From NCBI RefSeq assembly GCF_001425055.1, contig NZ_LMDK01000018.1:186001-250000 (forward strand): a DNA stretch of 64,000 nt, given 5' to 3'. Positions 1 to 64,000 of the stretch are shown here, one piece after another. This DNA comes from Pelomonas sp. Root1237 (lineage in GTDB: Bacteria; Pseudomonadota; Gammaproteobacteria; Burkholderiales; Burkholderiaceae_C). A model generated the notes under the pieces. The model was given only the letters and a program-made list of their open reading frames with translations, made no database searches and was not told where the DNA came from. The position numbers and the translations under genes are program-made. Position 1 is the stretch's first letter. The number at the start of each line of letters is the position of its first letter.

Positions 1-1115
1 CTGGTCTCGACGCGGTAGATCTCCTGTTCGGCCGCGGTGACCGACGGCCCGGACTGGGCGATGACGAAGGCGACGTCGCTGCTGCGCGCTGCCGCGATCG
101 GGGCGACCCAGCCGCCCTGGGAATGGCCCCAGACGCCGATGCGCTGCGGGTCGACGCCCGGCGTCTGCTTGAGCAGCCGGACGGCCGCGACTGCGTCGTC
201 GGCCAGGTCGGTGAGGCCGGTTTCGCGCACGTCGCCCTTGGACTCGCCGACGCCGCGCTTGTCGTAGATGAGGGCGGCCAGGCCCTGGCTGACGAAGAAC
301 TCGGCCTGCTGGCGGTAGGCCTCGCGCGGTGCGTCGGTGGACATCGGCGACAGCACGACGGCGGCATGTGGGCCGGGCGTGGGCGGCAGCATCAAGGTGC
401 CACCCAGGCTCAGCGCCCCGTTGGTCCAGCGCATCGGGCGCTCGACGATGTCCACCCGCTCGCCAATCTGCGGCGCGGCGCCGTTCTCGCTCCACAGCAG
501 CCGCTCGGCCTGGCCTTGCGCGGGCAGGCGCTTCAGCGTCAGGCGCACCGGCCACGGCGATTGAAGCGACGGCCCCGCGGTGGCCTCGCCCGCGCCGCGC
601 TCGAACAGGAAAGCCCAGCGGCCGGTGCCGAACTCGATGACGGTCGGCTGCGGGAAATCGGTGAACGAACCGACCGACACGAGCCGGCCGTCACGCAGCC
701 GGTACAGGCCGGGTGTGATGGCGGGCTGTGGCGGCGACGCGACCTGCACCATCGACAGGCGGCAGTTGTCGGTCGCCACTGAAAGCAGTGCGTCGCCCTC
801 ACGCCGGGCCGTGCAGGAGCCACCGCCCATTGCGGCCGGCAACGTGAAGCCGATGCGGCCGTCGCCCATCGTTGCGCCGGGCAGCGGCTGCCATTCGCCA
901 CCGGCGTTCACGCCGCCGCCCGGCATGGCATAGGCCAGGCGCGGCTGGTTGTCGACGAGTTCGGTGCGCAGGCGCCAGAAGGAGGGGCGGCCGGCCACCT
1001 CGATCAGGCCGGCCCATTCGCCGCGGGTGGGTTCAGCATGCGCGCCGGCCAGCGGGGCGAGCAGGAGGGAGAGCAAGGCGGCGCCGAATCGGGCGCAAAA
1101 GCGGGAGCGGGTCAT
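1..1115 (-). CDS. Secreted alpha/beta hydrolase, C-terminus beyond window edge
   Basis: Translating the minus strand from the ATG at 1115 gives an uninterrupted frame to the left edge (at least 371 residues), so the gene is incomplete at its 3' end. Residues 1-27 look like a Sec signal peptide (Arg-containing n-region, Leu/Ala-rich core ending near AGAHA), so the product is probably periplasmic or secreted. Roughly 200 residues of poorly recognisable beta-rich sequence precede an alpha/beta-hydrolase domain. This contains an oxyanion-type LSPM segment, a YDKRGVGES segment and the nucleophile elbow GHSQGG with Ser332. The expected Asp and His of the triad lie outside the window. The family includes esterases and dienelactone-hydrolase or peptidase-like enzymes; the substrate cannot be told. 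No operon partner is visible: the next gene on this strand, a LysR regulator, ends 118 bp upstream. Confidence 0.85.
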   Translation of the reverse strand, partial: MTRSRFCARFGAALLSLLLAPLAGAHAEPTRGEWAGLIEVAGRPSFWRLRTELVDNQPRLAYAMPGGGVNAGGEWQPLPGATMGDGRIGFTLPAAMGGGSCTARREGDALLSVATDNCRLSMVQVASPPQPAITPGLYRLRDGRLVSVGSFTDFPQPTVIEFGTGRWAFLFERGAGEATAGPSLQSPWPVRLTLKRLPAQGQAERLLWSENGAAPQIGERVDIVERPMRWTNGALSLGGTLMLPPTPGPHAAVVLSPMSTDAPREAYRQQAEFFVSQGLAALIYDKRGVGESKGDVRETGLTDLADDAVAAVRLLKQTPGVDPQRIGVWGHSQGGWVAPIAAARSSDVAFVIAQSGPSVTAAEQEIYRVET

Positions 1116-1233
1116 GAAAAAAGTTGTCGGATCAGTCGAACGAAGCCTGCATCTTGCTCAGCCGGGGCCGGCGGCGCTGCTGCGGTGCGACAGATTGCGG
1201 GATGGCGGCGATGAAAAGTTGCACCGGGGCCGG

Positions 1234-2148
1234 TCAGCTCGCTGGCCGTGCGGCCAGGAAGCTTTCCCGCAGCACCGCCTCGGCATCCTTGCGCCACGCC
1301 GCAAACACCGCAGACGCCTCGATGGCTTCAGCCAACGGCCGGAACACCGCGCCCTGCACGCCCGCGCGCTGGAAGGCGGCCGGCACGATGCTGATGCCCA
1401 TGCCCTGCGCCACCAGCGACACGACCGACAGCCAGTGCCGCCCTTCGTGCTGCAGCCGCGGGTAGAAGCCGTGCTGGCGGCAGATCTCGACGATGCGGGC
1501 GTGGTAGTCGGGTGAGCCCTTGCGGGAGAAGAGGATGAAGGGCTGGTCGCTCAGCGTCGCCAAGGGAATCTTCTTCAGCTTGGCGCCCGGGTGGTTGGCG
1601 GGCAGGCAGGCGAGGAAGGGTTCGCTGTAGAGGGGCTGCGAGGCGAGGGCGGGGGGCAGGCGGTCGGTGTGGACGAGGCCGAGGTCCAGCTCCTGCCCCA
1701 GCAGCGCCTCGATCTGGTCCTGCGAGTTCAGCTCGATGACGATCACCTCGACCTTGGGGTGGCTGGCCTGGAAGGCCTGCAGCCAGGCGGACAGGCCGTT
1801 GAACAGCGTGGAGCCGACAAAGCCTAGGCGCAACCGCCCCACCTCGCCGGCCTGCACCTCACGGGCGAGGGCGCAGGCGTCTTCGGCGCGGTCCAGCAGG
1901 GCTTGCGCGCTGGTGCGGAAGGCGTCGCCCGCGGGCGTGAGGCGCACGCCCTTGCTGTCGCGGTCGAACAGGCGGGCGCCGACGCTGGCCTCCAGCTGCT
2001 GGATGGCGACCGACAGCGGCGGCTGGGAGATGGCCAGGCGCTGGGCGGCGCGGCCGTAGTGCAGCTCCTCGGCCAAGGCGAGAAAGTAGCGCAGGTGGCG
2101 GAACTCCAAGGAGCGGGTAACGGTGTCCGTTGTCTTGGCAATAGGCAT
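1234..2148 (-). CDS. LysR-family transcriptional regulator
   Basis: A 304-residue protein starting at ATG 2148 (MPIAKTTDT). Longer in-frame starts would add a basic stretch with no family homology and run into the promoter region of the divergent gene. An N-terminal winged HTH of LysR type covers roughly residues 13-75 ([15 protein letters not shown], then [20 protein letters not shown]). A LysR substrate-binding domain follows from about residue 100 ([14 protein letters not shown]), with a conserved effector-domain segment near [11 protein letters not shown]. It is divergent from the glutaryl-CoA dehydrogenase gene with 112 bp between the starts. That is the classical layout for a LysR activator and its target, so control of glutaryl-CoA (lysine/tryptophan degradation) metabolism is likely but inferred. 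I did not assign a specific operator. Confidence 0.9.
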
Positions 2149-2260
2149 TGCGAATCGTCGAAGTCGTTTCTTGAATTGGACACGAATCGGGCCGTGGCGC
2201 AATACTTCTGCCATTCGCGCCCGGCGCTTTTGCCGGGCGTTGCTCATTAGGACGCGCACC

Positions 2261-3439
2261 ATGGCCACCAAGGCAAGCTTTCACTGGGATGACCCGCTGC
2301 TGCTGAACGAGCAGCTCACCGACGATGAACGCATGGTGCGCGACGCCGCCGCGGCCTATTGCACTGACCGCCTGAAGCCGCGAGTGCTGGAGGCCTTCCG
2401 CAACGAGAAGACCGACGCCAGCATCTTTCGCGAGATGGGCGAGCTGGGCCTGCTGGGCCCGACCATCCCTGCCGAGTACGGTGGCGCCGGCCTGAACTAT
2501 GTGAGCTACGGCCTGATCGCCCGCGAGGTGGAGCGTGTCGACTCGGGCTACCGCTCGATGATGAGCGTGCAGTCGTCGCTCGTCATGGTGCCTATCAACG
2601 AGTTCGGCAACGAGGCGACCAAGCAGAAATACCTGCCCAAGCTGGCCAGCGGCGAGTGGATCGGCTGCTTCGGCCTGACCGAGCCCAACCACGGCTCCGA
2701 CCCCGGCTCCATGATCACGCGCGCCCGCAAGGTCGACGGCGGCTATGAGCTGACCGGCAGCAAGATGTGGATCACCAACAGCCCCATCGCCGACGTGTTC
2801 GTCGTCTGGGCCAAGGACGACGGCGGCCAGATCCGCGGCTTCGTGCTGGAAAAGGGCGCCAAGGGCCTGAGCGCCCCGGCCATCCACGGCAAGGTGGGCC
2901 TGCGGGCTTCCATCACCGGCGAGATCGTCATGGACAGCGTGTTCTGCCCCGAGGAGAACGCCTTCCCCGAGGTGCGTGGCCTCAAGGGCCCGTTCACCTG
3001 CTTGAACAGTGCCCGCTATGGCATCGCCTGGGGTGCCCTGGGTGCGGCAGAAGACTGCTGGCACACGGCCCGCCAGTACACGATGGACCGCAAGCAGTTC
3101 GGCAAGCCGCTGGCGGCCAACCAGTTGGTGCAGAAGAAGCTGGCCGACATGCAGACCGAGATCACGCTGGGCCTGCAAGGCTGCCTGCGCCTGGGTCGCA
3201 TGAAGGACGAGGGCACGGCGGCGGTGGAGATCACCTCCATCATGAAGCGCAACAGCTGCGGCAAGAGCCTGGACATCGCCCGCATGGCGCGCGACATGCT
3301 CGGTGGCAACGGCATCTCCGACGAGTTCGGCATCGCCCGCCACCTGGTGAACCTGGAGGTGGTGAACACCTATGAGGGCACGCATGACATCCATGCGTTG
3401 ATCCTGGGGCGGGCGATCACGGGGATTGCGGCGTTCTGA
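2261..3439 (+). CDS. gcdH: Glutaryl-CoA dehydrogenase
   Basis: A 392-residue acyl-CoA dehydrogenase; start ATG 2261 ([19 protein letters not shown]) chosen because upstream residues in the frame are not family-like and the length matches GcdH. The protein oxidises and decarboxylates glutaryl-CoA to crotonyl-CoA with FAD, the entry step of the glutarate branch of lysine and tryptophan degradation. Visible features are the N-terminal helical domain, the FAD/substrate segment [14 protein letters not shown], the MWITNSP segment typical of acyl-CoA dehydrogenases, and the C-terminal [17 protein letters not shown] segment. The catalytic base Glu372 sits there in YEGTHD, as in GcdH proteins. The gene is monocistronic on its strand and divergent from a LysR gene. 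The assignment to GcdH rather than another acyl-CoA dehydrogenase rests on overall resemblance and this C-terminal motif. Confidence 0.93.
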
Positions 3440-3709
3440 GAATTGGAAGGCTGACGGGCGTTCCCAGCAGGCTGGACGACCGGCGCCAGCGCTGGCCTCA
3501 CCTATCATTCTGGGCACCGCAGTTGACGGGCCGTCAGCCGTGTGGGCTCACCGCCATGTGCACCCGTCGAAAGACAACGCTGCCAGTACGCCGGCCGCGT
3601 AGCTCCTTCCTTTCGGGCAGAACTGCGCACCTCGCCATCGCAGCCCTTCGGACGAGGCCGCCGCGGTTTCCAGGATGAACGAACACAAGACAGGTTGGGG
3701 AGGAGCGCC

Positions 3710-4444
3710 GTGTTGACAGAGTGGCTGGACGCCGAGGGTCGTTTTTTTCATCCCGAGCCGCAAGTGCGGGTCGTGCCTCTGCCGCATGGCAGCCACTGCG
3801 TGGTGGTGGACAACGTCCTGGCCAATCCGGAGGGCGTGCGCCAATGGGCGGCCTCGCAAGCTTTCCGGCCGCCGACGCACTTTCCTTATCCGGGCTTGGT
3901 GCTCGACGCGCCAAAGGTGCTGGGCGAGCGGATGGCCGATTTCTTCGCGAAGCATGCGCGCGCGCCGCTCGGTGGTCGTCGCACGCTGCATCAAGAGGCG
4001 CGGCTGTCATTGCTGAACACGCCTCCCGAGGCGCTTGATCACCGGCTTTGGCTGTGCCACCGCGACGTTGTGCTCGTCGACCGAAGTTTGTTGTGCGCAG
4101 CCAGTGTGCTGTATTTGTTTCATGACCCTGCGCTGGGGGGGACCAGCTTCTATCGCCCACTGCGAGACCCGCAAGAGATCGACCGCGTGCTGGAGGACAG
4201 TTTCAAGCTGGACGGCCCGACCTTCAGTGCGCGCTATGGTGTGGAGCCGGGGTACATGAAAGGCGACAACGCGCATTTCGCGCGCGTGGCCAAAGTCCTC
4301 GCGGTCTGGAACCGCGCCATCTTCTACGACGGCTCCCTTTTTCATTCGCCTGACGTGGATCAGCCCACGCTGCTGAGCTCCGACGCGCTTCGAGGCCGCC
4401 TCACGCTGAACGGTTTTTTCACGTGCAAGCGCCAGGCGGCGTGA
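3710..4444 (+). CDS. DUF6445 family protein
   Basis: A 244-residue cytoplasmic-looking protein without signal peptide or membrane segment. I place the start at GTG 3710 (TTG 3713 is the alternative) because a strong GGGGAGGAG ribosome-binding site ends at 3705 and homology-like sequence starts there. The open frame back to 3542 has no such support. The body shows a dioxygenase-like layout: VVVDNVLANPEGVRQWA near residue 35, YPGLVLDAP, then LYLFHDPALGGTSFYRP and FYDGSLFHSPD towards the C-terminus. This matches DUF6445 proteins as I remember them. They are often encoded next to TonB receptors, tryptophan-halogenase-like proteins and SapC in carbohydrate loci of Proteobacteria. Histidines in FHDP and FHSPD would suit metal binding, but the reaction is unknown. 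Here the TonB receptor is 11 kb away, so the usual context is only loosely kept. Confidence 0.75.
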   Translation: MLTEWLDAEGRFFHPEPQVRVVPLPHGSHCVVVDNVLANPEGVRQWAASQAFRPPTHFPYPGLVLDAPKVLGERMADFFAKHARAPLGGRRTLHQEARLSLLNTPPEALDHRLWLCHRDVVLVDRSLLCAASVLYLFHDPALGGTSFYRPLRDPQEIDRVLEDSFKLDGPTFSARYGVEPGYMKGDNAHFARVAKVLAVWNRAIFYDGSLFHSPDVDQPTLLSSDALRGRLTLNGFFTCKRQAA

Positions 4445-4596
4445 GCGGCAGCGTCAACTCACGCTCGGCGGACCGGCCGGCACTTCTGGATCCGGCCCGC
4501 GTCTTCCGGGAGCGGGTGACGAAGAGGGGCGAGCCGTGGTTGCTGCCGATCCCGGGTGCCGAGCAACACGAGCAAGACCGCAAACGCGCTGGGTGA
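4441..4596 (+). CDS. Possible small translationally coupled ORF
   Basis: A 51-codon frame begins with GTG at 4441 overlapping the DUF6445 stop codon (GTGA) and ends at TGA 4594-4596. The product would be hydrophilic and basic, with RVFRERVTKRGEPWLLPIP in the middle. It is the only frame in the 211-bp gap between its neighbours that looks even slightly protein-like. I do not recognise a family, and it may be chance. The overlapping start is the only positive argument. Confidence 0.25.
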   Translation: MSGSVNSRSADRPALLDPARVFRERVTKRGEPWLLPIPGAEQHEQDRKRAG

Positions 4597-4655
4597 CTTG
4601 AGGCAGGGCGTGGCCCGCGAGGCATGCTCGTGGCTTCCAGCAAACGGAGAAGCCG

Positions 4656-5114
4656 ATGACCACCCGCCGCCATGCCCTGCTTGCCGCCGCCACGCTGCCC
4701 GCCGCTGCTTCGGCCGCGTCGGAACCGGGCTGGCCGTCAGCCGACGAAATCGCCAGGCGGGTCGAAGAGGCTCGCGCCGCCGAGACCGCCTTTGCCGCGG
4801 CCTTCGCAGCACGTGACGTGGCGGGGTTCCGGCGCATGCTGGCGCCCGACACCATCTGGATGGGCAAGGCGCCGCTGCACGGTCCCGACGCAGTCATGAC
4901 GGCCTGGAACGGCCTGCTGACTTCGCCCAAGCCGCCCTTCAGCTGGTCACCCGACCTGGTGCTGGTGCTGCCGAGCGGCGATCTGGCCCGCACGACGGGC
5001 CCGGTGCTGGACCCCGATGGCAAGGTGACGGCGCGCTTCCAGTCGGTGTGGCGCCGCAAGCCGGCTGGCGGCTGGGAGATCGTCTTTGACTTCGGGACCG
5101 AAGTCTGCCGTTGA
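4656..5114 (+). CDS. Exported SnoaL-like/DUF4440 protein
   Basis: A 152-residue protein starting at ATG 4656 after a GGAG ribosome-binding site. Residues 1-21 form a signal peptide with a twin-arginine pair near the start (TTRRHALLAAATL) and a cleavage region AASAASE, so export by Sec or Tat is possible. The mature part has the alpha+beta cone fold pattern of the NTF2/SnoaL superfamily. A long helix (IARRVEEARAAETAFAAAFAARD) is followed by FRRMLAPDTIWMG, then strand pairs ending in QSVWRRKPAGGWEIVFDFG, as in DUF4440 proteins. Such proteins are small ligand-binding or hydrolase/isomerase-like modules; no catalytic set can be assigned. It is convergent with the next gene, whose stop begins at 5116. 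Confidence 0.75.
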   Translation: MTTRRHALLAAATLPAAASAASEPGWPSADEIARRVEEARAAETAFAAAFAARDVAGFRRMLAPDTIWMGKAPLHGPDAVMTAWNGLLTSPKPPFSWSPDLVLVLPSGDLARTTGPVLDPDGKVTARFQSVWRRKPAGGWEIVFDFGTEVCR

Positions 5115-5115
5115 A

Positions 5116-5898
5116 CTATTTCCTGGTCAGCTGGATCTCGAACAACTTGGGCCACAGCTTGCCGGTCACGAACAACCGCTTGGTCTTGGCGTCATAGGCA
5201 ATGCCGTTGAGCACCGCATCCGGGCTGCTGCGCAGGTTGTCGGGCAGCAGGCCGTTCAGGTCAATCCAGCCGGTCACGCGGCCTGTCTTGGGGTCGATGC
5301 GGGCGATGCGGTCGGTCTGCCAGATGTTGGCCAACACCTCGCCGTCCACCCATTCCAGTTCGTTGAGCTGATCGACGGGCTTGCCGTCGGCCGTCACGCG
5401 CACGCGGCGCAGTTCCTTGAAGGTCAGCGGGTCGAGGAAGCGCAGCTCGGGGCTGCCGTCGCTCATGACCAGCTCCTTGTCGTTGTGCGTCAGCCCCCAG
5501 CCCTCGCCGGGGTAGGAGAACTTGCGCCAGAGCTTGAAGGTCTTGAGGTCGAGCACATAGGCGGTCTGCTCCGTCCACGTGATGCCGATGAGGCGGTCAC
5601 CCCATTGCGAAATGCCTTCGCCGAAGACTTCCGGCGGCAAGTCCACCTGCTGGACCACCTTGCCGGTCTCGATCTCGACCTTGCGGATGCTGGAGCGCCC
5701 ACGCAGGCCGGTGCCTTCGAACAGGAAGCCGTCGTGGAAGAACAGGCCCTGGGTGAAGGCCTGGGCGTCGTGCGGGTAGCTCTTGACGACCTTGAAACCC
5801 TGCACGGGCGTGGCGGCGATGACTGGCGCCGTCAGTGCCGCGGCGATCAGCGCGAGGGCAGCGCGCCGCTGCAGAAAAGAGGAGAAGGTAGAACGCAT
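5116..5898 (-). CDS. Glutamine cyclotransferase (plant-type glutaminyl cyclase)
   Basis: A 260-residue protein with an N-terminal signal peptide (about residues 1-27, LALIAAALTAPVIAA), so it is periplasmic or secreted. It belongs to the plant-type glutamine cyclotransferase family, which converts N-terminal glutamine of proteins or peptides to pyroglutamate. Diagnostic segments of its beta-propeller are YPHDAQAFTQGLFF, FEGTGLRGRSSIRKVEIETG, FGEGISQWGDRLIGITWTE, YPGEGWGLTHNDKELVMSDGS, LNELEWVDGEVLANIWQTD and the C-terminal VLNGIAYDAKTKRLFVTGKLWPKLFEI. The length is normal for bacterial members. It is the last gene of the minus-strand efflux operon, starting 4 bp after the phosphatase stop codon, so co-transcription is likely. 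A functional link to the exporter is possible but not shown by sequence. Confidence 0.9.
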   Translation of the reverse strand: MRSTFSSFLQRRAALALIAAALTAPVIAATPVQGFKVVKSYPHDAQAFTQGLFFHDGFLFEGTGLRGRSSIRKVEIETGKVVQQVDLPPEVFGEGISQWGDRLIGITWTEQTAYVLDLKTFKLWRKFSYPGEGWGLTHNDKELVMSDGSPELRFLDPLTFKELRRVRVTADGKPVDQLNELEWVDGEVLANIWQTDRIARIDPKTGRVTGWIDLNGLLPDNLRSSPDAVLNGIAYDAKTKRLFVTGKLWPKLFEIQLTRK

Positions 5899-5902
5899 GC
5901 CG

Positions 5903-6244
5903 TCAGCCTAGCCGAAGCAGCGGGGGCACAGCTGTCTGCAAGAGTTCGACGAGCTCAGCGTCCATGAAGCGGTAGTCGTCCGGGATGTCCAGCACATGCA
6001 GTTCCTTGCCCGCCAGCGATGCGGCGTGGCCCTGCATGAGGCGCGACCGGTGCTTGCTTTCCATGACGAGGATGACGTCGGCCCACTCGAGGTCGGCAGC
6101 GCTGACCTGCTTGCGCGCGCTGGCGCTGGTGCCGGCCGAGCGCACGTGCAGGGCCGGGTGGCGGCGGAACACCTGCTCGGCCGTCGGGCTGCGCCACTGG
6201 TTGCGGCTGCAGATGAAGAGGACCTTGAGCCTGTCTGGGCTCAT
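5903..6244 (-). CDS. Short low-molecular-weight protein tyrosine phosphatase-like protein
   Basis: A 113-residue cytoplasmic protein. Start ATG 6244 overlaps the stop of the outer-membrane efflux gene (ATGA), which supports this start over one 14 codons upstream. The phosphatase loop is CSRNQWRSPTAE near residue 12, matching C-x5-R-S of low-molecular-weight protein tyrosine phosphatases. A second conserved stretch, DLEWADVILVMESKHRSRL, is the usual mid-domain motif. The C-terminal region carries LDIPDDYRFMD, which may supply the general acid Asp. At 113 residues it is shorter than classical members (~150) and fits the compact predicted phosphatase group (COG4551, from memory). Substrates are unknown; co-location with an exporter operon may be incidental. 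Confidence 0.85.
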   Translation of the reverse strand: MSPDRLKVLFICSRNQWRSPTAEQVFRRHPALHVRSAGTSASARKQVSAADLEWADVILVMESKHRSRLMQGHAASLAGKELHVLDIPDDYRFMDAELVELLQTAVPPLLRLG

Positions 6245-7626
6245 GCGCCGCCAAGGGACTTGAACAGGGCCGCCTGCCTGACCCATTGCTGCAGCCGCAG
6301 GCGGATGCGGCCCTGCTCGGCGTCGAGCACGGCGCTGCGCGTCTGCAGCCAGTCGGCGCGGGCCACGGCGCCCACCTCGTAGCGCAGCGCGGCCAGGCGC
6401 TCGTTCTCGGTCGCCTCGCGCAGCCGGCCTTCGTTGGCGGCAAGCTGCTGGGCCACGCGCTCGGCCTCGATGCGCTGGGTCTCGATGTCGGCCAGCGCGC
6501 GTTGCAGCGTGTCGCGCAGGGTCAGCGCGGCCGCGTCGAGTTCGGTGCGGGCGCCGTCGCGCTGCAGGGCCAGGCGCTGCCAGTCGATCATCGGCACGAT
6601 GAGGTTGGTGCCGAGAGACGCCAGTGGCTGCGACAACCAGTCTCGTGCATGGCTGCCGCCAGTGCTCAGGCCCGCGGAGAAGGACAGGCGCGGGTAGCGG
6701 TCGGCCTCGCTGACGCGCAGCCGCGCCAGGGACGCATCCACACCGAAGCGGGCCTTCTGCACATCGGGGCGGCGCGCGAGCACCTCGGCGGGCTCGGCCA
6801 GGCGCCAGCGTGGCGGCTCTCCAGCCGGCAGCGCCGCCTCGGGCGAAGGGCCGGGCAGGGGCTCGTCGAGCAGCAACGCGAGGATCTGGCGCTGCAGTTG
6901 CGCGTCGGCGGCGAGGTCGGCCAGGCGCGACTCGGCGGCCTGCAGGTTGACGGCGATCTTGTCGACCTCAATCGGCAGCAGCTTGCCTTCACGAACGCGG
7001 GATCGCGTCAGCTCCAGCGTCTCGCGGGTCAGCGCGAGCTGGGTCTCGGCCAGCGGCTTTTGTGCGCGGATGGCGGCGAGCGTCCAGTAGGCCTCGGCCA
7101 CCTGGCTGCGGATGGACAGGCGGGCGGCGTCGATGTCGGTGCGGGTGGCCTCGGCATTGGCGCGCTGGGCGGCCGTACTCTGGGCCAGGCGGTCCCATAG
7201 GTCGAGTTCGTAGCCGACGCCGACGGAGGCGCCATAGCTGCGGCTCCAGCCGGTCGAGGTCGTTACGGGAATCGTCACGCCGCCGACCTCGACATTGCGC
7301 GTGCTGCTCTGGGTCTCGATCGGGCGGCTGGCATTGGCCGACAGGCTGGCGCTGGGCGCCCAACGCAGCGCGCTCTGCTCGGCCAGCAACTGCGCCTGCT
7401 TCCAGCTCAGCGCGGCGCGGGCGATGTCGCGGTTGGCCTCCAGTGCGCGGGCCTGCAGCGCGGCGAGCTGGGGGTCCAGCAGGCCGGCCCAGTCGGGCGC
7501 CGCGTCGCCGCTGCCCAGGCTCCAGGCCGTGGGCACCGGTACGTCAGGTGCCTTGGCCGCGGGGCCGACGGCGCAGCCGGCCAGCAGCAGCGCAGCCAGG
7601 GCGATCGAGGTCAGTCTTGTTTTCAT
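6241..7626 (-). CDS. Outer membrane efflux lipoprotein (NodT/TolC-like)
   Basis: A 461-residue outer-membrane channel protein. Start ATG 7626 is chosen because it directly precedes a lipoprotein signal peptide (MKTRLTSIALAALLLAGCAV) with lipobox LAGC and lipidated Cys18. Upstream in-frame sequence is the antisense of macB. Two outer-membrane-efflux repeats are visible as alternating coiled-coil and strand stretches (for example AQLLAEQSALRWAPSASL and the second half QRALADIETQRIEAERVAQQL). The NRDIARAALSWKQA and RRPDVQKARFGVDASLARLRVSEAD segments are typical of NodT-family proteins. The protein would form the exit duct for the MacA/MacB pump encoded just upstream; the macB stop and this start are 5 bp apart. 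It shares a 4-bp overlap with the phosphatase gene downstream. Confidence 0.93.
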   Translation of the reverse strand: MKTRLTSIALAALLLAGCAVGPAAKAPDVPVPTAWSLGSGDAAPDWAGLLDPQLAALQARALEANRDIARAALSWKQAQLLAEQSALRWAPSASLSANASRPIETQSSTRNVEVGGVTIPVTTSTGWSRSYGASVGVGYELDLWDRLAQSTAAQRANAEATRTDIDAARLSIRSQVAEAYWTLAAIRAQKPLAETQLALTRETLELTRSRVREGKLLPIEVDKIAVNLQAAESRLADLAADAQLQRQILALLLDEPLPGPSPEAALPAGEPPRWRLAEPAEVLARRPDVQKARFGVDASLARLRVSEADRYPRLSFSAGLSTGGSHARDWLSQPLASLGTNLIVPMIDWQRLALQRDGARTELDAAALTLRDTLQRALADIETQRIEAERVAQQLAANEGRLREATENERLAALRYEVGAVARADWLQTRSAVLDAEQGRIRLRLQQWVRQAALFKSLGGA

Positions 7627-7631
7627 CTTTT

Positions 7632-9647
7632 CTACTCCCGTGCCAGCGCGTCGACCGGGCTGAGAGCCGCCGCACGGCGCGCGGGCAGCGTGCCAAACAC
7701 CAGGCCTACGCCGCTGGACACCGCAAAGGCCACGCCGAGTGCCGCCCAGCTGATGACCACATGCAGATGCTGCTGGGCCGCGTTGACGGCCTGGGCCGCC
7801 AGCCAGCTCAGGCAGACACCCACAAGGCCGCCCAGGATGCACAGCACGACGGCCTCGATGAGGAACTGCAGCCGCACATCGCCCTGGCGCGCGCCAACGG
7901 CCATGCGGATGCCGATCTCGCGGGTGCGCTCGGACACTGACACCAGCATGATGTTCATGACGCCCACGCCGCCCACCAGCAGCGAGATGGCCGCGACGCC
8001 AGCGAACAGCGCCGCCATCGCGCTGGTCACGCTCTGGAACTTGCGGAACTCCTCTTCGCCGTTCCAGGTGCCGAAGTCCTCGCGGCCGTGCAGGGCCTTG
8101 AGGCGGTGGATGATCTGCTCGCGCACCTGCTGCGGCGGCACGGTCAGGTCCAGCAGCACGTCGAAGTTGTCGACGTCGGCGCGCGCGTCCAGCTTGCGCG
8201 AGAAGGTGGTGTGCGGGATGTAGAGCTGGCCCAGCCAGCTGCCAAAGCTGAAGGCGCCGCCCTCGGGTGCGACGACGCCGACGACCGTGAAGGGCAGGGC
8301 GGCGGTGGGCGGTGGCGGCGCACCCGGTTGCTGGGCGGCCTGGGCGTCAGGCGCCATGCCGGGGTTGACGAAGACGAGCTGGCCCAGTGGCGACTCGCCT
8401 TTCTTGAACAGCGCGTCGCGCGATTTTTCGTCGAGCACGATGACCTGGCTGCGGGTCTCGTAATCCATCGCGCTGAGATAGCGGCCCTGCACGAGCTTGA
8501 GCTTGCGCGCCTTCAACGTGGCCGTGTCGCCACCGATGGCCTCCAGCATCGCGTCACGCGACTGGTGTCGCGCGGTCAGCTGCATCTGGCGGTTCAGCGT
8601 GATGCTCTTGACGCCATTGAGCGCGCGTAGCGAGTCGATCTCGTGCGGCCGGAAGGGTTGGGGCACGGCGCCCGGCGGCAGGGCGGGGTTGCCGCGCCAG
8701 ACGGGGATGCGTCCCGAGATCAGGCTGCTGAGGTCCGTCTCGATGGAGTCACGGGCGGCGGTGGTCAGCGCGACGATGCTGACGACGGAGGCGATGCCGA
8801 TGCTGATGCCCAGCATGGACAGGGCCGTGCGCAGCCGGTTGCCCTTGAGCGCCAGCAGGGCCGTCGCGACGGCCTCGCGCCATTGCACCTGGAGGCGGCG
8901 CAGGCGGCCGCCTTCCTTCACGGGCGGCGCATCGCTGGGCAGTTCGGTGGGTGCGATGTGGCCGGCCGGCGTGCCGTTGTCGGCGACGACCTTGCCGTCC
9001 TTCAGCTCGATGACGCGCCGCGCATGAGCCGCCACGGCGGCGTCGTGGGTGACGAGGATGATGGTGTGGCCGCGCTGGTTCAGCTCTTCGAGCAGGCGCA
9101 GCATCTCGGCGCCGGAGGCCGAGTCCAGCGCGCCGGTGGGTTCGTCGGCCAGGATGATCTGGCCGCCATTCATCAGCGCCCGGGCGATGGACACGCGCTG
9201 CTGCTGGCCGCCCGAGAGTTCATTGGGCCGGTGGTGCAGGCGGTCGCCCAGGCCCAGCCGCTCCAGCAGCGCCCGAGCCCGCCCGCCGCGCGCGCCGGTG
9301 CCGACGCCCGCATAGACGGCGGGCAGGGCGGCGTTGGCGCGCGCGTCCAGGTGGGGCAGCAGGTGGTAGCGCTGGAAAATGAACCCGAAGCGTTCGCGGC
9401 GCAGGGCGGCGAGCTCGTCAGGGCCGAGGGTGCTGGCGTCCTTGCCGTCGATGACGAAGCTGCCGCTGGTGGGGTTGTCCAGGCAGCCCAGCACATTCAT
9501 CAGCGTGCTCTTGCCCGAGCCCGACTGGCCCATGATGGCGACGAACTCGCCAGCCTCGATGTTGAGGCTGACGCCGTCGAGGGCGGGGACGTCGATTTCG
9601 CCGAGTTGATAGTGGCGGGCGACGTCTTTGAGTTCGATCAGAGGCAT
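7632..9647 (-). CDS. macB: MacB-type ABC exporter (ATPase-permease fusion)
   Basis: A 671-residue fusion of an N-terminal ABC ATPase (about 1-225) and a MacB permease. The ATPase has Walker [10 protein letters not shown] at about 39-47, Q-loop [12 protein letters not shown], signature [10 protein letters not shown], Walker [14 protein letters not shown] and switch His in LVTHD. The permease has one membrane helix at about 275, a large MacB periplasmic domain and three C-terminal helices ([24 protein letters not shown] onward) including [19 protein letters not shown]. Together with MacA and a TolC-like channel it would export macrolides, peptides, siderophores or lipids; the substrate cannot be read from sequence. 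The partner macA is upstream on the same strand but separated by a long palindromic repeat, which is unusual for this operon. Confidence 0.93.
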
Positions 9648-9680
9648 TGCGGGGCCTCCGGCTGCGGTGTGTTCTTGGCT

Positions 9681-10240
9681 AGGCCCATGCCGGGACGTCG
9701 CCCCGGCGGGCGACCTTCTTTTTGAGCGACCAAAAAGAAGGCAAAAAGTCGCCCCCGAACCGCCCGGCCCTTAGCTTCGCAGCGGGCTGCCCTGCGGTAC
9801 TCAGGCCTCGAGGCACCGCGCAAAACTCCCGCCGCTACGCTCTGGTCAAACAGTTGCGCGGAGTCAGAGCTTGAAGCTCGCTGCGCTCGCAGCCTCAAGG
9901 CCCTGCGTTCCTCGGCGGGCTCAGAGGGGGGGTGATGAACAGCCGCTGCCAGCCGGCTTTCGGGCTTGGCTGTTGGCTGTTGCGGCTGTTCTGGGGCCTC
10001 CCCTTCTAAACCGCCGAGAAGCGCAGAAGCCCAGGGCGCGAGCACAGCGAGCTTCAAGCTCTGACTTCGCGCCCCTTTGTTTGAACGGAGCGTAGCGAAG
10101 TGAGTTGGGCGCGGCCCTGGGATTCGAGCATCGCAGGGAACCCGAAGGGCGGTTTTGCAGGGGAGAGCTTTTTGCCTACTTTTTGGCGGCGCAAAAAGTA
10201 GGTCGCCCGCCGGGGCGAACTCCCGGCTGGGCGTAGGCGG
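9681..10240. repeat. ~560-bp imperfect palindromic element between macA and macB
   Basis: The 627-bp gap between macA and macB is almost entirely one long inverted repeat; no credible gene lies in it. The outer core CGCCCCGGCGGGCGAC (9699-9714) returns as its reverse complement at 10202-10217. Moving inward, the arms match through a local hairpin block (CTTCTTTTT with AAAAAGAAGG left, CTACTTTTT with AAAAAGTAGG right) and AACCGCCC. They then match through CGCTACGCTC, TCAAACA and GTCAGAGCTTGAAGCTCGCT (left, 9863-9882), and through CTCGGCGG and GAACAGCCGC near the centre. The arms are similar but not identical, so this is an old, diverged palindrome able to form nested hairpins. It could be a dispersed repeat, an attenuator or a transcription terminator. 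Confidence 0.85.
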
Positions 10241-10274
10241 CAACCCGCCTCCCGTCGAAGCGAAGCGAGCCATG

Positions 10275-11426
10275 TCAGTTGCTCGCAGCGCTGGCACCCG
10301 AAGCCGCCGCATCCGCCGCACTCGGCGGCGCCAGCAGCACCTTCTCGCCGGCCTTCAGGCCATCCAGCACCTGCACCTTGGCGCCGTCCTGCAGGCCGAC
10401 CTTGACCTGCCGCGGCGTCTGCTTGTTCGCCGCGTCCAGCACCTGCACCGTGAAGCGGCCGTCCTTGCCGCGCTCGCCCAGGGCGACGATGGGCATGGCC
10501 AGCACCTGCTTGGCGGAGCCGGTCTCGATGTCGACCTGCACCGTCATGTCGCTGAACAGCGCCCGCTCGCGGTTGTCCACCTCGAACAGCACGTTGTAGA
10601 ACACCGCATTGCCCGCGCGCTCCGGCACGGGCTGGATGACGCGCACCTTGCCCTCGTAGCGCTTGCCTTCGCCAGACAGCGTGGTGAAGCGCGCCGTCTG
10701 GCCGACCTTGATGGCCTGGATGTCGGCCTCGGGCACCTTGGTGCGCACGGTGATGGTGTCCAGATCGGCCAGCGTCAGGATGACGGGCGTGATCTGCACC
10801 GAGATCAGCGTCTGGCCCACCTGCACGGGCAGGTTGACGACGGTGCCGTTCATGGGCGCGGTGATGCGCGTGTAGGAGAGGCTGACCTTCTTCTTGTCCA
10901 GCTCGGCCTGCAGGCGCGTGAGGTTGGCGGCCTGGCCACGCAGGTCGGCTTCGATCTTGGCGATGTCGATCTCGGCCTTCTCGGCTTCGTTGCCCGAAGT
11001 GGCCTGGCCGGCCAGCAGGCGCTGCTGGCGCTTGAGTTCGCGGCGGGCGGCTTCGGCGTCGACGCGGCGGCTGTCGATGGACGCGCTGGCCTGGGCCACC
11101 GCGGCTTCGGCTTGCGCCACGTCGCTGCGCGCCAGCTCGGGGTCGAGGCTGACGAGCAGGTCGCCCTTCTTGACTTGATGGCCCAACTCGATGTGGATGG
11201 TCTGGACCTGGCCGCTGACCTGGGCGCCGACGTCGACGCGCGTCTTGGCCTGCAGCACGCCGGCGGCCTGCACGGTCTGGGTCACGTCAGCCAGGGCGAC
11301 GACGCCGCTGGGCGGCGGTGGCGGCGGCGGCGGCGTGCGGGTGAACCACCAGGTGGCCCCGCCAGCGGCGAGCACGGCGATGACGATCAGGCGCACGCGC
11401 CAGCGTTTCAGAAAAGAAGCTTTCAT
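10275..11426 (-). CDS. macA: MacA-type periplasmic adaptor (membrane fusion protein)
   Basis: A 383-residue inner-membrane-anchored periplasmic adaptor. Residues 10-28 form an N-terminal membrane anchor (VRLIVIAVLAAGGATWWF). It is followed by a run of eight prolines, a biotinyl-lipoyl half-motif (GVLQAKTRVDVGAQVSGQV), an alpha-helical hairpin (AQAEAAVAQASASIDSRRVD through LTRLQAELDKKK), the second lipoyl half (ITAPMNGTVVNLPVQVGQTL) and beta-barrel and membrane-proximal domains. This order is that of MacA, which stimulates MacB and bridges to the TolC-like channel. It is the first gene of the minus-strand exporter set. The C-terminus ends in a low-complexity Ala/Ser tail. Confidence 0.93.
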   Translation of the reverse strand: MKASFLKRWRVRLIVIAVLAAGGATWWFTRTPPPPPPPPSGVVALADVTQTVQAAGVLQAKTRVDVGAQVSGQVQTIHIELGHQVKKGDLLVSLDPELARSDVAQAEAAVAQASASIDSRRVDAEAARRELKRQQRLLAGQATSGNEAEKAEIDIAKIEADLRGQAANLTRLQAELDKKKVSLSYTRITAPMNGTVVNLPVQVGQTLISVQITPVILTLADLDTITVRTKVPEADIQAIKVGQTARFTTLSGEGKRYEGKVRVIQPVPERAGNAVFYNVLFEVDNRERALFSDMTVQVDIETGSAKQVLAMPIVALGERGKDGRFTVQVLDAANKQTPRQVKVGLQDGAKVQVLDGLKAGEKVLLAPPSAADAAASGASAASN

Positions 11427-11603
11427 GTCCCTCCCAGGACGATGGGGTCTTATTCGCCCCTTCCGGCCGGCGTTGGCGTGATGGGTCGGCTAGCGTAGCA
11501 GTTGAACGGAGCCTGCCGGCCCCACTTCACACATCGTCGTGAGTGAAGCGCCGCTTGGCAAAAGTCATGTGGGGTCAAGGCTTGCGCACTTCAAGCCTGC
11601 GCA

Positions 11604-13514
11604 TCAGCGACTGTGCGACGTGAGCCGCGCCAGCGGCGACGCCATGCTGACGCCGGGGGCCGCCGTGCTGGCTCCGCGCCCCGGTTTGCCCTCGTCGTCC
11701 TCGCCGCCGACGGTCAGCGCGGCAATGCTGTCGGGGCTGCGGCGCATGGCCACGCCCACGGCCAGGATGTCGATGACCAGCAGGTGCAGGATGCGGCTGA
11801 CCATGGGCAGGTGGGTGGCGATGTCCTCGATGTGGTCGACGATCAGCGTTGCATCTGCCTTCTTGGCCAGCGGGCTCTGGCTGGCCGTGATGGCCACGAC
11901 CTTGGCGCCGCGTTCCTGCGCCTTCTCGACGACGGACAGCAGCTCGGGCAGGCGGCCGCCGCTGCTGATGACGACGGCCACGTCGCCCTCGCGCAGCACA
12001 TCGGCGGCCAGCAGCTGCAGGCGCGGGTCGGTGTAGGCGCCGCAGGGCATGCCAAAGCGCAGGAATTTGAACTGCGCGTCCTGGGCGACGACGCCGTAAT
12101 GGCCGAGGGCGAAGAACTCGATGCGGTGAGCCGACAGCAGCATGTCGATGGCGCGGTCGATGGTGTCGCGGTTCAGATGGCTGCGCACCTGCAGGATGGC
12201 GCTGGCGGTGTTGCCCAGCACCTTGGCGCCCAGCTCCAGCATGGAGTCGTTGGTGTTGACCTGGGTGTGCGTCACCGGCACCGTGCCCGTCAGGCCGGAA
12301 GCCAGGCGCAGCTTGAAGTCGGACAGGCCCTCGCAACCCAGCGAGCGGCAGAAGCGGATGACGGTGGGCTGGCTGACGCCGGCGGCGCGGGCGATCTCGG
12401 CGATGGGATCGTTCAGCACCGAGCGCGGCTGGGCCAGCACCAGGTCGGCCACGCGCAGTTCGGCCGGCGACAGCTCGCTGCGGGCGCGGCGGATCTGGCC
12501 GAGGATGGCCGAGCCGGGCGAGGCCTGCAGATTGCGCAGCTGGTTCTCGAGGATGGCCGAGGCGCCCTTGAAGGTGGCGTGCTCGGCGGTGATGACGAAG
12601 GTCGGGATGGCCGACACGTACTCGCGGAAGCGCCCCTTGTCCTCGAAGCGCTCGCGGAAGGGGCTGCGGTCGAAATACTCGCCCAGGCGCGGCACGATGC
12701 CGCCGCCGATATAGATGCCGCCCAGCGATCCCAGCGTCACCGCCAGGTTGGCCGCGGCCGTGCCGAGCAGGCCGCAGAAGACCTCCAGCGTCTCCAGGCA
12801 CAGCTTGTCGCCTTGTTCCAGCGCGCGCTGGGTGATGGCGGGGGCGAGCAGGGGCTCGGCATCGGTGACACCGTTGCGGTCGGCCAGGGCCTTGTAGATC
12901 AGCTCCAGGCCGGGGCCGGAGATCAGGCGTTCGTAGGACACGTGATCCAAGGTCCGCCAGGCGAACTTCAGGATGTCCATCTCGCGCTCATCGCGCGGGC
13001 CGAAGTTGACGTGGCCGCCCTCAGTGCCGAGCGCAATCCAGCCTTCCCCGGCCGGGATCAGCCCCGACACGCCCAGGCCCGTACCCGCGCCCAGCAGGCC
13101 GATGACGCTGGGTCGGCGCGCCTGGCCGCCGCCGACCTGGTGCACATCCACTTCGGCCAGCCGGGGCAGGGCCATGGCCAGGGCGGTGAAGTCGTTGACG
13201 ACGACGAGGGTGTCCAGGCTCAGGCGCTGGCGCATCTCGTCGATGGAGAACTGCCAGTGGTAGTTGGTCATGCGCACCCGATCGCCTTCGACCGGGTTGG
13301 CGATGGCGATGGCCGCATGCGCGATTTGCTGTGCGCCGCCGTCCTGCCAGCTCAGGCCTTGCAGATAGGCGCGCACGGCGGCGTGGAAGTCGGCGTGGTC
13401 GGCGCAGCGCAGCGAGGCCATCTGCGTGAACTCACCCGGGCCGACTTCCAGCGCGAAACGAGCATAGGTGCCGCCAATATCGGCAAGCAGGCGGGGGCTG
13501 TCGAAACGGGGCAT
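11604..13514 (-). CDS. Bifunctional glucokinase / HexR-like RpiR regulator
   Basis: A 636-residue fusion. Residues 1-335 are a complete Glk-type glucokinase: phosphate-binding LLADIGGTYARF (9-20), catalytic Asp108 in VVVNDF, LGAGTGLGVSG (141-151) and GTEGGHVNFGP (163-173). It phosphorylates glucose to glucose-6-phosphate. Residues 340-410 form an RpiR/HexR winged HTH (IAEIARAAGVSQPTVIRF at 371-388). Residues about 455-590 form a sugar-isomerase (SIS) domain with VVISSGGRLPEL, which in HexR binds 2-keto-3-deoxy-6-phosphogluconate. About 45 disordered residues end the protein. Glk-HexR fusions are known from Burkholderiales. The gene is divergent from a second glucokinase. A perfect TGTAG-N5-CTACA palindrome lies 108 bp upstream, so it may control itself and other genes carrying this site (inference). 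Confidence 0.93.
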   Translation of the reverse strand: MPRFDSPRLLADIGGTYARFALEVGPGEFTQMASLRCADHADFHAAVRAYLQGLSWQDGGAQQIAHAAIAIANPVEGDRVRMTNYHWQFSIDEMRQRLSLDTLVVVNDFTALAMALPRLAEVDVHQVGGGQARRPSVIGLLGAGTGLGVSGLIPAGEGWIALGTEGGHVNFGPRDEREMDILKFAWRTLDHVSYERLISGPGLELIYKALADRNGVTDAEPLLAPAITQRALEQGDKLCLETLEVFCGLLGTAAANLAVTLGSLGGIYIGGGIVPRLGEYFDRSPFRERFEDKGRFREYVSAIPTFVITAEHATFKGASAILENQLRNLQASPGSAILGQIRRARSELSPAELRVADLVLAQPRSVLNDPIAEIARAAGVSQPTVIRFCRSLGCEGLSDFKLRLASGLTGTVPVTHTQVNTNDSMLELGAKVLGNTASAILQVRSHLNRDTIDRAIDMLLSAHRIEFFALGHYGVVAQDAQFKFLRFGMPCGAYTDPRLQLLAADVLREGDVAVVISSGGRLPELLSVVEKAQERGAKVVAITASQSPLAKKADATLIVDHIEDIATHLPMVSRILHLLVIDILAVGVAMRRSPDSIAALTVGGEDDEGKPGRGASTAAPGVSMASPLARLTSHSR

Positions 13515-13621
13515 GGGCGCTGAAGGAACCTGAGGAAAGACGGGCGATTATCAGCAGGCGCGCAGGCGACCTGCCTTGGACCCTTTCGGGGGCGATTCCT
13601 GGTGTGGAAGCTCAAACAGGT

Positions 13622-13636
13622 TGTAGCTTCACTACA
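13622..13636. promoter_or_regulatory. TGTAG-N5-CTACA operator, copy 1 (perfect)
   Basis: TGTAGCTTCACTACA has perfect 5-bp arms. It lies 108 bp upstream of the glucokinase-HexR fusion start. The form is close to the HexR consensus as I recall it (TGTARTWWWAYTACA). Confidence 0.65.
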
Positions 13637-13745
13637 GATCCTCGGCAATCGAGTTTCCCCAGGGCGATGGCTGGCTTGCCGGGAGTTGAAAGCGTTTTCT
13701 CATTCGAGATTTGATTCCAAGGGCGAGTATGTATTGTCGATTTGA

Positions 13746-13760
13746 TGTAGTTTTGCTACC
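13746..13760. promoter_or_regulatory. TGTAG-N5-CTACA operator, copy 2
   Basis: TGTAGTTTTGCTACC matches 9 of 10 arm bases. It is 104 bp upstream of the ATG of the stand-alone glucokinase, on the other side of the divergent region from copy 1. Confidence 0.6.
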
Positions 13761-13863
13761 GTCCGCCGCGACCGTACTACACCCTTTTCAGCCCTGTGTT
13801 TGCCACTGTCCGACTCCTGAATATCCGCTGCCTTGCGCCCCTCCTTGTTTCGGGAGTTCCTGT

Positions 13864-14856
13864 ATGAGTGCCGCCTACCCTTGGTTGGTGGCCGACGTCG
13901 GCGGCACCAATGCGCGTTTCGGCACCGTTGCCGGCCCCGGCGCCGCAGTGGAAGACGTGCGGGTGCTGTCGGTGGCGGGCCATGCGGGCCCGGCGGCCGC
14001 AGTGCGCGCATATCTGCAGGGGCAGCCAGCCGGCAAGGCCAAGCCGCAAAGTGCGGCCTTTGCGCTCGCGACGGCGCTGGACGGCGATCACATCGAGCTG
14101 ACCAACGGTGCCTGGAGCTTCTCGCGCGCCGGCACGCAGGCCGAACTGGGCCTGAAGACGCTGCTCTGCCTGAATGATTTCGAGGCCCAGGCGCTGTCGC
14201 TGCCGCGGCTGCGGGCCGACCAGCTGCGTGCCTGGGGTGCGCCCCCGCCGGCGACCGGTGATGTGGCTGTGGGCACGGTCATGGCTGTCATCGGCCCGGG
14301 CACGGGCCTGGGCGTGGGCGGCGTCGTGCGCGCACCCGGGCGCTGGCTGGCGCTGCCGGGTGAGGGTGGGCACGCGACGCTGGCGCCGGCGGACGATTTT
14401 GAGAGCGCCGTGCTGAGCCAGGCGCGCCGCGAGTTCCCGCATGTGTCGGCCGAGCGCTTCCTGTCGGGCATCGGGCTGCCGGTGCTGTGCCGCGCCGTCG
14501 CGGCCGCGCTCGGCGAGGGCGAAGACGTCAGCTCGCTGCCGACCGAGCAGATCGTCGCCCGGGGCCTGGCCGGTGAATCGACTGCTTGCGTGCGCACGCT
14601 GGATCTCTTCTGCGCCATGCTGGGTGGTTTCGCCGGCAGCGTCGCGCTGACGCTGGGTTCGCGCGGCGGCGTCTTCATCGGCGGCGGCATCGTGCCGCGC
14701 CTGGGCGAGCGCTTCTTCCAATCGGAGTTCCGCGCCCGTTTCGAGGCCAAGGGGCGCTTCCAGCCCTTCCTGGCGGGCATCCCCACGGCCCTCATCACCG
14801 ACACGCTGGCCGCATTGTCCGGCGCCGCCCTGGCGCTGGAGCAGGCCGACGCCTGA
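13864..14856 (+). CDS. glk: Glucokinase
   Basis: A 330-residue cytoplasmic glucokinase of the E. coli Glk type. The start is ATG 13864 (MSAAYPWLVADVGGTNARFG) because the phosphate-binding motif follows directly. Catalytic Asp105 lies in LCLNDFEAQAL; IGPGTGLGVGG and LPGEGGHATLAP are the other sugar/ATP-binding signatures. The C-terminal GGVFIGGGIVPRLGERF stretch is nearly the same as in the fused glucokinase on the other strand, so the two are paralogs. It would phosphorylate glucose released by the amylases and MalQ. A strong terminator hairpin follows directly, so the gene is probably monocistronic. The upstream operator copy suggests common control with the starch genes. Confidence 0.94.
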   Translation: MSAAYPWLVADVGGTNARFGTVAGPGAAVEDVRVLSVAGHAGPAAAVRAYLQGQPAGKAKPQSAAFALATALDGDHIELTNGAWSFSRAGTQAELGLKTLLCLNDFEAQALSLPRLRADQLRAWGAPPPATGDVAVGTVMAVIGPGTGLGVGGVVRAPGRWLALPGEGGHATLAPADDFESAVLSQARREFPHVSAERFLSGIGLPVLCRAVAAALGEGEDVSSLPTEQIVARGLAGESTACVRTLDLFCAMLGGFAGSVALTLGSRGGVFIGGGIVPRLGERFFQSEFRARFEAKGRFQPFLAGIPTALITDTLAALSGAALALEQADA

Positions 14857-14857
14857 C

Positions 14858-14884
14858 ACGGCGCGCGCGGTCTGCGCGCGCCGT
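14858..14884 (+). terminator. Rho-independent-like terminator after glk
   Basis: A perfect 11-bp stem (ACGGCGCGCGC with GCGCGCGCCGT) with a 5-nt loop begins 2 bp after the glk stop. It is followed by CTTCTC rather than a full T-run, so the hairpin is certain and efficient termination is likely but not proven. Confidence 0.7.
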
Positions 14885-15040
14885 CTTCTCACACGCGATC
14901 TTTGGCACCACGCCGCCGCCGCGCGGCCGGTGTGGCTTCGCCTTGCGTGCTCTCGCCTTGCATGACCGCCCTTGCGCCTTGCGTCGCCCGGACGCGATTG
15001 GTCACGCCGGCAGACCTGTTGTTAACCCCTAAGTTGATGC

Positions 15041-15055
15041 TGTAGTTGCGCTACA
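15041..15055. promoter_or_regulatory. TGTAG-N5-CTACA operator, copy 3 (perfect)
   Basis: TGTAGTTGCGCTACA has perfect arms. It is in the upstream region of the TonB-dependent receptor gene, 256 bp before its start codon, directly followed by a TTGACT hexamer (15059-15064) that could be a -35 element. Confidence 0.65.
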
Positions 15056-15193
15056 AGTTTTGACTTCTTGCGTAGTTGTTCGCCCTGATGTTTCGCCGGC
15101 AGTGTCAATTCCATGCTGGTTTACCCGCGGTTTTTGACTGAAATCGGGTCGTTTCTTCGCAACGTCTAGGGTTTACGCAGATGCTGGAAAAAA

Positions 15194-15208
15194 TCTAGTT
15201 TTGATACA
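15194..15208. promoter_or_regulatory. TGTAG-N5-CTACA operator, copy 4 (degenerate)
   Basis: TCTAGTTTTGATACA matches 8 of 10 arm bases and shares the TTTTG spacer of copies 2 and 8. It lies 103 bp upstream of the TonB-receptor start, nearly the same distance as copy 2 from glk. Confidence 0.4.
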
Positions 15209-15311
15209 AACCTGCTCGAGACGTTGGGTTCTCGCCCACGAGACGCGCGCCGGTGGCCCCGGAGGCGGACTTCGGGCCAAGCCGTTTTCCAATGAACTAG
15301 AGGAGACATTC

Positions 15312-18101
15312 ATGACCATGAGCCAAGACAAGTGCGGGTCGGGCACCGCGGCGTCGTTCCGCATCAGTCCGATTGCCATCGGCTGCACATTGCTGATCGC
15401 CGCCGCAGGCGCACAAGCGCAGACCCAGCAACTCGAAACGGTGACCGTCACCGGCATCCGCAGAGGCATCGAGGCATCGATCTCGGTCAAGAAGAACGCC
15501 GACAACATCGTTGAGTCGGTCTCGGCCGAAGACATCGGCAAGCTGCCCGACATCAGCATCGCCGAGTCCATCGGCCGCCTGCCGGGCCTTTCCGCCCAGC
15601 GCGTGGCGGGTCGCGCCCAGGTCATCAGCGTGCGCGGCCTGTCGCCCGATTTCGCCACCTCGCTGCTCAACGGCCGTGAGCTGGTGAGCACCGGCGACAA
15701 CCGCTCGGTCGAGTTCGATCAATACCCCTCCGAGCTGCTGGCCGGCGTGAGCGTCTACAAGACGCCGGACGGCGGCCTGGTCGGCCAGGGCCTGTCCGGC
15801 ACCATCGACATGCAGACCGTGCGCCCGTTGAACTTCGGCAGCCGCGTGATGGCCGTCAACGTGCGCGGTCAGAGGAATTCGCTGGGCGGTGCCGCCGGTT
15901 CCAAGGGCACGGGCAACCGCGTCAGTGCCAGCTACATCGACCAGTTCGCCGACCGCACCGTCGGTCTGGTGCTGGGCTATGCCCACCAGGAAACCCCGAT
16001 CCAGGAAGAGCAGGTCGGCCTGTACGAGCCCTGGCAGTCGCTGGGCGCCGGCTGGCGTCCGGGCGTGGCGGCAGGTACGTTCTATTCCGATGGCATCAAG
16101 GCCCTGCGCCGCACCGGGGTGAACAAGCGCGACGCCTTCATGGCGACCGCCGAGTTCCGCCCGAACAAGGACTTCACCAGCGTGGTGGACTACTACCACA
16201 CCAGGGCCACGCAGGAGGACACCGCGAACCAGTTTGAAGTCAATCTCGGCGGCTACAACGGCGGTTACAACCCGGGCCTGAACATCGCTTCCCCGGTGGT
16301 GAACGGCAACAACACCTTCGTCGGCGGCAGCGCCAGCGGCCTGTACCCGCTGGTGCGTGGCATGTACAACGACCGCAGGGACACCATCGATGCCTTCGGC
16401 TGGAACAACAAGCTCAAGCTGGCCGGCGGTGGCACGCTGACGGCGGATGTGAGCTACTCCAAGGCTGACCGCAAGGAAACCAATCTCGAGAACAACACGC
16501 AGTTGCTGCCCACCGGCGCAACCGCACCGCTGGACACCCTGAAGCTGAATTTCGCCACGTCCAGTTTCCCGACGCTGACCCCCACGCTGAACTACTCCGA
16601 CCCGACCAAGCTGTTCCTGCGCGGCACGATCTACGGCTCGGGCTACGGCAAGCGTCCCAGCGTCGAGGACGAGCTCAAGTCGTTCAAGCTGGCTGGCAAC
16701 TTCCCGCTGCCGGATTCGATCAAGGGCTTCTTCCAGGACGTGGACCTGGGTGTCAACTACGCCGACCGCTCCAAGAAGAAGCGCCAGCCCGAGGGCAACA
16801 TCAACGTCGGCTCGCAGGGTGACACCGCCATTGCCAGCGACCTGCAGTACGCCCCCGTGGACCTGAGCTTTGCGGGCCTGGGCAGCATCCCGGCCTGGAA
16901 CGTGCCGGGCGCCGTGTCGCGCTACATGACTTTCAACCCCAGCGAGACCAGCGCAGCCTATCTGATCCCCAAGGCCTGGAACGTGTACGAAAAGGCCACC
17001 ACCGGCTTCATCAAGGGCAACATCGACACCGAGTTGGGCGGCATCCCCATGCGCGGCAACGTGGGCCTGCAAGTCATCCGCGTGGATCAGTCGTCCACGT
17101 CGAACTATTGGGACAGCAACGCGCCCGCCGGCAGCAATGTCAAGACCAACAGCGACGGCAAGGTGCGCACCGACGTGCTGCCAAGCATGAACCTGGCTTT
17201 CTCGCTGGCCGATGACCAGACCCTGCGCGTGGCCCTGGCCCGCCAGATGGCCCGCCCGCGCGTGGACCAGCTCCGCTCGGGCATCGAGTTCGGCGTCGAC
17301 AACTCGACCGGCAAGCCCGGCGCCAGCGGCGGCAACCCCAAGGCCGATCCGTGGATCGCCAATGCCTTCGACGTGTCCTATGAGAAGTACTTCGGCACCA
17401 AGGCCTATATCGCCGCGGCGGGCTTCTACAAGGACTTGAAGAGCTACATCTACACCCAGAAACAGGACGGCTACGACTTCACGGACTTCGTCAAAAGCTA
17501 CACGCCGCCGAACACGTGCACGACGCCTGCCGGCCCCAATCAGCCTTGTCCCGCCGCGCTGCCCACGGGTACGTTCACGGCGCCGTTCAACGGCAAGGGC
17601 GGGAAGTTGTCTGGTGTCGAGCTCTCGGCCTCGCTGCCGCTGAGCCTCGTCTCCGACACCTTCAAGGGCTTTGGCATCCAGGCCAGCGCCAGCTTCACCC
17701 ACAGCAGCATCAAGATCCAGGATCCGGAGAGTGCGAGCAGCGTGGGTGGCGGCGACATCGCGCTGCCCGGCCTGTCCAAGCGGGTCTACAACCTGACGGC
17801 CTACTACGAGGCCAATGGGTTCGAGGCCCGCGTGAGCCAGCGCCGCCGCTCGGACTTCATTGGTGAAATCGGCAACTTCAACGGCTCACGTACCCTGCGC
17901 TACGTTGTTGGCGAGAAGATCACCGACCTCCAACTGGGCTACTCCTTCAACGAGGGCGCCTTCAAGGGTCTGGGGCTGCTGTTCCAGGTCAACAACCTGA
18001 CCAACGAGGCTTACCAAACCTACGCCGGCACCAAGGATCGCCCGTTGGAGTACATCCGCTGGGGGCGCACCTTCCTGCTGGGGGCGAACTACAAGTTCTG
18101 A
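15312..18101 (+). CDS. TonB-dependent receptor, probable maltodextrin transporter
   Basis: A 929-residue outer-membrane receptor. The start is ATG 15312, preceded by AGAGGAGA and beginning a signal peptide that ends near AGAQAQ (residue 37). A TonB box, ETVTVTG, follows at 42-48. The plug domain shows NIVESVSAEDIGKLPD, SIGRLPGLSAQRV and VISVRGLSPDF. The long beta-barrel ends with the aromatic terminal residue typical of outer-membrane proteins (LGANYKF). The family with these plug motifs includes MalA of Caulobacter, which imports maltodextrins. Placement among glucokinase, amylase and mal genes supports that substrate (inference). It is followed by a clear terminator and is probably expressed from its own operator-controlled promoter. 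Confidence 0.93.
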   Translation: MTMSQDKCGSGTAASFRISPIAIGCTLLIAAAGAQAQTQQLETVTVTGIRRGIEASISVKKNADNIVESVSAEDIGKLPDISIAESIGRLPGLSAQRVAGRAQVISVRGLSPDFATSLLNGRELVSTGDNRSVEFDQYPSELLAGVSVYKTPDGGLVGQGLSGTIDMQTVRPLNFGSRVMAVNVRGQRNSLGGAAGSKGTGNRVSASYIDQFADRTVGLVLGYAHQETPIQEEQVGLYEPWQSLGAGWRPGVAAGTFYSDGIKALRRTGVNKRDAFMATAEFRPNKDFTSVVDYYHTRATQEDTANQFEVNLGGYNGGYNPGLNIASPVVNGNNTFVGGSASGLYPLVRGMYNDRRDTIDAFGWNNKLKLAGGGTLTADVSYSKADRKETNLENNTQLLPTGATAPLDTLKLNFATSSFPTLTPTLNYSDPTKLFLRGTIYGSGYGKRPSVEDELKSFKLAGNFPLPDSIKGFFQDVDLGVNYADRSKKKRQPEGNINVGSQGDTAIASDLQYAPVDLSFAGLGSIPAWNVPGAVSRYMTFNPSETSAAYLIPKAWNVYEKATTGFIKGNIDTELGGIPMRGNVGLQVIRVDQSSTSNYWDSNAPAGSNVKTNSDGKVRTDVLPSMNLAFSLADDQTLRVALARQMARPRVDQLRSGIEFGVDNSTGKPGASGGNPKADPWIANAFDVSYEKYFGTKAYIAAAGFYKDLKSYIYTQKQDGYDFTDFVKSYTPPNTCTTPAGPNQPCPAALPTGTFTAPFNGKGGKLSGVELSASLPLSLVSDTFKGFGIQASASFTHSSIKIQDPESASSVGGGDIALPGLSKRVYNLTAYYEANGFEARVSQRRRSDFIGEIGNFNGSRTLRYVVGEKITDLQLGYSFNEGAFKGLGLLFQVNNLTNEAYQTYAGTKDRPLEYIRWGRTFLLGANYKF

Positions 18102-18120
18102 TGCTTCGGTGTTGAATGAG

Positions 18121-18144
18121 GCCCGGCCGTGCGCCGGGCTTTTT
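18121..18144 (+). terminator. Rho-independent terminator after the TonB-dependent receptor
   Basis: GCCCGGC, a 5-nt loop, GCCGGGC and then five T residues. It starts 20 bp after the receptor stop codon and separates it from the amylase gene downstream. Confidence 0.85.
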
Positions 18145-18322
18145 CGTTTGGGGGCCCTCATCGGCCCGGTCGGGAGACGGGCGATGATTCAGGGGACACA
18201 TGACGCACAAGCTGGAGAGAAGCTCGACCTCTGTCGCACGCATGGACGCATCTACCGTTTCAGCGGCGCCACCGCTTGCCACTTGCCCGCGATCACGCAG
18301 CACGTCCCTCATCGAGACCGCC

Positions 18323-19615
18323 ATGCCCAACCGCCGCACCGTACTGACCGCCGCCACCTCACTCGCCCTGCCCGCCATGAGTGCCTCTGCCGCCGCTTCC
18401 GTCGAGATGCCCCATCTGCCCTGGACCCGCCAGGCCGTCATCTACCAGATCAACGTTCGCCAGTTCTCGCCCGAAGGCACGTTCAAGGCCGTGCAGTCGG
18501 ACCTGCAGCGGCTGAAAAGGCTGGGCGTGGACATCCTGTGGCTGATGCCCATCCAGCCCATCGGCAAGCTCAACCGCAAGGGGACGCTGGGCAGCTACTA
18601 CTCGATCAGCGACTACACGGCCGTGAACCCCGAGTTCGGCACGCTGGCCGATGCCAAGGCGCTGGTCGCTGCGGCGCACAAGCTGGGGTTCAAGGTCATC
18701 CTCGACTGGGTGGCCAACCACACGGCCTGGGAACACCCCTGGGCTACGGCACACAAGGATTGGTACAAGCTCAACGGCAAGGGTGAGATCCACGCCGTCA
18801 CTTTCAACGAAGGCCAGCCGGGCGAGGAGCACTGGGACGATGTCGTCGCGCTGAACTACAAGAGCCCGGGCTTGCGCGCCGCAATGATCGACGCGATGAA
18901 GTTCTGGGTGCGAGAAACCGGCATCGATGGCTTCCGCTGCGATGTGGCCAGCCTGGTGCCGACCGACTTCTGGGTGCGTGTGCGCAAGGAGCTGGACGCG
19001 GTCAAGCCGATGTTCATGCTGGCCGAGTCCGACGCCATCGACCTGCACACCAGCGGCGCCTTCGACATGACCTATTCCTGGGACCTGGCCGACCAGGTGT
19101 TCAAGAGGATCGGCAAGGGCGAGGCGGGCGCCCCACTGTTGAAGGAGTGGCTGGCCAAGCAACCGGCGGGCTTTCCCGCCCATGCCTACCGCATGCGCTT
19201 CACGAGCAATCACGACTTCAACTCCTGGCACGGCACCGACGCCGATCTCTACGGCGACGCCTACCCCGCACTGGCGGTACTGACGTTCACGCTGCCCGGC
19301 ATGCCGCTGGTCTACAACGGCCAGGAGTCGCGGTTGACCAAGAAGCTGGAGTTCTTCGAGAAGGACGCCATCGACTGGAAGACCTATGAGCTGAGCGACT
19401 TCTACGCCAGCCTCGCTGCGCTCAAGCACCAACATCCGGCGCTGGCCGCCGGCCAGTACGGCGCGCCGGTGAAGCTGCTGGACAGCCCGCCCGACATCGT
19501 CGCCTTCGAGCGCCGCCTGGACCAGGACCTGGTACGCGTGGCTGTCAACCTGTCGAAGATGGAACAGCTCTGGCAGGGCCACAAGCTGCGCCCATGGGGG
19601 TGGCAGTTGTCATGA
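18323..19615 (+). CDS. Exported GH13 alpha-amylase family enzyme
   Basis: A 430-residue GH13 glycosidase. Start ATG 18323 is chosen because it opens a signal peptide with an Arg-Arg pair (MPNRRTVLTAATSLALPAMS), possibly Tat-type; longer starts add non-homologous residues. The (beta/alpha)8 signatures are DWVANH (128-133), GFRCDVAS with nucleophile Asp207, MLAESD with acid/base Glu235 and FTSNHD with Asp298. The protein is compact: there is no starch-binding module and only a short C-terminal domain. It probably cleaves maltodextrins in the periplasm or outside the cell. It is the first gene of a plus-strand run: its stop overlaps the next start (ATGA), which argues for co-translation with the epimerase. 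The 160 bp upstream carry no operator copy. Confidence 0.92.
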   Translation: MPNRRTVLTAATSLALPAMSASAAASVEMPHLPWTRQAVIYQINVRQFSPEGTFKAVQSDLQRLKRLGVDILWLMPIQPIGKLNRKGTLGSYYSISDYTAVNPEFGTLADAKALVAAAHKLGFKVILDWVANHTAWEHPWATAHKDWYKLNGKGEIHAVTFNEGQPGEEHWDDVVALNYKSPGLRAAMIDAMKFWVRETGIDGFRCDVASLVPTDFWVRVRKELDAVKPMFMLAESDAIDLHTSGAFDMTYSWDLADQVFKRIGKGEAGAPLLKEWLAKQPAGFPAHAYRMRFTSNHDFNSWHGTDADLYGDAYPALAVLTFTLPGMPLVYNGQESRLTKKLEFFEKDAIDWKTYELSDFYASLAALKHQHPALAAGQYGAPVKLLDSPPDIVAFERRLDQDLVRVAVNLSKMEQLWQGHKLRPWGWQLS

Positions 19616-20358
19616 GAATCCTCATCACTGGCCTGAACGGCACGTTGGCGCCACGCTTGGCCGAGGCGGCCCGCGCAGCCGGGCATCAGGTCATCGGCTG
19701 GGACCGCACCGCGGTGAACCTCGACGATGAGAAGCTGTCAGCCGCCTGGCTTTCCGCGCAGTCGGTGGACGCGATCGCCCACCTGGGCATGGCTTCGGCG
19801 CGCTTCGCGGGCTGGCTGGCGTCGCGCTGTCCGAACTTCCTGTTTACCAGCACGGTCATGGTCTTCGACCACGAGCCCGACGGCCCGCATGACGTGGCCG
19901 ACGCGCGCAACGCCAAGGACGAATACGGCCGCTACAAGGCCGAGTGCGAAGACGCGGTGTTGCTGGCCAACGAGAGGCCCGTCATCGCCCGCATCGGCTG
20001 GCAGATCGACGCGACCCGGCCTGGCAACAACATGCTGACGACGCTGGACGAATGGCAAAAGCGCGATGGCCATGTGGCCGCAAGCCGAGCATGGACGCCG
20101 GCCTGCTCGTTCATGACCGACACGGCCGCCGCGCTGCTGGCGTTGATCGAACGGCCGCTGCCCGGTGTGCACCACCTGGACAGCAATTCCGAGGAGGGCT
20201 GGCGCTTTGATGAGGTGGCGCGCGCACTCGCGATCGAGTTCGGCCGCGACTGGCAAGTCCAGGCGGACGAGGGCTACCGGCATGACCAGCGCCTCATCGG
20301 CGGCGTCAGCCGCTTGCCACCGCTGTCGGCACGCCTGCCTGGGCTCACCCGTGATTGA
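19612..20358 (+). CDS. NAD-dependent epimerase/dehydratase-like (RmlD-type) protein
   Basis: A 248-residue cytoplasmic protein of the extended short-chain dehydrogenase superfamily. ATG 19612 overlaps the amylase stop by 4 bp. The N-terminal Rossmann motif is ILITGLNGTLAPRL (GxxGxx) at about residues 3-16. The LFTSTVMVFD strand and the YGRYK catalytic-type motif (YxxxK) near residue 108 follow the expected order. The short length and the C-terminal half (GVHHLDSNSEEGWRFDEVARAL) resemble dTDP-4-dehydrorhamnose-reductase-like proteins. The substrate is unknown. Tight coupling to an amylase gene suggests a sugar-related role but does not prove it. Its stop overlaps the RidA gene by 8 bp. Confidence 0.8.
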   Translation: MRILITGLNGTLAPRLAEAARAAGHQVIGWDRTAVNLDDEKLSAAWLSAQSVDAIAHLGMASARFAGWLASRCPNFLFTSTVMVFDHEPDGPHDVADARNAKDEYGRYKAECEDAVLLANERPVIARIGWQIDATRPGNNMLTTLDEWQKRDGHVAASRAWTPACSFMTDTAAALLALIERPLPGVHHLDSNSEEGWRFDEVARALAIEFGRDWQVQADEGYRHDQRLIGGVSRLPPLSARLPGLTRD

Positions 20359-20734
20359 GCGCTGGCCCATCAACGGCAAGGGCCGCAGCCGTACGGTGGC
20401 GTATGGGGGGGTTGGCGGCCTGGTCTGGACGGTGGCCAACGCGACCGACTTCTCGGCCGGCTTTGAAGAACAGGTGCGTCAAAGCCTGCAGATGCTCGAA
20501 GCGCATCTGCAGGAAGCCGGCTCGGCGCGCACCCACCTGCTGTCGCTGCAGGTCATCCTCACCGACATCGCCAACCGGGATGCTTTCGACCTGCAATGGC
20601 AGGCATGGATCGGGCCGCATCCCGAACATTGGCCGCAGCGGGCCTGCTTCCAATCTGGCCTGGCGCCGGGGTTGTTGATCGAACTGGTGGTCGTCGCGGC
20701 GCCTGTTTCGGCGAGGCAGAAGCTGGGCTCCTGA
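20351..20734 (+). CDS. RidA (YjgF/YER057c/UK114) family protein
   Basis: A 127-residue protein with start GTG 20351 (VIERWPINGKGRS), overlapping the upstream gene by 8 bp. RidA proteins hydrolyse reactive enamine/imine intermediates from PLP enzymes. Family features are the central helix EEQVRQSLQMLEAHLQEAGS, the LLSLQVILTDI strand, and a C-terminal PQRACFQSGLAPGLLIELVVVAA segment. The arginine in PQRAC sits where the substrate-carboxylate-binding Arg of RidA lies. The N-terminal sequence is divergent from canonical RidA, so this may be one of the Rid subfamilies without proven deaminase activity. There is no obvious PLP-enzyme partner in the run. Confidence 0.85.
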   Translation: MIERWPINGKGRSRTVAYGGVGGLVWTVANATDFSAGFEEQVRQSLQMLEAHLQEAGSARTHLLSLQVILTDIANRDAFDLQWQAWIGPHPEHWPQRACFQSGLAPGLLIELVVVAAPVSARQKLGS

Positions 20735-20765
20735 GCCCAGGCCCGCCCGCGTCGACAATGACGCC

Positions 20766-21605
20766 ATGAAACCACCCGCCCGCCTGCAGGCACTGATTGA
20801 TGAAGGCCTGATCGACAGCGTCGTTAGGCAACTGAAGAGCGGCAAGGAAGCCGATGTCTACGTCGTGCGCTGCGGCGATGACACCTGTGCCGCCAAGGTC
20901 TACAAGGAGGCCAACAAGCGGGGCTTCCGCCAGGCCGTCGACTACACCGAGAACCGCAAGGTCCGCAACAGCCGGCAGGCGCGCGCGATGGCCAAGCGCA
21001 CGACCTTCGGCCGCCAGCAGCAGGAGGCGGCGTGGCAGAGCGCCGAGGTCGACGCGCTCTACCGCCTGGCTGCGGCCGGCGTGCGGGTGCCGCGGCCCGA
21101 CAACTTCCATGATGGCGTGCTGCTGATGGAACTGGTGGCCGATGAGTTCGGCGACGCTGCACCGCGGCTCAATGACCTGAGCTTCAGCGCGGCCGAGGCG
21201 CGCCAGCACCACGACACGCTGATCGGCGAGGTGGTGCGCATGCTCTGCGCCGGTGTCATCCATGGCGACCTGTCCGAGTTCAATGTGCTGCTGGCCGCCG
21301 ATGGCCCGGTCATCATCGACCTGCCGCAGGCCGTGGACGCCGCCGGCAACAACCATGCGCCGCGCATGCTCATACGCGACGTGAACAACCTGCGCAACTT
21401 CTTCGGCCAGCACGCGCCGGCCTTGCTGGCCACGCAGTACGGCCCCGAGATCTGGTCGCTCTACGCTGCCGGTTTGCTGGTGCCCGGCATGCCGCTGACG
21501 GGCCGCTACGAGCACAAGCGCGGCGAGGTGGACCTGTCGGGCGTGTTGCGCGAGATCGAGGATGCGCGCCTGGAAGAGGCAGCGCGCGTTCTTCGCATGA
21601 GCTAG
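20766..21605 (+). CDS. RIO1-like serine protein kinase
   Basis: A 279-residue RIO-family atypical protein kinase. The nucleotide loop is SGKEADVYVV (25-34), with ATP-binding Lys44 in CAAKVYK. The RIO-specific catalytic loop is VIHGDLSEFNVLL with Asp168 and Asn173. The metal-binding Asp185 lies in IIDLPQAVD, the RIO replacement for DFG. An early helix (FRQAVDYTENRKVRNSRQARAMAKRT) is the RIO1 signature segment between the strands. Bacterial RIO1-type kinases of this length are common in Proteobacteria, but their substrates are poorly known. It starts 31 bp after the RidA stop and is the last gene of the plus-strand run; downstream lies a decayed gene fragment. Confidence 0.9.
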   Translation: MKPPARLQALIDEGLIDSVVRQLKSGKEADVYVVRCGDDTCAAKVYKEANKRGFRQAVDYTENRKVRNSRQARAMAKRTTFGRQQQEAAWQSAEVDALYRLAAAGVRVPRPDNFHDGVLLMELVADEFGDAAPRLNDLSFSAAEARQHHDTLIGEVVRMLCAGVIHGDLSEFNVLLAADGPVIIDLPQAVDAAGNNHAPRMLIRDVNNLRNFFGQHAPALLATQYGPEIWSLYAAGLLVPGMPLTGRYEHKRGEVDLSGVLREIEDARLEEAARVLRMS

Positions 21606-21832
21606 GTTTCTCCCGGCTGCAGCTACAGCTCGCGCCGCTGGCCTGCAGCACGGCGCCGTAGAACTCGCGATGCAGACGCTGGAAGATGCCGTCGGTGATC
21701 GCCGCCTCCAGGCGGGTCTTCAGCTCGGCGGCCAGGCCGGGGCGACTCGGGCTGACGAAGAGATAGGCCGCCGCGGGGTAGTGCAGCATCAGGTTGGGCG
21801 CGATGGCCAGTCCCGCCGAGGTGACGGGGTTG
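21606..21832 (-). pseudogene. C-terminal remnant of a solute-binding protein-like gene
   Basis: The gap between the RIO kinase and the minus-strand kinase-like gene reads on the minus strand as a protein-like tail without a start. GLAIAPNLMLHYPAAAYLFV begins at 21813, followed by SPSRPGLAAELKTRLEAAI and GIFQRLHREFYGAVLQASG. This resembles the last ~70 residues of periplasmic solute-binding (family 3-like) proteins of Burkholderiales as I remember them. The frame then runs into the antisense of the RIO kinase without its own clear end, and nothing upstream continues the domain. I read it as a remnant left after deletion; chance similarity is possible. Confidence 0.45.
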
Positions 21833-21835
21833 ACC

Positions 21836-22912
21836 CTAGAGCTGGTGGCGCTCGGCTTCGAGTTGTTGTTCGCGCAGCTGGTGCAGCAAAGCCGCGTCGT
21901 CCAGGGCTGCATCTTGCTGCGCCAATGCGCCGCAGCTGCGCAGGGTGTGGCCGTGCTCGCGCAGCGCCTGCTGCAGCCACTGGGCACGCCTGAGGGTGCG
22001 CGGCGTGCAGGAGCGGCCGCGCAGGTCGTCTTCGAGATCGCTGCGGTGGGCGCGCCAGGCGTCGGCCAGGTAGAGCCGACCCGGCGCGTGGACCAGTTCG
22101 TGGCGCCAGCGAACGGCCAGCCCACGGTAGTGACCGATGACGCGCCCGGTGGCGCCGCGGCAGGCCAGGCGCTCGGCCAGGCCCTCATAGGCCTGCGCTG
22201 CCAGCCGCTTGAAACCCAGGAAATGGGACAGGGCGTCGCCATCGCTGCCCGCATCGAGCAAGGCGCCGAACAGGTGGCGGCTTTCGATGCGTTCGGCGAG
22301 GTGGTATTGGGGGCGGTTGTGGCCATCGCCGGCGCTGTTGAACTGTGTCAGCGGGTCGAAGCGGTAGCAGTAGCCGAAGTCGTAGAGCCAGACGCGTTCG
22401 CCGTCGTCCAGCAGATTGCCGGCGCTGTAGTCCCACTCGAAGAAGCCGTGCTCGATCAGCGCGCAGCCGGCTTCGAGCAGCGTGCGCGCCTGGCGCTCGT
22501 CGAGCACGCCCGGGGGGCGGCCGGCAATCCAGGGCGATACGACGAGGCCATCGCGTAGCGAGCCGAAGACCGGTGCGACGACGCCCGGCAAGCCCAGCCC
22601 GGTCAGCTCGGCGTGGCGCTGCAGCTCGTTCAGGAAGGATGTCTGGCCGTCGGGATTGCGCACCCGGCACTCGGTGCGGGCGCGCTTGATGGCCCAGCGG
22701 CGGCCGGCGTGGATCAGGCACAGCACCTCGGCGGTCAGGCCGCCGTTGTGCACGGCTTCAACGCCGGGGCTGTCGGCGTTCAGTGCCTTCAGTTGCGCGA
22801 CCGGCAAGGGCAGCGCGGCCGCATCACCAAAGGCGAACTCGGCACCACTGGAGATGAAAGCCAGGTTGGTTCGCTGGCGCGCTTCGTCCAGCGTCAGATC
22901 AGGCCCGGCCAT
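21836..22912 (-). CDS. Protein-kinase-like (phosphotransferase-fold) protein of unknown function
   Basis: A 358-residue cytoplasmic protein; I do not recognise a named family. Its centre shows kinase-fold signatures: Lys in RRWAIKRARTE (about 75), GLVVSPWIAGRPPGVLDE as a hinge-like segment, FFEWDYSAGNLLDD as catalytic loop (Asp and Asn in W-D-x4-N) and WLYDFGYCYRFD as the DFG motif. The usual catalytic-loop His is replaced by Trp. The C-terminal third is Arg/Leu-rich and helical. The start ATG 22912 overlaps the aldo/keto reductase by 19 bp, so it is the last gene of the long minus-strand mal operon. It could be a small-molecule kinase or a protein kinase; a sugar kinase role is speculation from context. 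Confidence 0.6.
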   Translation of the reverse strand: MAGPDLTLDEARQRTNLAFISSGAEFAFGDAAALPLPVAQLKALNADSPGVEAVHNGGLTAEVLCLIHAGRRWAIKRARTECRVRNPDGQTSFLNELQRHAELTGLGLPGVVAPVFGSLRDGLVVSPWIAGRPPGVLDERQARTLLEAGCALIEHGFFEWDYSAGNLLDDGERVWLYDFGYCYRFDPLTQFNSAGDGHNRPQYHLAERIESRHLFGALLDAGSDGDALSHFLGFKRLAAQAYEGLAERLACRGATGRVIGHYRGLAVRWRHELVHAPGRLYLADAWRAHRSDLEDDLRGRSCTPRTLRRAQWLQQALREHGHTLRSCGALAQQDAALDDAALLHQLREQQLEAERHQL

Positions 22913-23772
22913 GCATCGCCATGTTGGTCGAAGGCCGCGCGGACGGCGACCACCAGTTCGGCTGGCAGCGGTCCACGCGAGATCGCTTCGATGTTGCGGC
23001 GCAGGTTGGCCGGTTTGGCGGTGCCGACGATGGCGCTGGCAACGCCCGTGTGGAAGGCCGCGAAGCGCAGGGCCAGGTCAGCCCAGTCTTCCTTCGCGGG
23101 CAGGCTCATGGCCTTGAAGCGGTCCCAGTACTGGCCTTCTGCAAAGTCATCCGGCCGCTGCGCATGGCGCCAGACGGCGCCGGCCAGCGGGCGTTTGGCG
23201 ATGACGCCGATGCCGGCATGGTCGGCCCGAGCGGCACGCAGGTTCAGATGGGCCTGGTCGCAAATGCTGACCGAGGTCTGCAGGCTGCCAAAGGCGCCAC
23301 ACACGAGGGCGAAGTCGATTTCGGCGTTGTCGCCCGAGTAGGCCGCCACGCGCAGCTTGCCGGCGGTGCGGCAGTCGTTCAGCGCGCGCACGACCTCGCC
23401 TTGCTCCAGCACATGCAGCGGGCAGGAGTGCAGGTGGACGATGTCGAGCCAGTCGGTCTGCATCAGCTTGAGCGCGCGCTCGACGCCTTGCACGATGCAG
23501 TCGTACGTCCAGTCCGGCACGCCTTCGACGCCGTAGCCCACCTTGGTGGACAGCACGAAGTCCGCACGGCGCGTGTTGAGGTGGCGGCCGATCCGCTCCT
23601 CGCTGAGGCCGTAGCCGCGGGCGGTGTCGACGAGGTTGATGCCAAGGTCCAGCACATGGTTCAGCAACGCGCCGGCTTCAGCCTCGGTCGTGCGCTCGTC
23701 GTTGATGTGCATCGCGCCGAAGCCGAGGGCTGAGACGCGCAGGCCGGTGTGGCCGAGGTTGTTGAGGATCAT
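22894..23772 (-). CDS. Aldo/keto reductase
   Basis: A 292-residue cytoplasmic oxidoreductase of the aldo/keto reductase superfamily, which reduces aldehydes or ketones with NAD(P)H. The catalytic tetrad can be read: Asp and Tyr in LVDTARGYGLSE (about 49-55), Lys in LSTKVGYG, and His in IVHLHSC. The N-terminal strand LGHTGLRVSALGFGAMH and the C-terminal cofactor-binding stretch SAIVGTAKPANLRRNIEAI are typical. ATG 23772 overlaps the stop of the periplasmic amylase gene by 4 bp, so the gene is in the mal operon. The substrate is unknown. Confidence 0.9.
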   Translation of the reverse strand: MILNNLGHTGLRVSALGFGAMHINDERTTEAEAGALLNHVLDLGINLVDTARGYGLSEERIGRHLNTRRADFVLSTKVGYGVEGVPDWTYDCIVQGVERALKLMQTDWLDIVHLHSCPLHVLEQGEVVRALNDCRTAGKLRVAAYSGDNAEIDFALVCGAFGSLQTSVSICDQAHLNLRAARADHAGIGVIAKRPLAGAVWRHAQRPDDFAEGQYWDRFKAMSLPAKEDWADLALRFAAFHTGVASAIVGTAKPANLRRNIEAISRGPLPAELVVAVRAAFDQHGDAWPGLI

Positions 23773-26141
23773 TTCGTGATGAGGACGCGGCCGAACAAGG
23801 GCGGCACAGTGAGCTGGATCCAGCCGTTCTTCACGGCCACGGCAGGGCCGCCGAGCGCGTCGTGCAGCTGGTCGGCCGGAAAGGGCAGGCCGACGCTGAC
23901 GGTGCGCGGCTTGTCACTGTTGTTGGTGGCGGTGATGGCCCAGGTGTCGCCGTCCTGGCGCGCCAGCACGACGACGTGGTCGTCGACATGCAGCGGCGCG
24001 TTCAAGTTGCCGCGGCGCAGCACCGGCAGGTCGTGGCGCAGCCGGATCAGCCGCTTGAAGTCGGCGAGCAGGGCCTCGTCGGGCTGGCCGCCCTCGTCGG
24101 CCCAGGGGTAGGGCGCACGGTTGTAGGGGTCGTCACCACCGCCCAAGCCCACTTCGTCGCCGTAGTAGATGGTCGGCGAGCCGGGGTAGGTCATCTGGAA
24201 GAAGACGGCGAGGCGCAGGCGCTGCTTGGCCAGCGCCAGATCGCGGTCCTCGCCGAAGTGGTGCAGGGCGCGCGGCTGGTCGTGGGTCGACAACAGGTTC
24301 ATCAGCGCATAGAAGGACTGCGCCGGATAGGCCTCGCGCATCAGCTCCAGGTTTGCGGCCATCAGCTTGCCGCTCTTGCCGGCGGCGTAGTCCAGCACGG
24401 CGTTGCGGAAGATGTAGTTCATCGTCGAGTCGAACATGTCGCCGAGGAAGTACTTCGACGAATCGAACCAGGTCTCGGCGACGGTCAGCGCGTCGGGCTT
24501 CTTGGCCTTGACGGCCTGGCGCCATTCGCGCCAGAAGTCGTCGGGCACCCAGGGCGCCACGTCCATGCGCCAGCCGGCAGCGCCGCGGTCCAGCCAGAGG
24601 TTGGTCACCGAGTCCTTGTCGCGGTAGGCGTAGGCGCGAAAGGACGGGGCGCTCTTGTCGATCTCCGGCAGATCGGACACGCCGACCCAGCCCTGGAACT
24701 GCTTGTTGGGGTCAGTCTCCTCGGGCTTGAACTTGAACCAGCTCGCATACGGCGAGGCGGGGTTGATCTTGCCGCCGTCAAACGCACCGCCCGCGGGGAA
24801 ATTGGAGAAGCGGTTGAAGTAGGGCGAGTCTGCGCCGACGTGGTTCAGCGAGGTGTCGGGGATGACGCGGATGCCGCGCTTGGCGGCTTCGGCGCACAGG
24901 CGCACAAAGTCATCATTCGTGCCGAAGGCTGGGTCGATCTGCTTGTAGTCGGCCGCGTCGTACTTGTGGTTGCTGGGCGCGCGAAACACCGGCGTCAGGT
25001 AGATGGCGTTGGCGCCCAGGCTCTTGATGTAGTCGAGCTTTTCGATGATGCCGGCGAGGTCGCCGCCGAAGAAGTCGTTGTTGTAGAGAGCGTCGGAACC
25101 GTCCCCGGTGTTCGGCTTGAAGGGCTTTTCGTTCCACTTGGCGTGGCGCTCGACATCGCGGTCCTGGTAACGGTCCTGCGGCCGGCCGCCGCCGGGGCGA
25201 GGGTCGTTGCCCTTGTCGCCATTGCGGAAGCGCTCGGGGAAGACGTAGTAGTAGACGATGTCCTGGGCCCAGGCCGGCACCTCGAAACCGGGCGCATGGA
25301 TGGTCTGGCGGTAGCGGCGCACGCGGTTCAAGTTGGCCGGCAGGCGCTCGACCGAGGCAGACCCCATGGAGCCCTTCTCGCGCGTCCAGTAGATGGGGTC
25401 CTTGTTGTTCTGCAGCGCGTACCTGCCCTGATCGGTCTCGATCTCGAACCAGTAGCCGTAGATACCAGTAGCGTCAAAGCGATAGCTCGCTGTGAAGCCG
25501 ATGCCCATGCCGCGCGAATGTGGCGTCATGGCGATGCGGGCCACAGGTTCGTAGGCGAGCTGCTCCTGGTTGCCGGTCATCTGGCGGCGTTCGATGACGA
25601 GGGTGGCCTGCTTCAGGCCGGGCACGTCGTTACCGATGCTGAAGCGGATCTCGCTGCCGGCGGGCTGGGCACCGAAAGGCGCCTTGGACTCGGCACTGCG
25701 GGAGTTGAAGTGGGTCGTCAGCGCAGCCTTGTCGGTGAGGGGCTTGGGTGGCGTGGGTTTGAAGGTCCTGGGGCCGACGGTAAGCGTGGCGCTGCCGTCG
25801 GCGGCAATCGCCAGGCGCAGCGTCTGCTCCCCCTTGAAGTCGCGCTTGAGGTTGCCACCGGCACCGCGAGCCGGGTCGCCCTTGGCGTCGCCGCCAAAGG
25901 TGAGGGCGGCCGTCCAGTCCTCGTCGGCCAACTTGAACTCCTGGGTGCCCTGGGACTTGAGGTTGAGGTAGTAGGCGTCGCAGCGGTACTCGAACGCGTG
26001 CTCATCCTGGGCCGCCCAGTTGTTGAGGCCACCGCGCAGATAGAGCGTGGCGTCGCCGAGCGGTGCGGGTTTGCAGTTGGCGGCATGAGCCGCAGGGACG
26101 AGCGAAAGCAACGCTGCGCACAGCGCGAATGTCTTCAACAT
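23769..26141 (-). CDS. Periplasmic GH13 alpha-amylase with N-terminal beta domains
   Basis: A 790-residue exported GH13 enzyme. Start ATG 26141 (5 bp after the malG stop) opens a signal peptide MLKTFALCAALLSLVPAAHA. Domains in order are as follows. First comes a small beta domain at about 25-120 (LYLRGGLNNWAAQDEHAFEY, resembling a glycogen/starch-binding fold). A second N-terminal beta domain at about 165-290 resembles that of cyclomaltodextrinases. The catalytic barrel follows from about 300, then a C-terminal beta domain. The catalytic residues sit in GWRMDVAPW (nucleophile Asp), LTVAETWF (Glu) and LLSTHDQPR (Asp). The likely reaction is cleavage of maltodextrins to transportable oligomers for MalE. 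Location inside the mal operon supports a periplasmic site of action. Confidence 0.92.
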   Translation of the reverse strand: MLKTFALCAALLSLVPAAHAANCKPAPLGDATLYLRGGLNNWAAQDEHAFEYRCDAYYLNLKSQGTQEFKLADEDWTAALTFGGDAKGDPARGAGGNLKRDFKGEQTLRLAIAADGSATLTVGPRTFKPTPPKPLTDKAALTTHFNSRSAESKAPFGAQPAGSEIRFSIGNDVPGLKQATLVIERRQMTGNQEQLAYEPVARIAMTPHSRGMGIGFTASYRFDATGIYGYWFEIETDQGRYALQNNKDPIYWTREKGSMGSASVERLPANLNRVRRYRQTIHAPGFEVPAWAQDIVYYYVFPERFRNGDKGNDPRPGGGRPQDRYQDRDVERHAKWNEKPFKPNTGDGSDALYNNDFFGGDLAGIIEKLDYIKSLGANAIYLTPVFRAPSNHKYDAADYKQIDPAFGTNDDFVRLCAEAAKRGIRVIPDTSLNHVGADSPYFNRFSNFPAGGAFDGGKINPASPYASWFKFKPEETDPNKQFQGWVGVSDLPEIDKSAPSFRAYAYRDKDSVTNLWLDRGAAGWRMDVAPWVPDDFWREWRQAVKAKKPDALTVAETWFDSSKYFLGDMFDSTMNYIFRNAVLDYAAGKSGKLMAANLELMREAYPAQSFYALMNLLSTHDQPRALHHFGEDRDLALAKQRLRLAVFFQMTYPGSPTIYYGDEVGLGGGDDPYNRAPYPWADEGGQPDEALLADFKRLIRLRHDLPVLRRGNLNAPLHVDDHVVVLARQDGDTWAITATNNSDKPRTVSVGLPFPADQLHDALGGPAVAVKNGWIQLTVPPLFGRVLITK

Positions 26142-26146
26142 ATGGA

Positions 26147-27037
26147 TCAGCCCTTGACGCCGCCAGCAGTCAGGCCGGAGACGATCCAGCGCTGTGCCAG
26201 CAGGAAGACCAACGTGATCGGCAGGCCCGACAGCACGGCCGCGGCCGCGAAGTCGCCCCACAGGAAACGCTGGTCGTGCAGGAAGTATTTGGAGCCGACG
26301 GCCAGCGTGAGGTTGCCCTCTTCGCGCAGCAGGATGGACGCCACCGGGTACTCGATGATGGTGCCGATGAAAGCCAGCACGAAGACCACCATCAGGATGG
26401 GAATCGCCATCGGCAGCAGCACGCGCGAGAAGGCCTGCCAGTGCGTCGCGCCGTCGACCTTGGCGTTCTCCTCGATCTCTACGGGGATGGTCTCGAAGTA
26501 GCCCTTGATGGTCCACACATGCGTGGCGATACCGCCCAGGTAGGCGAGCACCAGACCGGCATGCGTCTCGATGCCCAGCGCCGGCACATAGGTGCCGATG
26601 GTCTCGAAGATGGCGTAGATGGCCACCAGCGCCAGCACCGGCGGGAACATCTGCAGCAGCAGCATGCCGTTGAGCACCGGCTTGTCGAAGCGGAACTTCA
26701 TGCGCGCGAAGGCATAGGCCGCGCTGGTGGAGATGGCGACGATGAGGAAGGCCGAGATCGTCGCGATCTTGATCGAGTTCCACAGCCAGGTCAGCACGGG
26801 GAAGGGTGGCTGCACCAGGCTGCCGTCGGCCGCTTGATATGGGATGCCGAGCGCCAGCTTCCAGTGCTCCAGGCTGATCTCGGTCGGGATCAGGCTACCG
26901 GTGGCGAAGTTGCCGGGGCGCAGCGAGATGGACACGACGGCCAGCAGCGGGAAGATGGTGGTGGCGATGAAGAGCCACATCACCGCGTGGCCGGCGAGGG
27001 TGCGCCAGCGGGCTTGTTTGCCGAGGACGATGGCCAT
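26147..27037 (-). CDS. malG: Maltose/maltodextrin ABC transporter permease MalG
   Basis: A 296-residue inner-membrane permease with six predicted helices, the first at about 15-37 ([21 protein letters not shown]). The EAA coupling loop [21 protein letters not shown] docks onto MalK, and the protein ends [11 protein letters not shown] as in MalG proteins. It forms the translocation pore with MalF. It lies 278 bp downstream of malF, separated by a 171-bp hairpin-forming repeat, and 5 bp upstream of the amylase gene. Such a long malF-malG gap is unusual, because these two are normally adjacent. Confidence 0.95.
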
Positions 27038-27100
27038 GGTTCAGAACTCCGAATGTCTTTCTGGATGGGTCGGGATCGGCCCGGGTGAGCGGTCTGCTCC

Positions 27101-27271
27101 GTGTCCCCCGCCCGCTGCGCGGTCTCCTCCTTTACCTGCGCAGCCCGCCCACCCGGCCCGATCCAACACCAGCGGTTTCCTTCGCTGAAGAAACCCACTG
27201 GGTCCAGTTGCCGAGTGCGGCGGGCGAGGGACGAAGGTAAAGGAGGAGGTCGCGTAGCGGCCGGGGGACAC
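27101..27271. repeat. 171-bp palindromic element in the malF-malG gap
   Basis: GTGTCCCCCG followed by CCGCTGCGCGGTCTCC and TCCTTTACCTGCG at 27101-27140 is matched by its near-perfect reverse complement at 27232-27271 (CGAAGGTAAAGGAGGAGGTC onward). The centre is a second hairpin: CCAG-CGGTTTC near 27157-27180 pairs with GAAACCCACTGG ending near 27202. The whole element could fold into one ~170-nt structure in the mal transcript. Nothing in it codes for protein. It looks like a dispersed palindromic repeat inserted between two operon genes; it could act as an mRNA processing or stability element, or as a partial terminator. Confidence 0.8.
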
Positions 27272-27315
27272 GTAGTCCCTCGTCTGCCGCGCTTGGCAAC
27301 CCATCGATGCCAGCA

Positions 27316-28908
27316 TCATTTTTGTGCCTTGGCGCTCATGCGAAGGTTGATCAGCGACAGCGCCGCCACGAGGAAGAAGATCAGCGTCGAGATCGCCGCG
27401 GCGAGGCCGAAGTCGGAGCCCGAGTCCTTGAAGGCGATGCGGTAGGTGTAGCTGACGAGGATGTCGGTCTGGCCCGCGGGCAACTTGGTGGACAGGAAGT
27501 CCGGCCGGCCATCGGTCAGCAGCGCGATCAGCACGAAGTTGTTGAAGTTGAAGGCGAAGGCACTGACCAGCAGCGGCGCCAGCGGCTTGATGATCAGCGG
27601 CGCGGTGATCTTGAGGAAGTTGGTCGCGGGGCTGGCGCCGGCCAGGGCCGACGCTTCGTACAGGTCCGCGGGAATCGCCTTCAGCAGCCCCGAGCACAGG
27701 ATCATGATGTACGGATAACCCAGCCAGACGTTGACGATGAGCAGCATGGTCTTGGCCAGCAGCGGGTCGGCAAACCAGGCGGGCTTGACGCCGATCAGCG
27801 CGTTCAGGATGGCGTTGATCTCGCCGAAGTTCTGGTTGAACAGGCCCTTGAAGACGAGGATGGAGATGAAGCCCGGCACCGCATACGGCAGGAAGAGCAG
27901 GGTGCGGTAGGTGGTGCGGTACTTCATGCCCTCCCAGTTCAGCAGCACGGCGAAGAGCATGCCGATGGCGGTTGAGAAGACGACGGTCAGCGCCGAGAAG
28001 ATGACCGTCCAGCTGAAGATGGACAGGAAGGGGCCACGGAACTCGGCGTCGAACAGCATGCGTGCGTAGTTCGCCATGCCGATGAAGGCCTTGAAGCCGG
28101 GCTGCAGCGTCTCGACCTTGCCGCCGTCGGCCTGGGCCTCGAAGAAGCCGGTGTCACGGTTGGGCTTGAAGACGGCGCCATCCAGCGCGCGGGTCAGGCT
28201 GCCGTCGGCGTTGGCGGTCCACTGCGGCTTGACGGGGCCGAACTCGCGCAGGCCGAGGTAGTGCAGCTCGGTCCTGTCGGGCGCAACGAGCACGAGCTTG
28301 GCCAGCGCGTCGCGGTGCTTGATCAGCTCGGGCAAGGGCAGGGCGGCGCCTGTCGGTGCGGACGTGGCGTCCGCCGCGGCCAGGTCCACTCGGAGGTCCT
28401 TGCCCGCGCGCAGCGCCAGCGGTGGCGACATCCACTGCGGGTTGGCTTCGCCCTCGGTTTTAAGCACGAGGCGGAATTCGGCGCCGCTGGCATGCAGGCT
28501 GTAGTTCAGCACCCGGTCTTCCACCGCGTCATGCTGCTCCAGCAGGTACTCGCGCACGCGGCTTTCGCTGAGCAGGTGGATGCTGGAGTAGTTCGTCAGG
28601 CCGATCTGCGCCGTGTAGACGAGCGGGAAGGCGATGAAGACCAGCATGCCGGCCACGCCGGGGAAGAGGTAGCGCCAGGCGAAGCCGCCGCGGCTGAGGT
28701 AGACGTAGAAGCCGGCGGTGAACAGCACGAGCAGACCGATGGCCCAGGCGGCCTGGCCGGTCGTGTAAATCAGGAAGACGAGATACAGCGCGGCGACCAT
28801 GCCGAGGATGGCGAGCGGCCAGTGCAGCCACTTGGACAGCTTCTCGGTCAGCGAGGGCGGCAGCGTCGTGTAGGCGCCTTGGCCGAGGGATGAGGACAAG
28901 GCGTTCAT
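27316..28908 (-). CDS. malF: Maltose/maltodextrin ABC transporter permease MalF
   Basis: A 530-residue inner-membrane permease with eight predicted helices. Two N-terminal helix pairs come first (LHWPLAILGMVAALYLVFLIY, then YLFPGVAGMLVFIAFPLVYTAQIGLTNYSS). Next is the large periplasmic P2 loop characteristic of MalF (about 120-280). The transport core follows (GPFLSIFSWTVIFSALTVVF onward) with the EAA loop YEASALAGASPATNFLKITAPL. Its length and the P2 domain identify MalF rather than a generic sugar permease. Its start overlaps the malE stop by 4 bp (28905-28908), indicating translational coupling. Confidence 0.95.
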   Translation of the reverse strand: MNALSSSLGQGAYTTLPPSLTEKLSKWLHWPLAILGMVAALYLVFLIYTTGQAAWAIGLLVLFTAGFYVYLSRGGFAWRYLFPGVAGMLVFIAFPLVYTAQIGLTNYSSIHLLSESRVREYLLEQHDAVEDRVLNYSLHASGAEFRLVLKTEGEANPQWMSPPLALRAGKDLRVDLAAADATSAPTGAALPLPELIKHRDALAKLVLVAPDRTELHYLGLREFGPVKPQWTANADGSLTRALDGAVFKPNRDTGFFEAQADGGKVETLQPGFKAFIGMANYARMLFDAEFRGPFLSIFSWTVIFSALTVVFSTAIGMLFAVLLNWEGMKYRTTYRTLLFLPYAVPGFISILVFKGLFNQNFGEINAILNALIGVKPAWFADPLLAKTMLLIVNVWLGYPYIMILCSGLLKAIPADLYEASALAGASPATNFLKITAPLIIKPLAPLLVSAFAFNFNNFVLIALLTDGRPDFLSTKLPAGQTDILVSYTYRIAFKDSGSDFGLAAAISTLIFFLVAALSLINLRMSAKAQK

Positions 28909-30142
28909 TTGTTCAGCAGCATCCGTGCGGCGGCGCCGTCGAGCGCGTCCTTCGGTGATTGCAGTCCGTTGGTGATGGCTTCGAGCGCCGCGTCCATCGC
29001 GGTCCAGAAGCGGCCGACCTCGGGGATGTTGGGGATGGGCGCGCCGTTGCGCGCATTGGTCATGCTGGCTGCGATCAGCGGGTTGACTGACAGCTCGGCG
29101 TAGAAGGCCTTGTTGGCCGGCACGCCGATGGGCACGTCGGCATCCAGCACCTTCAGCGCTTCGGGGCGCATCAGGTGGTTCTCGATGAACTCCTTGGCGA
29201 TGTCCTTGTTCTTGCTGGGCGCCGAGATCATGCAGCCCAGCACGCCGACAAAGCTCTTGCTCGGCTTGCCGGCGACGACGGCCGGGATGCCTGCCACACC
29301 GATGTCGATCTTGGCGCGCCTGGCGTTGTCCCAGGCCCAGGGGCCGGAGATCATCATGGCCACCTCGCCACGGGCAAAGGCGGACTCCATCTCGGAGTAG
29401 CGCGCGCCCTTGGGCATGTGGCCGCCCTTGATGAGGCGCTCGATCATCTGGGCACCAGCCAGGGCGCCTTCGTTGTTGACGTCCACCTTCTTGGGATCGA
29501 AATCACCCTGGGTATCACGGCCGAAGATGACGCCACCCGCGCCGGCAATCATGGGCCAGCTGAAGAAGCTCTTGTTGTAGTCCCACAGCACGGCGTGCTT
29601 GCCGCTGGCCTGAAGCTTCTTGTCCAGCGCGATCAGTTCGTCCCAGGTCGCGGGCGGCGTGGGCACCAGGGCCTTGTTGTAGATCAGGCCCGTCGTCTCG
29701 ATGGCGATGGGGTAGCCCCAGATGCGGCCGCGGTAGCTCAGCGCCGCCCAGGCTTGGTCTTCGGACTCGGCCTTCAGCCGCGCCGACGGACGCAGCGACG
29801 TCAGCAAGCCCGCCTTGGCCCATTCGCCGACACGGTCGTGGGGCCAGCAGAAGATGTCCGGGCCCTTGCCAGCACCGGCGGCCTGCTGGAACTTGTCGGT
29901 CGCATCGACCGGGTGCTCGACGACGACCTTGACGCCCGAGGCCTTCTCGAAGGCATCGCCGACCTTCTGCAGGCCGTTGTAGGCCTTGTCGCCATTGATC
30001 CAGACCAGGAGCTTGGGTGTGTCCGCCGACGCCGCCGAAATGCCGCCACAGAGGCACAGAGACACAGTGAAACGCGAAAGGGCTTTCAGAGCTTTCTTCT
30101 CTGTGCCTCTGTGCCTCTGTGGCTGTGTTTTCTTCACAGCCG

Positions 30143-30146
<4 letters not shown>
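28905..30146 (-). CDS. malE: Maltose/maltodextrin-binding protein MalE with repeat-derived signal peptide
   Basis: A 413-residue periplasmic binding protein for the MalFGK2 importer. The start ATG 30146 is fixed by its 4-bp overlap with the malK stop. The mature protein probably begins at Asp42 after ASA ([18 protein letters not shown]). Typical MalE segments are [23 protein letters not shown]-like [54 protein letters not shown] and [22 protein letters not shown]. Residues about 8-34, most of the signal peptide, are encoded by a CACAGAGG-type inverted repeat (30045-30123). This gives an unusually long, basic n-region ([13 protein letters not shown]) and a Cys-rich core ([10 protein letters not shown]). 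Export should still work, but this is clearly not an ancestral MalE leader. Confidence 0.94.
30045..30123. repeat. 79-bp inverted repeat of the CCACAGAGG type inside malE
   Basis: GCCACAGAGGCACAGAG (30045-30061) and its perfect reverse complement CTCTGTGCCTCTGTGGC (30107-30123) flank a 45-bp centre that is itself partly symmetric (CTTTCAGAGCTTTC). Elements of this sequence type are known to me as dispersed intergenic repeats in many environmental bacteria. Here the element is open in the malE frame and encodes part of the signal peptide. Confidence 0.85.
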
Positions 30147-31264
<1,118 letters not shown>

Positions 31265-31346
31265 TTCTAACCTTTCAGTCGCCGGCCGTCTGGTGGTCGG
31301 CTTGTCTCGTCGTTCGACGGCTAAATTTCTCTTCTTTGGCCGCCTT

Positions 31347-31361
31347 TGTAGACAATATACA
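31347..31361. promoter_or_regulatory. TGTAG-N5-CTACA operator, copy 5
   Basis: TGTAGACAATATACA matches 9 of 10 arm bases. It lies 83 bp upstream of malK and overlaps its candidate -10 element. Confidence 0.6.
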
Positions 31362-31379
31362 TTCGTGACGAGCTTACAA
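31352..31379 (-). promoter_or_regulatory. Candidate sigma-70 promoter of the malK operon
   Basis: On the minus strand, TTGTAA (31379-31374) and TATTGT (31357-31352) are separated by 16 bp and resemble -35 and -10 hexamers. The -10 lies inside operator copy 5 (31347-31361), so a protein bound there would block transcription, consistent with repression. The distance from the -10 to the malK GTG is about 87 bp. This rests on pattern only. Confidence 0.45.
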
Positions 31380-31456
31380 CAACAGAGTTGACTCGCTTGA
31401 ATCTTTGCGAAATCCTTGAAAATCAATGCTTTGCAAAACGTTCCGGGTTTTCCCGA

Positions 31457-31471
31457 TGTAGTCAAACTACA
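31457..31471. promoter_or_regulatory. TGTAG-N5-CTACA operator, copy 6 (perfect)
   Basis: TGTAGTCAAACTACA has perfect arms. It lies 84 bp upstream of the glgP start and 96 bp from copy 5, so the 290-bp malK/glgP divergent region carries one site per direction. Confidence 0.65.
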
Positions 31472-31554
31472 CAACGGGGCGGAGCTGGTCGATACTTCAG
31501 CCAACGCTGCCCGTCGAGTAGCATTCTTGCCTCCGTCGCTGGGGGCCGGCACTG

Positions 31555-34083
31555 ATGAACTCCCCAACACCCAAGAGCTTCGCGTTACCCGTTCAACGCA
31601 AGCCCGCCGCCAAGGCCTCCACCGCGATGAAGAAGCCGACTGCCCTCTCCGCCGAAGACAAGGCCTTGCGCGCCGCCTTCGAGACCGCCTACGAGCGCGA
31701 GCTGTCCCAATCCAGCCATGGCGCCACGCCGCAGGCGGCCTTGCACGCGGCGGCCATCGCCTGCCGCGAGACGCTCGCCCGCCGCTGGGCCACCACGCAG
31801 GCCGCTGACGCCCAGCGTGGAGACAAGGCGCCCGTGCGCCGCGTGCACTATCTGTCGATGGAATTCCTGATGGGCCGCGCGCTGTCCAATGCGCTGGCCG
31901 CCCTGAAGCTGGTCGACCCGCTGGAAGCCAAGCTGGCCGAGCAGGGTCTGGCCCTGGGCGATGTGCTGGAGCGCGAGCCCGATGCGGCCTTGGGCAATGG
32001 CGGCCTGGGTCGCCTGGCGGCCTGCTTCCTGGACAGCTTCGCCGAACTGGAGCTGCCGTCCTTCGGCTACGGCCTGCGCTACCGCTATGGCACCTTTGCC
32101 CAGGTCATCAGCCAGGGCCGCCAGCTGGAGCAGCCCGACGACTGGACGCGCGACTCGCCCGCCTGGGAGCTGCCTCGACAGGACCTGCGCTACGAGGTTG
32201 GCTTTGGCGGCCGCATCGAGGTCGATGCCTCGGGCGTGCGCCGCTGGCAGCCGGCCGACAGCATCGAGGCCCAGGCCTATGACTTCATCGTGCCCGCCCA
32301 CCACAGCGAGCGCGTCTCCACGCTGCGCCAGTGGCAGGCCACGGCGGCGCCCATCGCTTTCAAGCCCTTCTGCGAGGGCGACTACGCCCGCGCTGCCCGC
32401 CACCAGGTGCTGGCCGATGCGCTGAACTGGGTGCTCTACCCGGACGACTCCACCGAAGCCGGCCGCGAGCTCCGCCTGAAGCAGGAGGCCTTCCTCGTCA
32501 GCGCCTCGCTGCAGGACCTGATCGCGCGCCATCTGCGCGAGTTCGGTTCGCTGCACAACCTCGGCAAGACCAACGCCATCCATCTCAACGACACGCATCC
32601 CGCGCTCGCCCCGGCAGAGCTGATGCGCCTGCTGCTGGACGAGCACGGCCTGGGCTGGGACGAGGCCTGGAAGATCACCCGCCAGGCGGTGGCCTATACC
32701 AACCACACGCTGATGCCGGAGGCGCTGGAAACCTGGCCGGTGCGCATGTTCGAGAACCTGCTGCCGCGTCACCTCGAGATCATTTACGAGATCAACCACC
32801 GCTTCCTGGAAGACGTGCAGGCCCGCTTTCCCGGCGATCACGCCTTCGCCTCGCGGGTGTCCCTCATTGACGAAGGTAGCCACGGCAGCGAGCGCCGCGT
32901 GCGCATGGCCGCGCTTGCGTTGGTCTCGTCGCACCGCGTCAACGGCGTGGCCGCACTGCACTCGGAGCTGATGGTGCAGACCATCTTTGCCGACTACGCT
33001 CGCATCTGGCCGGAGCGCTTCCACAACGTCACCAATGGCGTCACGCCGCGCCGCTGGCTGGAGCAGGCCAACCCGCTGCTGTCCGGGCTGCTGGACAGCC
33101 GCATCGGCGAGGGCTGGCGCAAGAACCTGGCCGAGCTGGGCGAACTGGCGCCGCTGGCCGCCAACAAGGAGCTGGGCGAGGAGTTCCTGGCCGTCAAGCG
33201 CGCCAACAAGGAACGCCTTGCCGCCGTCATCCGCCGTGAGCTGGGCATCTCGGTCAATGTCGACAGCCTGTTCGACATCCAGATCAAGCGCATCCACGAA
33301 TACAAGCGCCAGCTGCTGAACATCCTGCACGTCATCAGCCGCTACCAGGCCATCCGCGATAACCCCGATGCCAACTGGGTGCCGCGCACCGTCGTCATCG
33401 CCGGCAAGGCGGCCTCGGCCTACCAGACGGCCAAGAGCATCGTGCGTCTGGCACATGACGTCGCTCGCGTCATCAATAGCGACCCGCGCGTGGGCGACAA
33501 GCTCAAGCTCGTCTTCCTGCCCAACTACAGCGTCACACTGGCCGAAAGCATCATCCCGGCGGCCGACCTGTCCGAGCAGATCTCGACGGCCGGCACCGAG
33601 GCCTCGGGCACCGGCAATATGAAGTTCGGCATGAACGGCGCGGTCACGATCGGCACCTGGGACGGCGCCAACATCGAGATGGCCGAGGCCATGGGCGTGG
33701 AGAACATGTTCGTGTTCGGCCTGCGCGCCGATGCGGTCGCCAAGATCAAGCAGCTGGGCTACGACCCGCGCCTGTACGTCGAAGAGAATCGCCAACTCAA
33801 GCGCGTCATCGATGCCATCGCGGCGGGCGTCTTCAGTAACGGCGACACCGAGCGCTACCGGCAACTTGTCGACAGCCTCCTGCACCGCGACGTCTACCTG
33901 CTGATGGCCGATTTCGCCGATTACGTCGCCACCCAGGCCAAGGTCGATGCGCTGTTTGCCGACCGTGCGGCCTGGGCCGAACGCGCCTTGCGCAATATCG
34001 CCGGCATGGGCCCGTTCTCGTCCGATCGCACGATCGCCGAGTATGTGGACCGTGTCTGGTCCGTGAAGAGTCTGAACACCTGA
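31555..34083 (+). CDS. glgP: Glycogen/maltodextrin phosphorylase
   Basis: An 842-residue cytoplasmic PLP-dependent phosphorylase that releases glucose-1-phosphate from alpha-1,4-glucan ends. Recognisable segments are [18 protein letters not shown] near residue 100, [75 protein letters not shown], and the PLP-lysine motif [16 protein letters not shown]. Length is normal for the family. The stretch before about residue 40 is low in homology, so the start at ATG 31555 is likely but an internal ATG (31627) cannot be excluded. It is the first gene of glgP-glgB-glgX-malQ; glgB begins 2 bp after its stop codon. Operator copy 6 lies upstream. Confidence 0.95.
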
Positions 34084-34085
34084 CG

Positions 34086-36263
34086 ATGCTGAACGACGCC
34101 GACGTTGATTCCCTGCTGGCGGGCCGCCATGCCGATCCTTTCGGCCGGCTGGGCCTGCACGCGGATGACAACGGTCGGCTCTGGGTGCGCGCGCTGCTGC
34201 CCGGCGCCGCGGAAGTCGCGCTGCTGGATGCCAGCAGCAAGAAGCACATCGTCGACCTGGAGGAGCGCCGCGGCGGCTTCTTCGAGGCGCAGGTGCCGCG
34301 TCGCAAGCACCGCTTCGACTACCGCCTGGCCGTGCGCTGGACCGGGGGCGGCGAGGGCGTCTATGCCGACCCCTACAACTTCTACCCCCAGCTCGGCGAC
34401 GATGAGCTCAAGGCCTTTGCCGAAGGCCGCAACTTCCGGCCCTGGCTGAGCCTGGGTGCACATGTCGTGCAGTACGGCGACGTCAGCGGCGTGCGCTTCG
34501 CGGTCTGGGCACCCAATGCGAAGCGCGTCAGCGTCGTCGGCAACTTCAACAACTGGGACGGCCGGCGCCACCCGATGCGGCTGCGCCACCTGGCCGGCGT
34601 GTGGGAGATCTTCGTGCCCCACGCCATCGAAGGCGATCTCTACAAGTTCGAGATCGTCAACGGCAACGGCGCGCTGCTGCCGCTCAAGGCCGACCCCTAT
34701 GCCCGCCGCGCCCAGTTGCGGCCGGAGACGGCCAGCGTCGTCGCGGCCCTGCCCGAGCCGACGCCGCTGCCGCGCCAGCGTGAGCGCGCCAACCGGCGCG
34801 AGTCGCCCATCAGCGTCTACGAGGTGCACGCCGCCTCCTGGCGCCGCGGTGTGGCCGGTGACTTCCCGACCTGGGACGAACTCGCCGAGCACCTGCCCGC
34901 CTACGTGGTCGACATGGGCTTCACACATGTGCAACTCATGCCCGTCAGCGAGCATCCCTTCGACGGCTCCTGGGGCTACCAGACGCTGGGCATGTACGCG
35001 CCCAGTGCGCGCTTCGGCCCGCCCGAGGGCTTCGCCCGCTTCGTCAAGGCTTGCCATGAGCAGGGCCTCGGCCTGTTGCTGGACTGGGTGCCCGCCCACT
35101 TCCCCGCCGATGCCCATGGCCTGGCAGAGTTCGACGGCACGCGCCTTTACGAATACGCCGACCCCAAGGAAGGCTTCCACCGCGACTGGAACACGCTGAT
35201 CTACAACTTCGCCCGCACCGAGGTGCGCGAGTTCCTGGTCGGCAGCGCGACCTACTGGATCGAGCGCTGGGGCGTCGACGGCCTGCGCGTTGACGCGGTG
35301 GCCAGCATGCTCTACCGCGACTACTCGCGGCCGGCCGGCGAATGGATTCCCAACATCCGTGGTGGCCGCGAGAACCTCGAAGCCATCTCCATGCTGCGCG
35401 AGATGAACGAGCATGTCGGCGAGATCGAGGGCGCCATCAGCGTGGCCGAGGAGAGCACCAGCTTCCCCGGCGTCTCGGCGCCCACATACGCGGGCGGCCT
35501 GGGCTTCCACTACAAGTGGAACATGGGCTGGATGAACGACACCTTGCGCTACATGGCCGAGGACCCGATCAACCGCCGCTGGCATCACGACAAGATGACC
35601 TTCGGCCTGATCTATGCGTTCAGCGAGAACTTCATGCTGCCCATCTCGCACGACGAGGTCGTGCACGGCAAGGGCTCCATGCTGGCCAAGATGCCCGGCG
35701 ACGACTGGCAGAAGTTCGCCAACCTGCGCGCCTACTACGGCTTCATGTGGGGCCACCCCGGCAAGAAGCTGCTTTTCATGGGCCAGGAGTTCGCCCAGCG
35801 CCAGGAGTGGAACCATGCCGAGAGCCTGCCCTGGGGCCTGCTGGAAGACGACCGCCATGCCGGTGTGCAGCGCCTGGTGCGCGACCTCAACAAGCTCTAC
35901 CGCGACCACACGGCCCTGCACCGGCTGGACTGCGAGCAGGGCGGCTTCGAGTGGATCAGTGCCCATGACGCCGAGCATTCCATCTATGCCTGGGTGCGCC
36001 GCGACGGCACGGGCCGCATGGTCGTCGTCGTCTGCAACATGACGCCTGTGCCGCGCGAGGGCTATTCGCTGGGCGTGCCCGACGGCGTGACCGCCTGGCG
36101 CGAGGCCCTCAACACCGATTCGGCCTACTACGGCGGCAGCAACATGGGCAACGGCGTCGCCGCGGCGGGCCTGCCCGTGCAGGCGATGCCGGCGCATGGC
36201 AAGCGCCTGTCCATCACGATCAACCTGCCGCCGCTGGCTACATTGTTTTTTGTTCCGATCTGA
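34086..36263 (+). CDS. glgB: 1,4-alpha-glucan branching enzyme
   Basis: A 725-residue GH13 branching enzyme forming alpha-1,6 links in glycogen. The order is an N-terminal N1 domain, then a CBM48 module at about 120-215 (GVRFAVWAPNAKRVSVVGNFNNWDG). The catalytic barrel begins near residue 240 (SPISVYEVHAASWRRG), and a C-terminal beta domain follows. Catalytic residues lie in GLRVDAVASMLYRDYSR (nucleophile Asp), AISVAEESTSFPG (Glu) and PISHDEVVHGKGSM (Asp). It begins 2 bp after the glgP stop, so the two are tightly coupled. Downstream, 86 bp with a GC-rich hairpin repeat separate it from glgX. Confidence 0.96.
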   Translation: MLNDADVDSLLAGRHADPFGRLGLHADDNGRLWVRALLPGAAEVALLDASSKKHIVDLEERRGGFFEAQVPRRKHRFDYRLAVRWTGGGEGVYADPYNFYPQLGDDELKAFAEGRNFRPWLSLGAHVVQYGDVSGVRFAVWAPNAKRVSVVGNFNNWDGRRHPMRLRHLAGVWEIFVPHAIEGDLYKFEIVNGNGALLPLKADPYARRAQLRPETASVVAALPEPTPLPRQRERANRRESPISVYEVHAASWRRGVAGDFPTWDELAEHLPAYVVDMGFTHVQLMPVSEHPFDGSWGYQTLGMYAPSARFGPPEGFARFVKACHEQGLGLLLDWVPAHFPADAHGLAEFDGTRLYEYADPKEGFHRDWNTLIYNFARTEVREFLVGSATYWIERWGVDGLRVDAVASMLYRDYSRPAGEWIPNIRGGRENLEAISMLREMNEHVGEIEGAISVAEESTSFPGVSAPTYAGGLGFHYKWNMGWMNDTLRYMAEDPINRRWHHDKMTFGLIYAFSENFMLPISHDEVVHGKGSMLAKMPGDDWQKFANLRAYYGFMWGHPGKKLLFMGQEFAQRQEWNHAESLPWGLLEDDRHAGVQRLVRDLNKLYRDHTALHRLDCEQGGFEWISAHDAEHSIYAWVRRDGTGRMVVVVCNMTPVPREGYSLGVPDGVTAWREALNTDSAYYGGSNMGNGVAAAGLPVQAMPAHGKRLSITINLPPLATLFFVPI

Positions 36264-36270
36264 AGTAATG

Positions 36271-36345
36271 AAGCCCCCACGCTCACTCTGTTCGCTGCCC
36301 CCCGAGGGGGCGCCAACGCCCTCGGGGCGGCCCAGCGGGCGCTGA
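36271..36345. repeat. REP-like GC-rich hairpin between glgB and glgX
   Basis: AAGCCCCCACGCTCACTCTG and TTCGCTGCCCCCCGAGGGGG open the element. It folds as GCCCCC/GGGGGC or as a longer CCCGAGGG...CCCTCGGGG hairpin (36301-36327). I remember the same AAGCCCCCACGCTCNCT... unit from many intergenic gaps in related Burkholderiales genomes. It could reduce read-through into glgX and malQ. Confidence 0.65.
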
Positions 36346-36349
36346 GTCC

Positions 36350-38424
<2,075 letters not shown>

Positions 38425-38428
<4 letters not shown>

Positions 38429-39933
38429 ACCTGAACCAACGCTCCTCGGGTGTGCTGCTGCACATCACCTCGCTGCCCGGCCCCCATGGCATGGGCGACT
38501 TCGGCCCCGACGCTTATCGTTTCGTCGACTGGTTGCAGTCCGCCGGCCAGTCCGTCTGGCAGTTGCTGCCGACGACGCCCATCGGCCCCGGCGACAGCCC
38601 CTACCAGGGCGTGTCGGCCTTCGCCGGCAGCCAGTGGATGGTGGCGCTGGAACCGCTGGTCGCCAAGGGCTGGCTGACCCAGCCGAGCGTCCCGGCCTTC
38701 AACGGCGGCCTAATCAACTATGGCGAGGTCACGCCCTGGCGCGAGCAGCAGCTGCGCGCGGCCGCCAAGGGCTTCTTCGCCAACGCGGCCGACGTCGACC
38801 GCATCGCCTTCGCCAAGTGGTGCCTGGAAGCGCAGAGCTGGCTGGACGACTACGTCCTCTTCATGGCCATCCGCTCGCCGCTGAATGGCCAGCCGTGGTG
38901 GGAGTGGAGCGAAGGCCTGAAGAAGCGTGAGTCCGCGGCACTGGCGGCGGCGCGCAAGGACTACGCCGACGAGATCGCCTTCTGGCAATTCGTGCAGTGG
39001 CAGTTCGATGTGCAGGCCGGAGCGCTCAAGAGCTACGCCAACGAGCGCGGCGTCCACATCATGGGCGACCTGCCCATCTTTGTCGCCCACGACAGCGCCG
39101 ACTGCTGGTCGCGCCCCGACCTTTACGAGCTGGACGACAACTTCCAGACCACGGTGGTGGCCGGCGTGCCGCCCGATGACCTCGGCCCGCTCGGCCAGCG
39201 CTGGGGCAACCCGCTCTATCGGTGGGACAAGATGGCCGACGAGAACTACGCCTGGTGGACGGCGCGCATCCAGCGCGCGCTGACGCAGGCCGACGTCTTT
39301 CGCATCGACCATTTCCGCGGCTTTGCCGGCTACTACGAGATTCCCGCCAGCAGCCCCGACGCCACGCAGGGCCAGTGGCTGACCGGCCCGGGCATGGCCC
39401 TCTTCGACGCCATCAGACAAGCCCTGGGCCCGCTGCCCATCGTGGCGGAGGACCTGGGCTTCATCACCGATGACGTGCACGCGCTGCGCGATGGTTGCGG
39501 CTTCCCCGGCATGAAGATCCTGCAGTTCGCCTTCGGCGCTACAGCGCAGCACGAATTCCTGCCGCATATGTGGCCCAGGGCCTCGGTGGCCTACACCGGC
39601 ACGCATGACAACGACACCGTGCGCGGCTGGTGGGACCAGGCCAAGCCTCGCGAGCGCGCCTTTGCCGGCTCTTACCTCGCCTGCGGCGACCACGACGTGC
39701 ACTGGGCCATGATCCGCGCTTGCGCGAATTCGGTGGCCAACATGGCCGTGTATCCGCTGCAGGACGTGCTTGGCCTGGGCAGCGCCCACCGCATGAACGT
39801 GCCCGGCGTGCTGGGCGGCAACTGGGGCTGGCGCTTCCATTGGGGCATGCTGGGCAGCGAGCCGGCCCGTGTGCTCGGACTCATCACCGCCGCCTCGGGC
39901 CGCGGGCCTTTCGAGCTGTTGCGTCTGCCCTGA
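38425..39933 (+). CDS. malQ: 4-alpha-glucanotransferase (amylomaltase)
   Basis: A 502-residue GH77 enzyme. The start is ATG 38425 (MNLNQRSSGVLLHITSLPGP), overlapping the glgX stop by 4 bp. It transfers maltodextrin segments and releases glucose, linking maltodextrin import to glycogen phosphorylase. Family segments are SLPGPHGMGDFGPDAYRFVDWL (20-41), QLLPTTPIGPGDSPYQG, GDLPIFVAHDSADCWSRPDL, the nucleophile Asp in DVFRIDHFRGFAGYYEIP, Glu in IVAEDLGFITDDV and Asp in YTGTHDNDTVRGWW. It is the last gene of the glycogen operon; hairpin-forming sequence follows at once. Confidence 0.96.
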
Positions 39934-39941
39934 GCGGCTCT

Positions 39942-39971
39942 CCCCCGCGAACCGGGGGCGGTTTTGCCCCC
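39942..39971 (+). terminator. Candidate terminator after malQ
   Basis: CCCCC (39942-39946) pairs with GGGGG (39954-39958), followed by CGGTTTTG. The same G-run can alternatively pair with GCCCCC at 39966-39971. It lies 9 bp after the malQ stop. The T-run is short, so this is only a candidate. Confidence 0.5.
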
Positions 39972-40036
39972 CTAACATCGCTGTTTTGGTCAGAGCGGTC
40001 CCCCTAGAAAGCTATCGCTCGATAGCATCCCCCTAG
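39968..40036. promoter_or_regulatory. Three CCCCCTA(A/G) direct repeats and a palindrome upstream of a PEP-CTERM gene
   Basis: CCCCCTAA (39968-39975), CCCCCTAG (40000-40007) and CCCCCTAG (40029-40036) are spaced 32 and 29 bp apart, about three helical turns. A 16-bp palindrome GCTATCGCTCGATAGC (40011-40026) lies between the last two. This looks like a cooperative binding array for the PEP-CTERM gene starting at 40085. The binding protein is unknown, and the first copy overlaps the malQ terminator region. Confidence 0.45.
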
Positions 40037-40084
40037 TTTTTCGCGGGGCCTTTGCTCCGGTCGGTTTTCAGGGGAAGTTCAATC

Positions 40085-40765
40085 ATGCAAATCAAGACAA
40101 TCGTCGCCGCAGCAGCCCTGCTGGTTTCTGGTCTGGCCAGCGCCACCACGACGTTCAACGGTGGCGCCTACTCGGTCACCTACGACGAAACCACGACGAG
40201 CTTTGGTTCGATCAGCAGCTGGTTCGGTGGCGGTGGCGGTTTGGTCGGCTTCTCATGGTCGGTTGATCCGTCCGTGAATGTCACCAGCATTGGCGGCGCT
40301 CCTGCTTCGGCCACCTTCGCTGTTCCCGACTTCACGATCTGGGTCAACCCAGGCTACGCGCTGAGCGGCGCGCTCACGTCCAGCCTCGGCAATATCGTCT
40401 ATTTCCAGAGCGGCGTTGGCGCGACGACGTCGATCACGGCGACGGGCAGCATGTCGATTGACGGAGGCCCGGTTGTTGCATTGCCGGCTGGCGCCCTGAC
40501 CCAGACCCCGAGCTCGCCGTCCCTCGGCTTTTTCTCGGGCTCCACCAGCGTCCCGCTCGGAGGTTTCAGCAGCTTCGCAGTGACTGGCGCCTCGATCACG
40601 CTGAACGCCATGGGCGGCAGCTTCGCTGCCATCGGCGCCCAGCCGCAGAACAAGCTGAGTTTCGCGTTCACCGCAAACCCCGTGCCGGAACCCGAGACCT
40701 ACGCGCTGCTGCTCGCCGGCCTGGGCATGGTCGGCCTGCTGGCTCGTCGCCGCCAAATGCGCTGA
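40085..40765 (+). CDS. PEP-CTERM exosortase-sorted protein
   Basis: A 226-residue exported protein. The start is ATG 40085 (MQIKTIVAAAALLVSGLASA), which opens a clean signal peptide and is preceded by AGGGGAAG. The mature part is Gly/Ser/Thr-rich with no recognised domain. The C-terminus (about 198-226) is a textbook PEP-CTERM signal: VPEPETYALL, a hydrophobic helix LLAGLGMVGLLA and a basic end RRRQMR. Such proteins are processed by exosortase (EpsH/XrtA type) and usually end up in exopolysaccharide-associated surface structures. It stands between the glycogen operon and the convergent amylase operon; no exosortase gene is in the window. Confidence 0.9.
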   Translation: MQIKTIVAAAALLVSGLASATTTFNGGAYSVTYDETTTSFGSISSWFGGGGGLVGFSWSVDPSVNVTSIGGAPASATFAVPDFTIWVNPGYALSGALTSSLGNIVYFQSGVGATTSITATGSMSIDGGPVVALPAGALTQTPSSPSLGFFSGSTSVPLGGFSSFAVTGASITLNAMGGSFAAIGAQPQNKLSFAFTANPVPEPETYALLLAGLGMVGLLARRRQMR

Positions 40766-40786
40766 TCGGCTCTTGCCGAACGCAAC

Positions 40787-40810
40787 AAGGGCTCCGCAAG
40801 GAGCCCTTTT
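40787..40810. terminator. Bidirectional terminator between convergent genes
   Basis: AAGGGCTCC, loop GCAA, GGAGCCCTTTT: a strong 9-bp stem with T-run on the plus strand and a weaker one on the minus strand. It serves the PEP-CTERM gene and probably the converging amylase operon ending at 40815. Confidence 0.85.
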
Positions 40811-40814
40811 CCGT

Positions 40815-42644
40815 TCAGCGCGAGACTTCCAGGATCAGCGGGCTGCGCGCCGCCACCGTCAGCGTGGCGCCGAGGCTGAACTCCCGGTCACCGAGGACGT
40901 CGCGGGCACGGTCACCCGCGGCCACGCGCTCGCTGAAGCGGGACAGCGCCAGATTCACCGGCTCGGCGCTCTTGTTCAGCACGACCATGACGGTGCGGTC
41001 GGCTTCGTAGCGGAAGAAGACATGGCAGCCGTCCAGCGGTGCGTACTGCATCAGCGCGCCGTCGTGGATGGTGGTGGCGCCCTTGCGCCAGTTGAAGAGG
41101 CGGCGCGTCCAGTCCTGCATCTCACGCTGCTCGGCCGTCAGGCCCGCGCCGGTGAAGGCGTTGACGGTGTCGCCGGGCCAGCCGCCGGGCATGTCGGCGC
41201 GCACGCGGCCGTCGTCGCGCTCCACGGGGCTCTCGAGCAGGATCTCGCTGCCGTAGAACAGCTGCGGAATGCGCCGCGTGGTAGCGAGGTAGGCCAGCGC
41301 GATCTTGGTCAGGCCGACATCGCGCTTGAGCAGCGAAAACAGGCGCGGCGTGTCGTGGTTGCCGTCGAACAGCACGAGGTTGGCCGGGTCGGGGTAGACG
41401 AAGTCATGCGCCAGGCCCTCGTAGAGCTTGGTCAGGCCGGTGTGGGCGCCGTCGTCCTCGGTCAGTGCGGCCAGCAGATTGCCCTGCAGCGGGAAGTCCA
41501 TCAGGCTGGGTGCGTATGACACATAGCCGTCGTGGTTCTTCTTGCCGCGCTGCCAGTAGGACACGACGGCCGGGTGCGGGCTCCATTCCTCGCCGACGAT
41601 GTTCAGGCGCGGGTACTCCTGCATGACGCGGGCCGACCAGCGGGTCAGGAAGTCGCGGTCGGAGTAGGAGTAGGTGTCGGTGCGGATGCCTGACAGGCCG
41701 AAGCGCTCGACCCACCACAGCGTCATCTGCGTCAGATAGGTGGCCAGCTCGGGCCGGCGCTGGTTCAGGTCGGGCATGCCGGGAACAAACCAGCCATCGG
41801 TGAAGCGCAGGCGGTCGCTCGGCGACGCGTAAGGGTCCTGCAGCGTCATGCGCGCGTGGTGGGTTTCGGTGTATCCGGCTGGCCATTGGTTGACCCAGTC
41901 CGGCGCCGGCAGGTCGGCCATCCACCAGTGGCCGCTGCCGATGTGGTTGAGCACGATGTCCTGGATTACGCCGACGCCCTGGGCCCGAGCCTCGGTGGCG
42001 AAGGCGCCGAAGTCGTCGTTCGTGCCGAAGCGCGGATCGATCTTGTAGAAGTCCGTCGCCGCATAGCCGTGATAGCTGTACCTGGCGCTGTTGTTCTCGA
42101 CCAGCGGCGTCGGCCAGACCTGGGTGAACCCGAGCCCGGCGATATAGCCCAGGTGCTGGCGCATGCCGGCCAGGTCGCCGCCGTGGCGGCCGCCGGGGTC
42201 GTCGCGGTGGATGCCTTCCTTCATGTCGGCGGGCTTGCCGCTGCCGCCCTGGGCGAAGCGGTCCGGCACGACGAGATAGATGGCGTCCCTGGGGCCAAAG
42301 CCCTGGCGCTGCGCCGAGCCCGGCGCGCGGGCCAGCAGCGGGTAGCGCAGCGTCGTGCCGGCCACGTTCAGCAGCAGTTCGCCCGGCTTGGCGTCGGGGC
42401 TCACGTCGAGGTCGATGAAGAGGTAGTTGGCGCTGGTGGCGCGGTGGCTGCCCTTCAACCTCACGCCGGGGTAGGGCGCCAGCGTCGGCTGGGCGCCGGC
42501 AATGCCGCTGCCATGCAGCATCAGTTGCAGGGAGGTGTCGCGCATGCCGACCCACCAGTTGGGCGGTTCGACATGCTGCAGGCCGGCGGCCATCGTGTTC
42601 AGGCTCATCAACAGGGCGGTGGTCAGGGTGATCAGGGACTTCAT
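40815..42644 (-). CDS. Exported GH13 enzyme, cyclomaltodextrinase/neopullulanase-like
   Basis: A 609-residue exported enzyme with signal peptide MKSLITLTTALLMSLNTMAA. An N-terminal beta domain (about 20-125, LQHVEPPNWWVGMRDTSLQL through LLLNVAGTTLRYPLLAR) is the cyclomaltodextrinase N-domain. It is followed by the GH13 barrel starting DAIYLVVPDRFAQGG. Catalytic residues are in SGIRTDTYSYSD (Asp), NIVGEEWSP (Glu) and FDGNHDTPR (Asp). The RHGGDLAGMRQHLGYI segment is typical of SusA/neopullulanase-like enzymes. It likely shortens maltodextrins or cyclodextrins in the periplasm. The ATG at 42644 overlaps the stop of the upstream GH13 gene by 4 bp, so the two enzymes are co-translated. Confidence 0.92.
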   Translation of the reverse strand: MKSLITLTTALLMSLNTMAAGLQHVEPPNWWVGMRDTSLQLMLHGSGIAGAQPTLAPYPGVRLKGSHRATSANYLFIDLDVSPDAKPGELLLNVAGTTLRYPLLARAPGSAQRQGFGPRDAIYLVVPDRFAQGGSGKPADMKEGIHRDDPGGRHGGDLAGMRQHLGYIAGLGFTQVWPTPLVENNSARYSYHGYAATDFYKIDPRFGTNDDFGAFATEARAQGVGVIQDIVLNHIGSGHWWMADLPAPDWVNQWPAGYTETHHARMTLQDPYASPSDRLRFTDGWFVPGMPDLNQRRPELATYLTQMTLWWVERFGLSGIRTDTYSYSDRDFLTRWSARVMQEYPRLNIVGEEWSPHPAVVSYWQRGKKNHDGYVSYAPSLMDFPLQGNLLAALTEDDGAHTGLTKLYEGLAHDFVYPDPANLVLFDGNHDTPRLFSLLKRDVGLTKIALAYLATTRRIPQLFYGSEILLESPVERDDGRVRADMPGGWPGDTVNAFTGAGLTAEQREMQDWTRRLFNWRKGATTIHDGALMQYAPLDGCHVFFRYEADRTVMVVLNKSAEPVNLALSRFSERVAAGDRARDVLGDREFSLGATLTVAARSPLILEVSR

Positions 42645-44224
42645 GGCGCTTGCAAGCTGTAGATGCGCACCGAAAGCGGCTGCAGCGTGGCGGAGATGGC
42701 GCCCTTGGGATAGAGCGCCCGGGCATGCGCCGTCAGTTCGATGGTGGCCGGTGTGTCGCCGTAGTTGATGGCAACGAGGGCACGCTCCTTGCCCTGCACG
42801 CGCTGGAAGCTCCAGACGGCGCCGTCGACGCGGTCGGACTCGTAGCGGCCCAATGTCAGTGCCGGCGACGCGCGGCGCAGCGCGATCAGCTCACGGTAGA
42901 AGTTGAACAGCGAGCCGGCGTCGCGCTGCTGGCTTTCGGCGTTATGGGCACTGCGGTTCAGGGCCAGCGGGCGGAAGGGCTGGGGGTTGGTCGTGAAACC
43001 ACCTGCCGCGGTCCAGCTCATCGGCGAACGCAGCGGATCGTCACCCTTGCCGTCGATGCCAGCATGGCCGATCTCCTCGCCGTAGTAGACGAAGGGCGTG
43101 CCGGGCAGCAGCAGATAGCTCGCCGCGGCGAGCCGGTAGCGGGCTTCGTCGCCGTGCAGTTGGTCCCACACGCGTTGGCCGGTGAAGATGTCGTGGTTGT
43201 GCAGGAAGGTCGCCATCGTCGGCGACATGCTGCGGTAGTAGTCGGCCACCTTCTGCACCGCCGCAACCTCGCCCTTGGCAGCCTTGATGATTTCGTAGTT
43301 CTGGTTGAAGGCGAAGGCGCCGCCGCACAGCTCCGGCTTGCCATAGGCGATGGGCTCGGCCGTGGCCTCGCAGACGACGTAGCGGCCGGGGTAGCTCTTG
43401 ATGAGGTCCTGGAAGCGCTTGGTCAGCACGCGGCTTTCGGGCTGGTCGTTCCAGTCCTTGGCGTTGTTCTCGATGAGGTGAGGCACGGCATCCAGCCGGT
43501 AGCCGTCCAGGCCGCGGTTGAGCCAGAAGCGCAGCGAGTCCTCGTGGTACTGCACCACGGCCGGGTTGCGCATGTTGAAGTCGGGCATCTGCGGGCCGAA
43601 GGTGCCGAAGAACACGTCCGGCGCACCAGGCTTCGGCGCGGGCAGGTCCTTCAGTTCGCCGGGCCAGTCCCACGGCTTGGTGGCGGCGTCGTACCAGGGA
43701 TATTTGCCCCAGATGTCCCAGCCGGGGCCCGGCGCGGTATTCCAGACGAACCAGCTGCGCCAGGGGCTATTGCGGTCGGCCACGGCCTCTTGGAAGGGCG
43801 GGAATTGCCAGGACGCGTGGTTGATGACGTAGTCCATGACGATGGCGATGCCGCGCTTGTGCGCCTCGCGGATCAGCTCGTCGAAGTCGGCCAGCGTGCC
43901 GTACTGCGGTTCGATGGCGCGGAAGTCGGTCGTGGCGTAGCCGTGATCGTGATCGGAGCTGGCGGTGATGGGCATCAGCCACAGGCCGCTGACGCCGAGC
44001 TTCTTCAGGTAGTCCAGTCGCCGGGTCAGGCCTTTCAGGTCGCCGATGCCGTCGCCATTGCTGTCCTGGTAGCCGCGCACGAAGACTTCCATGAAGACGC
44101 CGTGCTGCCAGTTCGCGGGCAGGGCGCTGGCGCGCGGCTGGGGCGGTACCGGCCGTGTGTCGATCTGGGCTTGTGCCGTGGCCGCTGCGGCCAGTGCGAG
44201 GGTGAGCAGCAGTTGCTTTTGCAT
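42641..44224 (-). CDS. Exported GH13 alpha-amylase/alpha-glucosidase-like enzyme
   Basis: A 527-residue exported GH13 enzyme. I use ATG 44224, which begins a standard signal peptide (MQKQLLLTLALAAAATAQAQ). ATG 44266 in frame would add 14 basic residues and cannot be excluded; neither has a strong ribosome-binding site. The barrel begins GVFMEVFVRGYQDSNGDGIG, the calcium-site-like segment of oligo-glucosidases and some amylases. Catalytic residues are in DGYRLDAVPHLIE (Asp), VVCEATAEP (Glu) and LHNHDIFTG (Asp). The DSNGDGIGDLKGL motif suggests activity on short maltodextrins. It is the first gene of a two-enzyme operon; a degenerate operator copy lies 53 bp upstream of ATG 44224. Confidence 0.9.
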   Translation of the reverse strand: MQKQLLLTLALAAAATAQAQIDTRPVPPQPRASALPANWQHGVFMEVFVRGYQDSNGDGIGDLKGLTRRLDYLKKLGVSGLWLMPITASSDHDHGYATTDFRAIEPQYGTLADFDELIREAHKRGIAIVMDYVINHASWQFPPFQEAVADRNSPWRSWFVWNTAPGPGWDIWGKYPWYDAATKPWDWPGELKDLPAPKPGAPDVFFGTFGPQMPDFNMRNPAVVQYHEDSLRFWLNRGLDGYRLDAVPHLIENNAKDWNDQPESRVLTKRFQDLIKSYPGRYVVCEATAEPIAYGKPELCGGAFAFNQNYEIIKAAKGEVAAVQKVADYYRSMSPTMATFLHNHDIFTGQRVWDQLHGDEARYRLAAASYLLLPGTPFVYYGEEIGHAGIDGKGDDPLRSPMSWTAAGGFTTNPQPFRPLALNRSAHNAESQQRDAGSLFNFYRELIALRRASPALTLGRYESDRVDGAVWSFQRVQGKERALVAINYGDTPATIELTAHARALYPKGAISATLQPLSVRIYSLQAP

Positions 44225-44276
44225 GGTGTTCAGCAGGTGGCGGTGTGGACGAGAAAACTTGTCCATGAGGCAGTCA

Positions 44277-44291
44277 TGTAATCAAACTACT
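44277..44291. promoter_or_regulatory. TGTAG-N5-CTACA operator, copy 7 (degenerate)
   Basis: TGTAATCAAACTACT matches 8 of 10 arm bases and shares TCAAACTAC with copy 6. It lies just upstream of the minus-strand amylase operon in the divergent region with the first pullulanase. Confidence 0.45.
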
Positions 44292-44353
44292 TATCAATCT
44301 GATACCGAGCATAGCGACGACATTGGGTGATTCGCTAGCGGGATTTCGATGAA

Positions 44354-44368
44354 TGTAGTTTTGCTACT
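44354..44368. promoter_or_regulatory. TGTAG-N5-CTACA operator, copy 8
   Basis: TGTAGTTTTGCTACT matches 9 of 10 arm bases; 14 of 15 bases are identical to copy 2. It lies 26 bp upstream of the pullulanase ATG at 44394, which argues against the longer in-frame start at 44349. Confidence 0.6.
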
Positions 44369-44393
44369 ATTCAAAAACAACAAGGAGACCTTC

Positions 44394-47102
44394 ATGCCAT
44401 CTCGCCCCCTGCTGTGCTGCATGGCGCTGGGCCTGACGCTGATTGCCGGTGCAGCGTGCGCCAGCGATCTGGACGATTGCAATGCCGAAGTGCCGATCCC
44501 CGCACCTGCTGCGCGGCCGGCAGCCGAGGCCTATTGGCTGGATGCGCGGACCGTGCAGTGGCCGGGGCTGAAGCTGCAGGGCGGCGACCGCGTACGCCTG
44601 TATCACGCCCGGGCGGCGGGGCTGAAGGCGCCGGCTGGCGACAGGGTCACTGGTGCCGATGGCGCGGTCGAACTCGTGCTCGCCACGGCGGCGCTGCCGG
44701 CGCGATTCCGTTTCATCGGTGAGGGGCCGCGCTTCGCCATTGCGGGCGGCGCGGATGCCGCGGCCCTGCTGCGTGAGCAGTTGATGCTGGTGCACGAAGC
44801 TGCCGACGGCCGGGTCATCGGCGCGACGGGCCTGCAATTGCCCGGCGCCCTGGACGACCTCTATGCCGCGGCCGAGCGCGTGACGGATTTTGGCGCCCAT
44901 CCCGCCAAGGCGCAGACGCGCTTTGCCGTCTGGGCCCCGACGGCCCAGCGCGTGCTGCTGTGTCGCCATGCCGGACCCGAGTCGCCCGCGGTGGCGGTCG
45001 ATGCGATGCGTCTCGATGCCGCCATCGGTGTCTGGCGCGCCGAGCTGCCCGGCGACCTGAGCGGCCAGTCTTATCGTTACCTCGTCGACGTCGTCACGCC
45101 CACGCACGGTCGCGTACGCAACCTCGTCACCGACCCCTATTCGGTTGCGCTGACGGCCGACTCGCGGCTCAGCGTCGTCGCCGACCTTGCTGCCCCCGCG
45201 CTCAAGCCGCGTGGCTGGGACGCCTCGCCGCGCCCGACACGCGTGAGGCTCGCCACCGACCAGGTCATCTACGAACTGCATGTGCGCGACTTCTCGGTCA
45301 GCGACACGACTGTGCGGCCCGAATGGCGCGGCAAATACCTGGCTTTCACGCAAGGTGAGTCCAACGGCATGAAGCACCTCAAGGCGCTTTCCAAGGCCGG
45401 CCTGACCGACGTGCACCTGCTGCCGGTCTTCGACCTCGCCAGCGTGCCGGAGCGCGGCTGTATGACGCCGACGGTGCCCGACGCGCCCGCCGACGGCGAG
45501 GCCCAGCAGGCCGCCGTCATGGCCGTGGCGGCCGGCGACTGCTTCAACTGGGGCTACGACCCCTGGCACTTCAATGCGCCCGAGGGGAGCTATGCGACCG
45601 ATCCGCTGAAACGAGTCGTCGAGTTCCGGCGGATGGTCATGGCCCTGCACGGGGCGGGGCTGCGGGTCGGCATGGACATGGTCTACAACCACATGTCGGC
45701 CGCCGGCCAGGCCCGCAAGTCGGTGCTGGACCGCCTCGTGCCCGGCTACTACCAGCGGCTCAACGCCAAGGGCGAGATCGAGCGCTCGACCTGCTGCGAC
45801 AACACGGCCACCGAGCACCGCATGATGGCCAAGCTGATGATCGACTCGGCGGCGCTGTGGGTGCGCGATTACAAGATCGACTCGATGCGCTTCGACCTGA
45901 TGGGCCACCAGCCGCGCGAGGCGATGGAGAGGCTGCAAAAGCGTGTCAATGCCGAAGCCGGCCGGCCGGTGCAACTGCTGGGCGAGGGCTGGAACTTCGG
46001 CGAGGTGGGCAACGGCGCACGCTTTGTGCAGGCCTCGCAGCTGAGCCTGAACGGCAGCGGCATCGGCTCGTTCAGCGACCGCGGCCGGGATGCCGCACGA
46101 GGTGGCAGCGCAGGCGAGGGCGGCGACGACAGCGTGCGCAACCAGGGCTGGCTCAATGGCCTGGTGTACGCGCCCAATGCCTTGTCGAACGCGAAGCCGG
46201 AAGAGCTGCTGGCCGCCGCCGACATGATCCGTGTCGGCCTGGCCGGCTCGCTGCGCGGCTATGAGCTGACGACCTGGCGTGGCGAGACCAAGCGCCTCGA
46301 TGCCATCCTCTACGGCGGCGACCAGCCGGCCGGCTTCGCGTCCGAGCCGGGCGAGGTCGTCAACTACGTAGAGAACCACGACAACCAGACGCTGTTCGAC
46401 GTCAACACGTTGAAGCTGCCGCTGGCGACCAGCCGCGCGGACCGCGCCCGCGTGCAGATGCTGGGCGCTGCGGTGGTGGCTTTCAGCCAGGGCATTGCCT
46501 ACTTCCATGCCGGCCAGGACATCCTGCGCAGCAAGAGCATGGACCGCAACAGCTACGACAGCGGCGACTGGTTCAACCGGCTGGACTGGAGCTACAAGAG
46601 CAACCACTTCGGCACCGGCCTGCCGCCCAGGCAGGACAACTTCGGCAAGGACGGCCGCGACTGGGCGCTGGCCCGCGAGCGGCTGACCGATGGGGCCATT
46701 TCCCCCGGCCCGGCCGAGATCGCCTGGGCCCGCGACGTCTTTCGCGACCTGCTGCAGATCCGCGCCAGCACGCCGCTGCTGCGGTTGAGCAGCGCCGCCG
46801 AGATCAAGAAGCGGTTGAGCTTCCCCGGCAGCGGCCCAAGCCAGAACCCGGTGCTGGTGGCGACGCGAATCGACGGAAAGGGCCTGCCGGGCGCTGGCTT
46901 CAAAGCCGTGATGACGCTGATCAACGTCGCGCCGACGGCGCAGACGCTGAACCTCCCCGAGGAGGCCTCTGCCGTCTGGCGCCTGCACCCGGCGCAGCGC
47001 CATTCACAGGCGGCGGATCGGCGCGTGGCGCGCGAGGCCAAGGCGGTTCGCGGTGTCTTCGATGTGCCGGCCCGCAGTGCGGCCGTGTTCGTGCTGGATT
47101 GA
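44394..47102 (+). CDS. Secreted pullulanase-type alpha-1,6-glucosidase without CBM41
   Basis: A 902-residue exported GH13 debranching enzyme. The start is ATG 44394, with AAGGAGACC just upstream and a signal peptide ([20 protein letters not shown]). ATG 44349 would translate through operator copy 8 and is rejected. After a short linker it has the pullulanase N2-type domain (about 35-150, [16 protein letters not shown]), a CBM48 module (about 165-260, [13 protein letters not shown]), the barrel from [17 protein letters not shown] and a C-terminal domain. Catalytic residues lie in [15 protein letters not shown] (Asp), [11 protein letters not shown] (Glu) and [12 protein letters not shown] (Asp). 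It hydrolyses alpha-1,6 links in pullulan or branched dextrins. It is paralogous to the larger pullulanase at 49-52.6 kb but lacks that enzyme's starch-binding modules. Confidence 0.93.
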
Positions 47103-47106
47103 GGGC

Positions 47107-47160
47107 GCCGTTGGCGGGATTTGCAGCGGCGCGAACAAGCAACGATATTCCGCCAACGGC
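47107..47160. repeat. Inverted repeat downstream of the first pullulanase
   Basis: GCCGTTGGCGG (47107-47117) and its exact reverse complement CCGCCAACGGC (47150-47160) are separated by 32 nt. It begins 5 bp after the pullulanase stop. There is no T-run, so its role (terminator, mRNA end or insertion scar) is open. Confidence 0.5.
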
Positions 47161-47249
47161 TTCCGGTGAGACGCGACGACACGCTGGTGCGCGGGCTTGC
47201 CGGTTGAGGATTCAAGGAATGGGTCAACAGAGGTCAGGCGACGTCAACC

Positions 47250-48398
47250 ATGCAAGCTGCGCAAGATTTCGACAAGAACGTCCGCAGAAAGAAGATCCTT
47301 CTCAAATATACGACGCTTGTTTTTGTCGCGTATGCCATCACACAGATTGCGACTCTGGGGGCCTACCTTGCAGGAATTTCTTCGGTCAGGCTTCCTGAGG
47401 TCTTGCTCCTTGCGTCGATATCGCTAGGTGTTACGGCGATATTCCTGCTGTGGATCAGGCTGAAGAATGTAGCTACCAAGAAATTCGCCAACTTCGTCTT
47501 CTTCGGCCAGTTTGCCGTCTGGCTCGTCATGTATTCGGCCTGGTTTCTCGTTCTCAGGGAAGTACGCGGCGCTGCGCTGTTTTGCGCCCTGATGGCGCTG
47601 TCGTTTCTCTTGTCGAACGCAAACCTGATCCAGTCCCTCATCGTTACTGCCAGCGCGACATTGCTGCAGATGGCCGGCTCATATGTTGCAATCGTTCATC
47701 TGAAGCAGCCTGGATCACTGGGTGTCGAGATTTTCTACGCACTCTGTTTTCTCCCCGCCGCCCTTTTTATCTGCAATCTTTCCGACCAGTATGCCCGTCA
47801 AAGATCCGAGGTGAAGGCGGCGAAAAGCGCTGCTGAACAAAGCCGGGACGCTGCGCACCAGCTCAATGCCGAACTGGAAAAGGCATTGAAGATGGTGCAC
47901 GATATGTCGATTCATGACGAATTGACGGGCCTGTTCAATCGGCGCCATTTGATGGATGTGCTGTCCGTCGAGAAGAATCGCGCCGACCGCACCGGCCAGC
48001 TATTCTCAATCGTGGTTGTCGATATTGATCATTTCAAACTGGTCAACGACAGCTTTGGGCATCTCAAAGGAGATGAGGTGCTCAAGGAGGTGGCCAACGC
48101 ACTGCAAAAGACTTTGCGTGGCTGCGATTTTTCAGCGCGCTTTGGCGGAGAGGAGTTCATGATGATCCTGGGGCAGGCGGGTGCAGATGGCGCAAAGGCC
48201 TGCGCAGAGAGAATCCGTCGGCTGATCGAAGCCATCAGATTCCCCGGATTTGGAGATGACTTCAAGGTCACGGTGTCGATGGGGCTGACCGAGTATCGGC
48301 CGGTGGAAGACATATCGGAATCGATCTCGCGCGCAGACCAGGCGCTTTACCGTGCCAAGAATTCCGGCCGTAACCGCGTCGAATATGCGAAACGCTGA
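47250..48398 (+). CDS. Membrane-bound diguanylate cyclase (GGDEF)
   Basis: A 382-residue inner-membrane protein with about six hydrophobic helices in residues 18-180 (for example LLKYTTLVFVAYAITQIATL, VLLLASISLGVTAIFLLWI and EIFYALCFLPAALFICNL). A short coiled coil follows (SEVKAAKSAAEQSRDAAHQLNAELEKALK), then a C-terminal GGDEF domain. The active-site motif is intact as GGEEF (299-303). RGCD at 290-293 fits the RxxD inhibitory site for c-di-GMP feedback. DELTGLFNRRHL and VVDIDHFKLVNDSFGH are standard. It makes c-di-GMP, which often promotes exopolysaccharide and biofilm. The gene is visibly more AT-rich than all neighbours and sits alone between two pullulanase units, suggesting later acquisition. 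Confidence 0.93.
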   Translation: MQAAQDFDKNVRRKKILLKYTTLVFVAYAITQIATLGAYLAGISSVRLPEVLLLASISLGVTAIFLLWIRLKNVATKKFANFVFFGQFAVWLVMYSAWFLVLREVRGAALFCALMALSFLLSNANLIQSLIVTASATLLQMAGSYVAIVHLKQPGSLGVEIFYALCFLPAALFICNLSDQYARQRSEVKAAKSAAEQSRDAAHQLNAELEKALKMVHDMSIHDELTGLFNRRHLMDVLSVEKNRADRTGQLFSIVVVDIDHFKLVNDSFGHLKGDEVLKEVANALQKTLRGCDFSARFGGEEFMMILGQAGADGAKACAERIRRLIEAIRFPGFGDDFKVTVSMGLTEYRPVEDISESISRADQALYRAKNSGRNRVEYAKR

Positions 48399-48440
48399 AA
48401 CGCGCGGCAGCCAGGGCCTTTGATTTGAATGGTGCGCGAC

Positions 48441-48992
48441 TCAGCCGCGCCGGGTGCGGTGCCCATGCGCGCCGATCAGGCCGAGGCCCAGGAGCACCAG
48501 CGCCGCAGTAGCCGGCTCGGGCACGGTGCTGACGTCGAAGCTGAGATTGCCGCTGACCCACTGGCCCTCGGCGACGTTCAGCGCGAAGTCCTTGAAGCCC
48601 TCGCTGAACTCGATGCGCAGCTGGCCGTCGGCGCCAGCGCTGACGCCCAGGAGCGTCAGGTCAAGCGAGCCGGCGTAGCTGCCGCTGCCGCTGGTGCTGT
48701 CCAGGGCGCCCGGCGCGAAGGTGAACAAGTCCAGACCGCTGGAGTTGCCGAAGCTGAGCTGCATCTCCGACAACACGCTGGGCGCGAAAGCGTTCAGGTC
48801 CAGCGTCCAGGCCAGCGAGTTCAGTACCGCGTTGGCGCCGATGTCGATGAGCCAGACAGTGTTGCCCGCTTCGCCCAGCAGGTTGATGCTCTGCGCGCCG
48901 CTCACGTCGACGACGACGGGCGCGGCCTGGGCGGTGAGTCCGGCGAAAGCCAGGGTCGCCGCAGTGGCCAGGCGTTGGAGTTGCTTGTTCAT
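48441..48992 (-). CDS. PEP-CTERM protein encoded directly behind pullulanase
   Basis: A 183-residue exported protein with signal peptide MNKQLQRLATAATLAFAGLTAQA. A beta-rich middle (VWLIDIGANAVLNSLAWTLDL through RIEFSEGFKDFALNVAEG) looks like a small jelly-roll or cohesin-like fold without assignable family. The C-terminal sorting signal is VPEPATAALVLLGLGLIGAHGHRTRRG. The start lies 11 bp after the stop of the CBM41-pullulanase gene on the same strand, so both are probably one transcript. This pairing suggests a surface or exopolysaccharide-associated partner of starch degradation (inference). Confidence 0.88.
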   Translation of the reverse strand: MNKQLQRLATAATLAFAGLTAQAAPVVVDVSGAQSINLLGEAGNTVWLIDIGANAVLNSLAWTLDLNAFAPSVLSEMQLSFGNSSGLDLFTFAPGALDSTSGSGSYAGSLDLTLLGVSAGADGQLRIEFSEGFKDFALNVAEGQWVSGNLSFDVSTVPEPATAALVLLGLGLIGAHGHRTRRG

Positions 48993-49003
48993 GCCTTGGG
49001 TTC

Positions 49004-52000
49004 TCAGTTGGATGCCGCGGGGCGAGCGACGAAGACGACGGCCGTGCGGGCCGGCACGTTGAAGGCGCCGGTGGTGCGGTCGAACGTGGCTGCGCGAGCG
49101 TGCTGGTCGGCGGTGTGCGCCGGGTGCAGTTCCAGCGCGTGGCCGGCGAGCGTGGGCAGCGTGAGTTGCTTGGCGGTCTTGTCGACGTTGATCAGGTAGA
49201 CGAGTTCATCAAAGTTGGCGCCCGGGTAGCCCACGCCGTTCAGGCGGCCGACCAGCACGGTGGCCTCCTGGTTGGAGCCGGTGTTCAGGAAGCTCAACCG
49301 CGCCTTGATGTCCTCGGCCGTGCGCAGGCGCAGCAGCGTGCTGCTCTTGCGGATGCGCAGCAGGTCGCGGAAGGCGTCGCGCGTCCAGGCGATGTCGTTG
49401 GGGTGGGGCTTGAGCAACGGGTTGGTCAGCAGCGGGCGGGCGAGGTTCCAGTTGTCGCCGTTGTCGCGCGAGGGCGGCAGGCCGACGCCGAAGTTGTTGT
49501 CGGCATAGCTCCAGTCCAGGCGGTTGAACCAGTCGCCGCTGTCGTAGCTGTTGCGGTCCAGGCTCTTGCTGCGCAGCGTGTCCACGCCGGCGTGGAAATA
49601 GGCCACGCCCTGGCTGAAGGCATTGATGGCGCTGGCCAGGATCTGCACGCGGGCGCGGTCCTCCTTGCTGGTGCCGGTGGGCAGGCGGAAGGCGTTGTTG
49701 TCGAACAGCGTCAGGTTGTCGTGGTTCTCCACGTAGTTGACGACTTCGCCGGGCTCCAGCACCCAGCCGGCCGGAATGCCGCCGACGTCGATCTGGTCCA
49801 GGCGCAGGTTGGCGTCCCAGCTCGTCTGCATCTGGAAGCTGCGGATGGAGCCGGCCAGCGAGGCCTTGAGGCGGTCGGCCTGCCACATCAGCGTGCCGCG
49901 GTTCTGGCCCGAAGCACTGGCGTTGGAGTCGTAGAAGTAGCCGTTGACGTAGCCCTGCTCGCTGACCAGCGCGTTGCCGGAGTCGCAGCAGCCGCCGCCG
50001 CGCACCGCGTCGCGGATCAGCGGGTTGAAGCTGCCGATGCCCGAGCCGTTGAGCGACAGCATCTCGGCCTGCACGAAGCGCGCGCCGTTGGCCACTTCAC
50101 CGAAGTTCCAGCCCTCGCCGACGATCTGCACCTCGCGGCCGGTGGCGAGCTTGACGCGGGCCTTCAGCGCCTCGATGACCGAGCGTGGGTGGTGGCCCAT
50201 GATGTCGAAGCGCAGCGAGCTGATGCGGTAGTCGCGCGTCCAGGTGACGGCCGAGTCGATCATCAGCTTGGCCATCATCAGGTTCTCGGCCGCGGTGTTC
50301 TCGCAGCAGGTCGAGCGCTCGATGCCGCCGGTCGCGCTGAGGCGGTAGTAGTAGCCGGGCACGACCTTGTCGAGCACCGAGCTGGCGTTCTGGCCCGACG
50401 AGGTGGTGTGGTTGAACACCACGTCCATGCCCACGCGCAGGCCGGCGGCGTTCAGTGCCTGCACCATGCGGCGGAACTCGACGACGCGGGTCAGCGGGTC
50501 GTTGGCATTGCTGGAGTAGCTGCCTTCGGGCGTGCTGAACTGCAGTGGGTCATAGCCCCAGTTGAAGCAGTCGGTGCCGGCAGTAGCCGCGACCGTGGCC
50601 TGCTGCGAGTCGCTGTCGGGCGCGCCGCTTGGGACGGGCGTCACGCAGCTCTTTTCGTTGACGCTGGCGATGTCGAAGACCGGCAGCAGGTGCACGTCGG
50701 TCAGGCCGGCTGCGGCCAGTGCCGTCAGGTGCTTCATGCCATTGGACTGGCTTTCGGTGAAGGCCAGGTATTTGCCACGCTTGGTAGCGGGCACGGTGGC
50801 GTCGTTGATCGAGAAGTCGCGGACATGCAGCTCGTAGATGCTCAGGTCCGACGGCGCGGCCACGGTGGTGGGCGGCGCGCTCTGGTCCCAGCCATTGGGC
50901 TTGGTGGCCTGGGCCTGCAGGTCCATGACAACGCTCTGCTGGCTGCCCAGGGTCAGGCCGAGGGAATAGGGGTCTGTGACGAGGTTCTTCACCAGGCCCG
51001 TGCCCTTGACGAAGACCTGCACCTGGTAGCGGTAGGTGGCGCCTTGCAGATGGCCTTGCTTGCTGAGGCTCCAGACGCCGGTGGCAGCGTCGCGCGCCAT
51101 CGGCTCGGTAGTGGTGCGGGTCAGGCCCGAGTTGCCCAGGGCCGTCGTCAGCACCAGCGATACGTTCTGCGCGGTGGGTGCCCACAGCTTGAAGCTGGTG
51201 CTGCCATTGCTGGCGACGGCGCCGAGGTCGGGCACGTTGTTGGCGGCGGCATAGAGGTCGTCCAGCGCGCCGGCGATCTGGGCGGTGGTGGCGTTCTGCA
51301 CCTTGCCGTTGGCGTCTTCCTGCACGAGCACGAGTTGCTGCTGGTGCAGGCTGGGCAGGCGAACCACGTCGGCTGCACGCACGTTGAAGACGGTGCCGCT
51401 GGCCACGTACTTGAAGCGCAGCGCGTCAGCGGCGGGCACGGTGCCGGTGAAGGCGTCCAGCGTGATGTAGCCGTCAGCGCCTTGCACCGGCGCTTCGAGG
51501 CCGACGCTGATCTGGCCAGTGGCCGAGTAATAGAGGCGAACCGGGCTGCTGGTGGCGATGCGCGGCCACTTCACCAGCGTCTTGTTCAGCCACACGGCGC
51601 GGGCATCGGTGCTGGAGACCTGGCGCAGGTCCGGCGGCGCGAAGTAGACGGTGGCGTCGCGCTCCACCAGCCAGATCTGGCCGACCTGGTTCTGGATGTT
51701 CAGCGCGGCGTACTCGACATGGATGTTGTCGTTGCGGCCATCCTTGTCGTTCTCGTTGGGCGGCATGCCATGGATGATGAATTCCAGGGCCTTGCGGTTC
51801 ACGTCGCCCTGCGGGTTCAGCACGGGGATGTCGAACACGACTTCGCCGTCGCCAGCCGCGTAGCCGGGCATGGCGTTCAGCGGCACGGGCTGGCCCCAGT
51901 TCTCGATGTTGACGCCTGAGGGCAGTGCCGGAGCGTTCAGGCCGCTGCCGTTCCACAGATGCAGGCCCCAGGCGCTGTAGCCGCTGTCGAAGCGCTTGTA

Positions 52001-52582
52001 GTGCACGCGCAGGGTCTTGATGTCGGGCGCGGGCAGCAGCAGCGGGTTGCTGGCGTAGCTGGTGCTGTCGCCTGCCAAGCGCCAGATCTCGTTGGCGCCG
52101 GCCTGGAGCGCATAGCTCTGGTCGGCGCCGCCGTTGTCCTTGTTGTCGCCGTTGTGCAGCAGGAAGCCGACGGTGCCGCTGCCCGCGGCCAGGGGCACGT
52201 CGTAATAGACGCCGAAGTCGTCGCTGCCGGCCGCGTTCCAGCCGCCGTTCCAGTTCGGGCTTTGGGCGGCGTTCCAGGTGTGGATCTGCCAGCCGGCGTA
52301 GTCGCCGCCCGAGCGGCGGTAGTGCACGCGCAGCGAGGTGGCGGGTGCACCGGGCGTAGCCACGGCGGCAATCTTGGCGCGTGGCGCCTGCTGGGCGACT
52401 GGCACGCCGGCCAGCAGCTCAACGCCGCTGCTGTCTTCGGCTGCCGCGCTGCTGACGCTGCTCATGGTGGCCTGTGGTTCGACGCTCCCGCCGCCACAGG
52501 CCCCCAGCAGCGCCAGCGCGCCGATTGCCAAGCCCGTGATCGCCTGTCGCGCCTGCAGCGCCCAGCCTGCCCATGCCTTCAT
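49004..52582 (-). CDS. pulA: Lipoprotein pullulanase with two CBM41-type starch-binding modules
   Basis: A 1192-residue outer-surface debranching enzyme. The start is ATG 52582, with AAGGAG 8 nt upstream and a lipoprotein signal ([13 protein letters not shown]) directly after; the longer in-frame start at 52675 would cover operator copy 9. The N-terminal half has two PUD/CBM41 modules (about 80-175, [20 protein letters not shown]; about 185-320, [20 protein letters not shown]). An N2 domain, a CBM48 (about 470-570, [15 protein letters not shown]) and the GH13 barrel (from [19 protein letters not shown]) follow. Catalytic residues are in [15 protein letters not shown] (Asp), [11 protein letters not shown] (Glu) and [12 protein letters not shown] (Asp). 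Lipid anchoring and double starch binding suggest cell-surface starch capture. Confidence 0.94.
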
Positions 52583-52615
52583 GTCGTGCACTCCTTGGAA
52601 GTGCGCGGATGCTAT

Positions 52616-52630
52616 TGAAGCAAAACTACA
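52616..52630. promoter_or_regulatory. TGTAG-N5-CTACA operator, copy 9
   Basis: On the plus strand TGAAGCAAAACTACA matches 9 of 10 arm bases; reversed, it shares the TGTAGTTTTGCT core with copies 2 and 8. It lies 33 bp upstream of the large pullulanase start. Confidence 0.6.
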
Positions 52631-52725
52631 TATGGAAGCTGGTGAAATCCCGAGGGGAAGTTCATGAATTTCCACTACGTATAGAGAGATTCGCCCAGAA
52701 GGCTCATGGATCTATTTGATCTATG

Positions 52726-52740
52726 TGTAGTTTTATTTCA
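52726..52740. promoter_or_regulatory. TGTAG-N5-CTACA operator, copy 10 (degenerate)
   Basis: TGTAGTTTTATTTCA matches 8 of 10 arm bases. It lies 110 bp from copy 9 in the upstream region of the large pullulanase gene and overlaps a minus-strand TTGAAA that could be a -35 hexamer. Confidence 0.4.
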
Positions 52741-52872
52741 ATCATGATGCCTTGCGTCTGGAAGGAAACGAAAGATGTGACGACTGAGGAAATCGTGAGG
52801 ATGACTCACGACATGCGGGCAGCGCAGGACTAAGCTTCAACCAGGAGACTGCAGCGAGAGCAGGGGACTGCC

Positions 52873-54090
52873 ATGAACAAGATCCGTACCTTGAGCGCCG
52901 CCCTGGCCGTGATCGCCACGGCGGTCGGCCTGAGTGGCTGCGCCGTCGAAACCAGGCCACCGCCGACCACCGACGTTTTCGTCGATTCCGCGTTCAAGCC
53001 GCCCAGCGTCCACATCGATGCGCAGGAGGCGCTGGCTCTGAGCCCGGCGATGAAGCGCTTCGCCGAGACGGAGATGGCCAGCGAGATCCGCAACAAGGGT
53101 CTGCGCGATGGCCTCATCGACGCCCTCTACACCAAGGGCCGGCTGCAGCTGGACTACGACGCCGAGAACACCCGCACGGCGGCCGAGGCCTTCGAGGCCA
53201 AGCGTGGCAACTGCATGTCGCTGGTGCTGATGACGGCGGCCTTCGCCCGCCACCTGAACATGCCGGTGCGCTTCAACAGCGTCTTCCTGGAAGAGAGCTG
53301 GACCCGTTCCAACGGCATCTTCTTCGTTGCCGGCCACGTCAACATCAGCCTGGCCCGGCCGCTGGCCGTCGGCCGCACAACCGTCTTCGGTGACCCGGAG
53401 CTGCTGACCATCGACTTCCTGCCGCCCGACCAGGTGCGTGGCCATCGCGGCCGGGTCGTCGACGAGTCCACCATCCTGGCGATGTTCCTGAACAACCGTG
53501 CTGCTGAGGCGCTGACGGTGGGCAAGGTTGATGACGCCTACTGGTGGGCGCGCGAGGCTATCCGCACCGATGCGCGCTGGCTGTCGGCCTACAACACCCT
53601 GGCCGTGCTCTACCGCCGCAAGGGCCTGATGGACCGCGCCGAGGCGACGCTGCGCCTGGTGCTGGATCGCGAGCCGCTCAACACCCAGGCGATGTCCAAC
53701 CTTGTTCTCGTGCTCAGCGACACCGGTCGCCGGGAGGAGGCTCTGGTCTATTCCAACCAGCTCGCCCAGATCCAGCCCATTGCGCCCTACAAGTTCTTCG
53801 ACGAAGGCTTGGCGGCCATGCGGGCGGGCGAGTACGCGGCCGCCCGCCAGCTGTTCCGCAAGGAGTTGGCGAGAGCAGCCTATGTGCCCGAGTTCCATTT
53901 CTGGCTGGGCCTGGCCAACTACGGCATGGGCGATGTGTCGGGTGCGCGCGGCGAGATCGCCAAGGCGCTGGAGAACAGCGCGACGGTCAAGGACCGTGAG
54001 ATGTATGGCGCCAAGCTGGCCTGGCTGAACGAGATCCGCGAGCAGCAGCGCCAGCAGCGCATACCGCTCCGAGGGCCGGCGGGATCCTAG
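52873..54090 (+). CDS. Transglutaminase-like TPR lipoprotein
   Basis: A 405-residue lipoprotein; the signal peptide ends in lipobox VGLSGC with Cys22. Residues about 75-215 resemble a transglutaminase/papain-like fold: RGNCMSLVLMTAAFARHLNMPVRF carries the candidate Cys, GIFFVAGHVNISL the His and LLTIDFLPP the Asp. From about residue 215 to 380 there are three to four tetratricopeptide repeats (EALTVGKVDDAYWWAREAIRTD, LAVLYRRKGLMDRAEATLRLVL, AMSNLVLVLSDTGRREEALVY, PEFHFWLGLANYGMGDVSGAR). The architecture suggests an envelope-located protease-like or cross-linking protein with a protein-binding tail; the function is unknown. It is alone on its strand and is followed by a convergent small gene. 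Confidence 0.75.
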   Translation: MNKIRTLSAALAVIATAVGLSGCAVETRPPPTTDVFVDSAFKPPSVHIDAQEALALSPAMKRFAETEMASEIRNKGLRDGLIDALYTKGRLQLDYDAENTRTAAEAFEAKRGNCMSLVLMTAAFARHLNMPVRFNSVFLEESWTRSNGIFFVAGHVNISLARPLAVGRTTVFGDPELLTIDFLPPDQVRGHRGRVVDESTILAMFLNNRAAEALTVGKVDDAYWWAREAIRTDARWLSAYNTLAVLYRRKGLMDRAEATLRLVLDREPLNTQAMSNLVLVLSDTGRREEALVYSNQLAQIQPIAPYKFFDEGLAAMRAGEYAAARQLFRKELARAAYVPEFHFWLGLANYGMGDVSGARGEIAKALENSATVKDREMYGAKLAWLNEIREQQRQQRIPLRGPAGS

Positions 54091-54096
54091 TCGCCA

Positions 54097-54423
54097 TCAG
54101 ATCGCAGCGAGCCCGTGCCGGGCTCGGGCCCGGGCACAAGCCTCGTCGCCAATGCCCATGGGCGCGCGCTCGCCGAACTCGCGGCAGGGCGAGGGGCGCC
54201 ACTCGTGGATGCCGCAGCTGGCCTTCACACCCACCTTGCCGCTGAGTGCCGCGCAGCGCGGCTGGGCATGGTCGGTGCCGCGCATGCGCACCAGGCGCCC
54301 GGTGAGCTCCACCGCCAGGCCATCGGGCACGCGGCCGCCTTCGCTCTCCAGCTCGCTGCGGTCGAAGTCGACCCGAAAGCTCGCGCAGCAGGCGCCGCAG
54401 CTCAAACAGGGGTTGTCACTCAT
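54097..54423 (-). CDS. YkgJ-family cysteine cluster protein
   Basis: A 108-residue cytoplasmic protein starting at ATG 54423 (MSDNPCLSCGACC). The N-terminal C-x2-C-x2-CC cluster (residues 6-13) and later cysteines in QPRCAAL, KASCGIHEWRPSPCREF match the YkgJ/UPF0153 zinc- or iron-sulfur-binding family. These proteins are widespread but biochemically ill-defined. Longer in-frame starts are antisense to the neighbouring cupredoxin gene. It is divergent from the cupredoxin gene with 58 bp between starts. Confidence 0.88.
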   Translation of the reverse strand: MSDNPCLSCGACCASFRVDFDRSELESEGGRVPDGLAVELTGRLVRMRGTDHAQPRCAALSGKVGVKASCGIHEWRPSPCREFGERAPMGIGDEACARARARHGLAAI

Positions 54424-54481
54424 CCAGCCAGTGTAGGCAGCGGTGAGACACTGGATCGCTCCCACCTCATCCCAGCCCACC

Positions 54482-55153
54482 ATGCGCGCATTCCTTGGCA
54501 CCCTCCTGCTGCTGGCCGCCGGCGCAGCCCAGGCCGCGGATCTGACCGTCACCGTGATGGATCGCAACGGCAAGCCGCTGGCAGACGCCGTCGTGCTGGT
54601 CGACAGTGCGGTGCAGGGCCTGCGGCCCACCACGGTGATGGAGGCGACCGTCGTGCAGGAGAAGCTGCGCTTCGTGCCCACGGTCAGCGTCGTCGGCCTG
54701 GGCGCCAAGGTCAGCTTCAGCAACCTGGACACCTGGGACCATCACGTCATCCTCGGGCTGATGGGCGCCGGCGGTGTCTACGTCGACCCGGGCCAGAACA
54801 CCCAGTTCCGACTCGCCGGCCGCGTTGGCAACAAGCCACCGGCCTCTGACAGCAAGGTGCTGAGCCAGCCCGGCGCCTATCTGCTGGGTTGCCACATCCA
54901 CGGCTCCATGCGCGGCCACATCTACGTGGCCGACACGCCCTGGGCCAAGCTCGGCGGCGAGGACGGCAAGGCTGTGCTGCAGGGGCTGCCGGAAGGCCCG
55001 GCCCGGGTGCGCATCTGGCACCCCGACCAGCTCGTCGAAGGTTCGCCGACGGACGTGAAGATCGCCGCCACCGGCAGCGCGGTGACGATCACCACGCAGA
55101 TTGCTCCGGCGCGCAAGAAGCGGCCCGCGGGCGATCCTTATTTCGGCGGCTGA
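54482..55153 (+). CDS. Periplasmic cupredoxin-like protein
   Basis: A 223-residue exported protein with signal peptide MRAFLGTLLLLAAGAAQA. It has a plastocyanin/methylamine-utilisation-like cupredoxin fold. Likely blue-copper ligands are a His in DTWDHHVIL (about 82), Cys and His in LLGCHIHGSMRGHIYV, and the Met of GSM. The N-terminal part (LTVTVMDRNGKPLADAVVLVDS) and the tail (GLPEGPARVRIWHPDQL) resemble carboxypeptidase-regulatory-like beta domains often fused to such proteins. It probably transfers electrons or binds copper in the periplasm; no redox partner is encoded nearby. It converges on the c-subunit-like gene with 8 bp between stops. Confidence 0.82.
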   Translation: MRAFLGTLLLLAAGAAQAADLTVTVMDRNGKPLADAVVLVDSAVQGLRPTTVMEATVVQEKLRFVPTVSVVGLGAKVSFSNLDTWDHHVILGLMGAGGVYVDPGQNTQFRLAGRVGNKPPASDSKVLSQPGAYLLGCHIHGSMRGHIYVADTPWAKLGGEDGKAVLQGLPEGPARVRIWHPDQLVEGSPTDVKIAATGSAVTITTQIAPARKKRPAGDPYFGG

Positions 55154-55161
55154 ACCGAGGC

Positions 55162-55404
55162 TCAGTGGGCAAAGGGGTTTGCGGTCGCGAACCACAGGCC
55201 GATGCCGGTGGCGATGATGAAGGCGCCATCGGTCACGCCGACCGCCAGGAAGAACTTGGTCTGCAGCTCGGGCGCGATCTCGGGCTGGCGAGCGATGCCC
55301 TCCAGCAGCTTCATGCTGGCCAGGCCGATGCCCAGGCAGGAACCGAAGGCGGGAATGCCGATCAGCAGCGCGACGGCGAGGGGCAGGACATCGAAGGCAG
55401 GCAT
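55162..55404 (-). CDS. Isolated F0 ATP synthase c-subunit-like protein
   Basis: An 80-residue hydrophobic hairpin protein preceded by a good AAGGAG ribosome-binding site. Two membrane helices (about 8-33 and 48-74) flank the polar loop ARQPE (38-42). The second helix holds Asp59 in GVTDGAFII at the position of the proton-carrying carboxylate of AtpE, and the end ATANPF is also like AtpE. It differs from the usual betaproteobacterial AtpE, which has GLIDAAF and a different first helix. No other ATP synthase gene is nearby. It is either a diverged orphan paralog or a c-ring for another complex. The gene upstream on the same strand is the kinase/Usp fusion, 127 bp away. Confidence 0.8.
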   Translation of the reverse strand: MPAFDVLPLAVALLIGIPAFGSCLGIGLASMKLLEGIARQPEIAPELQTKFFLAVGVTDGAFIIATGIGLWFATANPFAH

Positions 55405-55530
55405 CTTGATTACTCCTTTGTGTTGGCGAGAAGGAGTCTGGCCGCGTCACTGCGGCGCGTCGATGACCTCGGAAGTCATTGAGTTCAGTCGCCGGTTCAG
55501 GTCAACTGGAGGCTTCCTTCTTCCTTTTTG

Positions 55531-56991
55531 TCAGCCGCCTGCCGGCTCGCGCACGACGGTGACCGTGCAGTCCGACTCGGCCACGACCTGGCCCGACACG
55601 CTGCCCAGGTAGCGCCGCAGCGCCGACGCGCCGCGTGCGCCCATGACGATGTGGTCCACGCCGTTGCGGTGGGCGAAGTCGATGATGGCGCCGGCTGCGT
55701 CGGGCGCCTCCAGCACGTGGAAGGTCAGCCGCCCGTCTTCGAGGCTGAGCGCCTTGCTGATGGGCCGCGCCCAGTGCTTGAGCGCGATGAGCTGCTTCAC
55801 ATGCAGGCTCTGGCCATGCTGGTCGGTCAGCTCATCAATGCCGATGCGGTTCACGCGCATCACGGACACGCAGGCCAACCGTGCGCCGGCCTCGGTCTGC
55901 ACGATGCGGCGCACCGTCTCGCAGAGCTGGGCCAGCAGCTCGGGCGTGGCGTTGTCCACGTCCACCGCCGCCATGACGATGGGGCTGCGCGCCAGTTGCT
56001 GGCCGGCCGGCGCCGCGGGCGCGGGTTCGGCGCCCAGCGCGAGGAACCAGCGCCTGAGCCGGCTCATGCTGCCGCTGACTTGCAGCTTCTCGGCGCGCGC
56101 GGTCAACGCCACGCCGGCGGGTTCGCGCAGGTCCAGCGCGAGCTGGGCGGCGCTCTGGTAGCGGCGCTCGGGCTTGACCTCCAGGCAATGCAGGATGACT
56201 TCCTGCAGCCAGGGCGGCAATTCGGGGCGGATGGCGCGCGGCGGTACGGGCTCGACGAAGAGGCGCCGGCGCAGGCCGCGCACCGAGTCCGGCTGGCCGA
56301 AGGGGCGCTCGCCGGTGGCCAGGTGATAGAGCATGACGCCCAGGGCGAACAGGTCGCTGCGCGGGTCGTTGCGCACGAACTGCACCTGCTCCGGGCTCAT
56401 ATAGGGCCCCGTGCCCATGGGCAGCGTGAACTCCTCTTCGAGCAGATCGGGCAGCTGCTCGTGCCGGCTCAGGCCGAAGTCGACCAGCACGGCCGTGCCG
56501 TCGGCGCGGAACATGATGTTGCTCGGCTTGATGTCCAGGTGCACGACATGCTGGCGGTGCAGCGCGGCCAGGGCCGTGGCGACGCGGGCGCCGATGTCGG
56601 CCACTTCCTCGGGCGGCAGCGGCGCATCGTCCAGCCGCGGGCGCAGCGTGTCGCCAGGAATGTGCTCCATGACGATGAAGGCCTGGCGTGTCCAGTCGCC
56701 GCGGGCGACGAACCGTGGCACATGCGGGCCGCTGAGCTGTGGCATCAGCATCTGCTCGACTTCGAAGCCGACGATGGTGGCCGGATCCTCGCCGCCCTTG
56801 ATGCGCGGCACCTTCATCAGCAGTTCGATGCCGTCATCGGCCCCGCTGTCACTGCCTTCCACGCGGCTGACCCGCCACAGGTTGGCCATGCCGCCCTGGT
56901 GCAGGCGAGCCTCCAGCCGGAAATCGTCCAGCACCTGGCCCGCTTCTAGCGGAGCTGGCGGGGCGGGTGAGGCAGGGGCTGTCGTGCTCAT
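55531..56991 (-). CDS. Bifunctional serine/threonine kinase and universal stress protein
   Basis: A 486-residue cytoplasmic fusion. ATG 56991 is taken as start; a GTG immediately before it (56994) is equally possible. The Hanks-type kinase covers about 18-290: Gly-rich LHQGGMANLW, Lys60 in LLMKVPR, catalytic loop HLDIKPSN (151-158, Leu in place of the Arg of HRD), VDFGLS and TGPYMSPEQV. From about 345 to 480 lies a UspA domain (PIVMAAVDVDNATPELLAQL through GARGASALRRYLGSVSGQVV) with the ATP-binding G-x2-G-x9-G(S/T)-like pattern. Fusions of this type are known from Burkholderiales; targets are unknown. It overlaps the metallophosphoesterase stop, pairing a kinase with a phosphatase-like enzyme. 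Confidence 0.9.
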   Translation of the reverse strand: MSTTAPASPAPPAPLEAGQVLDDFRLEARLHQGGMANLWRVSRVEGSDSGADDGIELLMKVPRIKGGEDPATIVGFEVEQMLMPQLSGPHVPRFVARGDWTRQAFIVMEHIPGDTLRPRLDDAPLPPEEVADIGARVATALAALHRQHVVHLDIKPSNIMFRADGTAVLVDFGLSRHEQLPDLLEEEFTLPMGTGPYMSPEQVQFVRNDPRSDLFALGVMLYHLATGERPFGQPDSVRGLRRRLFVEPVPPRAIRPELPPWLQEVILHCLEVKPERRYQSAAQLALDLREPAGVALTARAEKLQVSGSMSRLRRWFLALGAEPAPAAPAGQQLARSPIVMAAVDVDNATPELLAQLCETVRRIVQTEAGARLACVSVMRVNRIGIDELTDQHGQSLHVKQLIALKHWARPISKALSLEDGRLTFHVLEAPDAAGAIIDFAHRNGVDHIVMGARGASALRRYLGSVSGQVVAESDCTVTVVREPAGG

Positions 56992-57767
56992 CACTCTCCG
57001 CGGGTGAGGCGGCCGGCGAGACGCTCAGCTATCAGCGGCGGCAGGTCGGTTGCGCGCAGGGCCGCGACGGCCGCGTCAACGTCGTAGGCCACACGCTGGA
57101 AGGTGATGCGGGCATCGTCCAGATCGGACTTGCCGGGGTCGAGCAACGCGTAGCAGGCCGCCGGGTTGCCGTCACGCGGCTGGCCGCAGGAGCCGGGAAT
57201 GACCAGCCACTGGCGGTGCGCCGGCAGCGGCATGGGCACGCCGGCCACCGGCCGGAAGTCGCCCGCCTTGCCGGTGCCGGAGAGGTGGAAGAGCATGGGC
57301 TCGTGCATATGGCCGCAGACCTGGATGCGCGCCGCGCTGGCGTGCAGGCTCTTCACGGCCTCGGCGCGGCCTTGCACGTATTCCCAGCCATTGGGATCGA
57401 AGGCATTGGCATGCACGAACAGGCAATGGCCCGGCTCGCCGTGAGCCTGCAACGGCAGCCGCGCGAGAAAGCGCAACTGGTCTTCGCTCAGCTGGGCGCG
57501 CGTCCAGTCGATGACCGCGCGGGCATCGGGGTGCATGCCCGGGGTGCCGCCATGGACCACGGCTTCATCGTGGTTGCCCTGCACGGCGATGGCGCCATCG
57601 GTGACCAGGGCCATGACCTGATCGACCACCCAGGCCGGGTCGGCGCCGTAGCCGACGAAGTCGCCCAGCAGCGCATAGCGCGTGGCGCCCTGGGCCCGCG
57701 CGTCCGCCAGGACGGCTTGCAGGGCCTGTTTATTGGCATGAATGTCTGTGATGAAAGCCCAACGCAT
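56991..57767 (-). CDS. Calcineurin-like metallophosphoesterase
   Basis: A 258-residue cytoplasmic protein with all metal-binding motifs of the YfcE/MJ0936-like phosphodiesterase group: DIHAN (8-12), GDFVGYGADP (35-44), GNHDEAV (64-70) and CGHMHEP near residue 150. A conserved LVIPGSCGQPRDGNP stretch follows. The family includes cyclic phosphodiesterases, protein phosphatases and Ap4A hydrolases; the exact substrate cannot be told. The stop overlaps the start of the kinase/Usp fusion, so a kinase-phosphatase pair is likely translated together. Confidence 0.9.
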   Translation of the reverse strand: MRWAFITDIHANKQALQAVLADARAQGATRYALLGDFVGYGADPAWVVDQVMALVTDGAIAVQGNHDEAVVHGGTPGMHPDARAVIDWTRAQLSEDQLRFLARLPLQAHGEPGHCLFVHANAFDPNGWEYVQGRAEAVKSLHASAARIQVCGHMHEPMLFHLSGTGKAGDFRPVAGVPMPLPAHRQWLVIPGSCGQPRDGNPAACYALLDPGKSDLDDARITFQRVAYDVDAAVAALRATDLPPLIAERLAGRLTRGE

Positions 57768-57812
57768 GGGCCGCAGCTTGCCACGAAGGGCTGACGCCGG
57801 CCCAACACCGGG

Positions 57813-60242
57813 TCAGGGGGAAGCGAGATCGGGGCGGATATCGGCCAGGGATGCGAGCAGGCGTTGCGCGGTTGCCGGGTCGCGCGGGGCCAGCGCTTGC
57901 GCGATTCGGCGCAGCGGTTCGGCAGCGGGCTGGAAGTCGGGGCTTCGGCGCAGTACGGCCAGCAGCGGCGGGCCGACGCGGGCCAGCATGACGGCCGGGT
58001 CTGCGCTGGGTGTGGTGCGGCGGCCCAGGTCCAGGTAGTCGCGGCGGGCCTGGGTGTAGGCCGAGAGGCGCGCGGCCGCTGCGGCATCCGGCTGGGCGAG
58101 CAGCGTGCCCATGTCGACACTCACCTCGCCAAGCAGCGCCAGCAGGCGGTCGCGCGGTGCGGAGTCGGGCGCATAGGTGACGCGGGGTGCGCGGTAGGCC
58201 ACCCAGGGGCGGTCGTCGGTGTTCAGCGGCGCGTCCGCGGCGAGGCGGCGCAGCGCTGGGGCATCGGCGATGAAGCTGCCGAGCACGGCGAAGCTGTCGC
58301 CAAGGCCGAAATGACCCGCCAGCGCCGGCGCAACCCTCGGCGCAAAGCGGGTACCGCCGGTTCGCCCGACAAGGCCCAGCGTGGGCGTGTCCAGGCTGTT
58401 GCTGGCGAGGACGGCGGCGCCGTCGGGGAAAGCTTGCAGGAAGGCCGCCGTGATGCTGCGCAGCGTTTCCAGGTCGAGCTGGTGCAGCGGCAGCCATTGG
58501 CAGAACAGGCCTTGCGGCGCAAGCCGCTCGCGCACGGCGCGGAAATGTTCGACCGTGTAGAGAGCACCCGAGCCGCTGCGGGCGGGATGGAAGTTGTCGG
58601 AGACGATGACGTCGTAGTGGTGCGCGGTGGTGCGTACGAAGCGGCGCGCATCGGCGGCACGCAGGCGCGGGCTGGGGCCTTCGCCCAGCGCGGGGCGGAA
58701 CAGCGCGGAGGCTTCGATGACTTCGGGCAGCAGTTCGACGGCCTCCACCTGCACGCCAGGCAGCCGCGCGGCCACGCCGGCCGTGATGCCCGAGCCCAGG
58801 CCGAGGAAGAGGGCGCGCTGCGGCGCCGGATGCAGCAGCAGCGGCAGCAATGCCTGGCGGCCATCGACATGCAGCGTCGCGCTGCTGCCTTCCTGCTGGC
58901 GGTTGTTGATGCGCAGCCGCGCCACGCCCGTGGCGTCCTCGACGACGCTGACGGCGGCCATCGCGCCCTCGCGGTAGCTGAGGATGCGGCCGCCTTCGGG
59001 CTGGTCGACGAAGGCCAGCGGCGGCGCCAGTACGGCAAGCGCTGCGGTGGCGGCGGCAGGCAGCGACCAGCCGAAGCTGCGCCACGCAGGCAGGAGCAGC
59101 AGATAGCCCACTGCGACGAGGATCAAGGCGAGTTTGGGGCCGAGGGCGGGCGCGATGAGCACGCCGAACAGCGGCGCGGCCAGCGTGGCGCCCAGCGTGT
59201 TGACGCCGAGTGCGCGGCTGAACGCGATGCCGGCCGCGGACGCGTCGGCGCTGAGCTGGCAGAACAGCGCGCCCATCAGCAGCGTCGGCAGCGCGAACAC
59301 GGCGACGGCGAGCACAGCCTCGGTGGCCAGTGCTGCGGCCAGCGTCTCAGGCTGCAACCATGACTTGATCGCGTCGGCGCTCCACAGCGTGGCCATGCCG
59401 AGGAGGATGCTCACGGCCAGGGCCTGCAGCAGGCGCGGCGCGTTGCGCAGCGCTGGCCAGCGTGCATGGGCTGCGGCGCCCAGCGCGCTGCCAGCGAGAT
59501 AGACGGCCAGCAGCAGCGCGAAGGTGTAGACGGTGTCCTCGGCCACCTGGCTGAGCACGCGCACGGCCAGCACTTCGTAGGCGATGCCCAGCAGGCCAGT
59601 CAGCGCAAGCATCGCCAACGGTCGACGTGACGTTGGCCTGGACAAGGATGGCGCCGGGCGGGCTTGCAGAGCGACGCGGGCCAGCAGGGCGCAGCCCAGG
59701 TTGAGCGCCACGCACAGGCCGGCGCTGCGGGTCAGCCCCCAATCCGGGATCAACCAGAAGGCGGTGGCCAGCACGCCGGCGACGGCGCCCAGTGTGTTCG
59801 CGGCGTACAGCGGCGCGACGCCGGCAGTACCGATGCGCGCCATGGCCGGCAGCGTGGCGCCCATCGCGGCGGTGGCCGGCAGCAGCAGGAGAAAGCTTGC
59901 TGCAAAGGCAACGCTCCATTGCCACAGCGGCGCGGCGTCGGGGCCGATCAGCGCGAGCGCTGCATTGCTGGCCATGGGCATGGCAGCCATCAGCACGGCA
60001 CCCCAGATGCCGATCAGCGCCTCGCAGGCGGCGTACCAACGCAGCGGCCTCGCGCTGGCCTCGATGCGGCGGCCCAGCAGCAATGACCCCAGCGACAGCC
60101 CGCCAAAGAAAGCGGCGACGACAGCGAGCACGGCGGCCGATTCATGGCCCAGCACGAGGCCGAGCTGCTGCGTCCAGACGATCTGGTAGCCCAGCCCGGC
60201 AAAGCCGGACGCGGCCATCAGCAGTAAAGCCAGATGCTTCAA
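57813..60242 (-). CDS. Membrane-embedded spermidine synthase-like protein (MFS-like fusion)
   Basis: An 809-residue protein. The start is inferred to be TTG 60242, which overlaps the stop of the upstream oxygenase gene (TTGA); homology-like sequence (HLALLLMAASGFAGLGYQIVW) begins at once and no ATG or GTG fits better. The N-terminal ~440 residues contain many transmembrane helices. Residues about 470-690 form a spermidine-synthase-like Rossmann domain: ALFLGLGSGITAGV, VEAVELLPEVIEAS and DVIVSDNFHPARSGSGALY. The C-terminal part is helical. Related fused proteins exist widely but are mostly uncharacterised. The domain lacks clear polyamine-specific residues that I could identify, so aminopropyl or methyl transfer is open. 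It is the last gene of the parvulin-HupE-oxygenase operon. Confidence 0.82.
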   Translation of the reverse strand: MKHLALLLMAASGFAGLGYQIVWTQQLGLVLGHESAAVLAVVAAFFGGLSLGSLLLGRRIEASARPLRWYAACEALIGIWGAVLMAAMPMASNAALALIGPDAAPLWQWSVAFAASFLLLLPATAAMGATLPAMARIGTAGVAPLYAANTLGAVAGVLATAFWLIPDWGLTRSAGLCVALNLGCALLARVALQARPAPSLSRPTSRRPLAMLALTGLLGIAYEVLAVRVLSQVAEDTVYTFALLLAVYLAGSALGAAAHARWPALRNAPRLLQALAVSILLGMATLWSADAIKSWLQPETLAAALATEAVLAVAVFALPTLLMGALFCQLSADASAAGIAFSRALGVNTLGATLAAPLFGVLIAPALGPKLALILVAVGYLLLLPAWRSFGWSLPAAATAALAVLAPPLAFVDQPEGGRILSYREGAMAAVSVVEDATGVARLRINNRQQEGSSATLHVDGRQALLPLLLHPAPQRALFLGLGSGITAGVAARLPGVQVEAVELLPEVIEASALFRPALGEGPSPRLRAADARRFVRTTAHHYDVIVSDNFHPARSGSGALYTVEHFRAVRERLAPQGLFCQWLPLHQLDLETLRSITAAFLQAFPDGAAVLASNSLDTPTLGLVGRTGGTRFAPRVAPALAGHFGLGDSFAVLGSFIADAPALRRLAADAPLNTDDRPWVAYRAPRVTYAPDSAPRDRLLALLGEVSVDMGTLLAQPDAAAAARLSAYTQARRDYLDLGRRTTPSADPAVMLARVGPPLLAVLRRSPDFQPAAEPLRRIAQALAPRDPATAQRLLASLADIRPDLASP

Positions 60243-60865
60243 GAGTTGAAGCTCAGCGTGTAGCCCCAGCTCTCCAACCGTGTCGGGATGGCGTTGAAGG
60301 CCAGGCTGATGCGCCGCCCGCCAGCATTGGGCGGCACGGCGTGCATCAGATAGCTGGGGAACAGCACCATGTCGCCCGGGCTGGGCGCGGGGCCGACCCA
60401 TTTCTCGGCGTTGTAGGGGCCCGTCGTCACGCCGGCGTGGTCGTTCTTCAGCGCGAAGTCATGGCCGCCGGGCGACTTCATGAAGACGGTGCGGGCCGAG
60501 TCGTCGGTCGCGGTCAGGTAGACCACACCGGAGGCAAAACTGTTGGCGTGGTTGTGCATGGCCTGGCGCCCGCCGGCGTCCAGCACGTTGACCCACATCT
60601 CCTTGATGGCCCAGCCCAGGGTCTCGCCGAAGAGGTGGCGGCCGAACTCGGCGATCTTGGGTGTGATCAGCGCCGCGGCCTGCACAAGCAACGGGCTATC
60701 GCCGGGCTGCAGCATCTGGGTGTGCGACAGGGCTCCCGAGCTATTGTTGGCCTGCAGCGCGCGAGTGCTGAAGTGGTCGATCAGCGCATTGACGAGGGGC
60801 ACGGGCAGCACGCCCGGCGCGCGCAGCAGCGGCACCGGGAAAAGGCCGATGACTTCGTCTGTCAT
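60239..60865 (-). CDS. Putative 2OG-Fe(II) oxygenase (TIGR02466-like)
   Basis: A 208-residue cytoplasmic protein starting at ATG 60865, overlapping the HupE stop by 4 bp. The double-stranded beta-helix signature can be followed: MWVNVLDAGGRQAMHNHANSFASGVVYL carries the first metal ligands (HNH region). DMVLFPSYLMHAVPPNAGGRRISLAFN carries the distal His and the 2-oxoglutarate-binding Arg. This matches the uncharacterised family TIGR02466 as I recall it. The likely reaction is hydroxylation of a protein or small molecule. Upstream residues in the same frame are antisense to HupE and are excluded. Confidence 0.85.
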   Translation of the reverse strand: MTDEVIGLFPVPLLRAPGVLPVPLVNALIDHFSTRALQANNSSGALSHTQMLQPGDSPLLVQAAALITPKIAEFGRHLFGETLGWAIKEMWVNVLDAGGRQAMHNHANSFASGVVYLTATDDSARTVFMKSPGGHDFALKNDHAGVTTGPYNAEKWVGPAPSPGDMVLFPSYLMHAVPPNAGGRRISLAFNAIPTRLESWGYTLSFNS

Positions 60866-61821
60866 GCCAGAACTGCCGCGATGCGCAGCCACGACCAGTA
60901 AGCCGCGGCGCTGCCGATCATGTAGAGCAGCACCGTGCGCAGCCGCTGCGTGGCCGGCCAGCGGGCGCTGAGGCGCCACAGGCACCAGCAGAAGCCGACA
61001 GTCATCAGCTGGCCCAGTTCGACGCCGACGTTGAAGGTCAGCAGCGCGACCAGCAGATGGTTCTCGGGCAGGCCGATTTCCTTCAGCGCGCCGGCAAAGC
61101 CCAGGCCGTGCACGAGGCCGAACAGGAAGGCGACCAGGGCTGGCCAGCGCCCCGCCAGGGTGTCGCGCTTGTGCAGCGCCTCGCCAGCCACCAGAACGAT
61201 GGATAGCGCGATGCTGGCCTCCACCGGTGCCGAGCGCAGCGTCAGCAGCCCCAGGGCGCTGCTCGCCAGCGTCAGGCTGTGGGCGGCCGTGAAGGCGGTG
61301 ATAGTCCAGACCAGGCGGCGGCGAAAGCCGACGAGGAACAGCAGGCCAATGACGAAGAGCAGGTGGTCGATGCCGCCGAGGATGTGCTCGACGCCCAGCA
61401 GCGTGTAGGCGCTGGCGATCTCGCCCATGCCGCGCGGGTCGTTGGCGGCACCGTAGAGCTGCACCGTGGGCTGGGCCTTGGTCAGCGTGTAGACGCGGGT
61501 GTCGCCGTTCATCCAGACGACCTTGACGACGGCCGCGGAGTAGCGTTCGCCGACGCCCTTGACCGACATCGTGCCGGCCAGGCCTTGCTCGCCGCAGCGC
61601 AGCGCATTGGCCTGGGCCGCGCAGCCTTGGGGCCATACGGGCGTCAGATCCTGTCCCACCGGGCGCTTTTCGCCCGCCGACCACTGCCAGACGAATTCGC
61701 CGCGCTGCGTTTCGCGCAACTGCAACTCGGCCATGCTCATCTCGTGTGCCGAGGCGGGCAGGGCGGCGGCCGCAACGGCGAGCCACAGCATGGCACGCAG
61801 CCAGATCCACCCGCGCTTCAT
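60862..61821 (-). CDS. HupE/UreJ family membrane protein
   Basis: A 319-residue protein with signal peptide MKRGWIWLRAMLWLAVAAAALPASA, a ~115-residue periplasmic domain and a C-terminal HupE/UreJ-type membrane domain of six to seven helices. The diagnostic stretch is GVEHILGGIDHLLFVIGLLFLVG, then FTAAHSLTLASSALGL, VEASIALSIVLVAGEAL, FLFGLVHGLGFAGAL and NVGVELGQL. HupE/UreJ proteins are linked to nickel or cobalt uptake when near hydrogenase or urease genes. Here there is none, and this longer type with an N-terminal periplasmic domain is usually of unknown substrate. Its start overlaps the parvulin stop by 4 bp. Confidence 0.88.
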   Translation of the reverse strand: MKRGWIWLRAMLWLAVAAAALPASAHEMSMAELQLRETQRGEFVWQWSAGEKRPVGQDLTPVWPQGCAAQANALRCGEQGLAGTMSVKGVGERYSAAVVKVVWMNGDTRVYTLTKAQPTVQLYGAANDPRGMGEIASAYTLLGVEHILGGIDHLLFVIGLLFLVGFRRRLVWTITAFTAAHSLTLASSALGLLTLRSAPVEASIALSIVLVAGEALHKRDTLAGRWPALVAFLFGLVHGLGFAGALKEIGLPENHLLVALLTFNVGVELGQLMTVGFCWCLWRLSARWPATQRLRTVLLYMIGSAAAYWSWLRIAAVLA

Positions 61822-62675
61822 GGGGCAGTCGCCTCCACCTTGACGGTGTATTTCCTGGCGAGGGCTGCCACTGCGGCGCTGCGTTGGGCGGCCAGGGTCG
61901 CGTCCGTCCAGTCCTGCAGCACCACGCCGCGCAGCGCCTCGAAGCTGGCCGGTCTGGCGCCGCTGCTGGCGTCCAGCCGCACGGCGTGCCAGCCCTCGCG
62001 CGACTGGAGCGCCAGCCATTGGCCCGCGGTGGCTCCTTCCAGTGCCTTCGCGAAGTCCTCGCCATAGCTCTGTAAAAGGTTGCTGTGCGGCCTCCCCTTG
62101 AAGACGCGCAACCCGGCCTTGGTGTCGCCCGGCACGCCGTTGTTCAGCAGGTCGACGAAAGCGCGCACGGTCGCCTCGTTCGCCTCGCCGCCCAGCACGG
62201 CCTCCTGGAAGTCGAACCGAGCCGGCTCGTCGTAGCGGGCGCGGTGTTTCTCGAACCAGTCGCGCAGCACCGGCTCCTTGACCGGCGGCAGCTGGGTGCC
62301 GCCGTCGACCACGCTGAGCGCCTTGAAGATGACGCGTTCTCGGATCGCGGTGTCGCCTTTGTCGAGCTGCAGCGCCAGGCCTTCGCGGTAGAGCACCTCG
62401 TTGTCGAGCCAGACCTTGCGCAGCGCGGCGGTCTCTTCGGCGTTGGGCTCATGGCCGCGCTTGGCTTTGAACAGCTCGCGGGCCTCGCGATCGACTTCGG
62501 CGCTGATGACGATCTCGTTGGACCCCGCGGTGTCGCGGTTGAGCAGGCGGTCGGCGCCGAACAGGGCAGCGCCCAGCAGCAGGAAGTGCAACAGCGGTTC
62601 GCGGGTCCAGTTCGGCAGGCCGGATAGGCGGGGCGGCGCCTTGGCGGTGGGGGTCAAGGAAAGCTGGGCGGACAT
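61818..62675 (-). CDS. Membrane-anchored parvulin-type peptidyl-prolyl isomerase
   Basis: A 285-residue protein; ATG 62675 is preferred over GTG 62696. After a basic N-terminus, one hydrophobic segment (REPLLHFLLLGAALFGADRLL) would anchor it, with the rest periplasmic. The body has a SurA-N-like helical part (IVISAEVDREARELFKAKRG, LRKVWLDNEVLYREGLALQL) and a degenerate rotamase-like region (DFQEAVLGGEANEATVRAFVDLL to WLALQSREGWHAVRLD). Proteins like this are annotated as PpiC-type isomerases or foldases; catalytic residues are not clearly conserved. It is the first gene of a four-gene operon with 4-bp overlaps throughout. Confidence 0.78.
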   Translation of the reverse strand: MSAQLSLTPTAKAPPRLSGLPNWTREPLLHFLLLGAALFGADRLLNRDTAGSNEIVISAEVDREARELFKAKRGHEPNAEETAALRKVWLDNEVLYREGLALQLDKGDTAIRERVIFKALSVVDGGTQLPPVKEPVLRDWFEKHRARYDEPARFDFQEAVLGGEANEATVRAFVDLLNNGVPGDTKAGLRVFKGRPHSNLLQSYGEDFAKALEGATAGQWLALQSREGWHAVRLDASSGARPASFEALRGVVLQDWTDATLAAQRSAAVAALARKYTVKVEATAP

Positions 62676-62770
62676 CGGTCTCTGGGGGCGGGGCACAGGC
62701 GGCGGATGCTATCGACGCTGCAAGACAAATTGACGACAAGCGTGGCCGCTGGGGACGCGCACGCGCGACG

Positions 62771-62801
62771 AAAAAAAGGGCGCCGCATCGCTGCGGCGCC
62801 C
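62771..62801 (-). terminator. Rho-independent terminator of the PHP-type gene
   Basis: On the minus strand, GGGCGCCGCA, loop GCGA, TGCGGCGCCC and then seven T residues: a perfect 10-bp stem. It lies 36 bp after the stop of the partial gene at the right edge and separates it from the parvulin operon. Confidence 0.92.
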
Positions 62802-62837
62802 TGGCAAGTGTTGTCGGGAGCAGGGCTCCCGGCTCCT

Positions 62838-64000
62838 TTACTTGACGCCTGCGACGGCGACCGAATTGGCCACTTCGACGTAGATCGGGTTGCTGTAGAA
62901 CCAGAGGTCGGCCCAGGCCGCGACGTCGTAGGACACCGCCTTCTGGCCCACGATCGGGTTGCCCGCGCCGGTGGCCGTGGCCAGGTGAGCCGGGCAGCCG
63001 TTGATGGTGCCGTTGGCCTGCGTCCAGGTTGCGCCAGCGGCCGGCAGGTTGGTGGCTACCGTCGTACAGGGGATGCGAAGCATCGTCGTGTCGTTGGCGT
63101 TGGTGAACAGGTCGGCCAGCGGGTTGCCGTTGGCGTCCGTCTCGTAGGGCACGGCAGCCGGCATGTTGGTGCCGCGCAGGCGCACGTACTGCGAGGCCTG
63201 GACCGCCGGGATGCGCAAGCTCATCTTCAGGAAGACGCTGTTGTCCACGCCTGACGACACTTGAGTCCAGGCCGAGCCGCCGTTGCCGCTGAAGGTCTTC
63301 AGGATGGCGGCCGACGTGTTCTTGGCGGCGGCCGGCACGGCCGACAGGCCTGCGGTGCTGCCGTCGGCGCGCAGCCAGTCGGTGTTACGCGGCCATTCGC
63401 CGGCGTAGTCGGCCGAGCCGGGCGTCCTGTAGCCGGTCACGAGGCCACGGACGACGTCGACGTGGTCCAGCACCGGCTTGTTGATCGGCTGGTTGATGCC
63501 GACCTGCAGCAGCGATGGGTTCGGGAACGAGTAGGGGGCGAAGTTCGCACCGTCCGGGTCGCGCAGCACGACGGCCACGACGATCTCGGCACCAGGGCGG
63601 ACCGCGAGCTTCTCGCCCATGGTGGCGCAGCCGGTCTTGTCGATGTCGGTGGCGTTGGTCGCCGCGGCGACGGCAATCGCCTCGACGGAGGCGTTCGTCC
63701 GGGCGGCGATGCCCGGGTACGAAGCGCAGGCCACGAACGCCAGGCGGTCGATCAGCTGGCCGGAGGCCGCCCAGGCGTTGCCGGTGCGCAGTCCGTCGAC
63801 GATGGTCTGCGGGCGCAGCTTGTCGGCACCGTTGCGGACCAGCACGTGTGTGCGCTGGTATTCGCCGGGGTAGAAGTCCTGCGACGAGCGGCGGTCATCC
63901 GGGCCGAATTGGCCGCGGTTGTGCCAGTCGGAGCTGGCGAAGAACCAGAAGCCGCGGCCTTCGCCGAGCAGGGCGTCCCAGACGCCGCCGACCTGGCCTG
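62838..64000 (-). CDS. PHP-like secreted metallohydrolase, N-terminus beyond window edge
   Basis: The minus-strand frame is open from the right edge to the stop at 62838; the 387 visible residues are the C-terminal part of a longer protein. Near the edge, GFWFFASSDWHNRGQFG looks like the Asp/His motif of PHP-type phosphoesterases. It is followed by FYPGEYQRTHVLVRNGADKL and IVDGLRTGNAWAASGQLIDRL, typical of the end of such domains. The rest is a beta-rich C-terminal region with Cys pairs (ACASY, GCATM, IPCTT, NGCPA), fitting an extracytoplasmic location. The substrate is unknown. A start at GTG 63845 inside the frame is rejected because recognisable domain sequence continues upstream to the edge. 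Confidence 0.75.
   Translation of the reverse strand, partial: GQVGGVWDALLGEGRGFWFFASSDWHNRGQFGPDDRRSSQDFYPGEYQRTHVLVRNGADKLRPQTIVDGLRTGNAWAASGQLIDRLAFVACASYPGIAARTNASVEAIAVAAATNATDIDKTGCATMGEKLAVRPGAEIVVAVVLRDPDGANFAPYSFPNPSLLQVGINQPINKPVLDHVDVVRGLVTGYRTPGSADYAGEWPRNTDWLRADGSTAGLSAVPAAAKNTSAAILKTFSGNGGSAWTQVSSGVDNSVFLKMSLRIPAVQASQYVRLRGTNMPAAVPYETDANGNPLADLFTNANDTTMLRIPCTTVATNLPAAGATWTQANGTINGCPAHLATATGAGNPIVGQKAVSYDVAAWADLWFYSNPIYVEVANSVAVAGVK

What the first reader, a model, noticed from the sequence alone, without database searches (positions are those of the whole stretch)
13622..52740. A shared 15-bp palindrome TGTAG-N5-CTACA marks the starch/maltodextrin/glycogen genes
Ten copies (13622, 13746, 15041, 15194, 31347, 31457, 44277, 44354, 52616 and 52726; arm matches 10, 9, 10, 8, 9, 10, 8, 9, 9 and 8 of 10) all fall in upstream gaps. 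They front both glucokinases, the TonB receptor, the malK operon, the glgP operon, a two-amylase operon and both pullulanases. Reading the rest of the window I saw no comparable copy. Three copies share the TTTTG spacer. The locus therefore appears to be one regulon spanning about 39 kb. No function for this set is visible from gene annotation alone.
Basis: partly seen in the sequence, partly recalled or inferred. Interest (0 to 1): 0.78.

Follow-up and report, generated by a model that had tools for sequence, protein, structure and literature searches.

The report
Starch regulon of a kinase-fused repressor
Ten short DNA palindromes in front of a bacterium's starch-digestion genes look like the binding sites of one switch protein, encoded next door, that joins a glucose-processing enzyme to a sugar-sensing DNA-binding regulator.

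Summary
In detail: all ten sites are present with the stated arm scores. A better consensus is TGTAGT-N3-ACTACA; at one mismatch or fewer the 6.43-Mb genome has three, all in this window. Pseudomonas RccR, a HexR paralogue, binds the same arms, also in pairs (PMC5489143). In 200 family genomes exact sites occur in 31 of 42 with the fusion and 10 of 158 without; standalone HexR does not track them. Of 33 regions fetched around sites in fusion-bearing genomes of other genera, 29 front starch or maltose genes. The two malK-glgP copies are the best conserved 15-mers of that promoter in the genus. Raw genome-wide counts show no excess over the tool's reversed-pattern control. Binding, repression and effector are inferred. 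In the window's clade the SIS effector serine is a tyrosine while the kinase aspartate is kept; a sister clade is the reverse, suggesting that sensing moved between domains.

The parts
11604..13514 (-). Candidate regulator: glucokinase (residues 9-324) fused to HTH_6 (337-407) and SIS (458-585), 636 aa
   Evidence: Pfam; NCBIfam PRK14101 818.8 bits (cut-off 920) and HexR NF008451 236.8 (cut-off 296); PDB 8ju9 E=3.5e-63
13622..13636 (.). Operator copy TGTAGCTTCACTACA, about 108 bp upstream of the fusion gene (would mean autoregulation)
   Evidence: a site at 1 mismatch or fewer within 450 bp upstream of the fusion in 49 of 80 related loci
13746..13760 (.). Operator copy TGTAGTTTTGCTACC, upstream of glucokinase 2
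13864..14856 (+). Second, standalone glucokinase (start refined from 13711)
   Evidence: Pfam Glucokinase; start
15041..15055 (.). Operator copy TGTAGTTGCGCTACA, upstream of the TonB receptor
15194..15208 (.). Operator copy TCTAGTTTTGATACA, upstream of the TonB receptor; partner of the 15041 copy
   Evidence: a TGTACTnAAACTAGA-type partner recurs at this place in other loci
15312..18101 (+). TonB-dependent receptor (TonB-Xanth-Caul type); start refined from 15201
   Evidence: start by reading, checked
18200..19615 (+). GH13 alpha-amylase family enzyme downstream of the receptor
26147..31264 (-). malK-malE-malF-malG maltodextrin ABC transporter genes (malK start refined from 31570)
   Evidence: start
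31347..31361 (.). Operator copy TGTAGACAATATACA (malK side)
   Evidence: exact in 18 of 20 genus genomes and a single-letter variant in the other 2
31457..31471 (.). Operator copy TGTAGTCAAACTACA (glgP side)
   Evidence: perfect consensus in 19 of 20 genus genomes
31555..39933 (+). glgP, glgB, glgX and malQ (4-alpha-glucanotransferase) genes, same strand
40815..44266 (-). Two GH13 genes (one with cyclomaltodextrinase N and C domains)
44277..44291 (.). Operator copy TGTAATCAAACTACT
   Evidence: pair with the 44354 copy at 75-77 bp in 16 of 18 genus loci examined
44354..44368 (.). Operator copy TGTAGTTTTGCTACT, just upstream of pullulanase 1
44394..47102 (+). Pullulanase 1 (start refined from 44349)
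   Evidence: start
49004..52582 (-). Pullulanase 2 with PUD domains (start refined from 52675)
   Evidence: start
52616..52630 (.). Operator copy TGAAGCAAAACTACA
   Evidence: a pair at 108 bp upstream of pullulanase 2 in 8 of 13 genus loci examined, (110 bp here)
52726..52740 (.). Operator copy TGTAGTTTTATTTCA

Best explanation
The palindromes are operators of the glucokinase-RpiR(HexR-type) fusion protein encoded at 11604-13514. Two HTH domains of a dimer (inferred) would read TGTAGT and ACTACA across a 3-bp spacer, as RccR does in Pseudomonas. Each of the five promoter regions carries a pair of operators. By analogy with HexR and RccR the protein probably represses the maltodextrin transporter, glgP, pullulanase, amylase, TonB receptor and glucokinase genes and its own gene. 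Repression would be lifted by a signal from starch breakdown. That signal could be glucose or glucose 6-phosphate sensed through the kinase domain, whose motif aspartate is kept, or a sugar phosphate bound by an altered SIS pocket; both are hypotheses. Shown here by computation: the sites, their confinement, conservation, target specificity and co-occurrence with the fusion. Inferred: binding, direction of control, effector.
For: Motif identity with RccR 15-bp sites that were tested by SPR and footprinting, including pairing at aceE (PMC5489143, passages seen). Both predicted DNA-contact arginines (53 and 56) are kept in 115 of 115 fusions. Only two HTH_6 proteins were found in the genome, and the other, the HexR beside zwf, has no site at 3 mismatches or fewer within 450 bp upstream of zwf in 20 of 20 genus genomes. 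Sites in 31 of 42 genomes with the fusion (E up to 1e-150) against 10 of 158 without, Fisher p=1e-18; counting two more distant fusions (G076, G187, no site) 31 of 44 against 10 of 156, p=1e-17. By genus 21 of 31 against 10 of 110 (hand count). Standalone HexR does not track sites among fusion-negative genomes: 7 of 96 against 3 of 62, p=0.74. 119 sites in 80 fusion loci against mean 1.46, max 9, for the 59 other permutations of the half-site. 29 of 33 fetched regions front starch/maltose genes.
Against: No binding, expression or effector data. 11 of 42 fusion-bearing genomes lack an exact site and 10 of 158 others have one. 31 of 80 fusion loci have no site at 1 mismatch or fewer within 450 bp upstream of the fusion. 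The tool's own control, the pattern read backwards, has more genome-wide hits than the pattern (own genome 277 against 118, 297 against 82, 20 against 3, 4 against 3), so the case rests on position, conservation and co-occurrence, not on raw counts. Genomes are related, and those without the fusion may also lack the starch genes; this was not controlled. 4 of 33 regions show no starch gene. No sigma-70-like promoter was found at the four regions scanned. The HTH of the standalone HexR is similar, so cross-binding is possible.
Confidence: 0.82

Rival explanations
1. The sites are operators of the standalone HexR beside zwf (C19:347040-347918), which would control starch genes together with central carbon metabolism.
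For: It is 44% identical to the fusion's C-terminal half and keeps both predicted DNA-contact arginines and both effector serines.
Against: No site at 3 mismatches or fewer upstream of zwf in 20 of 20 genus genomes, where another conserved element lies. Presence of this HexR does not predict sites when the fusion is absent (7 of 96 against 3 of 62).
Confidence: 0.08
2. The sites belong to a regulator of another family (LacI or GntR type) not seen here.
For: Maltose and maltodextrin use is under LacI-type MalR, MdxR or MalI in other bacteria (PMC4052901, passages seen).
Against: No other DNA-binding domain appeared among the 28 window ORFs scanned with Pfam (not every window ORF, and not the rest of the genome). 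The motif equals a tested RpiR-family operator and tracks the fusion.
Confidence: 0.08
3. The conserved 15-mers are parts of promoters or another DNA feature, not repressor operators.
For: All copies lie close upstream of start codons.
Against: Twofold symmetry is kept and sites occur in pairs of nearly fixed spacing; co-occurrence with one regulator gene; no sigma-70-like match at the four regions scanned.
Confidence: 0.02

Closest known systems
RccR of Pseudomonas (RpiR family; PMC5489143, passages seen)
   Same: Operator arms TGTAGT/ACTACA in a 15-bp site; paired copies in one promoter (aceE, 68 bp apart); same predicted DNA-contact arginines
   Different: RccR is standalone, binds KDPG and controls pyruvate, glyoxylate-shunt and gluconeogenesis genes; here the protein carries a glucokinase, the targets are starch/maltodextrin genes, and Ser139 is Tyr
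HexR
   Same: HTH_6-SIS architecture; the C-part's closest PDB chains are the RpiR-type 8ju9 and 8k3b
   Different: Scores below the NCBIfam HexR cut-off (236.8 against 296); no such site at zwf; different apparent targets. The HexR consensus quoted in PMC5489143 is TTGT-N7-8-ACAA
NCBIfam PRK14101 bifunctional transcriptional regulator/glucokinase
   Same: Same domains, match over residues 5-594 of 636 (818.8 bits)
   Different: Below its cut-off of 920; the model's name gives no regulon or operator
LacI-type MalR/MdxR maltodextrin regulators
   Same: Same biological job: one regulator for maltodextrin use
   Different: Unrelated protein family (RpiR here)

Membership tests
HexR/RccR (RpiR family) | HTH_6 plus SIS domain | tested here: met
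   Pfam HTH_6 67.3 bits (cut-off 28.3), SIS 56.7 (25)
HexR/RccR (RpiR family) | Predicted DNA-contact arginines 53 and 56 (RccR numbering of PMC5489143, taken to equal that of PDB 8ju9, where these positions hold the same residues) | tested here: met
   R in 115 of 115 fusions
HexR/RccR (RpiR family) | Predicted effector serines 139 and 183 (same numbering) | tested here: not met
   Ser183 kept in 115 of 115; position 139 is Tyr in the window protein and in 92 of 115, Ser in 20, Ala in 3
RccR | 15-bp operator TGTAGT-N3-ACTACA | tested here: met
   sequence match only, binding untested
HexR | NCBIfam NF008451 curated cut-off | tested here: not met
   236.8 against 296 bits
HexR | Controls zwf / Entner-Doudoroff genes | tested here: inconclusive
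   No such site at zwf in 20 of 20 genus genomes; edd and eda promoters not examined
HexR/RccR (RpiR family) | KDPG as effector | not testable with these tools
   needs a ligand-binding assay
PRK14101 bifunctional regulator/glucokinase | NCBIfam NF010701 curated cut-off | tested here: not met
   818.8 against 920 bits; same architecture
LacI-type MalR | LacI-family regulator in the locus | tested here: not met
   none among the 28 window ORFs scanned; other window ORFs and the rest of the genome not searched

The most novel reading that the evidence does not exclude
The fusion is a trigger-enzyme repressor whose active glucokinase domain is the sensor, so that glucose phosphorylation itself sets starch-gene expression. 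Kinase and SIS domain have traded the sensing role: the window's clade keeps the kinase aspartate and has Tyr for the SIS serine (92 of 115), while a sister clade keeps the serine and has Asn for the aspartate (19 of 115; the other 4 keep the aspartate with Ala or Ser).
Probability: 0.3. Interest if true: 0.78.

Novelty: new variant of a known kind. Interest (0 to 1): 0.62.

Why it matters
It would give a function, an operator and a regulon to an annotated fusion protein for which eight searches of the held library showed me no study. It would show an RpiR regulator related to central-carbon repressors running a starch regulon in Burkholderiales. The opposite loss of the kinase aspartate and the SIS serine in two clades makes it testable which domain of an enzyme-regulator fusion carries the signal.

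Tried and rejected
Helical phasing of paired sites, as a sign of DNA looping: weak (p about 0.03 at 10.5 and 11 bp, 0.62 at 10.0, 0.15 at 11.2; 35 hand-picked spacings, not independent), so not claimed. Operator overlapping a sigma-70 promoter: the consensus scan found none at four regions. Standalone HexR as the regulator: made unlikely. The recurring genus hit TGTAGTCGAACTCCA lies inside an ORF in both examples opened (L227, L228) and was set aside as background; its other copies were not opened. Leyn 2011 on HexR is not held and RegPrecise itself could not be read, so a database prediction for this regulon cannot be excluded. I built no structure model.

Full report
WHAT IS THERE. The ten 15-mers exist as described, with the stated arm scores and spacers. 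They lie outside genes once starts are refined; in the longest ORFs six of ten would overlap an ORF. The window is part of a 6.43-Mb genome. The nearest named relative in the fusion search is Pelomonas sp. Root1217 (98% identity of the best segment), so I place it in the Pelomonas/Roseateles group of Burkholderiales. The sites sit in five promoter regions, two copies in each: fusion/glucokinase 2, TonB receptor, malK/glgP, GH13 gene/pullulanase 1, and pullulanase 2/TPR gene.

IS IT MORE THAN CHANCE. TGTAGN5CTACA at 2 mismatches or fewer gives 29 hits in the window against 6.2 in shuffles; 10 of the 11 that are non-coding by my gene list are the listed sites. TGTAGTN3ACTACA at 1 mismatch or fewer occurs three times in the whole genome, always here. 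Seven listed copies have two mismatches (five) or three (two) to it, and at two mismatches the genome has 82 places, so the weaker copies are credible through conservation, not score. Against the idea of a raw excess: the tool's control, the pattern read backwards, has more hits than the pattern in the own genome (277 against 118, 297 against 82, 20 against 3, 4 against 3). Around 80 relatives of the fusion (1.54 Mb) the form occurs 119 times at 1 mismatch or fewer; the 59 other permutations of the same half-site average 1.46 (largest 9); 49 of 80 loci have one within 450 bp upstream of the fusion gene, 31 do not.

CONSERVATION. In 20 genus genomes the glgP-side copy is a perfect consensus in 19. 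The malK-side copy, poor by consensus, is letter for letter the same in 18 and a single-letter variant in the other 2. The spacing is 110 bp in 18, 111 in one, 99 in one. In the alignment of 19 of these promoters (the divergent G019 left out) the two copies are the two best conserved of 250 15-mers. The pullulanase 1 pair is kept at 75-77 bp in 16 of 18 loci; the two misses are L129 (an 84% match) and L145 (a 57% paralogue). The pullulanase 2 pair is kept at 108 bp in 8 of 13 loci; the own pair (110 bp) fell outside the stretch scanned there.

WHICH REGULATOR. Upstream of the first copy, on the other strand, lies a glucokinase-HTH_6-SIS fusion. It and a standalone HexR-type protein beside zwf are the only HTH_6 matches of the genome. 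RccR, a HexR paralogue of Pseudomonas, binds 15-bp sites with arms TGTAGT/ACTACA, two of them at aceE (PMC5489143, passages seen). Across 200 family genomes, exact TGTAGYN3RCTACA occurs in 31 of 42 genomes with the fusion (E up to 1e-150) and 10 of 158 without. One search, with a looser cut-off, adds two distant fusions without a site: 31 of 44 and 10 of 156. By genus it is 21 of 31 and 10 of 110 (hand count). The standalone HexR, found in 136 of 200, does not track the sites among fusion-negative genomes (7 of 96 against 3 of 62), and the 450 bp upstream of zwf hold no such site in 20 of 20 genus genomes. Caveats: genomes are related, and target genes may be lost together with the regulator.

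WHAT IT CONTROLS ELSEWHERE. From the listed exact sites in fusion-positive genomes of other genera I fetched those more than about 1.6 kb from the fusion, and one nearer: 33 regions. The list was truncated; sites of G095, G199 and G212 were not shown. 18 lie at malK/glgP, 3 at pullulanase/GH13, 3 at TonB receptors, 1 before glucokinase 2, 2 at LamB porins, 2 at other GH13 genes: 29 of 33. Four do not: L243 (one neighbour an Asp/Arg hydroxylase, the other unidentified) and L249, L262, L268 (neighbours not identified). Of the 10 fusion-negative genomes with a site I fetched one region from each of 7: one lies at malK/glgP (G188, 83% complete; another member of its genus, G265, has the fusion) and six show no starch protein of the window nearby. 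Of 13 genus outlier regions opened (L227-L239; other outliers, itself truncated, were not opened) four lie at amylase-type genes: L229, L230 and L231 are intergenic, and L232 lies at the start of an isoamylase ORF whose start is probably overcalled. The other nine lie inside ORFs.

HOW IT PROBABLY WORKS. RccR lets go of its 15-bp aceE and rccR sites when KDPG rises, and HexR represses glucose pathways (PMC5489143). By analogy the fusion most likely represses at paired operators, including its own promoter, and lets go when starch-derived sugar enters. The predicted DNA-contact arginines are kept in 115 of 115 fusions. The effector is open. The 115 are the 80 loci, 34 chosen stretches weighted to divergent members and the window. 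92 keep the kinase motif aspartate (VND; the catalytic base of E. coli glucokinase by recall) and have Tyr for Ser139; 19 have Asn for that aspartate and keep the serine; 3 are Asp/Ala; 1 is Asp/Ser. On a FastTree tree rooted by my choice on the distant L282, L308 and L309, the 19 form one clade (0.996) and the 92 plus one Asp/Ala another (0.767), so this is about two lineage events, not 111. In 14 of the 19 Asn/Ser loci a MalG-like or GH13 gene lies just upstream on the same strand, so the maltose linkage probably predates the split. The bold reading is that each lineage kept one working sensor.

KNOWN OR NEW. The architecture is annotated (PRK14101) and the operator type is known from RccR. 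For most papers I saw the listing only; passages were seen in PMC5489143, PMC5343134, PMC3840689 and PMC4052901, none read whole. RegPrecise may hold a prediction that I could not see. I rate it a new variant of a known kind.

Noticed in passing
L282-L315 and L027-L106 (fusion proteins): Reciprocal pattern in 115 fusions: kinase Asp with SIS Tyr (92) or kinase Asn with SIS Ser (19); 3 Asp/Ala, 1 Asp/Ser; two clades.
   Followed up: partly
L107 about 11390-11420 and zwf loci L207-L226: The zwf/transaldolase intergenic region holds a conserved element near GTATTTCACGAAACTTAGTTACACAA (more divergent in L225 and L226) instead of the 15-mer, possibly the standalone HexR's own site.
   Followed up: no
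L230, L231: A near-consensus site lies between divergent DNA ligase and CBM20 alpha-amylase genes in two genus genomes, an extra likely target.
   Followed up: partly
L280 (genome G154): TGTAGCAGAGCTACA occurs four times in this fusion-negative genome, possibly a repeat unrelated to the regulon.
   Followed up: no
window 52705-52725: A terminator-like stem abuts operator copy 52726.
   Followed up: no
window 47250-48398: A GGDEF diguanylate cyclase gene lies inside the starch locus beside pullulanase 1.
   Followed up: no
window 12893-12907: A one-mismatch copy TGTAGATCAGCTCCA lies inside the coding part of the fusion gene; probably chance.
   Followed up: no
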